Positions 1 to 35,634 of a DNA stretch of 35,634 bases are shown piece by piece. The DNA is from a virus, in IMG/VR virus record IMGVR_UViG_3300021373_002939, positions 1-35,634 of that record; one strand, 5' to 3'. Numbering within the stretch: position 1 is the stretch's first letter; the number at the start of each line of letters is the position of its first letter. A model generated the notes under the pieces. The model saw nothing but the letters and a program-made list of their open reading frames with translations, made no database searches and was not told the DNA's origin. The position numbers and the translations under genes are program-made.

Positions 1-1
1 T

Positions 2-421
2 GAAGATATTTTATATTCAGAAGCAGAAAAAAAAACTCTAAATAAACCGTTCCGCCTTAAAGACGGAAAAAAGAAGTTTGGCGTGTATGTCAAAAATCCA
101 AAAACAGGCAATGTTGTGCTTGTAAAATTTGGTGACCCAAACATGGAAATCAAAAGAGACAACCCTGATCGCCGACGTAGTTTTAGAGCTAGACACAAGT
201 GTGATACAGCTAAAGACAAAACAACACCCCGATATTGGTCTTGTAAAATGTGGAGCAAAAAGCCTGTTAATAAATCTGTATCCTCTGAAGCTGTAGAGTG
301 GGACGAGGAAGAATTGGTAAGTGAGTGGGGCTGGAATGAAGACGGCTTCCTAGATCAAGATTATTTTGAAGATTACGATCACTTGAAAGATTGTAAAATA
401 GTTGAAGAAAACTTAATTTGA
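2..421 (+). CDS. Conserved phage protein, C-terminal part (gene enters from the left edge)
   Basis: The frame is open from the first bases of the window, so the start lies outside it; a GTG at 83 is internal and not needed as a start. The visible part has a basic lead-in (KPFRLKDGKKKFGVYVKN), then the block GDPNMEIKRDNPDRRRSF, a Cys/Arg-rich stretch with RARHKC and RYWSCKMW, and an acidic tail. I recognise this FGDPNMEIKRD...RARH.C...YWSC.MW pattern as a module repeated in many tailed-phage proteins, often attached to structural or maturation-protease proteins, but its biochemical role is not known to me. The two cysteines and nearby His could bind a metal; that is inference. It is followed by a 30-nt gap with a promoter for the next gene. 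Confidence 0.75.
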   Translation, partial: EDILYSEAEKKTLNKPFRLKDGKKKFGVYVKNPKTGNVVLVKFGDPNMEIKRDNPDRRRSFRARHKCDTAKDKTTPRYWSCKMWSKKPVNKSVSSEAVEWDEEELVSEWGWNEDGFLDQDYFEDYDHLKDCKIVEENLI

Positions 422-452
422 ATTTTCTCCATTTTGACTTAAAATAGTCAAA
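418..452 (+). promoter_or_regulatory. Sigma70-like promoter with leaderless geometry, -10 in a palindrome
   Basis: TTGAAT (418-423), a 16-nt spacer and TAAAAT (440-445) lie directly before the ATG at 452, with 6 nt between. The predicted start of transcription is therefore at the ATG itself. The -10 is the exact centre of an inverted repeat TTGACT-TAAAAT-AGTCAA (434-451), a candidate operator or a small hairpin at the end of the upstream transcript. Confidence 0.6.
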
Positions 453-1126
453 TGGAAAAACCTATTAATTTATCAAAACTTTTCGAATTTTCCGATGAAT
501 GGGAAATATCTTTTGACGAAGAGAATGATTGCTTAATTATAGACAGTTTATATAAATACCCGACTGAAATATATTCATGGCTTAAATCTCAGGATTATCC
601 ACTGTGGAAATATATTGAGCCAGAAAATACAAGAAACACTAAAGATTACTTTGATTGTAGGCTTTGCGTTAATTGGCCTTATGATTTCGGTCCTGAAAAT
701 ATCACTGACATTGAAAACATATGTTATAAATATTTTCAAAGAAGCGAAGCTAGCATACTTAATCCTTTTTTTGAATTTAATTGTTTTAAATCATTAAAAA
801 ACTTTCCCAACTCTAAGCAGCACTTCCCTCATTTGGATGATGTTTTTGGAGTTCCTGACGAAAAATCTATTTTGAACATGGTGGTTTTTATGGATGAAAA
901 TGGGAACGGTGGAACTAATATATATGATTATGATTTCCCTGATAATGTTGAGCATGAAAATGTACTTTTTGATATTTCAAAAAAACATAAGATAGTAAAA
1001 AAAATAGATCATAAATTTAATAGGGCTGTTATATTCAGGGGTAATAAGTGGCATGGAGCTTTTATAGACGACTATGATCATTATACCAAAAATTGGAGAT
1101 ATTCTCAGGTTTATTTTATTGAATAA
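452..1126 (+). CDS. 2OG-Fe(II) oxygenase-like protein (DUF6445-like)
   Basis: A 224-residue protein resembling the DUF6445 group of 2-oxoglutarate/Fe(II) oxygenase-like proteins. A HxD-type iron motif is visible as H127-L-D129 in QHFPHLDD, a distal histidine as H201 in NKWHGAF, and an arginine at about 216 (NWRYSQVYF) that could bind 2-oxoglutarate. Between them lies FMDENGNGGTNIYDY, typical of the double-stranded beta helix. Phages carry many such enzymes, often beside sugar or nucleotide modification genes; the substrate cannot be read here. It has its own leaderless-type promoter and precedes the glycosyltransferase cluster, so a role in modifying a glycan, protein or base is possible. Assignment to the fold is fairly safe, the function is not. 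Confidence 0.65.
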   Translation: MEKPINLSKLFEFSDEWEISFDEENDCLIIDSLYKYPTEIYSWLKSQDYPLWKYIEPENTRNTKDYFDCRLCVNWPYDFGPENITDIENICYKYFQRSEASILNPFFEFNCFKSLKNFPNSKQHFPHLDDVFGVPDEKSILNMVVFMDENGNGGTNIYDYDFPDNVEHENVLFDISKKHKIVKKIDHKFNRAVIFRGNKWHGAFIDDYDHYTKNWRYSQVYFIE

Positions 1127-1155
1127 TAATACGTTTTCTATATAATCCATCGACA
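1119..1155 (+). promoter_or_regulatory. Sigma70-like promoter with leaderless geometry
   Basis: TTGAAT (1119-1124) overlaps the 3' end of the oxygenase-like gene, followed by a 16-nt spacer and a perfect TATAAT (1141-1146). The ATG at 1155 is 8 nt further, so the mRNA should start within about 0-3 nt of the start codon. There is no Shine-Dalgarno sequence. Confidence 0.65.
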
Positions 1156-1985
1156 TGAATATACTTTTTATAAGCGATTTTTCTCTCGATCAAAATCAAG
1201 GGGGGTCACAAAGAAGCTCCTCTTTTTTACTGGAAAAAGGAAGAAATCTAGGGCATGAAATAACCGAATATAATTATGACTCCTCTCCAACAAAACTACT
1301 TCGTAGTTACGACTTGGTCATTTCATCTAATTTAGAAGTTATATCAAAAAATCAACCGCATGTAATTGATTTTTTACTAAAACATACAAACCACGCAAGA
1401 GTCGAAAGAGATTCCTGTCTATATTTAGATGACAAAACTAGAGAGGAATTATTTTCGAAAGCTAAAAAAACCTTTTTTTTAACTGAATTTCACCACGCTT
1501 TTTTTATTGATAAATATGGAGACTACTTTAATAATGTAAACATTGTTCCTTCTTATGTTGATTCAGAAGTATATTTTGAAAACTCTAACGATAAAGATAT
1601 AGATATCGTATACTGTGGTTTTGTCCACCCATTAAAGGGTTCTGAAAATTTAGTAAACTGGGCTAGAAAAAACAAAGATAGATCAATAGATGTGTTTGGT
1701 TGGGGTCAAACCTCTGTTTTTAATAATGTTGGGAATATAAAATTCCATGGAAAAATTGCATATAATGAGACAGCTGATATATTTAGGAGGTCTAATTATG
1801 TTTATCATGATCCAATTGTTAACGAACCTTTTTGCAGAATGACTGCGGAAGCTTCTCTCTGTGGTTGTAAATTTGTTGGCAATTCTGAAAGAATAGGAAG
1901 TTTAATAGAAATAAAAAATAAAGGTCTTGACACTTTTAGAGAGGAGTGCAATAATGCGGTAGATAAATTTTGGAGTTTACTATGA
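1155..1985 (+). CDS. Glycosyltransferase, GT4-like (GT-B fold)
   Basis: A 276-residue GT-B-type glycosyltransferase. The N-terminal Rossmann half begins MNILFISDFS and has GGSQRSS where GT4 enzymes have their acceptor-side glycine loop. The donor half begins near residue 150 (DIVYCGFVHPLKGSENLV), and the GT4 signature E-x7-E is present as E224 to E232 in EPFCRMTAEASLCG. It lacks a signal peptide and membrane segments, so it should act in the cytoplasm of the infected cell, moving a sugar from a nucleotide donor to an unknown acceptor. Its TGA overlaps the ATG of the epimerase gene (ATGA), indicating coupled translation. It is shorter than typical 350-400 aa GT4 enzymes but both halves are present. 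Confidence 0.8.
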   Translation: MNILFISDFSLDQNQGGSQRSSSFLLEKGRNLGHEITEYNYDSSPTKLLRSYDLVISSNLEVISKNQPHVIDFLLKHTNHARVERDSCLYLDDKTREELFSKAKKTFFLTEFHHAFFIDKYGDYFNNVNIVPSYVDSEVYFENSNDKDIDIVYCGFVHPLKGSENLVNWARKNKDRSIDVFGWGQTSVFNNVGNIKFHGKIAYNETADIFRRSNYVYHDPIVNEPFCRMTAEASLCGCKFVGNSERIGSLIEIKNKGLDTFREECNNAVDKFWSLL

Positions 1986-2953
1986 TTTTATTGTGTTTTG
2001 GAACCCGTCCTGAATGGCTTAAAATTAAGCCTTTAATAAAAGTATTAGATAACTATCAACTTTTATTTACAGGCCAGCACCCAGATTTACTTAAAGATAT
2101 AAAAGTAGATTATAAGATAACAATCAAAGATAGCACCAACAGACTAGATCAATTAATAAGCGACTGCATTCTCCAATTTCCAAATATTGATTTTGATTCG
2201 GTATTAATACAAGGAGATACTGCGTCAGCCTTTGCTTGTGCAGTAGCCGCCTTTAACAAAAAGAAAAAAATATATTACTTAGAAGCGGGTCTTAGAAGTT
2301 ATGATTTAAACCATCCTTATCCAGAAGAGGGATATAGACAAATGATATCTAGGCTATCTGATATAAACCTATGCCCTACTGAATTGTCTAAAGAAAACTT
2401 AACAAACGAAAGGGTAAAAGGCGAGTGTCATGTAGTTGGAAATACCATATTAGATAACTTGCTACCATATAAAAATAAATGCGAGTATACGAATAAGGTT
2501 TTAGTAACATTACACAGGAGAGAAAATCACCATCAAATAAACGAGTGGTTTTTAAAAATCAATCAATTAGCAAAAACTAATCCTGAATTAGAATTTTTAT
2601 TACCAATTCATCCCAATCCAAATGTACAAAAACACAAAAATATTTTAACACATGTAAGCGTTGTCGAACCCATGTCGCACGAAGACTTATTGGAAATTTT
2701 AGTTAAATCAAGACTCATTATTAGTGACAGCGGCGGTATACAAGAAGAAGCGAGCTTCTTCAACAAAAAAGTTATAGTTTGCAGAAAAACTACAGAGCGC
2801 CCTGAAGCTATAGAAACAGGACATCTTTATCTGTGCAGATCTCCATGTGATTTAGAAAATGAATTTAATTCATTGATAAAAAATTATGAAATAAATTCAA
2901 CTTGCCCTTATGGAGATGGACAATCAAGCTTAAAAATCAAAGAAATAATATGA
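1982..2953 (+). CDS. wecB: UDP-N-acetylglucosamine 2-epimerase (non-hydrolysing type)
   Basis: This enzyme interconverts UDP-GlcNAc and UDP-ManNAc in the cytoplasm. The family signature blocks are in order: FGTRPE (6-11), QGDT (77-80), EAGLRS (101-106), HPYPEEGYRQ (111-120), GNTILD (153-158), TLHRREN (176-182), LLPIHPNPNV and SDSGGIQEE, including the conserved glutamates and the catalytic-region histidine. At 323 residues it is somewhat shorter than the usual 360-380 but all active-site blocks are kept. I chose ATG 1982, which gives MILLCFGTRPE and the ATGA overlap, over an in-frame ATG 12 nt upstream. Together with the downstream dehydrogenase it could feed UDP-ManNAc or UDP-ManNAcA synthesis. 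The gene symbol is by family, not orthology. Confidence 0.9.
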   Translation: MILLCFGTRPEWLKIKPLIKVLDNYQLLFTGQHPDLLKDIKVDYKITIKDSTNRLDQLISDCILQFPNIDFDSVLIQGDTASAFACAVAAFNKKKKIYYLEAGLRSYDLNHPYPEEGYRQMISRLSDINLCPTELSKENLTNERVKGECHVVGNTILDNLLPYKNKCEYTNKVLVTLHRRENHHQINEWFLKINQLAKTNPELEFLLPIHPNPNVQKHKNILTHVSVVEPMSHEDLLEILVKSRLIISDSGGIQEEASFFNKKVIVCRKTTERPEAIETGHLYLCRSPCDLENEFNSLIKNYEINSTCPYGDGQSSLKIKEII

Positions 2954-3066
2954 GCAAATTTAATTCAAAAAACTATTGGGAAAACCGATATCGAACTGGC
3001 GGCTCTTCTGGTGCTGGATCTCACGGTGATGAAGTATTAATGCATCTATATATAAAAAGCAAATGA
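2950..3066 (+). pseudogene. N-terminal remnant of a SAM-dependent methyltransferase
   Basis: A 38-codon ORF: ATG at 2950 overlaps the epimerase stop and its TGA overlaps the ATG of the next gene, so ATGA couplings exist on both sides. The product starts MSKFNSKNYWENRYRTGGSS and continues GAGSHGDE. The pattern YWE.RY..GG.SGAGS.G is the characteristic N-terminus of a family of class I methyltransferases found next to sugar genes in bacteria and phages. After SHGDE the sequence becomes an unrelated short tail and stops, so the Rossmann core is missing. The simplest reading is an internal deletion that removed about 200 codons while leaving the translational relay to the next gene intact. Confidence 0.7.
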
Positions 3067-3776
3067 TTACGGTTATATTAAATTGCTATAAACGCCCTCA
3101 ATATCTTCAAGAGCAAATCGAAGCAATTAAAGCTCAAACTGTTCCCGCAGAAGAAATATGGATTTGGTATAACAAACCCGAAGATCAGGAGCAAGTTGAT
3201 TTAACTGGCTTAGGATGTAAGGTAGTTACTTGTAATCACAATTTTAGATATCATGGTCGATTCGCTTTAGCTCTAATGGCTAAGACTAAGTATGTATGCA
3301 TATTTGATGACGATACAATACCCAATAAAAAATGGTTTGAAAATTGTTTAAATTATGCGGACGGTAAATATATTTTAGGAACCACTGGCGTTTTACTTCA
3401 GGGTGACAAGTATGACCCAAATGAAAAAGTTGGCTGGAATGGATATAACAATAATGAATTACAAGTGGTTGATCTGGTTGGTCATAGTTGGTTTTTGAAA
3501 ACAGAATATCTAAAGTATCTATGGTCAAAACCTCCAATCTCTTTTGAAACTGGCGAGGACATGCAATTATCAGCCAACGCTTATATGGAGGCTGGGATAG
3601 AAACCGCTGTTCCACCGCATCCAGCTTACCATAAAGAATTATGGGGTTCAAATTTTGAAAAGGGTTGGAATTACGGAAACGATAAAAATGCATCTCATTG
3701 GACGGCATCAGCCAACAGAAACCTTGTGGCTTCGGAGTTGCAAAAGATGGGTTACAAAAAAGTAAAAGATAGATAA
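3063..3776 (+). CDS. Glycosyltransferase, GT2/GT-A-like
   Basis: A 237-residue GT-A enzyme. It opens MITVILNCYKRPQYLQEQIE, the nucleotide-sugar-binding beta strand of GT2-type enzymes, has the metal-binding acidic motif FDDDT at 81-85 (YVCIFDDDTIPNKKW) and an ED pair at 165-166 in FETGEDMQLS that matches the usual catalytic-base region. No membrane segments are seen, so it is probably cytoplasmic. The C-terminus (WNYGNDKNASHWTASANRNL) is unlike generic GT2 proteins and may give acceptor specificity. It starts in an ATGA overlap with the methyltransferase remnant and its stop overlaps the next ATG (3776), as elsewhere in this cluster. Donor and acceptor are unknown. Confidence 0.75.
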   Translation: MITVILNCYKRPQYLQEQIEAIKAQTVPAEEIWIWYNKPEDQEQVDLTGLGCKVVTCNHNFRYHGRFALALMAKTKYVCIFDDDTIPNKKWFENCLNYADGKYILGTTGVLLQGDKYDPNEKVGWNGYNNNELQVVDLVGHSWFLKTEYLKYLWSKPPISFETGEDMQLSANAYMEAGIETAVPPHPAYHKELWGSNFEKGWNYGNDKNASHWTASANRNLVASELQKMGYKKVKDR

Positions 3777-4486
3777 TGAAAAAAATAGGAATATTAGGAT
3801 TTGGAGAAATAGGCAAAGCCGTATCATCTCTATATAATCAAAAAGTTAAAATAAAAGACCTAGATACTGACGAAGGTCTTCATGATTTAGATGTAATACA
3901 TATCTGCGTCCCTTTTGATAAAAATTTTATCAATTTAGTGGTTGATTTTCTAAACGAAACAAAGCCCAAGTATTGTGTGATTCATTCCACCATTGCACCT
4001 AAAACAATCGAAGAAATAAACAAGAGAACAAACGATGTATTCAAGGTTTCTCATTGTCCAGTTAGAGGTGTTCACCCAAATTTATTAAAGGGTCTTTTAA
4101 CTTTTGAGACTTTTTGGGGTTGTGATTTTGAAATACCCGAATTAGAAAAACATTTAAAAAATTTAAAATTAAAAATAAACAAAGTAACTTCTGTAACCTC
4201 TGAAATATCCAAGTTATTAGATACTACTTATTATGGATTGTGTATTGCTTGGCATGGAGAAGTAAAGAAGATATGTGATCAATTAAATGTTTCTTTTGAT
4301 GAAGTTTCTACAAGATATAATAATACTTATAATGATGGCTATAAAAAAACAGGCAAAAAAAATGTTATAAGACCTGTTTTATACCCAACAGAAAAAATAG
4401 GAGGCCATTGTGTAATTGAAAATACAGAAATCTTAACTCAATATTTTGAATCTTTAGCTTTTGATCTTATATTAAAATACAAATAA
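3776..4486 (+). CDS. Compact nucleotide-sugar dehydrogenase-like protein
   Basis: A 236-residue NAD-binding protein resembling UDP-glucose/UDP-ManNAc 6-dehydrogenases. It has a Rossmann glycine motif GFGEIG (8-13), a VIHSTIAPKT strand (compare the family's V.STVPPGT), a lysine in SEISKLL (about 146) where the family has its active-site Lys, and IGGHCVIEN with Cys212 matching the catalytic cysteine of the GGxC motif. Family members are about 400-440 aa; the C-terminal UDP-binding domain is absent and the central region is shortened. It may oxidise a nucleotide sugar, perhaps the product of the upstream epimerase, or may be a related reductase. It overlaps the upstream gene by 1 nt and stops 1 nt before the dehydratase ATG. 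Confidence 0.6.
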   Translation: MKKIGILGFGEIGKAVSSLYNQKVKIKDLDTDEGLHDLDVIHICVPFDKNFINLVVDFLNETKPKYCVIHSTIAPKTIEEINKRTNDVFKVSHCPVRGVHPNLLKGLLTFETFWGCDFEIPELEKHLKNLKLKINKVTSVTSEISKLLDTTYYGLCIAWHGEVKKICDQLNVSFDEVSTRYNNTYNDGYKKTGKKNVIRPVLYPTEKIGGHCVIENTEILTQYFESLAFDLILKYK

Positions 4487-4487
4487 A

Positions 4488-5519
4488 ATGAAAAAAGTAA
4501 TTATCACAGGAGTAACAGGACAAGACGGTAGTCACATGGCTGACTATCTACTAGATAACACTGAACACATAATCGTTGCTGGCGTTCGTAGACTGAGTGT
4601 TAAAAACCACGAAAACATCAAACATCTATTAGACAATCCCCGCTTTAAACTCATCGATCTTGATATCACTGATCAGTCGAATGTTAATCGTGTTATCTCA
4701 GAGGAGAAACCAGATTACTTTATCAACTTTGCGGCGAATTCTTTCGTCGGAGTGAGCTGGGACATGCCAGAAAATCACATGAATACAAACTGCATGGCAG
4801 TATTGTATCAACTTGAGGCGATTCGCAAGCACTGTCCAGAGTGCAGATACTACAATGCTGGCTCTTCAGAGGAGTTTGGAGACGTTGTGACCGCTCCACA
4901 GGACGAGACTCACCCACTACGCCCGAGAAGCCCCTACGGAGCTTCTAAGGCGTCTGCAAGGCACTTGGTAAAGGTATGGCGTGAAAGTTATGATTTATAC
5001 GCCATTCAGGGTTGGTTGTTTAATCATGAAGGCACAAGGAGAGGTGAGGAATTCCTTACTCGCAAGGTCACAAAAGCTGTAGCTAGAATTGTTAAGGAAA
5101 TCAGAGACGATAAAGAAGTCAAACCTCTGGAAATTGGCAACCTTGATGCTAAAAGAGATTGGTCTGATGCTGAAGATTTTGTTGTGGGTATTTGGCTAAT
5201 GCTTAATCAAGAAAAACCAAAAGAATATGTATTAGCTTCAGGAGAAACATATACCATTCGTGAGTTTGTAGAGTCTGCATTTGGCTTCGCTGGATTTAAT
5301 CCAGATGAATGCTATTGGGAAGGTGAGGGATCACACTCTAAATATTTTCACCGCGACCAAATGCTCGTTAAAATAAATCCAAAATATTACAGACCAGCTG
5401 AAGTTAATTTACTACTTGGTGATCCAACTCTTGCAGAAAAAGAAATGGTCTGGGTGAGAAAAACAGACTTCTACGGTTTGGTGAAAAAGATGGTTGACAA
5501 TGACATAAGTTTGCTTTAA
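4488..5519 (+). CDS. gmd: GDP-mannose 4,6-dehydratase
   Basis: A 343-residue extended SDR enzyme that converts GDP-mannose to GDP-4-keto-6-deoxymannose, the entry to GDP-fucose, GDP-rhamnose and perosamine sugars. The NAD(P) motif is TGVTGQDGS at the N-terminus, the catalytic triad region is AGSSEEFGD (125-132) with Y150-x3-K154 in SPYGASKAS, and LFNHEGTRRGEEFLTRKVTK matches the dehydratase-specific NHE.PRRGE..VTRKI block. Length is normal. Gmd genes are known in marine phages; the later enzymes for fucose or perosamine are not in this window and would come from the host or elsewhere on the genome. The gene is visibly less AT-rich than its neighbours, which suggests a different origin. Its stop codon lies in the next promoter. 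Confidence 0.92.
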   Translation: MKKVIITGVTGQDGSHMADYLLDNTEHIIVAGVRRLSVKNHENIKHLLDNPRFKLIDLDITDQSNVNRVISEEKPDYFINFAANSFVGVSWDMPENHMNTNCMAVLYQLEAIRKHCPECRYYNAGSSEEFGDVVTAPQDETHPLRPRSPYGASKASARHLVKVWRESYDLYAIQGWLFNHEGTRRGEEFLTRKVTKAVARIVKEIRDDKEVKPLEIGNLDAKRDWSDAEDFVVGIWLMLNQEKPKEYVLASGETYTIREFVESAFGFAGFNPDECYWEGEGSHSKYFHRDQMLVKINPKYYRPAEVNLLLGDPTLAEKEMVWVRKTDFYGLVKKMVDNDISLL

Positions 5520-5529
5520 GATGACCTGA
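5494..5529 (+). promoter_or_regulatory. Sigma70-like promoter with leaderless geometry, start of replication operon
   Basis: A perfect TTGACA (5494-5499) inside the end of gmd, a 17-nt spacer and TAAGAT (5517-5522) that includes the gmd stop codon. The ATG at 5529 follows after 6 nt, so transcription should start at the first codon. It is the only plausible promoter directly ahead of the replication genes. Confidence 0.5.
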
Positions 5530-5996
5530 TGCCTAGAGGTAAAAAGCGATGCCCAGAGTGTAATATTTTTGTGGGCGTAAGAACATTAGCTTGTGATTGT
5601 GGTTTTAACTTTGGTGAGCCCACCAAAAAGAAAAAGCAGAGAAGCAAAGTCCCAGCGAAGCCTAAAATAAATAAAAGAAAAATCATTCTTCGGCTGCTTA
5701 ACGAACCCAAAACAAGCAAGCGTATGTTTTACGCCAGAGAGATGAAGTTACTCAACGATTTGTGTAACCGATACTCTCTCGAATTTATGAATGTAGTTAC
5801 TTTTTGGAAGAAACTAGATTCACTCACCTATCTTCTTAGCCCCAAATTAAAAGACACCATGGATAAAAAGTGGAGGGCTTTTAATTACAAACTTGACAAG
5901 AGTAAGTATGACAAGTATAATATAGGTGAGAAGGTTGGAGAAGATAGAGACCTTAAAAGAAAAACCAAAACAACAAAAGACTTTTTAAATGAGTGA
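5529..5996 (+). CDS. Zinc-ribbon basic protein, function unknown
   Basis: A 155-residue protein with an N-terminal metal-binding knuckle pair: C8-x2-C11 and C22-x-C24 in the first 25 residues (CPEC and CDCG), then a lysine-rich linker (TKKKKQRSK) and a charged alpha-helical C-terminal part. I do not recognise a named family. The zinc ribbon, the basic linker and its position as first gene of the replication operon suggest a nucleic-acid-binding or transcription-related role, which is inference. The start ATG lies 6 nt after a -10 element. The last 8 nt overlap the RecA-like gene. Confidence 0.6.
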   Translation: MPRGKKRCPECNIFVGVRTLACDCGFNFGEPTKKKKQRSKVPAKPKINKRKIILRLLNEPKTSKRMFYAREMKLLNDLCNRYSLEFMNVVTFWKKLDSLTYLLSPKLKDTMDKKWRAFNYKLDKSKYDKYNIGEKVGEDRDLKRKTKTTKDFLNE

Positions 5997-7098
5997 TTCA
6001 ACAAACCTACTAAAAAATTTCCTAAAAACAAACAAGGACGACCATTACAATTTCGAAGAAGAAATTGATTATAAAGTATCAAGCGGCTCTTTGCAGTTTG
6101 ATTTACAACTCGGTGGCGGATTCGGACCAGGACTTCATCGCTTTTGTGGCATGAACGAAGGAGGGAAAACCTCTGAAGCTCTTGAGGTCATGAAAAATTT
6201 CATGGTTTCAATACCTAAATCCAAAGGTGTATATTTCAAAGCAGAAGGTCGCCTTTCTCCAGAGATGAGGGAAAGGTCTGGAATCAAATTTGTGTTCTCA
6301 GCCGATGAGTGGGTTGATGGAACTTGTTTTGTTTTTGAATCAAACATCTACGAAACAGTTGTTGATTTAATGAGGCAGCTTGTTGCAAACAACGAAGAAG
6401 GTGTAAAATATTGTTTTGTTTTAGATTCTGTTGATGGTTTAATTCTTAAAAATGATGAAGCTAAAGGTTTTGAAGATTCAGCTAAAGTTGCTGGTGGAGC
6501 GGTGGTCGCTGCCACCTTCATGAAGAAGATGTCGATAGCTCTTGCTAAACGTGGTCACATGGCTATTTTCATATCTCAGGTTAGGGCAGACATTAAGCTA
6601 GACCCATATACAAAAGCGCCAATAAGACAGACAAGCGCCACAGGAGGTAATGCTTTGTTACATTTTGCTAACTGGATTATTGAGTTTGAACCTCGCTTTA
6701 GTAAAGATATTATTTTGCAGAACCCATCAATCAAAAAGATGGACATGCATAAAAACCCGCCTATAGGGCACTTTGCAAACGTTACTGTTAAGAAGTCGCC
6801 AAACGAGAAGACCAATACCCGAATTACTTATCCAGTGCGTTATGGAAGAAAACATGGCACATCGATTTGGATTGAGAAAGAGATTGTTGATCTTCTATAT
6901 GCTTGGGAGTTTGTTCAGAAAAAAGGCTCATGGATTCAAGTTACTGATGAATTTAAAGAAATCATTATAGAGAACGGTTTAGAGTTTCCAGATAAAATGC
7001 AAGGAGACAACAACCTATTTAAGGTTATTGAAGATAACGAAAAAACATCCTCGTTTTTAATTAGCTATTTTAAAAACGCTATTAGCGATTTGACATGA
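5989..7098 (+). CDS. RecA-like recombinase
   Basis: A 369-residue RecA/UvsX-type ATPase for strand exchange in phage recombination and repair. Walker A is GMNEGGKTS (54-62), Walker B is YCFVLDSVDG (141-150), and E86 in FKAEGR corresponds to the catalytic glutamate that follows the second strand. ISQVRADIK and TGGNALLHFAN match the RecA L1/L2 region (RecA: INQIR.KIG and TGG.AL.FYAS). The Walker A sequence is diverged from the GPESSGKTT of cellular RecA, as in other phage recombinases. The N-terminal polymerisation motif is not clear. It overlaps its upstream neighbour by 8 nt and its downstream neighbour by 4 nt (ATGA). Confidence 0.88.
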   Translation: MSDSTNLLKNFLKTNKDDHYNFEEEIDYKVSSGSLQFDLQLGGGFGPGLHRFCGMNEGGKTSEALEVMKNFMVSIPKSKGVYFKAEGRLSPEMRERSGIKFVFSADEWVDGTCFVFESNIYETVVDLMRQLVANNEEGVKYCFVLDSVDGLILKNDEAKGFEDSAKVAGGAVVAATFMKKMSIALAKRGHMAIFISQVRADIKLDPYTKAPIRQTSATGGNALLHFANWIIEFEPRFSKDIILQNPSIKKMDMHKNPPIGHFANVTVKKSPNEKTNTRITYPVRYGRKHGTSIWIEKEIVDLLYAWEFVQKKGSWIQVTDEFKEIIIENGLEFPDKMQGDNNLFKVIEDNEKTSSFLISYFKNAISDLT

Positions 7099-7502
7099 AA
7101 TTTTTAGACCCATTAGGTAGACCAAGAAACCTAAAGAGTGCTAAAAAATATTTGATTGATTGGGATGCCAAAAGCAGAAGTAAATTCCAGAACAGGGTAA
7201 AAGATTTCTTAAAACCTTTTTGGAAAAACGATATTGTTTTTGAAGAGTTCAGAATAGTCGGGACAAAGCTTTCTTTGGATTTTTACAACGCAAACAAAAG
7301 AGTTGCTGTTGAAGTCCAAGGGGATCAACACGTTCGCTATGTAAAACACTTCCACAAGAACAGGTTAAAATACCTAGACCAGCTAAAAAGAGACCAGAAG
7401 AAACTTGACTTCTGTGAAATCAATGATATAAAGTTGGTAGAGGTTTATACTACAGATGAGATAAACGCATCCTTATTCAGTGACCAAGATATATTTTTAT
7501 GA
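7095..7502 (+). CDS. PD-(D/E)XK-type endonuclease (small)
   Basis: A 135-residue protein with a restriction-nuclease-like core: EFRIVGTKLSLDFYNANKRVA, where D62 is the conserved aspartate, followed by the strand AVEVQGDQH with E73 and Q75 as the E-x-Q version of (D/E)XK. Further on, a helix (KYLDQLKRDQKKLDFCEIND) and a last strand (IKLVEVYT) complete the DUF559/Vsr-like arrangement. This suggests Mg-dependent DNA cleavage. Between the recombinase and the helicase it may serve as a repair or resolution nuclease; a homing role cannot be excluded. ATGA overlaps connect it to both neighbours. Confidence 0.65.
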   Translation: MKFLDPLGRPRNLKSAKKYLIDWDAKSRSKFQNRVKDFLKPFWKNDIVFEEFRIVGTKLSLDFYNANKRVAVEVQGDQHVRYVKHFHKNRLKYLDQLKRDQKKLDFCEINDIKLVEVYTTDEINASLFSDQDIFL

Positions 7503-7732
7503 AAGAAGAAAACATAGAATTTTGCATACCCGATAACTTCATAGAAAAAATTTATGAGTTTAGTGGCGGTGCTGATAAATACAAAGGTATCATTCTCGCC
7601 GTCTGCACAGAAAACGGTTCTCCAACTATATACTCGAAATTCGACTCCTCTATAGTTGAGTTAGGCTTGAAGAAAGCTGTGTCGTATTATATCATTGGTG
7701 AGGTGGAAGAGGTTGACAATAAAAACAGATGA
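7499..7732 (+). CDS. Small protein, unknown
   Basis: A 77-residue acidic protein with no motif that I recognise. The sequence alternates short beta-like stretches (GIILAVCTENG, TIYSKFDSS) with an amphipathic helix (IVELGLKKAVSYYI). No signal peptide, membrane segment or metal motif is visible. It is linked by 4-nt overlaps to the nuclease upstream and to the helicase downstream, so it is translated with replication genes and could be an accessory factor. This position is the same that helicase loaders take in some phages, but the sequence itself gives no support for that. Confidence 0.55.
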   Translation: MKEENIEFCIPDNFIEKIYEFSGGADKYKGIILAVCTENGSPTIYSKFDSSIVELGLKKAVSYYIIGEVEEVDNKNR

Positions 7733-9243
7733 TTTATAACTTAGAACTCGAAAAACAATTACTGGCTGCTTTAATTAAAGAGCCAGAGCTTTTCTGTGAT
7801 ATTGCTAATTTCATAGACCACGATGATTTTTATTCTGAAGAATCAAATCTTCACAAGACTATCTTTACGATCATTAAACAAGCTATCGAGAATAGCGAAG
7901 AGATTGATGAGGTTATAATCGGACAAAGAATAGCTAGTATAGGTTTGTCTTTTGAAGATAGGCTTAACCCTTCTGATTACATCAAGTCTCTTGCTTTAAG
8001 GAAGGTGCCTAAAGGTAACCTTATTAAGACAGCTAAAGAGTTAAAGAAAGTTTCTGTAAGGAGAGGTATTTATAAAGCCGCTCAAGAGATGGCGAAGCAG
8101 ATGAAATCTGTTTCTCCAGAGACTACCTATCATGAGATCATTGAGAAAGCTGACAATGTTTATAACTCAAGAATAAACCTGTATGAAACTGGCGATGATG
8201 AACCCGTCAATATTTATGACGAGATGGAGTTCATTATTGAAGATAGGGGTAACAATCCTATTGATGAGTTTGGCATGATGGGTCCACACAAAAAGGTTAA
8301 TGAGATGTATGGGTCCCTCTTAAGACCAGGAAACATTACGGTTGTTGTCGCTCGTTCTGGTGTTGGAAAGACTCAGTTCTGTATGCACTACGCAACTCAA
8401 GTAGCGTCTCAATACGATGTCCCTGTTTTACATTTTGATAATGGAGAGATGAGTAAAGAAGAACTCATTATGAGACAGTGTGCGGCAATCTCTGGAGTAC
8501 CATCTCATCTTTTAGAAAGCGGCAAATGGAGAAAAGCTGGAGAAGATGTGGTCAGAAAAGTAAGAGAGACATGGGATAAAGTTAAGAATCTAAAGTTTTA
8601 TTATTATAATGTTGGCGGTATGGATGTTGATTCTATGGTTAACACCCTCAAGAGATTTTACTACTCTAAAGTTGGCAGGGGTAACAAGATGATATTTTCT
8701 TTTGATTATATTAAGACTACTAGCGAAGGATCTGCTAACAAGAATGAGTGGCAGCTTGTTGGAGAAATGGTGGACAAATTCAAGAAATGTGTTCAAAAAG
8801 AAATACTTCACGATGGGGAACCTATTATACCGATGATTACTTCTGTTCAGTCAAACAGGTATGGAATAACCAATAACCGCAACGCACAAAACATTGTCGA
8901 TGACGAGAGTATTGTTTCCCTATCTGATAGAATCATTCAATTTTGTTCTCACATGTTTATTCTTCGGAATAAGACTGCTGACGAAATAGAGTCTGAAGGA
9001 GGAAGGTTTGGTACTCATAAATTAATAAACATCAAATCAAGACACCTCGGCAAAGATGTTGCTGGAGCGCTTGAGCCTGTTCAAGTAGGAGATTCGCTTA
9101 GAAAGAATTCTGTCAACCTTGAGTTCAAGAATTTTAATATTACTGAAAGAGGTGACCTTCGTGATATAGCTCGCTCATTAGAAGGCGGGGGAGATATAGA
9201 TGAGTCACAAGTAGACTCACTTCCAGATTTCGAAAATGTCTGA
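7729..9243 (+). CDS. dnaB: DnaB-type replicative DNA helicase
   Basis: A 504-residue replicative helicase that unwinds DNA 5'-3' at the fork as a hexamer. The N-terminal DnaB domain begins NLELEKQLLAALIKEPELF, followed by a linker helix and the RecA-fold motor from about residue 180. Walker A is ARSGVGKTQF near 208-217, the strand VPVLHFDNGEMSKEEL matches DnaB motif H1a, and MIFSFDYIKT near 322 is Walker B. Length and domain order match cellular DnaB (about 450-480 aa). It overlaps the small upstream gene by 4 nt and the primase by 8 nt, so helicase and primase are probably made together. Confidence 0.9.
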   Translation: MIYNLELEKQLLAALIKEPELFCDIANFIDHDDFYSEESNLHKTIFTIIKQAIENSEEIDEVIIGQRIASIGLSFEDRLNPSDYIKSLALRKVPKGNLIKTAKELKKVSVRRGIYKAAQEMAKQMKSVSPETTYHEIIEKADNVYNSRINLYETGDDEPVNIYDEMEFIIEDRGNNPIDEFGMMGPHKKVNEMYGSLLRPGNITVVVARSGVGKTQFCMHYATQVASQYDVPVLHFDNGEMSKEELIMRQCAAISGVPSHLLESGKWRKAGEDVVRKVRETWDKVKNLKFYYYNVGGMDVDSMVNTLKRFYYSKVGRGNKMIFSFDYIKTTSEGSANKNEWQLVGEMVDKFKKCVQKEILHDGEPIIPMITSVQSNRYGITNNRNAQNIVDDESIVSLSDRIIQFCSHMFILRNKTADEIESEGGRFGTHKLINIKSRHLGKDVAGALEPVQVGDSLRKNSVNLEFKNFNITERGDLRDIARSLEGGGDIDESQVDSLPDFENV

Positions 9244-10273
9244 TATGTATAAACAAATCTTAGAAGAACTTGGTTATAAACTGGTTGACTGCGGCAACCA
9301 TTGGAGAACTAGTGCGCTTTACAGAGATGGAGATAATTCAACAGCTGTTCAGATTTATAAAAACAGCGGGGTATGGAACGACTATGTTACTGAAAGCGGA
9401 CACAAGCCACTTAAAAACCTAATAGAACTTACTCTTAAGGGGCAACCAGAAAGACTTAAAGAAATTCTTAAGAGTTTAAATTCAGAGCCCGATAACCTTA
9501 AAGAATATAAACCCAAAACATTAATTGAGATGGACAAAGTTTACGATGAATCTATTTTGGATAAGTTATTTCCAAACTACAATTTTTATAATAACAAAAA
9601 TATATCAGAGGACACCCAAAAGTTTTTTAAGCTAGGCTTGGCTGGTTCTGGTAACATGTATAGGAGAATGGTTTTCCCTATTTATAACGAACACTCTCAA
9701 ATCGTTGGTTTCTCTGGCAGAAGGGTTGATGATGGAAATTCTGCCAAATGGAAGCACATAGGCAAGAAAAACAATTGGATTTACCCAGCTTATATACCAA
9801 ACGAAGACACTGTTGATTCCATTATTGACGAGAAGAAGGAGGTTTATCTTGTTGAGAGTATAGGGGATGCTATGGCTCTTTACAACCAAGGGATTAAGAA
9901 CGTGCTGGTTATATTTGGTTTGTCAGTTAGCGCCTCTATAATTGCATATCTTTCTGGCAAAAGTCTTGATAGAATCATCATCGCTGGCAACAACGATTTT
10001 AATTCGGAAGTAAACAGGGGTTTGATGGCTTCCATAAAAAATTATCTAAAACTATCTAGTTACTTCGATCTTGATATCTTGTCAATCAAAGTGCCACCAA
10101 AAGGTTTTAATGATCTTGGTGAGGCTCATGAAGCTGAATCAGATTTAGTTTCTTGGTCAAAAACAGAAACAGATGTTACAAAACAAAGACAGTTTATATC
10201 AGACTTTGTTTCAAAGCATGATCAAAAATTCTCCAAGAGCCATATTAAAAAATCCAAAAAATTAAATGAGTGA
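9236..10273 (+). CDS. DNA primase with Toprim domain
   Basis: A 345-residue primase for RNA primer synthesis at the fork. The N-terminus (HWRTSALYRDGDNSTAVQIY) has the layout of the phage primase zinc domain but has no zinc-binding CHC2 cysteines. The central part includes VGFSGRRVDDGNSAKWKH, usual for DnaG-type catalytic cores. The Toprim core has the glutamate in VYLVESIGDAMALY (about 205) and IIIAGNNDFNSEVNRG (about 250), where the first position of the usual DxD is asparagine, as in several phage primases. The C-terminal part is short, with no extra helicase domain. It overlaps the helicase by 8 nt and the next nuclease by 8 nt. Confidence 0.85.
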   Translation: MSDMYKQILEELGYKLVDCGNHWRTSALYRDGDNSTAVQIYKNSGVWNDYVTESGHKPLKNLIELTLKGQPERLKEILKSLNSEPDNLKEYKPKTLIEMDKVYDESILDKLFPNYNFYNNKNISEDTQKFFKLGLAGSGNMYRRMVFPIYNEHSQIVGFSGRRVDDGNSAKWKHIGKKNNWIYPAYIPNEDTVDSIIDEKKEVYLVESIGDAMALYNQGIKNVLVIFGLSVSASIIAYLSGKSLDRIIIAGNNDFNSEVNRGLMASIKNYLKLSSYFDLDILSIKVPPKGFNDLGEAHEAESDLVSWSKTETDVTKQRQFISDFVSKHDQKFSKSHIKKSKKLNE

Positions 10274-11291
10274 ACCAAAAACAACATTATCCGCTAGTAG
10301 AATCAAGACAGCTGAGAGTTGTTCTTGGCTTTACTGGTGCAAGTATAAACTAAAACTTCCAGATAAAAGTAATGATGGAGCCAGAAGAGGTTCTATTTGT
10401 CACTTGATTTTTGAGGTTTTGGGTAATCCAAGGCACCGAAAACATTTTGAGCAAATTAAAAAAACGCTTGATGTTTTTAGTTCTGAGCCGATTAAACGTT
10501 TAATGATGAAACATGCTGTAAGAGAAGGCGTGGACGACAATGAAAACGTTTTATTAATGAAAGAGATGACACTAAACGGTTTGATGTATGACTTCTTTGG
10601 TGATACGCATGATAAACCAACAGAAGAACACTCTGAGAAGGATTTTCATATTGTAGTTAATGATGGAACTGTAAAGTATAAGATTCGCGGATTCATTGAT
10701 AAGCTGTTTCTTTATGAAGATAAGAAGTATGCGCTGATTAGGGACTTTAAAACGAGCAAAGCGACATTCAAAGGTAAAGAGCTTGAAGACAACATGCAAG
10801 ATTTGATGTATAGTTTGGCTGTAAAACATTTGTTTCCAGAATACGATACAAAACAAAGTGAGTTTCTGTTTTTAAAATTCGATTTAATTCCAGATGTTAA
10901 AGACACTGGGGTTATAAAAATGACACCACTAGATGAGGATGATCTTCATGGTTTTGAGCATCATCTCACAGAGATACAAGAATATCTAGACAACTTTAAC
11001 GAAGACTCTGCCACGAAAAACATGGCAGCTTATAAAGGTTTTCCAGAAGACGGTTCTTTTAGTTGCAAGCTTCTTTGTGGTTTTGCTAAAGAGAAGGGTC
11101 AGCTTAAAAAAGATGGAACTCCAATGTGGCATTGCGGCATGAAATTTGATTTCTTTTATCATGAAATAAAAGACAAAGATGGCAATTTTGTATCTAGTTG
11201 TTTTGAGGAAGACTTTGATGAATCAATGGTTCCAGAAGGAGGCTCTCACGAAATGAAATATTATCCAGGTTGTCCTGCTCATTGTTCTTGA
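10266..11291 (+). CDS. RecB/Cas4-like PD-(D/E)XK exonuclease with Fe-S-type cysteines
   Basis: A 341-residue nuclease of the RecB/Cas4 group. The N-terminus (LSASRIKTAESCSWLYWC) matches the S.S.l..~..CP..y opening, GFIDKLF (about 142) carries the first metal Asp, IRDFKTSK (about 158-165) the D-x-K, and NMQDLMYSLAV the conserved Q-x3-Y. Cysteines C19/C25 at the N-terminus and CKLLCG (about 266), HCGM and GCPAHC at the C-terminus could form the 4Fe-4S clasp seen in Cas4, AddB and related enzymes. No cas genes are nearby; the place between primase and polymerase suggests end processing for recombination. It is the second PD-(D/E)XK nuclease in the operon. The promoter of the next gene starts inside its last codons. 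Confidence 0.75.
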   Translation: MSEPKTTLSASRIKTAESCSWLYWCKYKLKLPDKSNDGARRGSICHLIFEVLGNPRHRKHFEQIKKTLDVFSSEPIKRLMMKHAVREGVDDNENVLLMKEMTLNGLMYDFFGDTHDKPTEEHSEKDFHIVVNDGTVKYKIRGFIDKLFLYEDKKYALIRDFKTSKATFKGKELEDNMQDLMYSLAVKHLFPEYDTKQSEFLFLKFDLIPDVKDTGVIKMTPLDEDDLHGFEHHLTEIQEYLDNFNEDSATKNMAAYKGFPEDGSFSCKLLCGFAKEKGQLKKDGTPMWHCGMKFDFFYHEIKDKDGNFVSSCFEEDFDESMVPEGGSHEMKYYPGCPAHCS

Positions 11292-11326
11292 CTTATTATT
11301 ATTGCTGTGGTATCATACAAACATAA
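11288..11326 (+). promoter_or_regulatory. Sigma70-like promoter with leaderless geometry, polymerase genes
   Basis: TTGACT (11288-11293) overlaps the upstream stop codon; a 17-nt spacer leads to TATCAT (11311-11316). The ATG at 11326 follows after 9 nt, so the transcript should begin about 2-4 nt before it. This argues for ATG 11326 as the start, because the upstream in-frame ATG at 11302 lies inside the spacer. Confidence 0.65.
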
Positions 11327-12033
11327 TGAAGCCAATTTTCAAATCAACCTACTCGATAGGTAAGAGCATTCTTACCCTAGAAGAAATAGTTGACATATCT
11401 AAAGAAAACAATCTAAAAGAAGTCATACTGGTCGAAGATAACCTGACCAGTTTCATGAAAGCTTTTCATCTTTGCCAGAAGAACAATATAGATTTGATTT
11501 ATGGTTTAAGAATCACCATGAGCAACGAGAATCTTGACGACGACTCTGATCACAAGGTGGTTATATTTGCACTGGATGATCGCGGCTGTGTTCTTTTAAA
11601 CAAGATATATTCTCTTGCTTTTGTTGAGAATAATGGCAAGCTTAGATATAAAGATTTAAAAAAACTATGGGATGACAAGTCTCTATCTTTTGTGGTTCCG
11701 TTTTATGATAGCTTTATCCACCAGAACAATCTGTATTTGAAGAACTGCATACCAGAACTGAAAGGTTTTGATCCTGTGTTTTGGGTTGAGAAAAACAATC
11801 TTCCTTATGATAGGTTAATAGAGCAAAAAGTTCTTGAGTTCGCCGAGAACAGCTATAAGATTAGCAATGTAAAGACAATTTGCTACAAGAACAGAGAGGA
11901 TGTAGAAGCTCTACAGACATACAAAATCTTGACCAACAGGAGTTTTGGCAGACAAGCGACACTCTCAAACCCCAATTTAAACCACTTTTCCAGCGATGAA
12001 TTTTGTTGGGAATCATATCTAGAAAACGCATGA
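11326..12033 (+). CDS. PHP-domain part of DNA polymerase III alpha (separate gene)
   Basis: A 235-residue protein equal to the N-terminal PHP domain of DnaE. MKPIFKSTYSIGKSILTLEE aligns with the opening of DnaE (H.HS.YSl.dg...ie.l), EVILVEDNLTSFMKAFHLCQ with the ALTDHGN segment, and IDLIYGLRITM with the conserved kPIiG.e. The HxH metal pair is replaced by KST and TDH by VED, so phosphoesterase activity is probably lost. The end (NLNHFSSDEFCWESY) corresponds to the ~S.eEM of DnaE. It likely binds the polymerase core, filling the structural role of the domain. I start it at 11326 because of the promoter. ATGA overlap joins it to the exonuclease. Confidence 0.7.
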   Translation: MKPIFKSTYSIGKSILTLEEIVDISKENNLKEVILVEDNLTSFMKAFHLCQKNNIDLIYGLRITMSNENLDDDSDHKVVIFALDDRGCVLLNKIYSLAFVENNGKLRYKDLKKLWDDKSLSFVVPFYDSFIHQNNLYLKNCIPELKGFDPVFWVEKNNLPYDRLIEQKVLEFAENSYKISNVKTICYKNREDVEALQTYKILTNRSFGRQATLSNPNLNHFSSDEFCWESYLENA

Positions 12034-12662
12034 ACACACAACTATTAAGGTTCAACAGAAAACAAAAGTATATAATCTTCGATACCGAAACCGAAGGTTT
12101 AAACTTGATTAAGTCAAAGCCTTGGCAAGCCGCATGGATTGTCGCTGAAGGCAACAAAGTCATCAAGAAATATGATAAACTAATCAAGTGGGATGATCTA
12201 AAAGTATCAAAGGATGCCGCCAGAATTACTGGTTTCAGCAAAAGCTATTATGAAAAGAACGCTGAAGACCCTAAAAAAGTTTGGGACGAGTTCTCTAAGT
12301 ATCTATATGATGATGACTACCTCATTGTGGGGCAGAATCTTTTGGGCTTTGATGTTTATATGGTTGACGTTTGGCGTAAGCTTATTGGTGAACCTTTGCT
12401 GCAAGACTACATTAACAGAATCATTGACACAAAAGCAATAGCCACAGCCATTGAAAAAGAGGCTCCTGTTGACAAGAAAGACTTCATCTACTGGCAGTAT
12501 AGGTGGTTGAATTACAGACAGCGTGGATTAAAAACTTCACAACTCACATTGTTAAAGAAGTATGACATTGACTTTGATCCGAAAAGATTACATGACGCTC
12601 TTTATGATATAGAAATGAACTTTGAAATATTCCACAAGCAGCTTTACGATATTGAATTATGA
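12030..12662 (+). CDS. DEDDh 3'-5' proofreading exonuclease (DnaQ-like)
   Basis: A 210-residue exonuclease of the epsilon/DnaQ family. ExoI is YIIFDTETEGL with D18 and E20, ExoII is VGQNLLGFDVYMVD with the N-x3-F-D pattern, and ExoIII is HDALYDIEMNFEIF with H-x4-D, so all metal ligands and the catalytic His are present. It should remove mismatched 3' ends for the polymerase encoded directly downstream. ATG 12030 gives the ATGA overlap with the PHP-like gene and starts MNTQLLRF; an ATG 27 nt earlier is less likely. Its stop codon overlaps the ATG of the polymerase. No C-terminal clamp-binding or polymerase-binding tail is obvious. Confidence 0.88.
   Translation: MNTQLLRFNRKQKYIIFDTETEGLNLIKSKPWQAAWIVAEGNKVIKKYDKLIKWDDLKVSKDAARITGFSKSYYEKNAEDPKKVWDEFSKYLYDDDYLIVGQNLLGFDVYMVDVWRKLIGEPLLQDYINRIIDTKAIATAIEKEAPVDKKDFIYWQYRWLNYRQRGLKTSQLTLLKKYDIDFDPKRLHDALYDIEMNFEIFHKQLYDIEL
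12622..12659 (+). promoter_or_regulatory. Possible internal promoter before the polymerase core
   Basis: TTGAAA (12622-12627), a 17-nt spacer and TACGAT (12645-12650) with 8 nt to the ATG at 12659. The geometry equals that of the better promoters here, but the -10 matches only four of six positions and the site is inside the exonuclease gene, so chance is a real alternative. Confidence 0.25.
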
Positions 12663-15202
12663 GATATGAAAACCCATTTCCAGTTGGTGTTAAACTGCCA
12701 GAGATCAGTGTTCCAGAAAGCACCCTGCAATCTCTTGGTCTTAATGCTGATAGCAGCAGCTTAGACATCCTAAAGCAGTTATGCCGCAGAGGACTAAGAG
12801 AGAGAGGAATAACCAAACAAGACAACAGAAAAGATTATTATGATCGTGTCCAGATGGAGATTGATATCCTAGATGATCTAGGTTTTGTTGATTATATTCT
12901 CCTAAACTGGGACATCATGGATTTCTGTAAGAATAATGGCATTCCAACTGGCGCTGGTAGAGGTAGTGCAGCTGGTAGTTTAGTTTTATACCTCTTAAGT
13001 GTAACCAACATAGACCCAATTAAATATGAATTGTTTTTTGAAAGATTTGTCTCTAAGAGTAGAGCAAGGAAAATTGAACATGAGGGAGAGATTTTTCTTG
13101 ACGGTTCTTTGCTTGCTGACATTGATAACGATATTTCTTATGATCGGAGGGTTGAAGTTATTAACTATATTGAGCAAAAGTTTGAGGGCAAAACCTCCAA
13201 AATCCTAACTCTCAATACGCTCAGTTCTAAACTCTGCATGAAAGAGTGTGGGAAGATTGTTGATGAACTTTCAGAAATGGAAGTAAATCAAATCAGCGAT
13301 ACAATCCCCAAACACTTTGGTAAAGTAGCGAAGCTTGATGCGGCTTATGAAGAAAGCGAATCTTTTAAAAAGTTTGCCGATAAATATAAAAAATCATTCA
13401 AGATAGCTCACAAGCTTGAAGGTTTAATTAAAAATACTGGCGTTCATCCGTCTGGCATTTCTATCTCTTATTATAAACAAGAGGACATTATGCCCTTACA
13501 AAAGACAAATGATGGGTCTTTGGTTTCTGGTTATGATATGGATGATGTAGCAAGCTTGAGTGTCAAGTTTGATATTCTGGGTTTGAGGACCCTTTCTGTT
13601 GTTCATGATACCTGTAGGCAGCTTGGTATAGATTCATCTTCAATAGATCCTGCTGATGAAACTATTTATGCTGCCTTGTCTTGCTTACGACAACCGAAAG
13701 GTCTTTTTCAGATTGAAGCTGACACAAACTTTAAAGTATGCAAACAAATTGCGCCACAAAACTTAGAACAGCTTTCTGCTGTTGTCGCTATTGCTCGTCC
13801 TGGGGCTTTAGACTTTAAGGATAGTTATGCTGATTATGTCAGGACTGGAGAGTTCCAGTCTGTTCATGAGTTCTTTGATGATATACTTAGCTATACTGGA
13901 GGTATCCCACTTTATCAAGAGCAGCTTATGAAGATGGCTGTAAAGGTTGGATTTAGTCTTGATGAATCTGAGCAGCTTCGAAGGATTGTTGGTAAAAAGA
14001 AAGTAGATCAAATGCCAGCATGGAAGACAAAGATCGAAGAGAAGATTAAAGAGAATAATTTAGACCCAGCTATAGGTGAGGTTCTTTGGAAGGTAGCAGA
14101 AGACTCTGCCAACTACTCATTCAACAAGTCACATAGTATATCTTATGCTTACTTAGCCGCTATTACTGTTTGGCTTAAGTTTAATCATCCACAAGAGTTC
14201 TTTTTGAGCCTCCTTAAGATGTCTAGGTTTGAGCCTAATGCACATGAGGAAATCGCTAAAATTTCACAAGAGCTTTCATTCTTTGATATTAAATTGCTGC
14301 CACCAGATCTCAACCTTTCTGATTTCGATTTTAAAATCGAGGGTAAGAACATTAGATACGGGCTTAACTCAATCAAAGGTGTGTCTGAAAAAGTTATAGA
14401 GTCTCTTATTGATTTTAGAGAGAGTAAGTTTCATAATAAGTATGATGTTTTTATAGCCGCAAAGGATTGTGGTGTTAACATCGGTACAATGTCAGCCTTT
14501 ATTCAGGCTGGTCTTCTTGATTCTTTTGTTACCTCTGATCGTTGTAGATTAGTTCTAGAAGCTCAGACCTTTAACATCCTTACAGACAGAGAGAAAAGAA
14601 ATGTTATAGAGCTTGGTGAGAAGTTTAATTATGACATCTTGAATACAATTCATTCTTGCAGGAGCGAGAATACTCCAGCTGATGATGGTAGGGTATTGTT
14701 CCCAGACAGAAGGTTTAATACATTCAAGAAGAAGTATGAACCATACAAGAGTATATACGAGCAGAACTCTAGTCATATAAAGTTTGCCAACTGGCATTTT
14801 GAAACCCAGCTTCTTGGTTATAGCTACTCTTATAACATAAGACAGATATTTACTAGTGGAGACGAACCCTCCTTCAATACCTCTGAAGAGATCAGAAACT
14901 CACCAGAGAGAAGGCGTGTTAAGTTTGTCGGAGACATAACAGACATTGTCAAAAGAACAAGCAGAAACGGCAACAAATATGCTAGACTTGAAATGCAGGA
15001 TGAAGTTGGTTCTGTTTGTGGTTTGTTTCTTGATTCTGACAGAGAAGAAAGGTTGACTGACTTCCTAAACTCTGGTAAAAAGTTACCTAAGAAGGGCAAT
15101 ATTGCCATAATCGTTGGCAATGTTGGCGAAGATATAGTATTTGTTGATAAAATAGAGACTATAGAAGAAAAAATTTATATGAAACTATCCGAACTAAAAT
15201 GA
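12659..15202 (+). CDS. dnaE: DNA polymerase III alpha, catalytic core (C family), without PHP
   Basis: An 847-residue C-family polymerase without its N-terminal PHP domain. It starts in the linker before the palm. GAGRGSAAGSL (98-108) is the nucleotide-binding loop, ADIDND (153-158) holds catalytic aspartates D154 and D156, and VKFDILGLRTL (near 303) the third aspartate. GGIPLYQEQLMKMA, LRRIVGKKK and ADSANYSFNKSHS-type fingers motifs (here AEDSANYSFNKSHSISYAY) follow. A helix-hairpin-helix part (IRYGLNSIKGVSEKVI) and a C-terminal OB domain (about 755-835, ending near GNVGEDIVFVDKI) complete the order of DnaE. There is no clear QxxLF clamp motif at the end. ATGA overlaps link it to the exonuclease and to the Clp gene. 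Confidence 0.9.
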   Translation: MRYENPFPVGVKLPEISVPESTLQSLGLNADSSSLDILKQLCRRGLRERGITKQDNRKDYYDRVQMEIDILDDLGFVDYILLNWDIMDFCKNNGIPTGAGRGSAAGSLVLYLLSVTNIDPIKYELFFERFVSKSRARKIEHEGEIFLDGSLLADIDNDISYDRRVEVINYIEQKFEGKTSKILTLNTLSSKLCMKECGKIVDELSEMEVNQISDTIPKHFGKVAKLDAAYEESESFKKFADKYKKSFKIAHKLEGLIKNTGVHPSGISISYYKQEDIMPLQKTNDGSLVSGYDMDDVASLSVKFDILGLRTLSVVHDTCRQLGIDSSSIDPADETIYAALSCLRQPKGLFQIEADTNFKVCKQIAPQNLEQLSAVVAIARPGALDFKDSYADYVRTGEFQSVHEFFDDILSYTGGIPLYQEQLMKMAVKVGFSLDESEQLRRIVGKKKVDQMPAWKTKIEEKIKENNLDPAIGEVLWKVAEDSANYSFNKSHSISYAYLAAITVWLKFNHPQEFFLSLLKMSRFEPNAHEEIAKISQELSFFDIKLLPPDLNLSDFDFKIEGKNIRYGLNSIKGVSEKVIESLIDFRESKFHNKYDVFIAAKDCGVNIGTMSAFIQAGLLDSFVTSDRCRLVLEAQTFNILTDREKRNVIELGEKFNYDILNTIHSCRSENTPADDGRVLFPDRRFNTFKKKYEPYKSIYEQNSSHIKFANWHFETQLLGYSYSYNIRQIFTSGDEPSFNTSEEIRNSPERRRVKFVGDITDIVKRTSRNGNKYARLEMQDEVGSVCGLFLDSDREERLTDFLNSGKKLPKKGNIAIIVGNVGEDIVFVDKIETIEEKIYMKLSELK

Positions 15203-17655
15203 GTGTATATAATGATGTGATATTTAAGGATTTTAATCTTACTCCTAGAGCAAAACAAGCATATAAAGATGCTTATGATATAGCTAAGGAGCTTGACCAC
15301 AAAAACATTAACAATTTGCACGTTTTATATGGGTGCATAAAGAATAGCTCTTCTCATTTAAAGTCCTTTCTTTTGAGTAATGGCGTCCTTATTAAAGATG
15401 AGGATATGATTGACGTTATTTTAAAAGCAAAAGAAGAAAACAACGATAAGTTTTTTGCTAACGATAATTCAGACCTTTGGCACCAAGAAGTTACTGAGGC
15501 GATTAAAGCTGCTAATGATGTATCCAATGACTTGAATCAGTATTATGTGGGTATTGAGCATGTTATTCTTGGGATAATTAATACATCTACTTATGTCTTT
15601 AAGAGTATTGATGATTTTATTATAAATTTTAAATCCTTTAAGAGTAAGTTAAATGATTTTCTTGTAGAGGATATAGAAAATCCTGAGGACCTCGATCATA
15701 GTTTTGAAGATCTTATAGAAAATTTTTCTGATATAGATTTATCTAACGAAGAGGGTCAGAGTATTCTCGCAGAAGAGTCCAATATGCCAGACTTCATTAC
15801 TAATTTAAGTCAATTATATGTAGATGGCAAACTACCCGATATCTACGGAAGAGAGAAAGAAATAAACCTACTAATAGAAACAATATCTAAAAAAAATAAA
15901 TGCAACGCTATACTAACTGGAGAGGCTGGGGTTGGAAAAACCGCAATCGTAGAATTTCTCGCAAGAAAAATCTGTCAAGCAGACGTACCAACAAATCTTT
16001 TAGGAATGGAAATTCTAAGTGTCGATCTAGGTACAATGCTTGCTGGAACCCAATACAGGGGACAGTTTGAGCAAAAATTAAAATCTCTTCTTGATGTAGC
16101 TAAGAGAAACCCCCACATCATTTTATTCTTTGACGAAGTTCATACAATCTTTGGTGCTGGTGGCAATCAAGAAGGCGGAGTTGATGCAGCTAACATGCTA
16201 AAGCCGCTGCTTGCAAGAGGCGAAATTAAATGCATTGGTTCTACGACAAACGCCGAATACGATAAGATATTCAAAAAAGACAGCGCAATGAAAAGAAGGT
16301 TCTTCAACATCGAGGTTGATGAACCATCAAAAGAGGAAACTAAAAAAATTCTCTACAACTGTAAATCAAAATATGAAGAGTTTCATCATGTTAAGTTTTC
16401 AAAACCCATCGTAGATTCTATAGTAGATTTATCTCATTCTTTGATTAGTCACAAAAAATTCCCAGACAAAGCTTTTGATATCATAGATCAAGTCGGCTCA
16501 AGAGTTAAGATAAGAAACCTCAAGCCTTGTGGTAAGATTTTAAAAAGCCACGATGACCTTGTGGATATAATTTCTAAGGGCGGTGATGTTGAGGTTGAAG
16601 ATATAAAAGATAAGTTTAATAAATTTGTCGAGGAGTTAAAGACTGTCAACGATGAATGCATGGCTAATCCAGTGAATATTAAAAAGCAAGATATTCTTGA
16701 GGTTATTTCGGAACACGGCAAAGTATCTATAGAGCAAATTAAAAACAGCAGACAAGGGTTTTCCTCATTTTTACCAAGGATGATGAGTGAGGTTTTTGGT
16801 CAGGATCAGGTGCTTAAGAAGATCAATGATTTGCTTTCTTGCGCTAAGGCTGGCTTAACAGACGAAGACAAGCCTTTAGCTAGTATGTTTTTTGTTGGTC
16901 CTACAAGCGTAGGTAAAACATATACCGCAAAAAAGATAGCCAAGAACTTCTTTGGTAATGAAAAAGCGATGCTCCAGATTAATATGAGTGAACTTTATGA
17001 TAAGACTGGCATGAGTAAGCTTATTGGTGCTAACTCTGGCTACGTTGGTTATGAAGAAGGAGGTTTGCTGACTAAGTTTGTAAGAGACAATCCTAATTGC
17101 GTGGTTCTTTTTGATGAGGTTGAAAAAGCCGATCCCCAGGTTTTGAATTTATTGCTTCACCTTCTTGATGAAGGCTACATAGAAGATAACAGGCACGAGA
17201 AAGTTGACTTTTCTAAGGCTGTAGTTATATTGACCAGCAACATAGGTCACGCCGAAGCTAATAAAAAGAGTATGGGTTTTGTTCAATCAGAATCTGCCAG
17301 ATCAGATTCTTATAATGAATCAGTAAAGAAAAAACTAAAACCAGAATTGCTTGCTAGAATTAATGAAGTAATGGTTTTTGATGACCTTTCGGATTCAGAT
17401 CTAAAGCGGATTATATCCTTTGAATTAAACAAGATTAAAGACAAGCTTATCAAGAAAGGCATTAATATTAAGTTTAATAAGTCCTCTATTGATTGTGTTT
17501 TTGATAGGATTAAGCAGTCAGGCTTACACGCAAGGGATATCAAGAATTATATCAGAGAAAAAATACAAGTTCCTGTCGCCAAAATCGTAGTTAAAAACTC
17601 AAAAACTTCAGAAATTAGCATAAAAAGTGTTGACAATAGAATTAAGGTTTGTTAA
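15199..17655 (+). CDS. ClpA/ClpC-type AAA+ unfoldase, two ATPase rings
   Basis: An 818-residue Clp/Hsp100 protein. The N-domain (1-150) has two ClpN-type repeats (LTPRAKQAYKDAYDIAKELD). NBD1 has Walker A GEAGVGKTA (about 241-249), Walker B ILFFDEVHTIFGAGG and the pore-loop region MLAGTQYRGQFE. NBD2 has GPTSVGKTY (about 566-574), VVLFDEVEKA and the NSGYVGYEEGG pore loop, then SNIGHAE. M692-G-F694 in KKSMGFVQSE occupies the place of the ClpP-docking loop (IGL in ClpA, VGF in ClpC). No ClpB-like long middle coiled coil is evident. It may team with host ClpP or remodel replication complexes. Its ATG overlaps the polymerase stop, so it belongs to the replication operon; no clpP gene is in the window. 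Confidence 0.88.
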   Translation: MSVYNDVIFKDFNLTPRAKQAYKDAYDIAKELDHKNINNLHVLYGCIKNSSSHLKSFLLSNGVLIKDEDMIDVILKAKEENNDKFFANDNSDLWHQEVTEAIKAANDVSNDLNQYYVGIEHVILGIINTSTYVFKSIDDFIINFKSFKSKLNDFLVEDIENPEDLDHSFEDLIENFSDIDLSNEEGQSILAEESNMPDFITNLSQLYVDGKLPDIYGREKEINLLIETISKKNKCNAILTGEAGVGKTAIVEFLARKICQADVPTNLLGMEILSVDLGTMLAGTQYRGQFEQKLKSLLDVAKRNPHIILFFDEVHTIFGAGGNQEGGVDAANMLKPLLARGEIKCIGSTTNAEYDKIFKKDSAMKRRFFNIEVDEPSKEETKKILYNCKSKYEEFHHVKFSKPIVDSIVDLSHSLISHKKFPDKAFDIIDQVGSRVKIRNLKPCGKILKSHDDLVDIISKGGDVEVEDIKDKFNKFVEELKTVNDECMANPVNIKKQDILEVISEHGKVSIEQIKNSRQGFSSFLPRMMSEVFGQDQVLKKINDLLSCAKAGLTDEDKPLASMFFVGPTSVGKTYTAKKIAKNFFGNEKAMLQINMSELYDKTGMSKLIGANSGYVGYEEGGLLTKFVRDNPNCVVLFDEVEKADPQVLNLLLHLLDEGYIEDNRHEKVDFSKAVVILTSNIGHAEANKKSMGFVQSESARSDSYNESVKKKLKPELLARINEVMVFDDLSDSDLKRIISFELNKIKDKLIKKGINIKFNKSSIDCVFDRIKQSGLHARDIKNYIREKIQVPVAKIVVKNSKTSEISIKSVDNRIKVC

Positions 17656-17665
17656 CATTCATGTA
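17630..17665 (+). promoter_or_regulatory. Sigma70-like promoter at the 3' end of the Clp gene
   Basis: A perfect TTGACA (17630-17635), a 17-nt spacer and TAACAT (17653-17658) with 6 nt to ATG 17665. Transcription would start at that ATG. If the real start is ATG 17692 instead, the transcript would have a 27-nt leader made almost entirely of AAAAC repeats. Confidence 0.6.
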
Positions 17666-17889
17666 TGAACAAAACAAAACAAAACAAAATCATGAAGGCA
17701 ATCCGTAATAGCAAAGGTCGTTTCTTCGGTCTTTATACTAAAACTGGAGAGTCTATCAATGCTCAGTTCGTTTCCGAATCGCCGTCATATGTTACGGTTT
17801 TTGATAGGAACAACCGCGTAAACAGGAAGTTTGCCAAGACAAGCCTGTCTGCATTGCGCCTAAAAAACCAAAGAATTGGTAGTGCATAA
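17665..17889 (+). CDS. Small basic SH3-like protein, unknown
   Basis: A 74-residue basic protein. The part from residue 10 on (MKAIRNSKGRFFGLYTKTGE) looks like a small SH3/Sm-like phage family that begins with an RNS.GRFF motif, followed by beta strands ending in KTSLSALRLKNQRIG. Such proteins often bind nucleic acid, but I know no proven function. Two starts are possible: 17665, directly at the predicted transcription start, and 17692, which agrees better with the family N-terminus. The first nine codons are made of the A-rich repeat at 17668-17689. It stands alone between the Clp gene and a terminator-like hairpin, with its own promoter. Confidence 0.6.
   Translation: MNKTKQNKIMKAIRNSKGRFFGLYTKTGESINAQFVSESPSYVTVFDRNNRVNRKFAKTSLSALRLKNQRIGSA
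17668..17689 (+). repeat. AAAAC tandem repeat, A-rich leader or N-terminal codons
   Basis: Period-5 repeat of AAAAC with about four units between two in-frame ATG codons. It contains no G and only single Cs. It may act as an unstructured, A-rich translation enhancer for ATG 17692, or be translated as a basic Asn/Lys/Gln tail from ATG 17665. Confidence 0.6.
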
Positions 17890-17901
17890 ACATTATTGAT
17901 C

Positions 17902-17938
17902 TTGAAATAACAGGCCCTTCCAGTATAATTTTATTAGA
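17902..17938 (+). promoter_or_regulatory. Sigma70-like promoter with leaderless geometry, inside a terminator-like stem
   Basis: TTGAAA (17902-17907), a 16-nt spacer and perfect TATAAT (17924-17929); the ATG at 17938 is 8 nt further. The spacer and the first bases of the -10 form the 5' arm of the hairpin at 17914-17969. Confidence 0.65.
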
Positions 17939-17969
17939 TGAAATGTTCTGATTTATTTACTGGAAGGGC
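17914..17969 (+). terminator. Terminator-like hairpin spanning promoter and start codon
   Basis: GCCCTTCCAGTA (17914-17925) and TACTGGAAGGGC (17958-17969) are perfect 12-bp inverted repeats with a 32-nt loop, directly followed by TTTT. RNA coming from upstream contains both arms and could fold and terminate. RNA started at the promoter in the loop region (near 17936-17938) lacks the 5' arm and could not. The 3' arm is codons 7-11 of the following gene. The long loop lowers certainty that it is an efficient terminator. Confidence 0.5.
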
Positions 17970-19029
17970 TTTTAGCGTTTTTAAGAATAACGTTATTGAA
18001 GAAGGGGAACCATCTTATAACATTATACAACAAATATCTTTAAAAAGCAAAGAGCCTTTTGACATTTCCAAACTGATAGATTTCGATCAAAATGAAAACT
18101 TTGATCATTACGTTGTGGAGTCTGGTGAAAAATCTTATTCTATTAGGGTTTCTCTAGACAAAGACAACCCAAATTTGCTTAATGAAATAGATTTTTATAA
18201 AAACAATAAATTAATTCAAGCTAGTTCTTATGTAGATTCTGGTGTCATCAGAATAGGATCTGACATATTGTTTTTGATTTGCGAGTTTGACGAAGGAGAA
18301 GATATAACAGAGCTCGGTTCTCTTTCTGTTTTAGAGTATAGTACATCTTTATTTTTTACATTAAAAAGATTAAACGAATCAAAAACTGATAAAACATTTT
18401 TGGAGTTTTTAAAGTTAAATTTTGATAGGACAAACCTAGAAGATGAAGATAGTGTTTTTTATAAACTATTAGAAACTAATTATGAATTACAATTTATAAA
18501 GGATGTATTTTCTTTATTACGAGAGGAGATATATGAATCCATAGATTCTAGGATCACGGATTCAAATAAGTGCTGCCATGGTAACTTAAACTTAGCCAGT
18601 ATTACAACTAGAGATGGATTGTACAAAGTTCGTAATTTAGATTTCACTCATCTTGGCAATCCAATTTTTGATATTTGCAATATTATATTGAATTGTGGTT
18701 TCAATAAGGCCTATTCATTAAGTTTTTTTGAAAAATACTGTAAATACAATTCCTTTGATTTCTTAACGGAAAAGGAAAACTTTGACCACATAATGAGAAT
18801 AGCCACTGCCCTTTATTATCATAATTTATTGTTTGATTACCTTTTGGAAACTTCTGTTTTTGAATGCAAAAGACCAGAAAAACTACTAAATATTTCACTT
18901 CAATCTAGCAAGTCGTTTAATTACTTAAAAAAACTAAAGTGTTCTGAATTAGTTTACAAAACAATAGAAAAAATTCTAGTGAGTCCAGTCGTAGACGGAG
19001 ACAATCCCGCTTTTAAAGATTCTAAATAA
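17938..19029 (+). CDS. APH/choline-kinase-fold protein, probable pseudokinase
   Basis: A 363-residue protein whose C-terminal half looks like the aminoglycoside phosphotransferase fold. CCHGNLNLASITTRDG (212-227) aligns with the catalytic loop HGDLHxxNILV, and VRNLDFTHLGNPIFDICNI (D235, D245) aligns with the IDFexaxxGdPxxDLA block. The catalytic aspartate of HGD is asparagine (N216) and the metal-binding asparagine is serine (S221), so phosphotransfer is unlikely in the usual way. The N-terminal half has a strand pattern (SGEKSYSIRVSLDKDN) compatible with the N-lobe. No function is known to me; it could bind a nucleotide or a host factor. The gene has its own promoter and carries a terminator arm in its first codons. 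APH-like phage proteins are rare enough that homology should be confirmed. Confidence 0.55.
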   Translation: MKCSDLFTGRAFSVFKNNVIEEGEPSYNIIQQISLKSKEPFDISKLIDFDQNENFDHYVVESGEKSYSIRVSLDKDNPNLLNEIDFYKNNKLIQASSYVDSGVIRIGSDILFLICEFDEGEDITELGSLSVLEYSTSLFFTLKRLNESKTDKTFLEFLKLNFDRTNLEDEDSVFYKLLETNYELQFIKDVFSLLREEIYESIDSRITDSNKCCHGNLNLASITTRDGLYKVRNLDFTHLGNPIFDICNIILNCGFNKAYSLSFFEKYCKYNSFDFLTEKENFDHIMRIATALYYHNLLFDYLLETSVFECKRPEKLLNISLQSSKSFNYLKKLKCSELVYKTIEKILVSPVVDGDNPAFKDSK

Positions 19030-19063
19030 ATTTAAAAATAGAAATAAAAGGAGATCTACATAG

Positions 19064-19076
19064 TATACATAAAATA
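19064..19076 (+). promoter_or_regulatory. Possible -10-only promoter with leaderless geometry
   Basis: TATACA (19064-19069) lies 6 nt before the ATG at 19076, the same geometry as the stronger promoters, and is preceded by TAG as at 23349. No -35 box is seen at 16-18 nt. An AAGGAG at about 19048-19053 is too far (22 nt) to be a ribosome binding site and might be an activator box. Weak. Confidence 0.3.
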
Positions 19077-19543
19077 TGATTAACTTTTATAAACCCAACT
19101 CTAAAAACACTGGAAATGCTTTTGGTTTTCGTTTAGGTGTGCAAGGAAAGACCAACGAACCTTGTTTGTATATGACAGCGGTTCAGCAATACTCCTGGGA
19201 TTCGAAGAAAAAAACAGGCTCCTTTTCTGGTAATTCAAAAGACCCAGAGAAATCAGCATCTATTAAGTTTAACGAATCAGAGCTAGGTGGCTTTATTTAT
19301 GCCATAGAAAATTATGAAAAATTTAACGCTTTTCATAGTTTTGACGATAATAAGACCTCTATTTCCCTAGCTCCTTATACAAAAAAAGATGGAACAAAAG
19401 CCTTTTCTTTTTCTGTCATGAGAAATTCTGCTAATAAATTTGGCATTGGATTAGAGATGTCTGAAGCTTATTTGTTGGTTGAGTATTTTAAATTTGTAAT
19501 TAAAGAAATTTTTAATTTCAGAACCGAATCTCTTAAAAAATGA
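19076..19543 (+). CDS. Possible ssDNA-binding protein (Whirly/PC4-like pattern)
   Basis: A 155-residue protein with the order: short basic N-terminus (MINFYKPNSKNTGNAFGFRL), antiparallel strands (PCLYMTAVQQYSWD; ASIKFNESELGGFI), a helix (ESELGGFIYAIENYEKF), further strands (TSISLAPYTKKDG; AFSFSVMRN) and a long C-terminal helix (SEAYLLVEYFKFVIKEIF). This beta-sheet-plus-helix arrangement resembles Whirly/MRP-type ssDNA-binding proteins that occur in phage replication regions. The assignment rests on pattern only; no single diagnostic residue is seen. It follows the pseudokinase gene by 46 nt and overlaps the glycosyltransferase start by 4 nt. Confidence 0.4.
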   Translation: MINFYKPNSKNTGNAFGFRLGVQGKTNEPCLYMTAVQQYSWDSKKKTGSFSGNSKDPEKSASIKFNESELGGFIYAIENYEKFNAFHSFDDNKTSISLAPYTKKDGTKAFSFSVMRNSANKFGIGLEMSEAYLLVEYFKFVIKEIFNFRTESLKK

Positions 19544-21396
19544 GAAAAAAAACAATACTAATACATTCCAATTTCTGCAAAGCTTTTACTGGTTTCGGTA
19601 AAAATAGCAAAAATATTTTAAAATATTTATATAAAACAGGTAAATATAATATTTTCGAAGCTGCCAATATGAGAATGTCTGGCGACAAAGAACTTGATTT
19701 ATTGCCGTGGAAAAGTTACGGGGCTATACCTAAGAATTACCAAGCATTATCAGAAGAAGACAAAAGAAAAGCTGGGTATGGACATTTTGAAATAGACAAC
19801 ATAGTTGAAGAAGTTAGACCAGATTTGTATATTGGTATTGAAGATATATGGGCATTTTCTGATTACCATAGAAAGCCTTGGTGGAATAAAGTTTCTTCCA
19901 TGATTTGGACAACTCTTGACAGCTTGCCCATTCTACCACAAGCAATACAATTTGCGCCTAAAGTAAAAAACTACTATGTGTGGTCCAGTTTTGCAGAAAA
20001 AGCATTCAAAGAAATGGGTTATGAGCATATAAAGACTCTAAGAGGCTCTTTGGATACAGAAGTTTATGAAAGAATGTCTGATGAAGATAGGCTCAATTTA
20101 AGAAAATTTCACGGCATAGATGAAAGAGAATTTGTTATCGGTTTCGTTTTCAGAAATCAACTAAGAAAATCTGTTCCAAACTTACTGGACGGCTTTAAGA
20201 TGTTTAAAGAAAAAAACAGAAAGTCTAAACTATTACTACATACTCATTGGGGAGAAGGTTGGGATATTAATAGGTTGATTGAGGAAAAAGGCATCGACAG
20301 AAGAGATATACTAACTACATATTTCTGCTCATCTTGCAACTCCTATCATGTTAGAAACTTTACTGGAGAAAAACAAAAATGTAGAGAATGTGGAGGAGAC
20401 ACATTAAATACAACCAATGTATCCCAAGGTTGTTCTGAAGAGCAGCTTAATGAAGTATACAATTTAATGGATGTTTATTGTCATCCATTTACTAGCGGTG
20501 GTCAAGAAATACCAGTTCAAGAAGCAAAATTAACAGAACTAATAACCCTTGTCACTAACTATTCTTGTGGTGAGGATAGTTGTTCTGAAGAAAGCGGTGG
20601 ATTACCCCTTGATTGGAGCGAGTATCGTGAGCCAGGTACCCAATTTATTAAAGCGTCTACAGATCCTAAAAGTATAGTAGAAAATCTTCAGAGGGTGTAT
20701 GATATGACGGAAGAAGAAAGGGTAGAGCTTGGTAAAAAATCAAGGCAGTGGGTTATTGATAATTTTTCTATTGAAGTTATAGGTAAACAACTAGAGGATA
20801 TCATTGATTCAGTTCCATATCTTGATGAAGATGTTGATATTAAAAACAGGCATTTAAATGATCTTTATGAAATGCCTGAAAATCTTTCTGATAAAGATTT
20901 CATAATAGATGTATATAAAAATATAATCCAAGAAGATGTCGATCACAACTCTGATGGATTCAAAAAGTGGTATGCAGATTTAACTTCCAACAAAATATCT
21001 CAAAAAGATTTGTATCATCATTTTATAGAAGTAGCTAGAAAAGAAAATTTAAAAAAACCAATAGCTTTTGAAGAGATGCTTTCAAAAGAAGACAAGGGCA
21101 AAAGAGTTGCTGTTATAATTCCTCAGTCTGGCACTGATCTTTTATTCGTTAATTCATTGATGAAGAATTTACAGACAAAACACAAAAACCATAATATATA
21201 TATATTCACAAAGCCAGAGTTTTTCGAATACATAGAGGATAATCCTCATGTCTACAAATGCTTACCCTATTCAGAGTCTTTAGACAACCCAATTTCTATG
21301 GAGGGTTTTGGTGATCACGAAGGTTTTTTTGAAGCCGCGTATTATCCAGCTACGACCACGCAAAAAATCCCTTGTTACATTCATAACGGTAAATAA
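19540..21396 (+). CDS. GT4 glycosyltransferase with zinc-ribbon insert and N-half of a GT9 domain
   Basis: A 618-residue fusion. Residues 1 to about 430 are a GT4 enzyme: N-terminal glycine loop FTGFGKNSKN, LLHTHWGEGWD in the donor domain, HPFTSGGQEIPVQEAKLTE in the donor-binding glutamate region and a closing helix (VIDNFSIEVIGKQL). A four-cysteine zinc-ribbon-like insert (CSSC at about 264, CREC about 285) sits in the donor domain. After a linker, residues about 525-618 (RVAVIIPQSGTDLLFVNSLM; NIYIFTKPEFFEYIEDNPHV) match the first half of a GT9/heptosyltransferase, and the gene stops just at the end of that half (CYIHNGK). The next gene supplies the rest. Probably cytoplasmic; donor and acceptor unknown. 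Confidence 0.75.
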   Translation: MRKKTILIHSNFCKAFTGFGKNSKNILKYLYKTGKYNIFEAANMRMSGDKELDLLPWKSYGAIPKNYQALSEEDKRKAGYGHFEIDNIVEEVRPDLYIGIEDIWAFSDYHRKPWWNKVSSMIWTTLDSLPILPQAIQFAPKVKNYYVWSSFAEKAFKEMGYEHIKTLRGSLDTEVYERMSDEDRLNLRKFHGIDEREFVIGFVFRNQLRKSVPNLLDGFKMFKEKNRKSKLLLHTHWGEGWDINRLIEEKGIDRRDILTTYFCSSCNSYHVRNFTGEKQKCRECGGDTLNTTNVSQGCSEEQLNEVYNLMDVYCHPFTSGGQEIPVQEAKLTELITLVTNYSCGEDSCSEESGGLPLDWSEYREPGTQFIKASTDPKSIVENLQRVYDMTEEERVELGKKSRQWVIDNFSIEVIGKQLEDIIDSVPYLDEDVDIKNRHLNDLYEMPENLSDKDFIIDVYKNIIQEDVDHNSDGFKKWYADLTSNKISQKDLYHHFIEVARKENLKKPIAFEEMLSKEDKGKRVAVIIPQSGTDLLFVNSLMKNLQTKHKNHNIYIFTKPEFFEYIEDNPHVYKCLPYSESLDNPISMEGFGDHEGFFEAAYYPATTTQKIPCYIHNGK

Positions 21397-21398
21397 TC

Positions 21399-22562
21399 AT
21401 GTCTCATATAATTAAAGAATATTCTAAAAACCTGGAGGTAAAGCCTTCTAACCCAGTAGTAAATAAGCACTATTACCCAATAATTCCTCAAAATTATATA
21501 GTAATATATAACGAACAGTCTATAGATTCTAAACGCTATAATTATTACTCTTTGGTTATTGATTTAATCAAAACAAAATTAGAAGAATTAGGCATCAAGA
21601 TCGTATTGATCGGTTCTGGTAAAGATATGACCAACCGTGCTGATTTTGTATACCCAAATCTAAACTTCAAAAAGAATGCTTATATAGTATCAAAATCAAA
21701 ACTTGTTATTTCTGTGGACAATGCTTACACACAATATGCTAGTTCTGAAAACATTCCAGTTATTACTTTATATGGTAATGTTTATCCTTCTGTGACAACT
21801 CCTTATTGGTCGAACAAAAACAATAAAGTGGATCTGTCTCCTGATTGGGATAAAAAACCTTCTTTATCTTTAATAGACGAGAAAGATTCCATTAATAAGA
21901 TTTCAGCAGAGAAAGTGGCAGAATCTGTTTTCAAGCTTCTCAATCCAAAATCAAAATTCAAACTAAATTTTAAGACAAAACTAACCAATAAGAATAAAGA
22001 TTTTTCTGTTGATGTTATACCTACGTCTTATGTAGAGCTTCCTTTTCTTAATGATAGCGTTATCGACCTTAGGTTAGATAGAGGTAAGGTGAACGAAGAG
22101 GCTTTTTACTCTTATCTTGATAATCATAAGTGCAATATTGTAATAAAAAACAACGTTTTACAGCCAGATGTAATTTCAAATTTTACACACAATATAGATT
22201 GCATAAAATTATTTTTAAGTGAAGACATAGGTGATATACCTAAAGAGTATTTTTCTTTCTTTAAGAAAAGAAACATTGACTTCAAAATATATGTCACAAA
22301 TAAACAAATTCTTGACGACATTCGTTTTAAATATTTTGAGCAGAGAGTAGAATATTTTGACCCTCCAAAAGAAAAACCAGATTGCGTTAGCTTTACTGAT
22401 AAGTTTTTCTCTTTTAAATTAGTTGTTGATGGTGGCGATGTTTATAAATCTACTTATCATTGGAAAAATAATATTGACAAAGAAGATAAAGTAGTGGATA
22501 ATTCTAATTACTGGGAAGAATTAGATTATTTTTATATTTATGAACAAGACAGAGACAGCTAA
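21399..22562 (+). CDS. GT9-like glycosyltransferase, C-terminal half plus extra domain
   Basis: A 387-residue protein starting 2 nt after the stop of the preceding gene. MSHIIKEYSKNLEV continues the helix expected after the GT9 N-half. YIVIYNEQSIDSKRYNYYSL, IKIVLIGSGKDMTNRADFV and KLVISVDNAYTQYASS match the donor half of GT9 (usual isnDTG..HlA, then IPVITLYGNVYPS for Pv..lfG.t.P). The Asp is kept but the TG and His are not, so activity is uncertain. The last 190 residues (from about VDVIPTSYVELPFLN) are a separate domain I do not recognise. It probably associates with the upstream GT9 half. The following gene overlaps it by 23 nt. Confidence 0.6.
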   Translation: MSHIIKEYSKNLEVKPSNPVVNKHYYPIIPQNYIVIYNEQSIDSKRYNYYSLVIDLIKTKLEELGIKIVLIGSGKDMTNRADFVYPNLNFKKNAYIVSKSKLVISVDNAYTQYASSENIPVITLYGNVYPSVTTPYWSNKNNKVDLSPDWDKKPSLSLIDEKDSINKISAEKVAESVFKLLNPKSKFKLNFKTKLTNKNKDFSVDVIPTSYVELPFLNDSVIDLRLDRGKVNEEAFYSYLDNHKCNIVIKNNVLQPDVISNFTHNIDCIKLFLSEDIGDIPKEYFSFFKKRNIDFKIYVTNKQILDDIRFKYFEQRVEYFDPPKEKPDCVSFTDKFFSFKLVVDGGDVYKSTYHWKNNIDKEDKVVDNSNYWEELDYFYIYEQDRDS

Positions 22563-23364
22563 AAAGTCAGCCAAAAAAACGGCAAAGAAAATCGTCAAGA
22601 AAAAAACCCCGAAAGCCAAAAAGGTTTTTGGTCCAGATGTTTATCAGAGAGACGAACACGGTTTACTTAATGGGGTTGAGTATAACTTTAATGATGACGG
22701 CTCTGTTGATTGGCGCTCGATGATTAAACCAGAATTTCTTTACCCAAATAAGGGTTGGTTTGACATGAGAAATCAAGAAACGCCAACCTCCACGGAAGGG
22801 CTTAAAGATAATCAGCTTTTGATTATGCTTGGTGGAATTAAAGACCTTGCTCGTTTGCGTGGTTTCAGTAGTGTCCGCTTTTCAACCGATAGAGAAGAAG
22901 ACTATGTTACCGCTAAATGCACTATACAATGGAATGGAAATTATGAAACAGATCATTCATTCATTACTTATGAAGATGTCGCTAATGCTACAGCAGAAAA
23001 CACAGACGACTTCTGCTACAAGTTTCTTGAAACCATTGCTTGTAATAGAGCTTTTGTGCGCTGCGTTCGCAACTTCCTAAACATTAATATTGTCGGCGCT
23101 GATGAGATTGATAAGTCGAATGGGAAGCCATCAGCCAAATCAAGCTCCCAAAGCACCAGCAGTGCGCCTATAACGCCTTCTGGCTTACTTGAAAAGAACC
23201 TCAGGGAGAAGCATGGGGTAGAGTCTTTCGATGCCTTCAAGGAGCTTCTGAGAGATTTGTGGAAGTCCGAGAAGTATGTCAATGAATCTGTAAAAGATTG
23301 GAATAGTTTTTCCGATATTCCCGCAAAAGAAGCCAGAAAATTAATTAGTATAATAACTAAATGA
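22540..23364 (+). CDS. Possible recombination/ssDNA-annealing protein with lysine-rich tail
   Basis: A 274-residue protein. Residues 1-29 are a Lys/Ala-rich tail (KKSAKKTAKKIVKKK) suited to nucleic-acid contact. The core includes LLIMLGGIKDLARLRGFSSV, DYVTAKCTIQWNGN and a helix ending CNRAFVRCVRNFLNINIVGADEI. The R-A-x-x-R-x-x-R-x-x-L pattern near a final hydrophobic strand recalls phage single-strand-annealing and related proteins (Rad52/DUF1071 type: TRA..RALr), but the match is loose. A Ser-rich linker (SSSQSTSSAP, about 205-214) leads to a C-terminal helical domain (ESFDAFKELLRDLWKSEKYV). The start overlaps the upstream gene by 23 nt. An alternative is a general replication accessory protein. 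Confidence 0.4.
   Translation: MNKTETAKKSAKKTAKKIVKKKTPKAKKVFGPDVYQRDEHGLLNGVEYNFNDDGSVDWRSMIKPEFLYPNKGWFDMRNQETPTSTEGLKDNQLLIMLGGIKDLARLRGFSSVRFSTDREEDYVTAKCTIQWNGNYETDHSFITYEDVANATAENTDDFCYKFLETIACNRAFVRCVRNFLNINIVGADEIDKSNGKPSAKSSSQSTSSAPITPSGLLEKNLREKHGVESFDAFKELLRDLWKSEKYVNESVKDWNSFSDIPAKEARKLISIITK
23349..23361 (+). promoter_or_regulatory. Possible -10-only promoter with leaderless geometry
   Basis: A perfect TATAAT (23349-23354) lies in the last codons of the upstream gene, 6 nt before the ATG at 23361. No -35 box is seen at normal spacing and there is no TGn extension. The spacing to the ATG equals that of the stronger promoters. Confidence 0.3.
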
Positions 23365-23822
23365 TTAAAAGGATAACAAATCCTGAAGAATTTAAGAGGA
23401 TGATCGACGATATAGATGAGTTGTTTTATGAAGAGAACAAAACTCAAGGTCATGCTATCGATTTAATTCAAGACAAAGAGTCTATTAAAAACGCCTTAGG
23501 AAATGCTAAACTTTTGAGTTTTGATGTTATCGTTTTTGCAAATGAAAACGAGCATAAAAAATTTGACGCAGTTGGCATATTTTTGAAAGATAAGAATTAC
23601 AAATTCGGAGTTAACTTTCTTAATGAATTTCTTTGGGTGTCTAAAGAACCTAGGAGTGGGTTTAAAATATTCAAGAAGGCTGTTGCTTTAGCTAGAAAAA
23701 TGGATATAAAGTATGTAGCATTATCAACTTCAGCAAAAAATCCGAACACTCCAAAATATGAAAAATTTTATAAAAAATTGGGTTTTATAAAAGACTCTAC
23801 TGTATTTATTGCAAAATTATGA
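23361..23822 (+). CDS. GNAT-family N-acetyltransferase-like protein
   Basis: A 153-residue protein with a GNAT layout: N-terminal helices (NPEEFKRMIDDIDELFYEEN), the central sheet (LLSFDVIVFANENEH; FDAVGIFLKDKN), then the acetyl-CoA-binding helix after an R-S-G turn (KEPRSGFKIFKKAVALARKM) and the closing strand-helix-strand YVALSTSAKN.....KYEKFYKKLGFIKDSTVFIAKL. The Y-E-K-F-Y-K-K-L-G-F end is typical for the family. Substrate unknown; in phages such proteins can modify host enzymes or virion parts. It overlaps the upstream gene by 4 nt and the following small gene by 4 nt. Confidence 0.75.
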   Translation: MIKRITNPEEFKRMIDDIDELFYEENKTQGHAIDLIQDKESIKNALGNAKLLSFDVIVFANENEHKKFDAVGIFLKDKNYKFGVNFLNEFLWVSKEPRSGFKIFKKAVALARKMDIKYVALSTSAKNPNTPKYEKFYKKLGFIKDSTVFIAKL

Positions 23823-23992
23823 ATGGAAGAATATCAAAAAAACTAAGATCAATAATTAATCCTGAAGATTCAATAACAAGAAAAGTTTATCGCAGGGCTA
23901 AAAAACAATACAATAAAACTCCGAAACCTTTGAGGGCTAACTTTTTATCTTCTTTGGAAGATATATTAAAAGGCTCTAAGATTAAGGATTAG
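23819..23992 (+). CDS. Small basic phage protein (57 aa), convergent overlap with tail gene
   Basis: An ORF of 57 codons starting in an ATGA overlap with the GNAT gene. The product is basic and helical, with RKVYRRAKKQYNKTPKPLRA in the middle and NFLSSLEDILKG near the end. The pattern R..YR.AKK.Y...P...R..FL is one I associate with small proteins of marine phages that have no known function. Its TAG overlaps the stop codon (TAA on the other strand) of the tail gene by 3-4 nt, so the two convergent operons end on each other with no room for a terminator. Confidence 0.65.
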   Translation: MNGRISKKLRSIINPEDSITRKVYRRAKKQYNKTPKPLRANFLSSLEDILKGSKIKD

Positions 23993-25569
23993 AAAGATTG
24001 TTTTTTATACTTAAAGTTTTGATACTGATGCCCAGTATCAACTACTAAATACACCCCGCTTTGTTCATAGTTTAATCCAATATCTATAGGAACGCCAGTA
24101 TCGTAATCTTTCAACTCGAATAAAGGCATACCACTATTTACTGGGTTTATAGATTCGCCTGTCGCTGTTAGTTTTACTTTCTTTGATACGTTTTGGTAAG
24201 GGTTTAAAGGATCTTTGAACTCAATCGAATAATCAAAACTTGTATAAGACCAATTACCGCTTTCATCTACTGGCAGTGTCGAGAAAATAAATTTTTCTTC
24301 TTCATATATGTTTGTTACCCCCCCAGTGAGAGATACCAGAAGCTTATCAATAATTCCAGAATTCCCAGTTACATATTTGTTAATGCTACCAGTAGCAAAA
24401 GAATCTAAACTATAAGCGTCCTTGTATAAAGTTTTAATAGATGTATTAGCTACTAAGGTTTCTGGCGCAGCTTCCGCTTCGTACAAAACATGAGGCCCAA
24501 ACTTTATAGCGTTTCCAGTTCCTATTTTTGAGCTGCCAACAATGCCAAACCAATAGTCTTTGTTCGCTTCTAACCCAAAAGATTTATCTAATATAAGAGA
24601 AGAGAAAGTTTCTGATCCTTGTAGATTTTGGCTCGCTACTAAATTATCAGGATTAAAAGTGAAATTAGGATCTTGTGAAGCATAAACATCAAAAGAAGAT
24701 TTTTTTATATATTTATTGTTTATTTTTGGAAATGCTACTCTTATAATAGTTTCTTCTTCTACAGCTCCAGACGGAACGGTTTCTAATTTTTCTGCGCCAG
24801 TTAAGCCAGCTAAATATTTTGATGTGCCATTTTTATCTGATATTTGGAAGTCATCTATATAAAGTTTGTTCCCGTATGTAAACAATTCGGTTACACCTTC
24901 TTGATCTAGTAATGTATTTTTTGTTCTTATTCTTATTCCAAAGTTCGGCTCATAATAACCAAATATTTTTATGTTATCTTTTTCATTTATAGTTACCTGA
25001 TTTATATAACCTTGCAAATAATTTGTAACTTTTGTAGCTCCATCTTTTGTTAAAATATCTATGGAAACTCCTTTGCAATAACTATTTGTTGACAACGCCC
25101 TAGCTGTTTTTATTGTTCGGTTTTTGTCATCTACAAATGAGAATTTAAAATTGACATCTTTTTCTAAATGTATGCCGCTACCTAATCCGTTGACACCTAT
25201 ATTTTGAGGGTTGTATTGAAGTGATGGTTCAAACTCATAGATATCGAACAAAGAATCTTTTTCAACTATTACGTTATTATATATACCTCCAGTATAAAGC
25301 CCTACTGGATTACATGGGTTGTTTGTATTTACTGATCTATAAATTGTAGAATCATTAAAGCCAGTTGATTTACCAGAAAAAGTCCAAAAACCACTACCGC
25401 TGTTATATTGTATATCAGCTTCATAATAATCGTATCCATTACTATCAATGTCACCAGTATAATTGCCGTAATATCCACAACTAGGAGCATTACTATCTCT
25501 TTGTAATTTAACAGTTCCAGTTGGACTTAGGAAGTCTAACTTTATTAATAGAGGAGTGCAACAATTCAT
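23989..25569 (-). CDS. Distal tail or receptor-binding protein
   Basis: A 526-residue protein, last gene of the minus-strand tail-tip operon. The sequence is beta-rich, with Gly/Asn/Tyr-rich stretches (YYGNYTGDIDSNGYDYY; YNSGSGFWTF), a possible cysteine pair at the N-terminus (MNCCTPL) and repeats of short strands without a collagen or trimerisation motif I can name. Its place right after the J genes is where host-specificity, side-fibre or adhesin proteins are found in lambda-like phages. It starts 12 nt after the J core gene. No enzymatic motif such as a lyase or peptidase is apparent. The function is inferred from position. Confidence 0.55.
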   Translation of the reverse strand: MNCCTPLLIKLDFLSPTGTVKLQRDSNAPSCGYYGNYTGDIDSNGYDYYEADIQYNSGSGFWTFSGKSTGFNDSTIYRSVNTNNPCNPVGLYTGGIYNNVIVEKDSLFDIYEFEPSLQYNPQNIGVNGLGSGIHLEKDVNFKFSFVDDKNRTIKTARALSTNSYCKGVSIDILTKDGATKVTNYLQGYINQVTINEKDNIKIFGYYEPNFGIRIRTKNTLLDQEGVTELFTYGNKLYIDDFQISDKNGTSKYLAGLTGAEKLETVPSGAVEEETIIRVAFPKINNKYIKKSSFDVYASQDPNFTFNPDNLVASQNLQGSETFSSLILDKSFGLEANKDYWFGIVGSSKIGTGNAIKFGPHVLYEAEAAPETLVANTSIKTLYKDAYSLDSFATGSINKYVTGNSGIIDKLLVSLTGGVTNIYEEEKFIFSTLPVDESGNWSYTSFDYSIEFKDPLNPYQNVSKKVKLTATGESINPVNSGMPLFELKDYDTGVPIDIGLNYEQSGVYLVVDTGHQYQNFKYKKQSF

Positions 25570-25581
25570 ATTAATTATTTA

Positions 25582-28500
25582 TTAAGTATTTTCAAAACCT
25601 ACCACTGTTACCCCTTCATTTTCTACTTCCTCATAGACTTCGTCAACTTGAACACTAAAAGAAGCGCCATCAGAATCAAAATATTTAGTATTAATGTCTA
25701 CATTATTAAAAACATCTGCTAATGATTGAATTTTTAAAGTATAAATGCCAATAGTTTCAGGTGAAAAATTAATTTCTAAACTATCGATTGTCTGCGGTGA
25801 GGTTGATTTACCTCCAGGTTTATTTATATAGTAGTAATAACCTGTTGCATTTTCTACAGGTTCCCATTCAGCAATTACCCTGTAAAGCTGCTCTCCCCCC
25901 TCTTGGAAACCGCTAACAAAAATATCTACATCTGGGTTATCTATTTTGATGTATTTTGTATCGTTAATTAAGATTTCTTGTTCGGTTTTGTATGCTCCGT
26001 ACGTACCTTCTTTCTCTAAGAAGTTGATGCTATCTTCTATCTCTTTGAATTTTCCGCTAATATATTTAGCGGCTACCACTTGGTATGAATTATTTTCCGA
26101 TTCTTTAATGTTTGTTATCTTATAAACTTGATCGCTAGAGTCCTTCGCTTGAAAACGGTAAGTAGAACCCTCTGGGATATATCTTAAAAGGTTATAAGAT
26201 ACATCATTTTTATCTACATATATTTTATCTCCATACGATTCTGATTGTTGGCCTTTATATCCACCCCAACCAGTTATTTTGAAATCTTTTATTTGAGGGT
26301 TTCCTATTATATTTATATCTTGATCGACAACTCCTCCATAATAATCCAAATCTGTTATCTGGTCAAAGTTTAAGAAAGTTCCAGATAAATCAAAATACTC
26401 TATGCCTCTTTTTGTTGTTGATAGTTCGTCGTAATAATAACCGCTTGTGGTAAACGCCGTCCCCTTACTCAAAGACTTGAAATTAAAACTCTTTTCTCCT
26501 GTCGGCCCTATAAACAGATTATATAAATCGCTATCTGTGTAAGATTTTCCCGTAGAGAAAACCCAACCTGTCGATTTTATATCGAACCATATTATTTGAT
26601 TATTTGTCCCAGTGTATATAGCATATTCTTCATATAATTCAAATTCAGCATTACCACTATCTTCTATATAATCAATATCATATCCAGGCCCGTAAGAATC
26701 ATAACGATATAGCCCAGCAAATTTATCTCTAATCTCTGGGTATTCGGTTGATGGAGAAAAAACAAACTCACTAACCCTAGACCTTAATTTTTGAGATTCA
26801 ATATCATATTCTCCCTTTGTTTTATTTCCAGTTGGTACATAAACAGTTATAGACCCTGCGTAGTCTGTTGTCTTAAATGGTTCTGATGTTCTTATAACCC
26901 CTTCTTTTGGATCTATACTTAAAATCCTTCCTACATTTGTTCTTAATGTTTTTAATTCGTCTTCTATTACTACCAAGTCTCCAGGTCTACATAATAATAT
27001 CTCAGTTCCAGCGATAAAAGAAACAGATTCGTTTTCTTTGGTTGTCTGATACATCAGATGTTTTGCCGCTCTTTTAGCCATCGCTTTTGATGTAACTCCA
27101 GCTGCAGTAAATTCTCGTTTAAAAAGTCCTCTCTTTATTATATCACTCTCGTTTTCTACGTACTCTATTTTTGTTTTATAGCCATCGTATTTATCTTGGT
27201 AAACAACCTCTACAGCATTAAATTTTTGGTCTTTGGCATAACTCTGATAAGAAAAAAGTCCATCGGACACATTTGAATTAGTGAATAAAGCCATTGGTTT
27301 TTTGATTCTATCGTCAGAGAATGTTATTGTTTCATTTTGTAAATAAACTATACCTCTAAATATTGAGGCTATTGAGTTAACAACATCAAATATTTTAGCT
27401 CCAGCAGTAAAAGATATATTACAAGTAAATCTAGGTTCTAACCCCCCTCTCTCGTCTGGGACTCCTACAAAAAACCCCTGATCGTCAACAGAATCGCAAA
27501 ATCTTCCTATTGAATATAGATCCCATTTATTAACTTGTTCCTCTAGTATTTGTTCTCCTAGACCATATCTAGTAGATATTAATATATCATATAAAATCCA
27601 AGCTGGATTATCTGTCCATCCAAATTTGAAAGATCCGTCCCAGTCTCCTTTATAAATATGTTTAGAGTTTGCTGAAACGTTTTCAAATTCTTCTACTGTT
27701 TTAAATACTCTTTTGTCTTTTCCGTTCTGATAAATTGGATAATAATTAGAAGGTATTTTTACTTTTTTAAATTTAGCTCTATATTTTCTTTTAGGTATGT
27801 CATTAAATACTCTGGAATCTATCTTGGTGGCTACTATAGAAGAAAATGGATATGTACATTGGGCCTCGATGATTTCAGTTACTTTTATCAAGCTTAAGTC
27901 TTTATTAATAAGGCTAGAGTTTGATTCTGTTGATAATTTAGTTATTTTTACATATCTTTTTATATCGTTATCTTCTCTGTATTCTGTATCTTCTTGAATG
28001 TCTGCATATGGTATGTCTGGCAATAAAAAAGGAGTGCTAATACCACCTTGATTTGAGTTGTCTGTTGTTCTATAAATTTCTCTTATATCTTTATAGTCTG
28101 TAATAGAGTCTTTTATATCTGGATTGCCTATATCCATATAATTTGGACTTTCAACAAGAGCTATTATTTGGAAAAACTTTTCAACAAATGGTATTTGTTT
28201 GCCTGTTCTATCTACTAGTCCCGTTTCTACTCTAAGGTTTACTGGAGCTGGTATTCTTGATCCTTTGTAATCACCGCCTCCAACACCCTCATCTTCGATA
28301 GTATCTACCAAAGACTCAATAGAAATTGTTATGAAACAAGATTTAGAGTTTGGGTTTTCTACTATATGTATAACTGGCTGTGCTCTTTCGTCATAATTCT
28401 TTTTGCTTTTATTCCAATTTGAGTAATTAATATTACTTGACGTCCCAGACTTATTCCTTATGTCTGCGCTTCCTTCTTCTATAGCCAACAGCCAATCTTC

Positions 28501-28950
28501 ATCCATTTGTGGAATACCATCTCTGGAGTAATTTAATCTTGGAGTTTTACCATCTATTTTTTGTAGCGTATTGCTTGTTTCCGCTAATCTTTGTATTCCC
28601 CTAAATGCGGAAACACTAGAATAAGGCGATGGTTTTCCCTGTGTATTGAAAGGGCCAGGGAGTTTAGAATTATAATAATGGTCTATATAAATATCTTTAA
28701 AATAAGAAAGGGGAGTTTGTGTTTCTTCTCCGTTTCTGTATTCAGCCATTATATTTGAATAGTTGTATTTTTTACCACCAACTATTATATCTCCTCTGTT
28801 GGATACGTCAAAAACAGCCAAGCCATCTAAATTTAAATGGTAATCAATTTCTTCTTTAGACATCAAGAAGTTATTCCATTCTTCATATGAAGTGCTTTTA
28901 ATACCAGCGATTAAATAAACAACAATTTGTGCAAGTGCCTGTGTTCCCAT
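25582..28950 (-). CDS. J: Tail tip host-specificity protein gpJ, central hub part
   Basis: A 1122-residue protein equal to the main body of lambda J, the tail-tip hub that contacts the receptor. It contains NLRVETGLVDRTGKQIPFV, a long hub region with NPAWILYDILISTRYGLGEQ and WDLYSIGRFCDSVDD, FTCNISFTAGAKIFDVVNSI, and RPGDLVVIEDEL, all matching the phage tail-hub domains of J. NPAWI.YD...~~RYG.G is particularly typical. Near the end (about 1020-1090) VIAEWEPVENATGYYYYI looks like an FN3 domain. The N-terminal signature of J is not here but in the gene directly upstream, one nt away. It is followed by the distal tail gene after 12 nt. Confidence 0.85.
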   Translation of the reverse strand: MGTQALAQIVVYLIAGIKSTSYEEWNNFLMSKEEIDYHLNLDGLAVFDVSNRGDIIVGGKKYNYSNIMAEYRNGEETQTPLSYFKDIYIDHYYNSKLPGPFNTQGKPSPYSSVSAFRGIQRLAETSNTLQKIDGKTPRLNYSRDGIPQMDEDWLLAIEEGSADIRNKSGTSSNINYSNWNKSKKNYDERAQPVIHIVENPNSKSCFITISIESLVDTIEDEGVGGGDYKGSRIPAPVNLRVETGLVDRTGKQIPFVEKFFQIIALVESPNYMDIGNPDIKDSITDYKDIREIYRTTDNSNQGGISTPFLLPDIPYADIQEDTEYREDNDIKRYVKITKLSTESNSSLINKDLSLIKVTEIIEAQCTYPFSSIVATKIDSRVFNDIPKRKYRAKFKKVKIPSNYYPIYQNGKDKRVFKTVEEFENVSANSKHIYKGDWDGSFKFGWTDNPAWILYDILISTRYGLGEQILEEQVNKWDLYSIGRFCDSVDDQGFFVGVPDERGGLEPRFTCNISFTAGAKIFDVVNSIASIFRGIVYLQNETITFSDDRIKKPMALFTNSNVSDGLFSYQSYAKDQKFNAVEVVYQDKYDGYKTKIEYVENESDIIKRGLFKREFTAAGVTSKAMAKRAAKHLMYQTTKENESVSFIAGTEILLCRPGDLVVIEDELKTLRTNVGRILSIDPKEGVIRTSEPFKTTDYAGSITVYVPTGNKTKGEYDIESQKLRSRVSEFVFSPSTEYPEIRDKFAGLYRYDSYGPGYDIDYIEDSGNAEFELYEEYAIYTGTNNQIIWFDIKSTGWVFSTGKSYTDSDLYNLFIGPTGEKSFNFKSLSKGTAFTTSGYYYDELSTTKRGIEYFDLSGTFLNFDQITDLDYYGGVVDQDINIIGNPQIKDFKITGWGGYKGQQSESYGDKIYVDKNDVSYNLLRYIPEGSTYRFQAKDSSDQVYKITNIKESENNSYQVVAAKYISGKFKEIEDSINFLEKEGTYGAYKTEQEILINDTKYIKIDNPDVDIFVSGFQEGGEQLYRVIAEWEPVENATGYYYYINKPGGKSTSPQTIDSLEINFSPETIGIYTLKIQSLADVFNNVDINTKYFDSDGASFSVQVDEVYEEVENEGVTVVGFENT

Positions 28951-28951
28951 T

Positions 28952-30784
28952 TTACTTACCTTTCTTACTTTGTCTTAGAGCCCCCGCCTTTACTGCAGAG
29001 ACATTGCTTACATTAAGCAATTCTAAATAAAAACCTTTCACTTTCCCATCCCATTTACAATCTGAATCTAAATTAGGCACTAAAAGGTTTAATCTTTTAC
29101 CTAAGAATTCACCTCTAGTCACTGTGGATTTTGGCTCTATGGAGTAGAAATAGTTTACATTCCTGGGTGCAGGTATCTCTTGTATTGTACCTGCAGTCAG
29201 CCAATTAGATATACTAGTCGCGGCATTTGCGGTAGAAGTACTAATGCTCGTCTTACTTGTTACAAGATAATATTTGCCACCATAATAAAACTTTTGGTCA
29301 TCAACGTAAATCTGTGAGTTTTGCTCATAATTTATTTTTTCTATAAAGTCAATATCTTTAAAGGTGAATTCATCTTCCGCTTGATTAAAACCCTCTATAG
29401 TTGCATCTGGACTGTAACTCAAGAACATGTAAGGACCCATCAATTTTTGAAGTGACGCTTCGCTTTGAGATATATCGGCTTGTGCTGATAAATCTGTTTG
29501 TGAAAACCCTAAAAGATCTTCTTTGGTTATCGCCGCGTAATTTCCGTTCTCTTGATCTAAAAACGTAGGGAAACCTATATCCTCTAAGGTTCTTCTTAAA
29601 TATTCTCGACTTAAACCGTCTTCTCTACTGCCATCTATATTAACCTCGTCAATTAGTTGATTTATACCCTCAATAATTTTATGTCTATAAATTCCAGTTT
29701 CATTAGTCTCTTTAATGCTTTCGGTCCAAACACTAAACTGTAGTGTCATTTCAGAGTAAAAAGTATTTTCCCCTAATTCGTTTTTTTGTTGATTTTCAAA
29801 AAAGAAAGTAGCGCCGATTGCTATATTTTTTTCTTTTATTTGATTAGCTCTTTTATATACTCCATAATGATTCCTCGCACCCTCTCTGCCATATTTTTTT
29901 ACATAATTATCCCATTCTGTATAAGACTCATCTATATCTGGTTGATAATATTCACTCGATCTTCCTGATCTTCCTCTTCCTCCATTATAATACCTGCTAG
30001 AAAATGAAGGGGTGTAAGGTTTATAATATGCTGATAATTCAGTCTCCGCATATCTAGCCCTAGCTTCATCTATCGAATATACATTCATATTATTGTAATC
30101 TACGGCAATTCCAGTAAAACCACCTAACTCTGGACTCGATATATCTAAACAAGCAAAAGTTTTTTGATTATAAAAAAAATCGTTGCTGGATTTTATGGGT
30201 GTAGCCTCAATCATTGACGCTATTAACACACTATTAGAGCTTTTCTTTTGTAAGTTCTTTTTATTTATTGTACTGGTGCTGTATGTGACAGTACTTCTAG
30301 ATGTTCTGGAGTATCTACTTCTACTTCTACTTCGAGAAGAATAATAATTACTTGTTCTTTCTTTTTTAATTTTAATACTTTTATAAGTAAAATCATTCAA
30401 GGCGCTTTCATTGTCATCTATTTTTTGATATGTTCTTTTTACGTTTTCATTAAATCTGTCTGTTTCGCTATCAAGTGTATAAGGAAATTCTAGAATAGCT
30501 TCATCATATCTTTGTACAAAGTTATCATTAGTAACTTCAACTGGGGTATCATTCAAATAAATTCCCTGCAAAAAAGATGCAGAATTTAATGTATACCCAT
30601 TGGTATTGGTAAGGCCTTCTATTGGTCCATCCGAGATTAAATCTACTGTTTCAGAGTAAGAGTAAGAAGCTGCAACAGAATAATCTCCAACACGAGGGGG
30701 TTTTAATGCCGAAGGTTTTGGCTTTGAACCACCACCCTTCCCTTTAGCGCCAGCTATACTATGTTTTATTTCTAAATGCTTCAT
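28952..30784 (-). CDS. Tail tip protein gpJ, N-terminal part as a separate gene
   Basis: A 610-residue protein that begins like lambda J: a basic glycine-rich start (GAKGKGGGSKPKP), then YSETVDLISDGPIEGL and GIYLNDTPVEV, matching the J sequence SxxVLDLISEGEIEGL...I.LdgTPv. An Arg/Ser-rich segment (about 147-172, SSRSRSRSRYSRTSRSTV) and a Gly/Arg stretch (NGGRGRSGRSSEY) are inserted and are not found in lambda J. The stretch LLGFSQTDLSAQADISQSEA precedes the C-terminal domain. It is followed after a single base by the J core gene, so the two probably build one tip complex. It overlaps gpI by 4 nt. Confidence 0.75.
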   Translation of the reverse strand: MKHLEIKHSIAGAKGKGGGSKPKPSALKPPRVGDYSVAASYSYSETVDLISDGPIEGLTNTNGYTLNSASFLQGIYLNDTPVEVTNDNFVQRYDEAILEFPYTLDSETDRFNENVKRTYQKIDDNESALNDFTYKSIKIKKERTSNYYSSRSRSRSRYSRTSRSTVTYSTSTINKKNLQKKSSNSVLIASMIEATPIKSSNDFFYNQKTFACLDISSPELGGFTGIAVDYNNMNVYSIDEARARYAETELSAYYKPYTPSFSSRYYNGGRGRSGRSSEYYQPDIDESYTEWDNYVKKYGREGARNHYGVYKRANQIKEKNIAIGATFFFENQQKNELGENTFYSEMTLQFSVWTESIKETNETGIYRHKIIEGINQLIDEVNIDGSREDGLSREYLRRTLEDIGFPTFLDQENGNYAAITKEDLLGFSQTDLSAQADISQSEASLQKLMGPYMFLSYSPDATIEGFNQAEDEFTFKDIDFIEKINYEQNSQIYVDDQKFYYGGKYYLVTSKTSISTSTANAATSISNWLTAGTIQEIPAPRNVNYFYSIEPKSTVTRGEFLGKRLNLLVPNLDSDCKWDGKVKGFYLELLNVSNVSAVKAGALRQSKKGK

Positions 30785-31362
30785 AATTTACTGATTTGGC
30801 TCGATGATTTAGTTTGTGTAGTATTACTATCCAGAGCATTTCTTCTAAACGCCTCAAAGGTCTCTTGGTTTTGAGGGTATGTTTTCAAAGATGTTTGAAT
30901 AACTTCGCTACCAACCAAGAGTTCTCCATAACAAATAGGTACTGGGGTTGCTTGCGCAGCTCTGTTCTCTGTGCCTCTAAATATAAAAGATTTCTCCAAA
31001 GCGTTTGTGCTTTGATTTATTTCTGGCGGTGTTGGCAAATCTGGCATTAATGCTATTGCAACTACAGTACTTACTACAACAAAAGCTGCTGCTGCAGCCC
31101 ATAAACCATCTCCGCACATAACTGGTATAAATTCTACTTCTTTATGTTTCTTCTGCCCTATGTGTTTTTCTTTATTAAATTTTTCACCATCTACTATCAA
31201 AGAATAATAAAAACCATTTCTTTCTAAATCTAAGACTCTTTTTTTAAAGCCATTTCTATTGCAATCTATAGCATCAACAACCTCACCGACTCTTCCCAAT
31301 TTCATAGAAAAAGAGTCGCCAAATTCCTTACCAAGAAGTCCATGTATTTTAATATTAGTCAT
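30781..31362 (-). CDS. I: Tail assembly protein gpI-like
   Basis: A 193-residue protein like lambda I. The N-terminal 80 residues form the ubiquitin-like domain (IKIHGLLGKEFGDSFSMKLG; SLIVDGEKF; EVEFIPVMCG). A hydrophobic segment follows at about 88-106 (WAAAAAFVVVSTVVAIALM), then a C-terminal part with RAAQATPVPICYGELLVGSE, which matches the conserved NP.P.~YG...vGs..i block at the end of the family. It helps assemble the tail tip and is probably absent from mature particles, as is thought for lambda I. It sits between K and J as in lambda, overlapping K by 8 nt and the J N-terminal gene by 4 nt. Confidence 0.85.
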   Translation of the reverse strand: MTNIKIHGLLGKEFGDSFSMKLGRVGEVVDAIDCNRNGFKKRVLDLERNGFYYSLIVDGEKFNKEKHIGQKKHKEVEFIPVMCGDGLWAAAAAFVVVSTVVAIALMPDLPTPPEINQSTNALEKSFIFRGTENRAAQATPVPICYGELLVGSEVIQTSLKTYPQNQETFEAFRRNALDSNTTQTKSSSQISKL

Positions 31363-31762
31363 TAATATTTTTAAATTTTTTTAATTCACTTTCTTCTACA
31401 CTACTTTTTAAAGGGGTATAGAAATTCATTTTTTTTGTATTTAATGAGTATATAAAAAACGGCAAACAACTATTCTCAGACATTAGCACATCTTTTTCGG
31501 ACTCCTCTTCGTCTCCATATACATGACTATGCCATACGGCTATAGGACTATAATCTTTTAAGAATAAATAATACTCCATAGGATCTATAGTAAAACTATG
31601 CTCAGGTTCTGATGATTTATTTTCGCATAAAAAAGCGGTGTATTTATTCTCTGACTTACCTATAAACCCACAAACTTCTTGGTTTAAATAAGAGTCTGAC
31701 CATTCTTGTATTTTTTTTAAAATACTTTTAGCATTTTTAGATTTAAAATATTCTTTTTCCAT
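31355..31762 (-). CDS. K: Tail tip protein gpK-like, JAMM metalloprotease domain only
   Basis: A JAB/MPN+ (JAMM) protein. E47 in NQEVCGFIG and H96-S-H98-x7-S106-x2-D109 in WHSHVYGDEEESEKD (numbered from the longer start) form a complete zinc site, so it may be an active peptidase. Lambda K has the same JAMM domain followed by an NlpC/P60 domain; here the protein ends after SSVEESELKKFKN and the NlpC domain is missing. I favour ATG at 31762 (MEKEYFKSKN, 4 nt after the gpL stop, 135 aa). The alternative ATG at 31816 would add 18 residues and overlap gpL by 50 nt. It overlaps gpI by 8 nt. Confidence 0.8.
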   Translation of the reverse strand: MEKEYFKSKNAKSILKKIQEWSDSYLNQEVCGFIGKSENKYTAFLCENKSSEPEHSFTIDPMEYYLFLKDYSPIAVWHSHVYGDEEESEKDVLMSENSCLPFFIYSLNTKKMNFYTPLKSSVEESELKKFKNIND

Positions 31763-31766
31763 TTTT

Positions 31767-33623
31767 TTAATTTGGTCTTTGAAATCCAAAACCATCTGTA
31801 CCAGGAAATCCACCAAATGGCAAAAAAGACAGCTCTTCTATAGAGCTTACTCTTTCGTTAAGTGAATAAATATAACGATAAAGAAGTCTGTAATCTCCAC
31901 CACCATTATTGGTTCCGTTATAAATAAGATCTTGTTTGTAATTGCTTCTATCCCTTATTCCAGTTTCACCATCAACTATGTAAGGTCTATCCCACCAACC
32001 CAAAAGTCCGTTTGTTGCCAGTCCTTTTACCAATTCTTCTTCTGAACCAACTATTTCATTATAAGGTTTTGCTCTTAAAGCGCCATTATTTAATTTTCTA
32101 TATAACAAATCTATTTCATCATTAAAAACATATCTATCCCACATACAAACGTTTTCTAGATAAGCAATAAAACGAGCATTTCTAGTATAAGTTGTATTCC
32201 AATTTGAATCTAAGTCAGTTGCAAAAAGTCTGAAATAATCTAATATTGGTGTTTTCATTATATAACCCTCGATACTCTTTTTGTTGTATGGATTATACCA
32301 TTGCAATTTTCCTTCGGCATTCCTTCTGACTACAAATTTAAAACCTTGTTGCCCATCAACTGCTGGTTCGCTATCTGGTTTTGCTCCAAAGTATCTATTA
32401 TAACTGTTTCCAGATTGCCTGTAATAATAATAGTCTGTATCAGTTCTTTCGTAATGAGTGAATTCAAGACCCTCGTATACCGTTGGGTTGGTTGTTAAAT
32501 ACATTGATTGGCCTTTAGATGACAGAGCTGGATTTCTTGTAAAATTAAAAATCATAGTCCACTCACCGTCCCCACTTAGAGTTTGTAAATATCTGGTTGA
32601 ATTCTTAGGTTCAAAATGACAGTTCCCATATGCAGTTCCGTTATTAGAGTCTATTCTGGTGGTTAGTCTTTCAACCTCTTCAGTCCCAACAAACCTGGTC
32701 ACTGCTTGGTCTGATGTAAAACGTAATTTACAAGAAGATATTTTTTTATTACATCCATCTTTATCCCAAAAATCAGGATGTTTTTCTGGATTTAATCCTA
32801 CTGAATTTGTTTTAGCTACATAATAATTAGTCAAAGGTATAGGTTCTCCAAGCCCGTTTCTTACATTTATTCTAACCCTATCGTTTCTAAGAAACACAAC
32901 ATCTCCAGTAGTATATTCTTTTCTTTCGTCAAATTCATTCAACAACTCTGGTTGTTCAAATGTGGATATAGGTATTTGATCTCCATTAACATCAGCAAAA
33001 GGTCTTCCGTCTTCTTTTTGTATTGGTAATCCAGCATATCTACAGCCTTCGCCGCGATATTTCCAATAACAGTATTTACCCATTATTTTTCTGTGATTTA
33101 TTTCAAAAGTTTCTAAATCCAGCGGTGACGTTAATTCAAGCTCAACAAATATTTTATTTTCTTGTGTTTTTTGTGATACTACATAAACTTGATTTGAAAT
33201 TTCTGCAGAAGTGTCAGATTCCCCAAATGGATTACCTCCATCAAAATTCACATCGTCCAAGAATTTAATAAAAGTTCTTCTTCTTTCTATCCTTGCGTTC
33301 TGGAAGTCGTCATACTTTAGTAGCATGGTTGTAATAAAGTTATCTTTATTAGATATCTTTATTCTTGGTCTGTTTATTTTACCATCAGCCCCTATTTCAA
33401 AACCCTCCATCTCTATACCTATTGGCATATATGTTTTACCTTGCCAGACAACGCCTTTTCTAAACAAAGATCCATCGTGCATTGCAAAAACACTACTAGG
33501 GCTATTTATAACATCTGGATAAACCATAAATAAGTCTATCATAGAACCTGGTTCTAGTTCTAATAAAGATTTTGCAATGTTATCTTTGCCTTTTCCCATG
33601 AAATATATTACACCTTTAATCAT
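31767..33623 (-). CDS. L: Minor tail protein gpL-like with Fe-S cysteines and lectin-like extension
   Basis: A 618-residue protein. Residues 10 to about 300 match lambda L: LLELEPGSMIDLFMV, ISNKDNFITTMLLKYDD, VELELTSPLDLE, and four cysteines C185, C194 (YCYWKYRGEGC) and C291, C298 (GCNKKISSC) with RF after them, the ligands of the Fe-S cluster in gpL. The remaining 300 residues are an addition not found in lambda L; ENVCMWDRYVFNDEIDLLY fits a LamG/concanavalin-like end strand, so a carbohydrate-binding domain is possible. An in-frame ATG at 33599 (MGKGKDN) is an alternative start. First gene of the minus-strand tail operon. Confidence 0.8.
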   Translation of the reverse strand: MIKGVIYFMGKGKDNIAKSLLELEPGSMIDLFMVYPDVINSPSSVFAMHDGSLFRKGVVWQGKTYMPIGIEMEGFEIGADGKINRPRIKISNKDNFITTMLLKYDDFQNARIERRRTFIKFLDDVNFDGGNPFGESDTSAEISNQVYVVSQKTQENKIFVELELTSPLDLETFEINHRKIMGKYCYWKYRGEGCRYAGLPIQKEDGRPFADVNGDQIPISTFEQPELLNEFDERKEYTTGDVVFLRNDRVRINVRNGLGEPIPLTNYYVAKTNSVGLNPEKHPDFWDKDGCNKKISSCKLRFTSDQAVTRFVGTEEVERLTTRIDSNNGTAYGNCHFEPKNSTRYLQTLSGDGEWTMIFNFTRNPALSSKGQSMYLTTNPTVYEGLEFTHYERTDTDYYYYRQSGNSYNRYFGAKPDSEPAVDGQQGFKFVVRRNAEGKLQWYNPYNKKSIEGYIMKTPILDYFRLFATDLDSNWNTTYTRNARFIAYLENVCMWDRYVFNDEIDLLYRKLNNGALRAKPYNEIVGSEEELVKGLATNGLLGWWDRPYIVDGETGIRDRSNYKQDLIYNGTNNGGGDYRLLYRYIYSLNERVSSIEELSFLPFGGFPGTDGFGFQRPN

Positions 33624-33674
33624 ATATTATGATAATTTATTGCTTTTTAAACTTTACAAAAAAAATATATTCAA
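33624..33674 (-). promoter_or_regulatory. Possible promoter for the tail operon (minus strand)
   Basis: On the minus strand TTGAAT (33674-33669) lies back to back with the -35 of the plus-strand promoter, but the hexamer 17 nt further (TTTAAA, 33651-33646) is a poor -10. A second option is TATCAT (33634-33629), 5 nt before the ATG at 33623, with TTGTAA 19 nt upstream. A late, phage-specific promoter is also possible. None is convincing. Confidence 0.25.
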
Positions 33675-33679
33675 AAAAC

Positions 33680-33715
33680 TTGAATTTGTTTAAAGTATCC
33701 TTAAAATATAAGGAA
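33680..33715 (+). promoter_or_regulatory. Sigma70-like promoter with leaderless geometry, -10 in a palindrome
   Basis: TTGAAT (33680-33685), a 16-nt spacer and TAAAAT (33702-33707), with 7 nt to the ATG at 33715. The -10 lies in the inverted repeat TCCTTA-AAATA-TAAGGA (33698-33714). The -35 is half of another inverted repeat, ATTCAA-AAAAC-TTGAAT (33669-33685). The sequence is almost the same as the promoter at 418-445. Confidence 0.65.
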
Positions 33716-33942
33716 TGAACAAAGAAAATATTATATATAGGGTATTCAACAAAAAGGGTAGGTATCACCAAAGTTATTCCCCCAAGCTAAAAGACGCTAA
33801 AATATGGGCAATAGATTGTGCTGCAATGGTGAAAGGGTTCTTAAAAGAGGACGTTTTGAATGACAAAGGGGATACGATATCTTCTGAAATAATCTTTTCA
33901 TCCAAAAAAAACACAGATGAGAATAAGAAAAATAAACCCTAA
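33715..33942 (+). CDS. Small protein, unknown
   Basis: A 75-residue basic protein (RVFNKKGRYHQSYSPKLKDA) with a central helix (KIWAIDCAAMVKGFLKED) and a Lys/Asn-rich tail (SKKNTDENKKNKP). No family recognised. Its ATG directly follows a leaderless-type promoter in the divergent region and it opens the right-hand plus-strand operon. A role as an early or regulatory protein is possible because of the palindromic operator-like sequence at its promoter, but the protein has no clear DNA-binding helix-turn-helix. Confidence 0.55.
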   Translation: MNKENIIYRVFNKKGRYHQSYSPKLKDAKIWAIDCAAMVKGFLKEDVLNDKGDTISSEIIFSSKKNTDENKKNKP

Positions 33943-34447
33943 CGATATAGAAACAAAAAGTATTGTAAAAAAATACTGTATAGAATCTATACCAATAGAA
34001 GAAATATCTATTTTCAATTCTGTTTTTGCAAGAAGTTTAGCTTCAGATTTATTTATCAATAATTTATTCGAAGATGCAGATTTGAGTTTATGTTCTTGCG
34101 ATAATAAAGGCGTTGTTATATTTTTTGCTTTCTTTATAAATTATGAAGACAATATAGAACTTAGGTTTGCTTCACCAAACACCACATTAAAATTAAGCCC
34201 CCCTATAATGAGGCAGCATTTTTATAATTTATGTTTATATGCTGTTAATTATTTTAAGAACGACAGAATAAATGGCAAAGTTTACAGAGTTAATAAAAGA
34301 AATGGTTATAAACTTTTTCTTGTACGCTATATAAAAGCAATAACTTACGTAGAAAATGATGACAAGGATTACGATGATGTGTATTTAACTAAAGAATCCA
34401 TACTAGATCATTGTGAAAAGCTTAAAACTGAAGGTAATTGGAACTAA
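33917..34447 (+). CDS. Unknown protein, possibly GNAT-like
   Basis: A 176-residue protein with alternating strands and helices. KGVVIFFAFFINYEDNIELR gives two adjacent strands with an E-D-x-I-E turn, HFYNLCLYAVNYFKNDRINGK a helix, and KVYRVNKRNGYKLFLVRYIKAITYVE a basic strand-helix that recalls the N-x-x-s-x-xfhkk region of acetyltransferases; DVYLTKESILDH ends it. The acetyl-CoA loop is not clear, so GNAT membership is only a suggestion. The start overlaps the previous gene by 26 nt; the end overlaps the next gene by 35 nt. Upstream ATG choice is otherwise limited. Confidence 0.45.
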   Translation: MRIRKINPNDIETKSIVKKYCIESIPIEEISIFNSVFARSLASDLFINNLFEDADLSLCSCDNKGVVIFFAFFINYEDNIELRFASPNTTLKLSPPIMRQHFYNLCLYAVNYFKNDRINGKVYRVNKRNGYKLFLVRYIKAITYVENDDKDYDDVYLTKESILDHCEKLKTEGNWN

Positions 34448-34667
34448 TTCTCTTACAAAATCATTAGAGTGTGAGGTTTTCACTGTCCCGTTTTTTTCCT
34501 TTGCCGCTAAAAACAAATGTCTACTAGACATAGAACACGATGATAAAAATTTGGTTTTTGAATTAAAGCAAGTTAGGTTTATCAATCATTTTGTAATTCT
34601 CGATGGATTTATAGCCATCCCAAATGTGGGGCTTGGAAGAATCTCGTTTAAATATCTGCCAAAATGA
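34413..34667 (+). CDS. Small beta-rich protein, unknown
   Basis: An 84-residue protein that would begin at GTG 34413, inside the end of the previous gene, with no better start before the conserved-looking part (LKVIGTNSLTKSLECEVFTV). It is mainly beta (VPFFSFAAKN; LVFELKQVRF; FVILDGFIAI). I do not recognise it. The alternative is a start further downstream, but no ATG is available in the first half, so a GTG or TTG is needed. It lies just before the small virion-type genes. Confidence 0.45.
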   Translation: MKSLKLKVIGTNSLTKSLECEVFTVPFFSFAAKNKCLLDIEHDDKNLVFELKQVRFINHFVILDGFIAIPNVGLGRISFKYLPK

Positions 34668-34689
34668 CGTTTTTTGTGTATGTATTGAT

Positions 34690-34941
34690 ATGTCAACATC
34701 AACACAATCAAGTCTTTTAAAGCAAGTAGGACACTACGGAGGAGAAAGAGTGGGTATTGGAACTCACACTGGAAAGTTTATGGCAATTCATGCTCTTGAT
34801 GACTGCGTAATTGGTGCAGGAACAGTGGGTAGTATATCAAATTTTGACGGAGCAGCCATAGCTCTTGGCGATGTAGTCGTTGGAGAGTGGACCGCTATTG
34901 AACTTACTGCTGGAGACGCAATTCTTTATTACTCAAGCTAA
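34690..34941 (+). CDS. Small beta-rich virion-type protein
   Basis: An 83-residue protein: MSTSTQSSLLKQVGHYGGER, then GIGTHTGKFMAIHALDDCVI and a Gly-rich end (LGDVVVGEWTAIELTAGDAI) closing with LYYSS. The alternation of beta strands and glycine turns, with a G.F.aI.~l.D.Vi....l..G..i.G.w..I.l.sG...~Y layout, is one I associate with small structural proteins encoded near tail or fibre genes of marine phages. I chose ATG 34690 because the in-frame ATG at 34624 would overlap the upstream gene by 44 nt and add a poorly matching segment. No promoter is clear; the next gene starts 3 nt after the stop. Confidence 0.6.
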   Translation: MSTSTQSSLLKQVGHYGGERVGIGTHTGKFMAIHALDDCVIGAGTVGSISNFDGAAIALGDVVVGEWTAIELTAGDAILYYSS

Positions 34942-34944
34942 AAA

Positions 34945-35145
34945 ATGAGATCTCTTTCAATACGAGGATTAAACACTGTATTTAGCAGACTTCGCACTAA
35001 GACTGCTTCTATACTCGTTTGTTGTTCTAATCTTTGGAAAGATTCTATTGCATGGCAAGATTCTTGCCTTTGGGTTGAGGGTGATGAAACATTATGGGTT
35101 AATGGAGATGTTTGGAATAACGAATCTATTTGGCCTACCGAATAA
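34945..35145 (+). CDS. Small protein with tryptophan-rich repeats
   Basis: A 66-residue protein. The N-terminus is basic (SLSIRGLNTVFSRLRTKT). The C-terminal half has four short W-containing repeats: NLWKDSIAWQDSCLW, then ETLWVNGDVWNNESIW, with spacing of about 7 residues and Asn/Asp/Gly between. This is compatible with a beta-structure where Trp side chains stack, as in some virion proteins; function unknown. The start is 3 nt after the preceding stop and the end 11 nt before the next start. Confidence 0.55.
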   Translation: MRSLSIRGLNTVFSRLRTKTASILVCCSNLWKDSIAWQDSCLWVEGDETLWVNGDVWNNESIWPTE

Positions 35146-35156
35146 CTTAAAATGAA

Positions 35157-35495
35157 ATGAGCATACTAAACGAAATACCACAACCCTCTCAAAATAGCGC
35201 TAAAAAGAAAGCGTCTAGATTAAAATACCTTAATGTTGCAATCGCTAATGAGATTATAAGAGTCTGGAACGAGGGCTGGGATTTAATTTGGAGCGACCCA
35301 AATCCACAAGCTGTTTTAGATGAGCTTGGAGAAGACGCTGGAGAAGTTTTTGATATAAACGAACAAACAATTATATTTTTGGCAAATGTTCTTGGTGGTC
35401 GTCGCCAAGCAGAGCTTGACGCAATTCTGGCAAAAGTAGCAACAAAACCAGAAACAGAAACAGACGAAAACGGAAACGTAACAATAATTCAATAA
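35157..35495 (+). CDS. Probable virion-associated protein (112 aa)
   Basis: A 112-residue protein: basic start (QNSAKKKASRLKYLNVAIAN), helix with two tryptophans (EIIRVWNEGWDLIWSDPNPQ), an acidic part (DELGEDAGEVFDINEQTIIF) and a C-terminal helix followed by a Thr/Glu tail (KPETETDENGNVTII). The pattern W...W..iW.d....~~ld.lG..A is common in small phage genes next to fibre or baseplate proteins; its function is not known to me. The gene sits directly before the partial gene at the right edge and probably belongs to the same transcription unit. Confidence 0.6.
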   Translation: MSILNEIPQPSQNSAKKKASRLKYLNVAIANEIIRVWNEGWDLIWSDPNPQAVLDELGEDAGEVFDINEQTIIFLANVLGGRRQAELDAILAKVATKPETETDENGNVTIIQ

Positions 35496-35496
35496 C

Positions 35497-35634
35497 ATGG
35501 CACAAAATCAAATAGCAATAAACAGTGGAGTCACAACACACGGAAACGTGTTGGATGGAATGAATGCCAATTTTGCTGATGCAGAGTTTAGAGTTTCGGG
35601 GCTCGAATGCAAGAGTATGCAGAACGTAATTACT
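35497..35634 (+). CDS. Probable structural or fibre protein, N-terminus only (runs off the window)
   Basis: ATG 35497 opens a frame that stays open to the end of the window (46 codons). The visible part begins MAQNQIAINSGVTTHGNVLD and continues with GMNANFADAEFRVSGLE. The layout (short polar start, then N.LD.MN.NF.d.e.rv..Le) is a common N-terminus of phage tail-fibre or other virion proteins. The assignment is tentative because most of the gene is missing. It follows the previous stop by 1 nt. Confidence 0.5.
   Translation, partial: MAQNQIAINSGVTTHGNVLDGMNANFADAEFRVSGLECKSMQNVIT

Follow-up and report, generated by a model that had tools for sequence, protein, structure and literature searches.

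The window, i.e., the whole stretch of DNA analysed here (35,634 nt; IMG/VR record IMGVR_UViG_3300021373_002939, positions 1 to 35,634), has an AT content of approximately 66% and carries replication genes on the plus strand and a tail operon on the minus strand. It derives from an uncultured tailed phage with lambda-like tail genes and represents only part of a larger phage genome, as the large relatives measure 72-112 kb; the sigma-factor gene lies outside the window. Within the clade the DnaE proteins are 49-90% identical and the RecA-like proteins 43-92%. The window's RecA-like protein had no match in any record of a collection of 50,697 phage records, and a close-pattern search of IMG/VR identified no relatives of its tail protein. 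The features are as follows, with promoters and leaderless starts given as predictions:

418..454, plus strand: leaderless sigma70-type promoter and start; -35 TTGAAT 418-423, -10 TAAAAT 440-445, ATG 452
1119..1157, plus strand: leaderless sigma70-type promoter and start; -35 TTGAAT 1119-1124, -10 TATAAT 1141-1146, ATG 1155
5494..5531, plus strand: leaderless sigma70-type promoter and start; -35 TTGACA 5494-5499, -10 TAAGAT 5517-5522, ATG 5529
5529..11291, plus strand: unit illustrating a leaderless first gene; genes for RecA/UvsX-like protein, DnaB-like helicase, primase and exonuclease
11288..11328, plus strand: leaderless sigma70-type promoter and start; -35 TTGACT 11288-11293, -10 TATCAT 11311-11316, ATG 11326
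17630..17667, plus strand: leaderless sigma70-type promoter and start; -35 TTGACA 17630-17635, -10 TAACAT 17653-17658, ATG 17665
17902..17940, plus strand: leaderless sigma70-type promoter and start; -35 TTGAAA 17902-17907, -10 TATAAT 17924-17929, ATG 17938
19039..19078, plus strand: further probable leaderless promoter, with a weak match here; -35-like TAGAAA 19039-19044, -10-like TATACA 19064-19069, ATG 19076
23989..33599, minus strand: tail operon headed by the GTGTAA promoter; minor tail, tail assembly and central fibre J-like proteins and neighbours
33597..33613, minus strand: second-class (late-type) leaderless promoter; GTGTAA 33613-33608, 8 nt, ATG 33599-33597
33680..33717, plus strand: leaderless sigma70-type promoter and start; -35 TTGAAT 33680-33685, -10 TAAAAT 33702-33707, ATG 33715
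34676..34692, plus strand: second-class variant; GTGTAT 34676-34681, 8 nt, ATG 34690; small 83-aa protein

Promoter-like sites directly before start codons

The sequence-only reading had placed seven promoters before the ATGs at 452, 1155, 5529, 11326, 17665, 17938 and 33715, and their hexamers, places and 16-17 nt spacers were all confirmed; the -10 boxes end 6, 8, 6, 9, 6, 8 and 7 nt before the ATG, respectively. The gene at 452 is DUF6445-like, and that at 11326 is the PHP domain gene of a split DnaE unit. The preceding ORF's TGA stop (419-421) sits within the -35 box of the 452 promoter, and the -35 TTGACT of the 11326 promoter likewise includes the upstream gene's TGA stop.

Using a fixed criterion (TAnnnT with at most 2 mismatches to TATAAT, a -35 with at most 2 to TTGACA, at most 3 in total, and a spacer of 15-19), a site 5-9 nt upstream was present at 8/34 refined start codons. 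Background rates were 1.0% for ATGs from Markov sequence matched in dinucleotide content and 0.8% (9/1118) for the window's non-start ATGs (binomial P = 1.7e-9 and 2.7e-10, respectively). The looser comparison, TAnnnT 6-9 nt before ATG, also revealed the proposed excess over background (13/34 starts versus 118/1118 other ATGs). Promoter-like sites overall, 43 on the plus and 18 on the minus strand with 29 +/- 5 expected per strand, are not clearly above chance; the signal lies in where the sites stand and not in how many there are.

The site at 19076, which falls below the fixed criterion in the window and has a sigma70-like counterpart at 5-9 nt in 16/26 orthologues, is probably an eighth leaderless promoter. 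The eighth scan match, at 12659, lies at a coupled ATGA start and is not claimed as a unit; an isolated TTGACA-17-TATAAT at 5893 was not counted as a unit either, the next ATG being 67 nt away. In the unit 5529..11291 the ATG at 5529 starts the first gene and the internal start codons overlap the preceding stop; ATGA is the commonest gene junction, which supports the suggestion that inner genes follow by overlap coupling. Genes without a promoter of their own are coupled to the one before them, in most cases through an ATGA overlap.

Conservation in orthologues and across the clade

The -35/-10 site is kept in 13/20 orthologues of the 5529 gene (12 of these at 6 nt), in 35/51 of the 11326 gene at 5-9 nt, and in 17/17 of the 17665 gene, also at 5-9 nt; the layout at 452 is kept in one orthologue (L028), and conservation of the 33715 promoter among relatives is poor. 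Shine-Dalgarno (SD) sites were present at the starts of 0/20 (5529), 0/17 (17665), 0/26 (19076) and 5/51 (11326) orthologues. Moreover, each of the four sigma70-type genes tested changes mostly at third positions within codons 2-12, and conservation of the promoter-proximal ATG persists despite strong protein divergence. For 5529, 11326 and 19076 there is no conserved in-frame ATG downstream, while 17665 has one at codon 10 in 12/17 orthologues.

The layout is present in 11/11 large relatives, and site counts peak in the 5-9 nt bin in each relative. Specifically, the pooled uncoupled starts have 34, 25, 19, 18 and 10 sites at d = 5-9 and approximately 2 per nt further out, and coupled starts have far fewer. 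The fraction of uncoupled starts with a site is 13-33% in the relatives compared with 0-4% in lambda, T4, P23-45, Zemlya and HTVC010P, the low rate holding for both AT-rich phages among these, T4 and HTVC010P. A recognised element precedes only 29-50% of the mechanically called uncoupled starts in the relatives; the remainder may be mis-called, have unrecognised elements or be leadered. SD-like words before starts were not enriched over the clade as a whole, nor above the control in most contigs; G021 and G015 have some SD excess.

The GTGTAA element and a candidate sigma factor

A second class, absent from the sequence-only reading, consists of GTGTAA or GTGTAT approximately 8 nt before ATG and has no -35 box. 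In the window it is found before the tail operon, whose inner genes adjoin or overlap. The first ATG chosen by the ORF caller (33623; ORF 31767-33623) falls upstream of the motif, and GTGTAA at 7-10 nt from 33599 is kept in 5/5 orthologues; the operon start is probably 33599, not 33623, on this comparison. The GTGTAT arrangement at 34690 is identical in L120 and L144. Among 466 uncoupled starts, GTGTAA/T has 41 sites at d = 8 and 0-3 per distance beyond 11, and at d = 7-11 it precedes 75 uncoupled versus 12 coupled starts. The region upstream of GTGTA sites (n=80) contains little information, which argues against a -35 element, and in G010 17/41 GTGTAA sites precede an ORF start (0.6 expected).

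A sigma-like family, A2 (L106:646-1215 is a member), is encoded by 11/11 large relatives. Its top Foldseek matches among solved structures (PDB) are all sigma factors, with weak E-values (best 9.5e-3), and it is homologous to the sigma70 on the related contig L171 (PF04542, PF04545, PF00140), covering sigma regions 2 and 4; homology and fold both support A2 as a sigma70-family factor. Its presence in all large relatives makes A2 the best candidate reader of GTGTAA. The structure model of a second sigma-like family, A3 (L124:8159-8857 is a member), is poor (pLDDT 66). Kinship of A2 or A3 to gp55 was considered and discarded, as there was no significant profile match with these shallow alignments.

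Proposed expression strategy, alternatives and known systems

We suggest that the replication and metabolism units have ordinary sigma70-type promoters (TTGACA, 16-17 nt, TATAAT), and that the host RNA polymerase, with the -10 box ending 5-9 nt before the ATG, would begin transcripts on the A of the AUG codon. Ribosomes would then initiate at the bare 5' AUG, and inner genes would be reached through translational coupling, mainly ATGA overlaps, which would make SD sites largely dispensable. The genes of the tail, together with numerous others in the relatives, would instead use the single -10-like (A)GTGTAA, without a -35 and approximately 8 nt from ATG, read most likely by the host polymerase with a phage-encoded sigma factor and possibly with late timing. 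Coding conservation from the promoter-proximal ATG, together with the absence of SD enrichment in most contigs, makes leaderless translation the best reading, and the 5-9 nt peak in every relative supports the earlier suggestion of a leaderless first gene per unit. Judged from these sequence patterns, it is very likely that most transcription units begin no more than about 3 nt from the start codon, from two promoter classes and with coupled inner genes. The fuller claim, clade-wide and near-total leaderless expression with a new (A)GTGTAA element read by a phage-encoded sigma and SD recognition bypassed altogether, we regard as evenly poised. The layout that had been proposed as a genome-wide phage strategy is found in the window and in the relatives, with the qualification that the window is a fragment and not a whole genome.

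That the -10-like words are a by-product of an AT-rich start context, without promoter function, would fit the base composition, the enrichment of A/T-rich words before coupled starts too, and the unremarkable total of sites. It is contradicted by the data and we give it almost no credence: the -10 has a TTGAC partner 16-17 nt away and is fixed at 5-9 nt from ATG, orthologues conserve both boxes, the pattern is much scarcer at coupled starts, and it is nearly absent from equally AT-rich T4 and HTVC010P. If the promoters were real and translation began at a downstream in-frame start, the mRNAs would be leadered and the N termini mis-annotated, for which the codon-10 ATG of 17665 and the probable wrong first ATG of the tail ORF provide precedents; third-position-dominated change in 4/4 genes, 3/4 of them without a conserved downstream ATG, and retention of the promoter-proximal ATG across divergent proteins make this highly improbable.

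Several promoters lie within or right after the preceding gene, and read-through transcripts therefore probably exist too. That most transcription starts at a more distant upstream point, the ATG-proximal site being a minor or regulatory start, is nevertheless improbable, since 5-9 nt is the normal sigma70 spacing from -10 to +1, here onto the A of ATG, and an unimportant start would not hold this distance in 65/88 orthologues of 5529, 11326 and 17665. GTGTAA could also be an RNA or DNA motif at start codons (e.g. a translation enhancer or operator) and not a promoter: it is recognised solely by its place before ATG and has no -35 partner, its sigma specificity is something we infer, and a weak TAnnnT/-35 match also occurs in 3/5 tail-operon orthologues. 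Its preference for uncoupled genes, its -10 position and the sigma-fold protein in every large relative render this unlikely, and a promoter role is favoured.

The layout had also been taken as a clue to the host, and no host was reached. Co-occurrence with MAGs gave matches in Lokiarchaeota, Verrucomicrobiales, Halobacteriovorax, Flavobacteriaceae and Woesebacteria bins, which is too scattered. TTGAC-18-TATAAT-5..8-ATG has approximately 97 matches in 116 Patescibacteria genomes (2 in the control reading) and is rare in Bacteroidota and Bdellovibrionota. However, the same pattern with 20-23 nt to ATG is approximately three quarters as frequent in Patescibacteria, and hence reflects common sigma70 promoters and not leaderlessness; moreover, of the 5 Woesebacteria bin matches, 3 belong to the phage contig L171. 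The promoter layout was therefore rejected as evidence for a Patescibacteria host. If the host also depends on leaderless initiation, the layout may aid its identification; if it does not, the phage would have its own route to compete for ribosomes.

To our knowledge, leaderless phage mRNAs come mostly from single genes or few phages, and a leaderless layout has seldom been reported for a whole phage group. What appears to be new here is that both promoter classes, one of them phage-specific, are positioned at start codons throughout a clade. This yields a testable promoter element and a sigma candidate and corrects gene starts such as 33599; SD-based gene callers may misplace starts in phages of this sort. 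The classic leaderless phage mRNA is lambda cI from PRM, a single gene as opposed to the genome-wide layout here, and lambda has 0% in the scan. T4 late promoters, TATAAATA, are read by the phage sigma gp55 and comprise a single -10-position element without a -35, with structural genes downstream, as for the GTGTAA class and its candidate phage sigma. The motif (A)GTGTAA is different from TATAAATA and is placed for leaderless starts, A2 and A3 lack a gp55 profile match, and T4 makes strong use of SD sites (41% of uncoupled starts in our scan).

Leaderless-rich bacteria include Deinococcus and Mycobacterium. In Lactococcus cremoris approximately 13% is leaderless (PMC10986495). Such bacteria share with the clade a -10 box that immediately precedes the start codon and the lack of an SD site, but in them this is a trait of the cell, whereas in the present case a phage clade shows it. 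Berdygulova et al. reportedly described in 2011 that middle and late mRNAs of Thermus phage P23-45 are leaderless and made by the host polymerase from -10-type promoters. These promoters are of the extended -10 class, and the host sigma-A holoenzyme is modulated by gp39 (PMC7403470). P23-45 thus resembles the clade as a phage with -10 promoters set for leaderless mRNAs (predicted from sequence in the present case), but the clade has full -35/-10 promoters in one set of units and GTGTAA in the second class, and in the identical scan only 2.4% of P23-45 uncoupled starts have a site.

Sigma70-type promoters next to start codons

We report that the seven promoters proposed in the sequence-only reading are all present, before the ATGs at 452, 1155, 5529, 11326, 17665, 17938 and 33715 (genes are named by ATG position), with the -35 hexamers read as TTGAAT, TTGACA, TTGACT or TTGAAA, the -10 hexamers as TAAAAT, TATAAT, TAAGAT, TATCAT or TAACAT, a spacer of 16-17 nt and 6-9 nt between the -10 end and the ATG. 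Using a fixed criterion, a site was placed 5-9 nt upstream of 8 of the 34 refined starts in the window, compared to 1.0% of ATGs in Markov sequence (P = 1.7e-9) and 0.8% of the non-start ATGs of the window (P = 2.7e-10), and the proposed enrichment over random sequence hence holds. The eighth scoring start, 12659, is coupled and was left out of the claimed promoters. In two cases the -35 box includes the stop codon of the ORF before it, an extremely compact junction:

418-423: -35 box TTGAAT, contains the stop codon of the ORF preceding gene 452
11288-11293: -35 box TTGACT, contains the stop codon of the ORF preceding gene 11326

TCTTGAC is retained in many 11326 orthologues. Sites at 5-9 nt were present in 13/20, 35/51, 17/17 and 16/26 orthologues of 5529, 11326, 17665 and 19076, respectively. 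For the same genes, differences in codons 2-12 are mainly in the third position (99/166, 256/382, 68/122 and 114/180), and therefore coding starts at the promoter-proximal ATG.

Promoter layout among relatives

The comparative set comprised eleven large contigs (72-112 kb) in which genes were called mechanically. In each of these, the bin with most sigma70-type sites is 5-9 nt, and pooling 466 uncoupled starts (not joined to an upstream gene) gave 34, 25, 19, 18 and 10 sites at 5, 6, 7, 8 and 9 nt before the ATG and approximately 2 per nt further out. Shine-Dalgarno words show no overall enrichment among the relatives, with some in G021 and G015. The most frequent gene junction is -4, i.e. ATGA, in keeping with the overlap coupling suggested for inner genes. 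Lambda, T4, P23-45, Zemlya and HTVC010P score 0-4% in the same pipeline, so AT content alone does not yield the pattern. P23-45, which we take to be the nearest precedent, scores low on the -35/-10 scan, which would follow if it uses extended -10 promoters without a -35 element.

The layout had also been considered a clue to the host, but it did not lead to one: in Patescibacteria the pattern is common, yet almost equally so when the spacing is 20-23 nt, and is therefore uninformative on leaderlessness there. The pattern was thus rejected as evidence on the host, as was an assignment from MAG hits, which were scattered.

A probable second promoter class and phage sigma-like proteins

A blind word count revealed 59 GTGTAA before uncoupled starts vs 2.7 expected, positioned 8-9 nt before the ATG and with almost no information at the -35 position. 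In the related contig G010, an ORF start follows 17 of the 41 GTGTAA sites, where 0.6 would be expected; the control phages have 0-1 such sites. Exact GTGTAA before ORFs are fewer in the window's own subclade (2-3 each in G015, G019 and G022), where GTGTAT variants occur. The sites in the window are:

Tail operon (minus strand), before ATG 33599: GTGTAA, kept in 5/5 orthologues
Before ATG 34690: GTGTAT variant

The first ATG given by the ORF caller for the tail operon, 33623, is located upstream of GTGTAA, and a start there is probably wrong.

Searches for sigma70 region 2 gave matches, mostly weak, in 12/12 contigs searched. One sigma-like family, A2 (190-210 aa; gene outside the window), is present in 11/11 large relatives, and another, A3 (about 230 aa; unmatched in the annotated phage collection), in five. 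The A2 structure model (pLDDT 83) has sigma factors as top PDB hits, and A2 is homologous to a full sigma70 protein with regions 1.2, 2 and 4 at L171:5115-5978. This related contig, L171, is binned in a Woesebacteria MAG and also bears homologues of the phage clade's proteins. Because A2 is universal we consider it a better candidate than A3 for reading GTGTAA.

In the most likely scheme, host polymerase with its own sigma would generate leaderless mRNAs of the replication and metabolic units, on which ribosomes would initiate at the 5' AUG and inner genes would be translated via coupling; the phage sigma would then steer the polymerase to GTGTAA promoters of tail and other genes, an order in time that we infer from gene content. 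Both leaderless mRNAs and late sigma factors have precedents in phages; their clade-wide combination, with GTGTAA as the element, did not turn up in a literature search that covered few subscription journals.

Gene content of the window and its relatives

The window encodes a replication unit (RecA/UvsX-like, DnaB-like, primase and exonuclease), a Clp-like ATPase, glycan genes and, on the minus strand, a lambda-like tail operon; the DnaE, DnaB and glycan assignments are based on the translations and on Pfam hits for the G015 orthologues. In the annotated phage collection the RecA-like protein has no match, and the DnaE, Clp-like and terminase proteins have distant matches only. Since relatives found via DnaE and the RecA-like protein reach 112 kb, the window is a fragment.

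DNA polymerase III alpha (DnaE) occupies 11326-15202 in three ORFs (PHP, exonuclease and core) joined by ATGA overlaps, and in G023 a further split divides the core into parts approximately 1.3 kb apart. A 37-aa ORF at 2950-3066, with ATGA overlaps to both neighbours, looks from its sequence like an N-terminal methyltransferase remnant; through it, gene 3063 would be coupled to the gene before it. Two genes of G015 (L106:8135-17650 and L107:360-9884) each encode about 3,170 aa, and BspA-type leucine-rich repeats (best E 2.3e-181) were detected among the scanned proteins of this relative, a set that left out both of these ORFs. Large tRNA arrays accompany an RF00023 tmRNA in G010 and G009 (L109:7768-14933 and L115:6592-19597), the tmRNA tags being unusual (GNNKIVSFRKPNYSSKTVAFAA and GKNKVVTFRKSAKVARKASLAAA), and in G010 a group I intron adjoins tRNA-Leu.

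Follow-up and report, generated by a model that had tools for sequence, protein, structure and literature searches.

A two-ring Clp unfoldase gene next to the DNA polymerase gene in a group of uncultured phages, with a retained tripeptide predicted to dock on host ClpP

The stretch of DNA analysed here (the window) is an IMG/VR virus record of 35,634 bases, probably a fragment. Its replication cluster encodes a DnaE-type polymerase which, judging from Pfam and PHROG matches, is divided among three ORFs (PHP, exonuclease, and core), and the core gene is directly followed by a clp gene (Table 1). The preliminary description had these two genes coupled by an ATGA overlap, which is correct for the window, where clp starts at 15199 and dnaE ends at 15202. 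A small ORF similar to the one 3' of clp is present at this place in many relatives, including phages that encode the D1-only and decayed-D2 forms of Clp described below. Close to clp, an ORF of approximately the size of the 363-aa ORF is present in about half of the two-ring relatives and in most of the D1-only relatives checked. An ORF resembling the one at 19076-19543 is found directly 3' of dnaE in an outgroup that has no clp at this position. Sugar-related genes (glycosyltransferases, a nucleotide-sugar epimerase) lie on both sides of the replication cluster (1155-5519 and 19540-22562).

Table 1. Features of the replication cluster and of the Clp protein in the window
Feature	Position	Strand	Basis or remark
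PHP/N-terminal part of split DnaE-type polymerase, separate ORF	11302..12033	+	PHROG 405 positions 50-188, E=7e-13
3'-5' proofreading exonuclease-like ORF, same replication cluster	12003..12662	+	Pfam RNase_T E=1.6e-14
DnaE polymerase core (NTPase, finger, HHH domains)	12659..15202	+	Pfam DNA_pol3_alpha E=1e-60, finger E=2.5e-29, HHH_6 E=2e-17
Two-ring ClpA/ClpC-type AAA+ unfoldase, 818 aa, ATG start, ATGA overlap with dnaE core stop	15199..17655	+	
D1 Walker A GEAGVGKT, residues 241-248	15919..15942	+	alignment
D1 Walker B ILFFDE, residues 308-313	16120..16137	+	alignment
D2 Walker A GPTSVGKT, residues 567-574	16897..16920	+	alignment
D2 pore loop 1 GYVG, residues 614-617	17038..17049	+	G614, Y615, G617 kept in 68/68 two-ring relatives
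D2 Walker B VVLFDE, residues 635-640	17101..17118	+	alignment
ClpP-docking tripeptide M692-G693-F694 (predicted)	17272..17280	+	alignment with E. coli ClpA IGL; loop in model
Small basic 74-aa ORF after clp	17665..17889	+	no confident family match
363-aa ORF with phosphotransferase-like HGNL...LDF segment (by-eye reading)	17938..19029	+	no Pfam/PHROG match
155-aa ORF, motif KPNxKxTG	19076..19543	+	no family match

The clp product had been described as a full-length two-ring Clp ATPase with both Walker sites and the pore loops kept, and both statements are borne out. PHROG 4871 ('ATP-dependent protease') matches the protein over residues 13-816 (E=8e-194), and the Pfam domains AAA, AAA_lid_9, AAA_2, and ClpB_D2-small score above their cut-offs. 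Besides the Walker motifs, the alignment shows the pore-loop tyrosines Y286 and Y615, the D1 arginine fingers, R720 of D2, and the sensor-2 residue R779 to be intact. With two AAA+ modules, each harboring Walker A and B, the protein belongs to class I of the Hsp100/Clp proteins. A chance ORF or a frameshift product is ruled out by the full-length family match and an alignment of 50 sequences. From the latter, an AlphaFold2 model was computed (mean pLDDT 82.5), whose N domain is helical; full-length ClpC can be aligned with this model. Clp_N reaches 18.8 bits in the window protein, just under the Pfam cut-off of 20.7, and 30.8 bits, above it, in the D1-only protein of lineage L151.

The solved relatives closest in sequence are ClpC (best PDB match, 1e-129), ClpB, and ClpA, and the folds that match the model best are those of ClpC and ClpA in complex with ClpP, followed closely by ClpB and Hsp104. 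The window Clp resembles ClpC (S. aureus, B. subtilis, M. tuberculosis) in its best sequence and best fold match, but unlike ClpC it is encoded by a phage gene. With E. coli ClpA, which works with ClpP, it shares D1, D2, the pore loops, a probable N domain, and a docking loop that falls at the equivalent place in the alignment. It differs from E. coli ClpA in its location beside a phage dnaE, in having MGF instead of IGL, and in its score of 568 bits against TIGR02639 ClpA, below the equivalog cut-off of 993 bits. A further difference from ClpA is that no gene for the adaptor ClpS was found in 25 records related to the window.

M692-G693-F694 had been proposed to occupy the site of the ClpP-binding tripeptide. 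This placement is supported by the alignment, in which the three residues fall on I617-G618-L619 of E. coli ClpA, at a position where ClpB has a gap. ClpB/Hsp104 proteins are marked by the absence of a docking tripeptide, which the window Clp possesses; as far as alignment and model can tell, MGF represents a tripeptide of the [ILV]G[FL] type, carried on an exposed loop by the ring that faces ClpP. In the AlphaFold2 model it lies in a flexible coil (689-700, block pLDDT about 61) between the helices 684-688 and 701-712, i.e. inside the predicted docking loop, and the loop motif is kept in every homologue read. Neither of the two findings named in the preliminary description as grounds for refutation, a loop that varies among close homologues or one that lies away from the docking site, was therefore made. 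IGL/F distinguishes ClpA from ClpB, and a loop of this type grafted onto ClpB results in ClpP binding (PMC5540906). Loops of the IGF type are known to insert into pockets of ClpP (PMC9035409).

Jumbo phages with ClpA, ClpX, ClpS, or ClpP have already been listed (PMC7824862; PMC12619734). Like the window Clp, the jumbo-phage ClpAs of RaK2, XaC1, and Munch and other PHROG 4871 proteins are phage-borne two-ring Clps, annotated as ATP-dependent protease or ClpA-like. The three are about 32-37% identical to it, and their genes are surrounded by virion genes instead of lying next to dnaE. Among the jumbo-phage ClpAs examined, the docking site reads IGV in RaK2 and MNM in Munch, where the motif is lost, and VGF was also seen; the cases of Munch and RaK2 show that retention of the motif in phage Clp is not automatic.

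Relatives of the window were collected from viral contigs, which were scanned with alignments of Clp and of DnaE, taking the best loci (80 or fewer) of each scan. This yielded a sample, rather than a census, of at least 132 related DnaE lineages (<97% identical). Among the matches listed, clp is the next ORF after dnaE in 123 of 132 lineages. In lineage L365, a 159-aa ORF separates dnaE from a clp that carries KMGF, and eight of the listed lineages form an outgroup without clp after dnaE. The distance between the two genes ranges from -17 to +23 nt across the lineages and is -4 in the nearest kin of the window. The ATGA coupling thus does not extend to a family rule, being present in only some of the lineages; the conserved feature of the family is the adjacency of dnaE and clp, not the 4-base overlap. 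Clp genes had furthermore been called unusual in phage replication operons, which agrees with the three jumbo phages, where clp lies among structural genes, but not with this phage group, where the arrangement is the rule. No named isolate with a dnaE-clp pair was found in INPHARED, in which dnaE matches stay below 60% identity (best listed about 26-33%). Likewise, no report of a dnaE-linked clp family was found in the literature searched, its absence from the literature at large being not proven. A provirus or cellular origin received no support: genome_contigs contained no Clp relative, and dnaE relatives were limited to four bin contigs, the labels of which contradict each other.

Nearly all bacteria possess ClpP, which makes the host the natural source of this peptidase. 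In accordance with the preliminary description, no ClpP is encoded on the window record, a 35.6-kb fragment, and none (PF00574) was detected on 57 clp-bearing records in total, i.e. the window and 56 others of up to 205 kb, mostly fragments, on which a ClpP or another peptidase may lie unseen. The only PF00574 match (E=1e-27) came from L392, located on the record of L383 and belonging to the outgroup without dnaE-linked clp; this ClpP-family protein is perhaps a head-maturation protease.

The dnaE-adjacent Clp proteins occur in three architectures. None of the 123 lineages listed has lost the docking tripeptide (68 two-ring, 37 decayed-D2, and 18 D1-only), counts that are not independent as the lineages share ancestry, which a comparison of changes per column offsets in part. 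In the two-ring class, every checked D2 motor residue is intact and the tripeptide reads [MILV]GF in 68/68 lineages (M 40, I 10, V 9, L 9), with G and F invariant. The decayed-D2 class is defined by the absence of the pore-loop motif, which is hence missing in 37/37 lineages. Its Walker B glutamate is replaced by aspartate in all 37, and the arginine-finger and sensor-2 arginines are gone in nearly all of them, while [MLV]GF is found in every one (M 28, L 8, V 1). Together with L365, these lineages form a single group with 100% support in a FastTree tree that contains several long branches. Across the 280 columns of the decayed D2 (47 distinct proteins), a mean of 9.2 parsimony changes per column was counted. 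Only six columns show no change, two of which are the G and F of the tripeptide, and the other columns of the decayed docking loop mostly show 4-21 changes. In the model of one such protein (L066), D2 still has an AAA+ fold, MGF (656-658) lies in a low-confidence stretch, and the best match is ClpC.

The 18 D1-only lineages (26 distinct proteins of 458-502 aa) form one clade with 100% support, nested among two-ring lineages. Their proteins end after the D1-D2 linker, and all C-termini, in 18/18 lineages, consist of IGF, IGF followed by H, I, or L, or IGFGV (IGF plus 0-2 residues). Mapped on the dnaE tree, IGF shows no change in the 19 with full dnaE, compared with 4-10 changes at each of the 16 preceding positions. 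A D2 hidden in another frame or gene was rejected, with no second Clp match at the loci and no AAA_2 above cut-off on the contigs. Walker A and B, the pore loop, and the arginine fingers of D1 are intact in both classes without a functional D2. From these sequences, docking seems to have moved to the C-terminal tail of a single-ring motor. Docking by a C-terminal tail is known for HslU and PAN. The D1-only relatives resemble ClpX, HslU, and PAN/Rpt as single rings with a short, predicted peptidase-docking motif, but they differ from these in that a ClpA-type D1 module forms the ring and a ClpP-type IGF, not HbYX, forms the tail. No D1-only Clp with a terminal docking tripeptide was found in the literature searched, which does not prove its absence from the literature at large. 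In ClpA, D2 acts as principal motor and D1 as auxiliary motor and recognition ring (PMC9663308), so that weaker unfolding would be expected of the decayed and D1-only forms; they look like machines pared down to recognition, modest pulling, and docking.

The window gene probably encodes a phage ClpA/ClpC-type hexameric unfoldase that uses its MGF loops to dock on host ClpP and supplies this peptidase with proteins. The basis for this reading is the intact D1 and D2 motor sites, the position of the loop, the near-universal dnaE-clp adjacency, the lack of ClpP on the phage records, and the invariant tripeptide. The earlier suggestion that the phage may borrow host ClpP has gained weight, since the tripeptide outlives both decay and loss of D2 and ClpP was detected on none of the 57 records. 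On balance, the D1-only protein would be a minimal single-ring ClpA-D1 unfoldase acting with its C-terminal IGF on host ClpP, the D2 of the other lineage would persist as a non-translocating loop holder, and ClpP borrowing would be the selected function.

Less convincing is a ClpP-independent remodeller, i.e. a disassembly chaperone for phage replication complexes, in which MGF is merely inherited from bacterial ClpA/ClpC. Such activities are known for ClpX on Mu transposase and for ClpA on RepA, and both the location of clp beside the polymerase gene in the replication cluster and the D1 ATPase sites kept in every class would suit this role. Inheritance alone, however, leaves unexplained why 37 decayed-D2 lineages should have lost the pore loop, arginine finger, and sensor but kept the tripeptide, and why it is present at the new C-terminus of the D1-only clade, and the Clp of Munch has lost it; the remodeller is thus considered unlikely. 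It is quite improbable that the phage rings serve as a decoy that fills the hydrophobic pockets of ClpP, excludes host ClpX/ClpA/ClpC, and protects phage proteins with little unfolding of its own: within the decaying D2 the tripeptide is indeed what is kept best, but a passive plug needs none of the D1 Walker A/B, pore loop, and arginine fingers that stay intact where D2 function is lost.

The terminal IGF of the D1-only clade might also be a by-product of its DNA (ATAGGATTT) acting as ribosome-binding site of the next small gene. AGGA lies 8-12 nt ahead of the next ATG in several D1-only loci, so that some tails double as a possible ribosome-binding site, and the Ile and Phe codons, less informative than Gly, are near-fixed (ATA in 25/26, TTT in 26/26 proteins). 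This least probable of the alternatives is weakened by codon variation and gene spacing, as the glycine uses all four codons (GGA 16, GGT 8, GGC 1, GGG 1), forms without AGGA among them, which argues for selection on the protein, as IGF is retained at loci whose next gene begins 16-21 nt beyond the stop or at which no small gene was detected within 120 nt (L257, L258, L260, L272), and as in the two-ring sisters this tripeptide occupies a loop distant from any gene start.

If host ClpP is indeed the partner, the phage Clp would be made together with the phage DNA polymerase, and its putative hexamers would bind host ClpP physically by MGF/IGF and feed substrates into it, presumably for degradation. 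The phage would in this way lend the host protease a new substrate-selecting motor, probably at the time of genome replication. Candidate substrates are host replication or defence proteins or parts of the phage replisome; the remodelling of replisome parts raised in the preliminary description may thus apply to the choice of substrate.

ClpA was known before in jumbo phages, with partner and purpose unproven. The lineages compared here amount to a natural deletion experiment, in which one lineage has a decaying D2 and another none at all while the ClpP-docking tripeptide stays. This persistence suggests that capturing the Clp protease of the host is a core function, linked to replication, in a widespread group of uncultured phages. 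The natural single-ring ClpA variant with its C-terminal docking tail offers a test of how much of a Clp motor ClpP requires to be driven, and it could become a compact tool for targeted degradation.

Some dnaE loci of the relatives deviate from the usual organization. In L196, dnaE is followed by a 317-aa endonuclease-like ORF, apparently inserted ahead of clp. The dnaE core of L394 (8001-10985) is distributed over two ORFs, the second of which opens with an intein C-terminal-like stretch (NFYAEGLVTSNSH), which suggests that this phage DnaE contains a naturally split intein. The dnaE cores of L298 (5995-9783) and L346 (6688-9030) are several hundred bases longer than usual, the extra length possibly representing inteins or other insertions.
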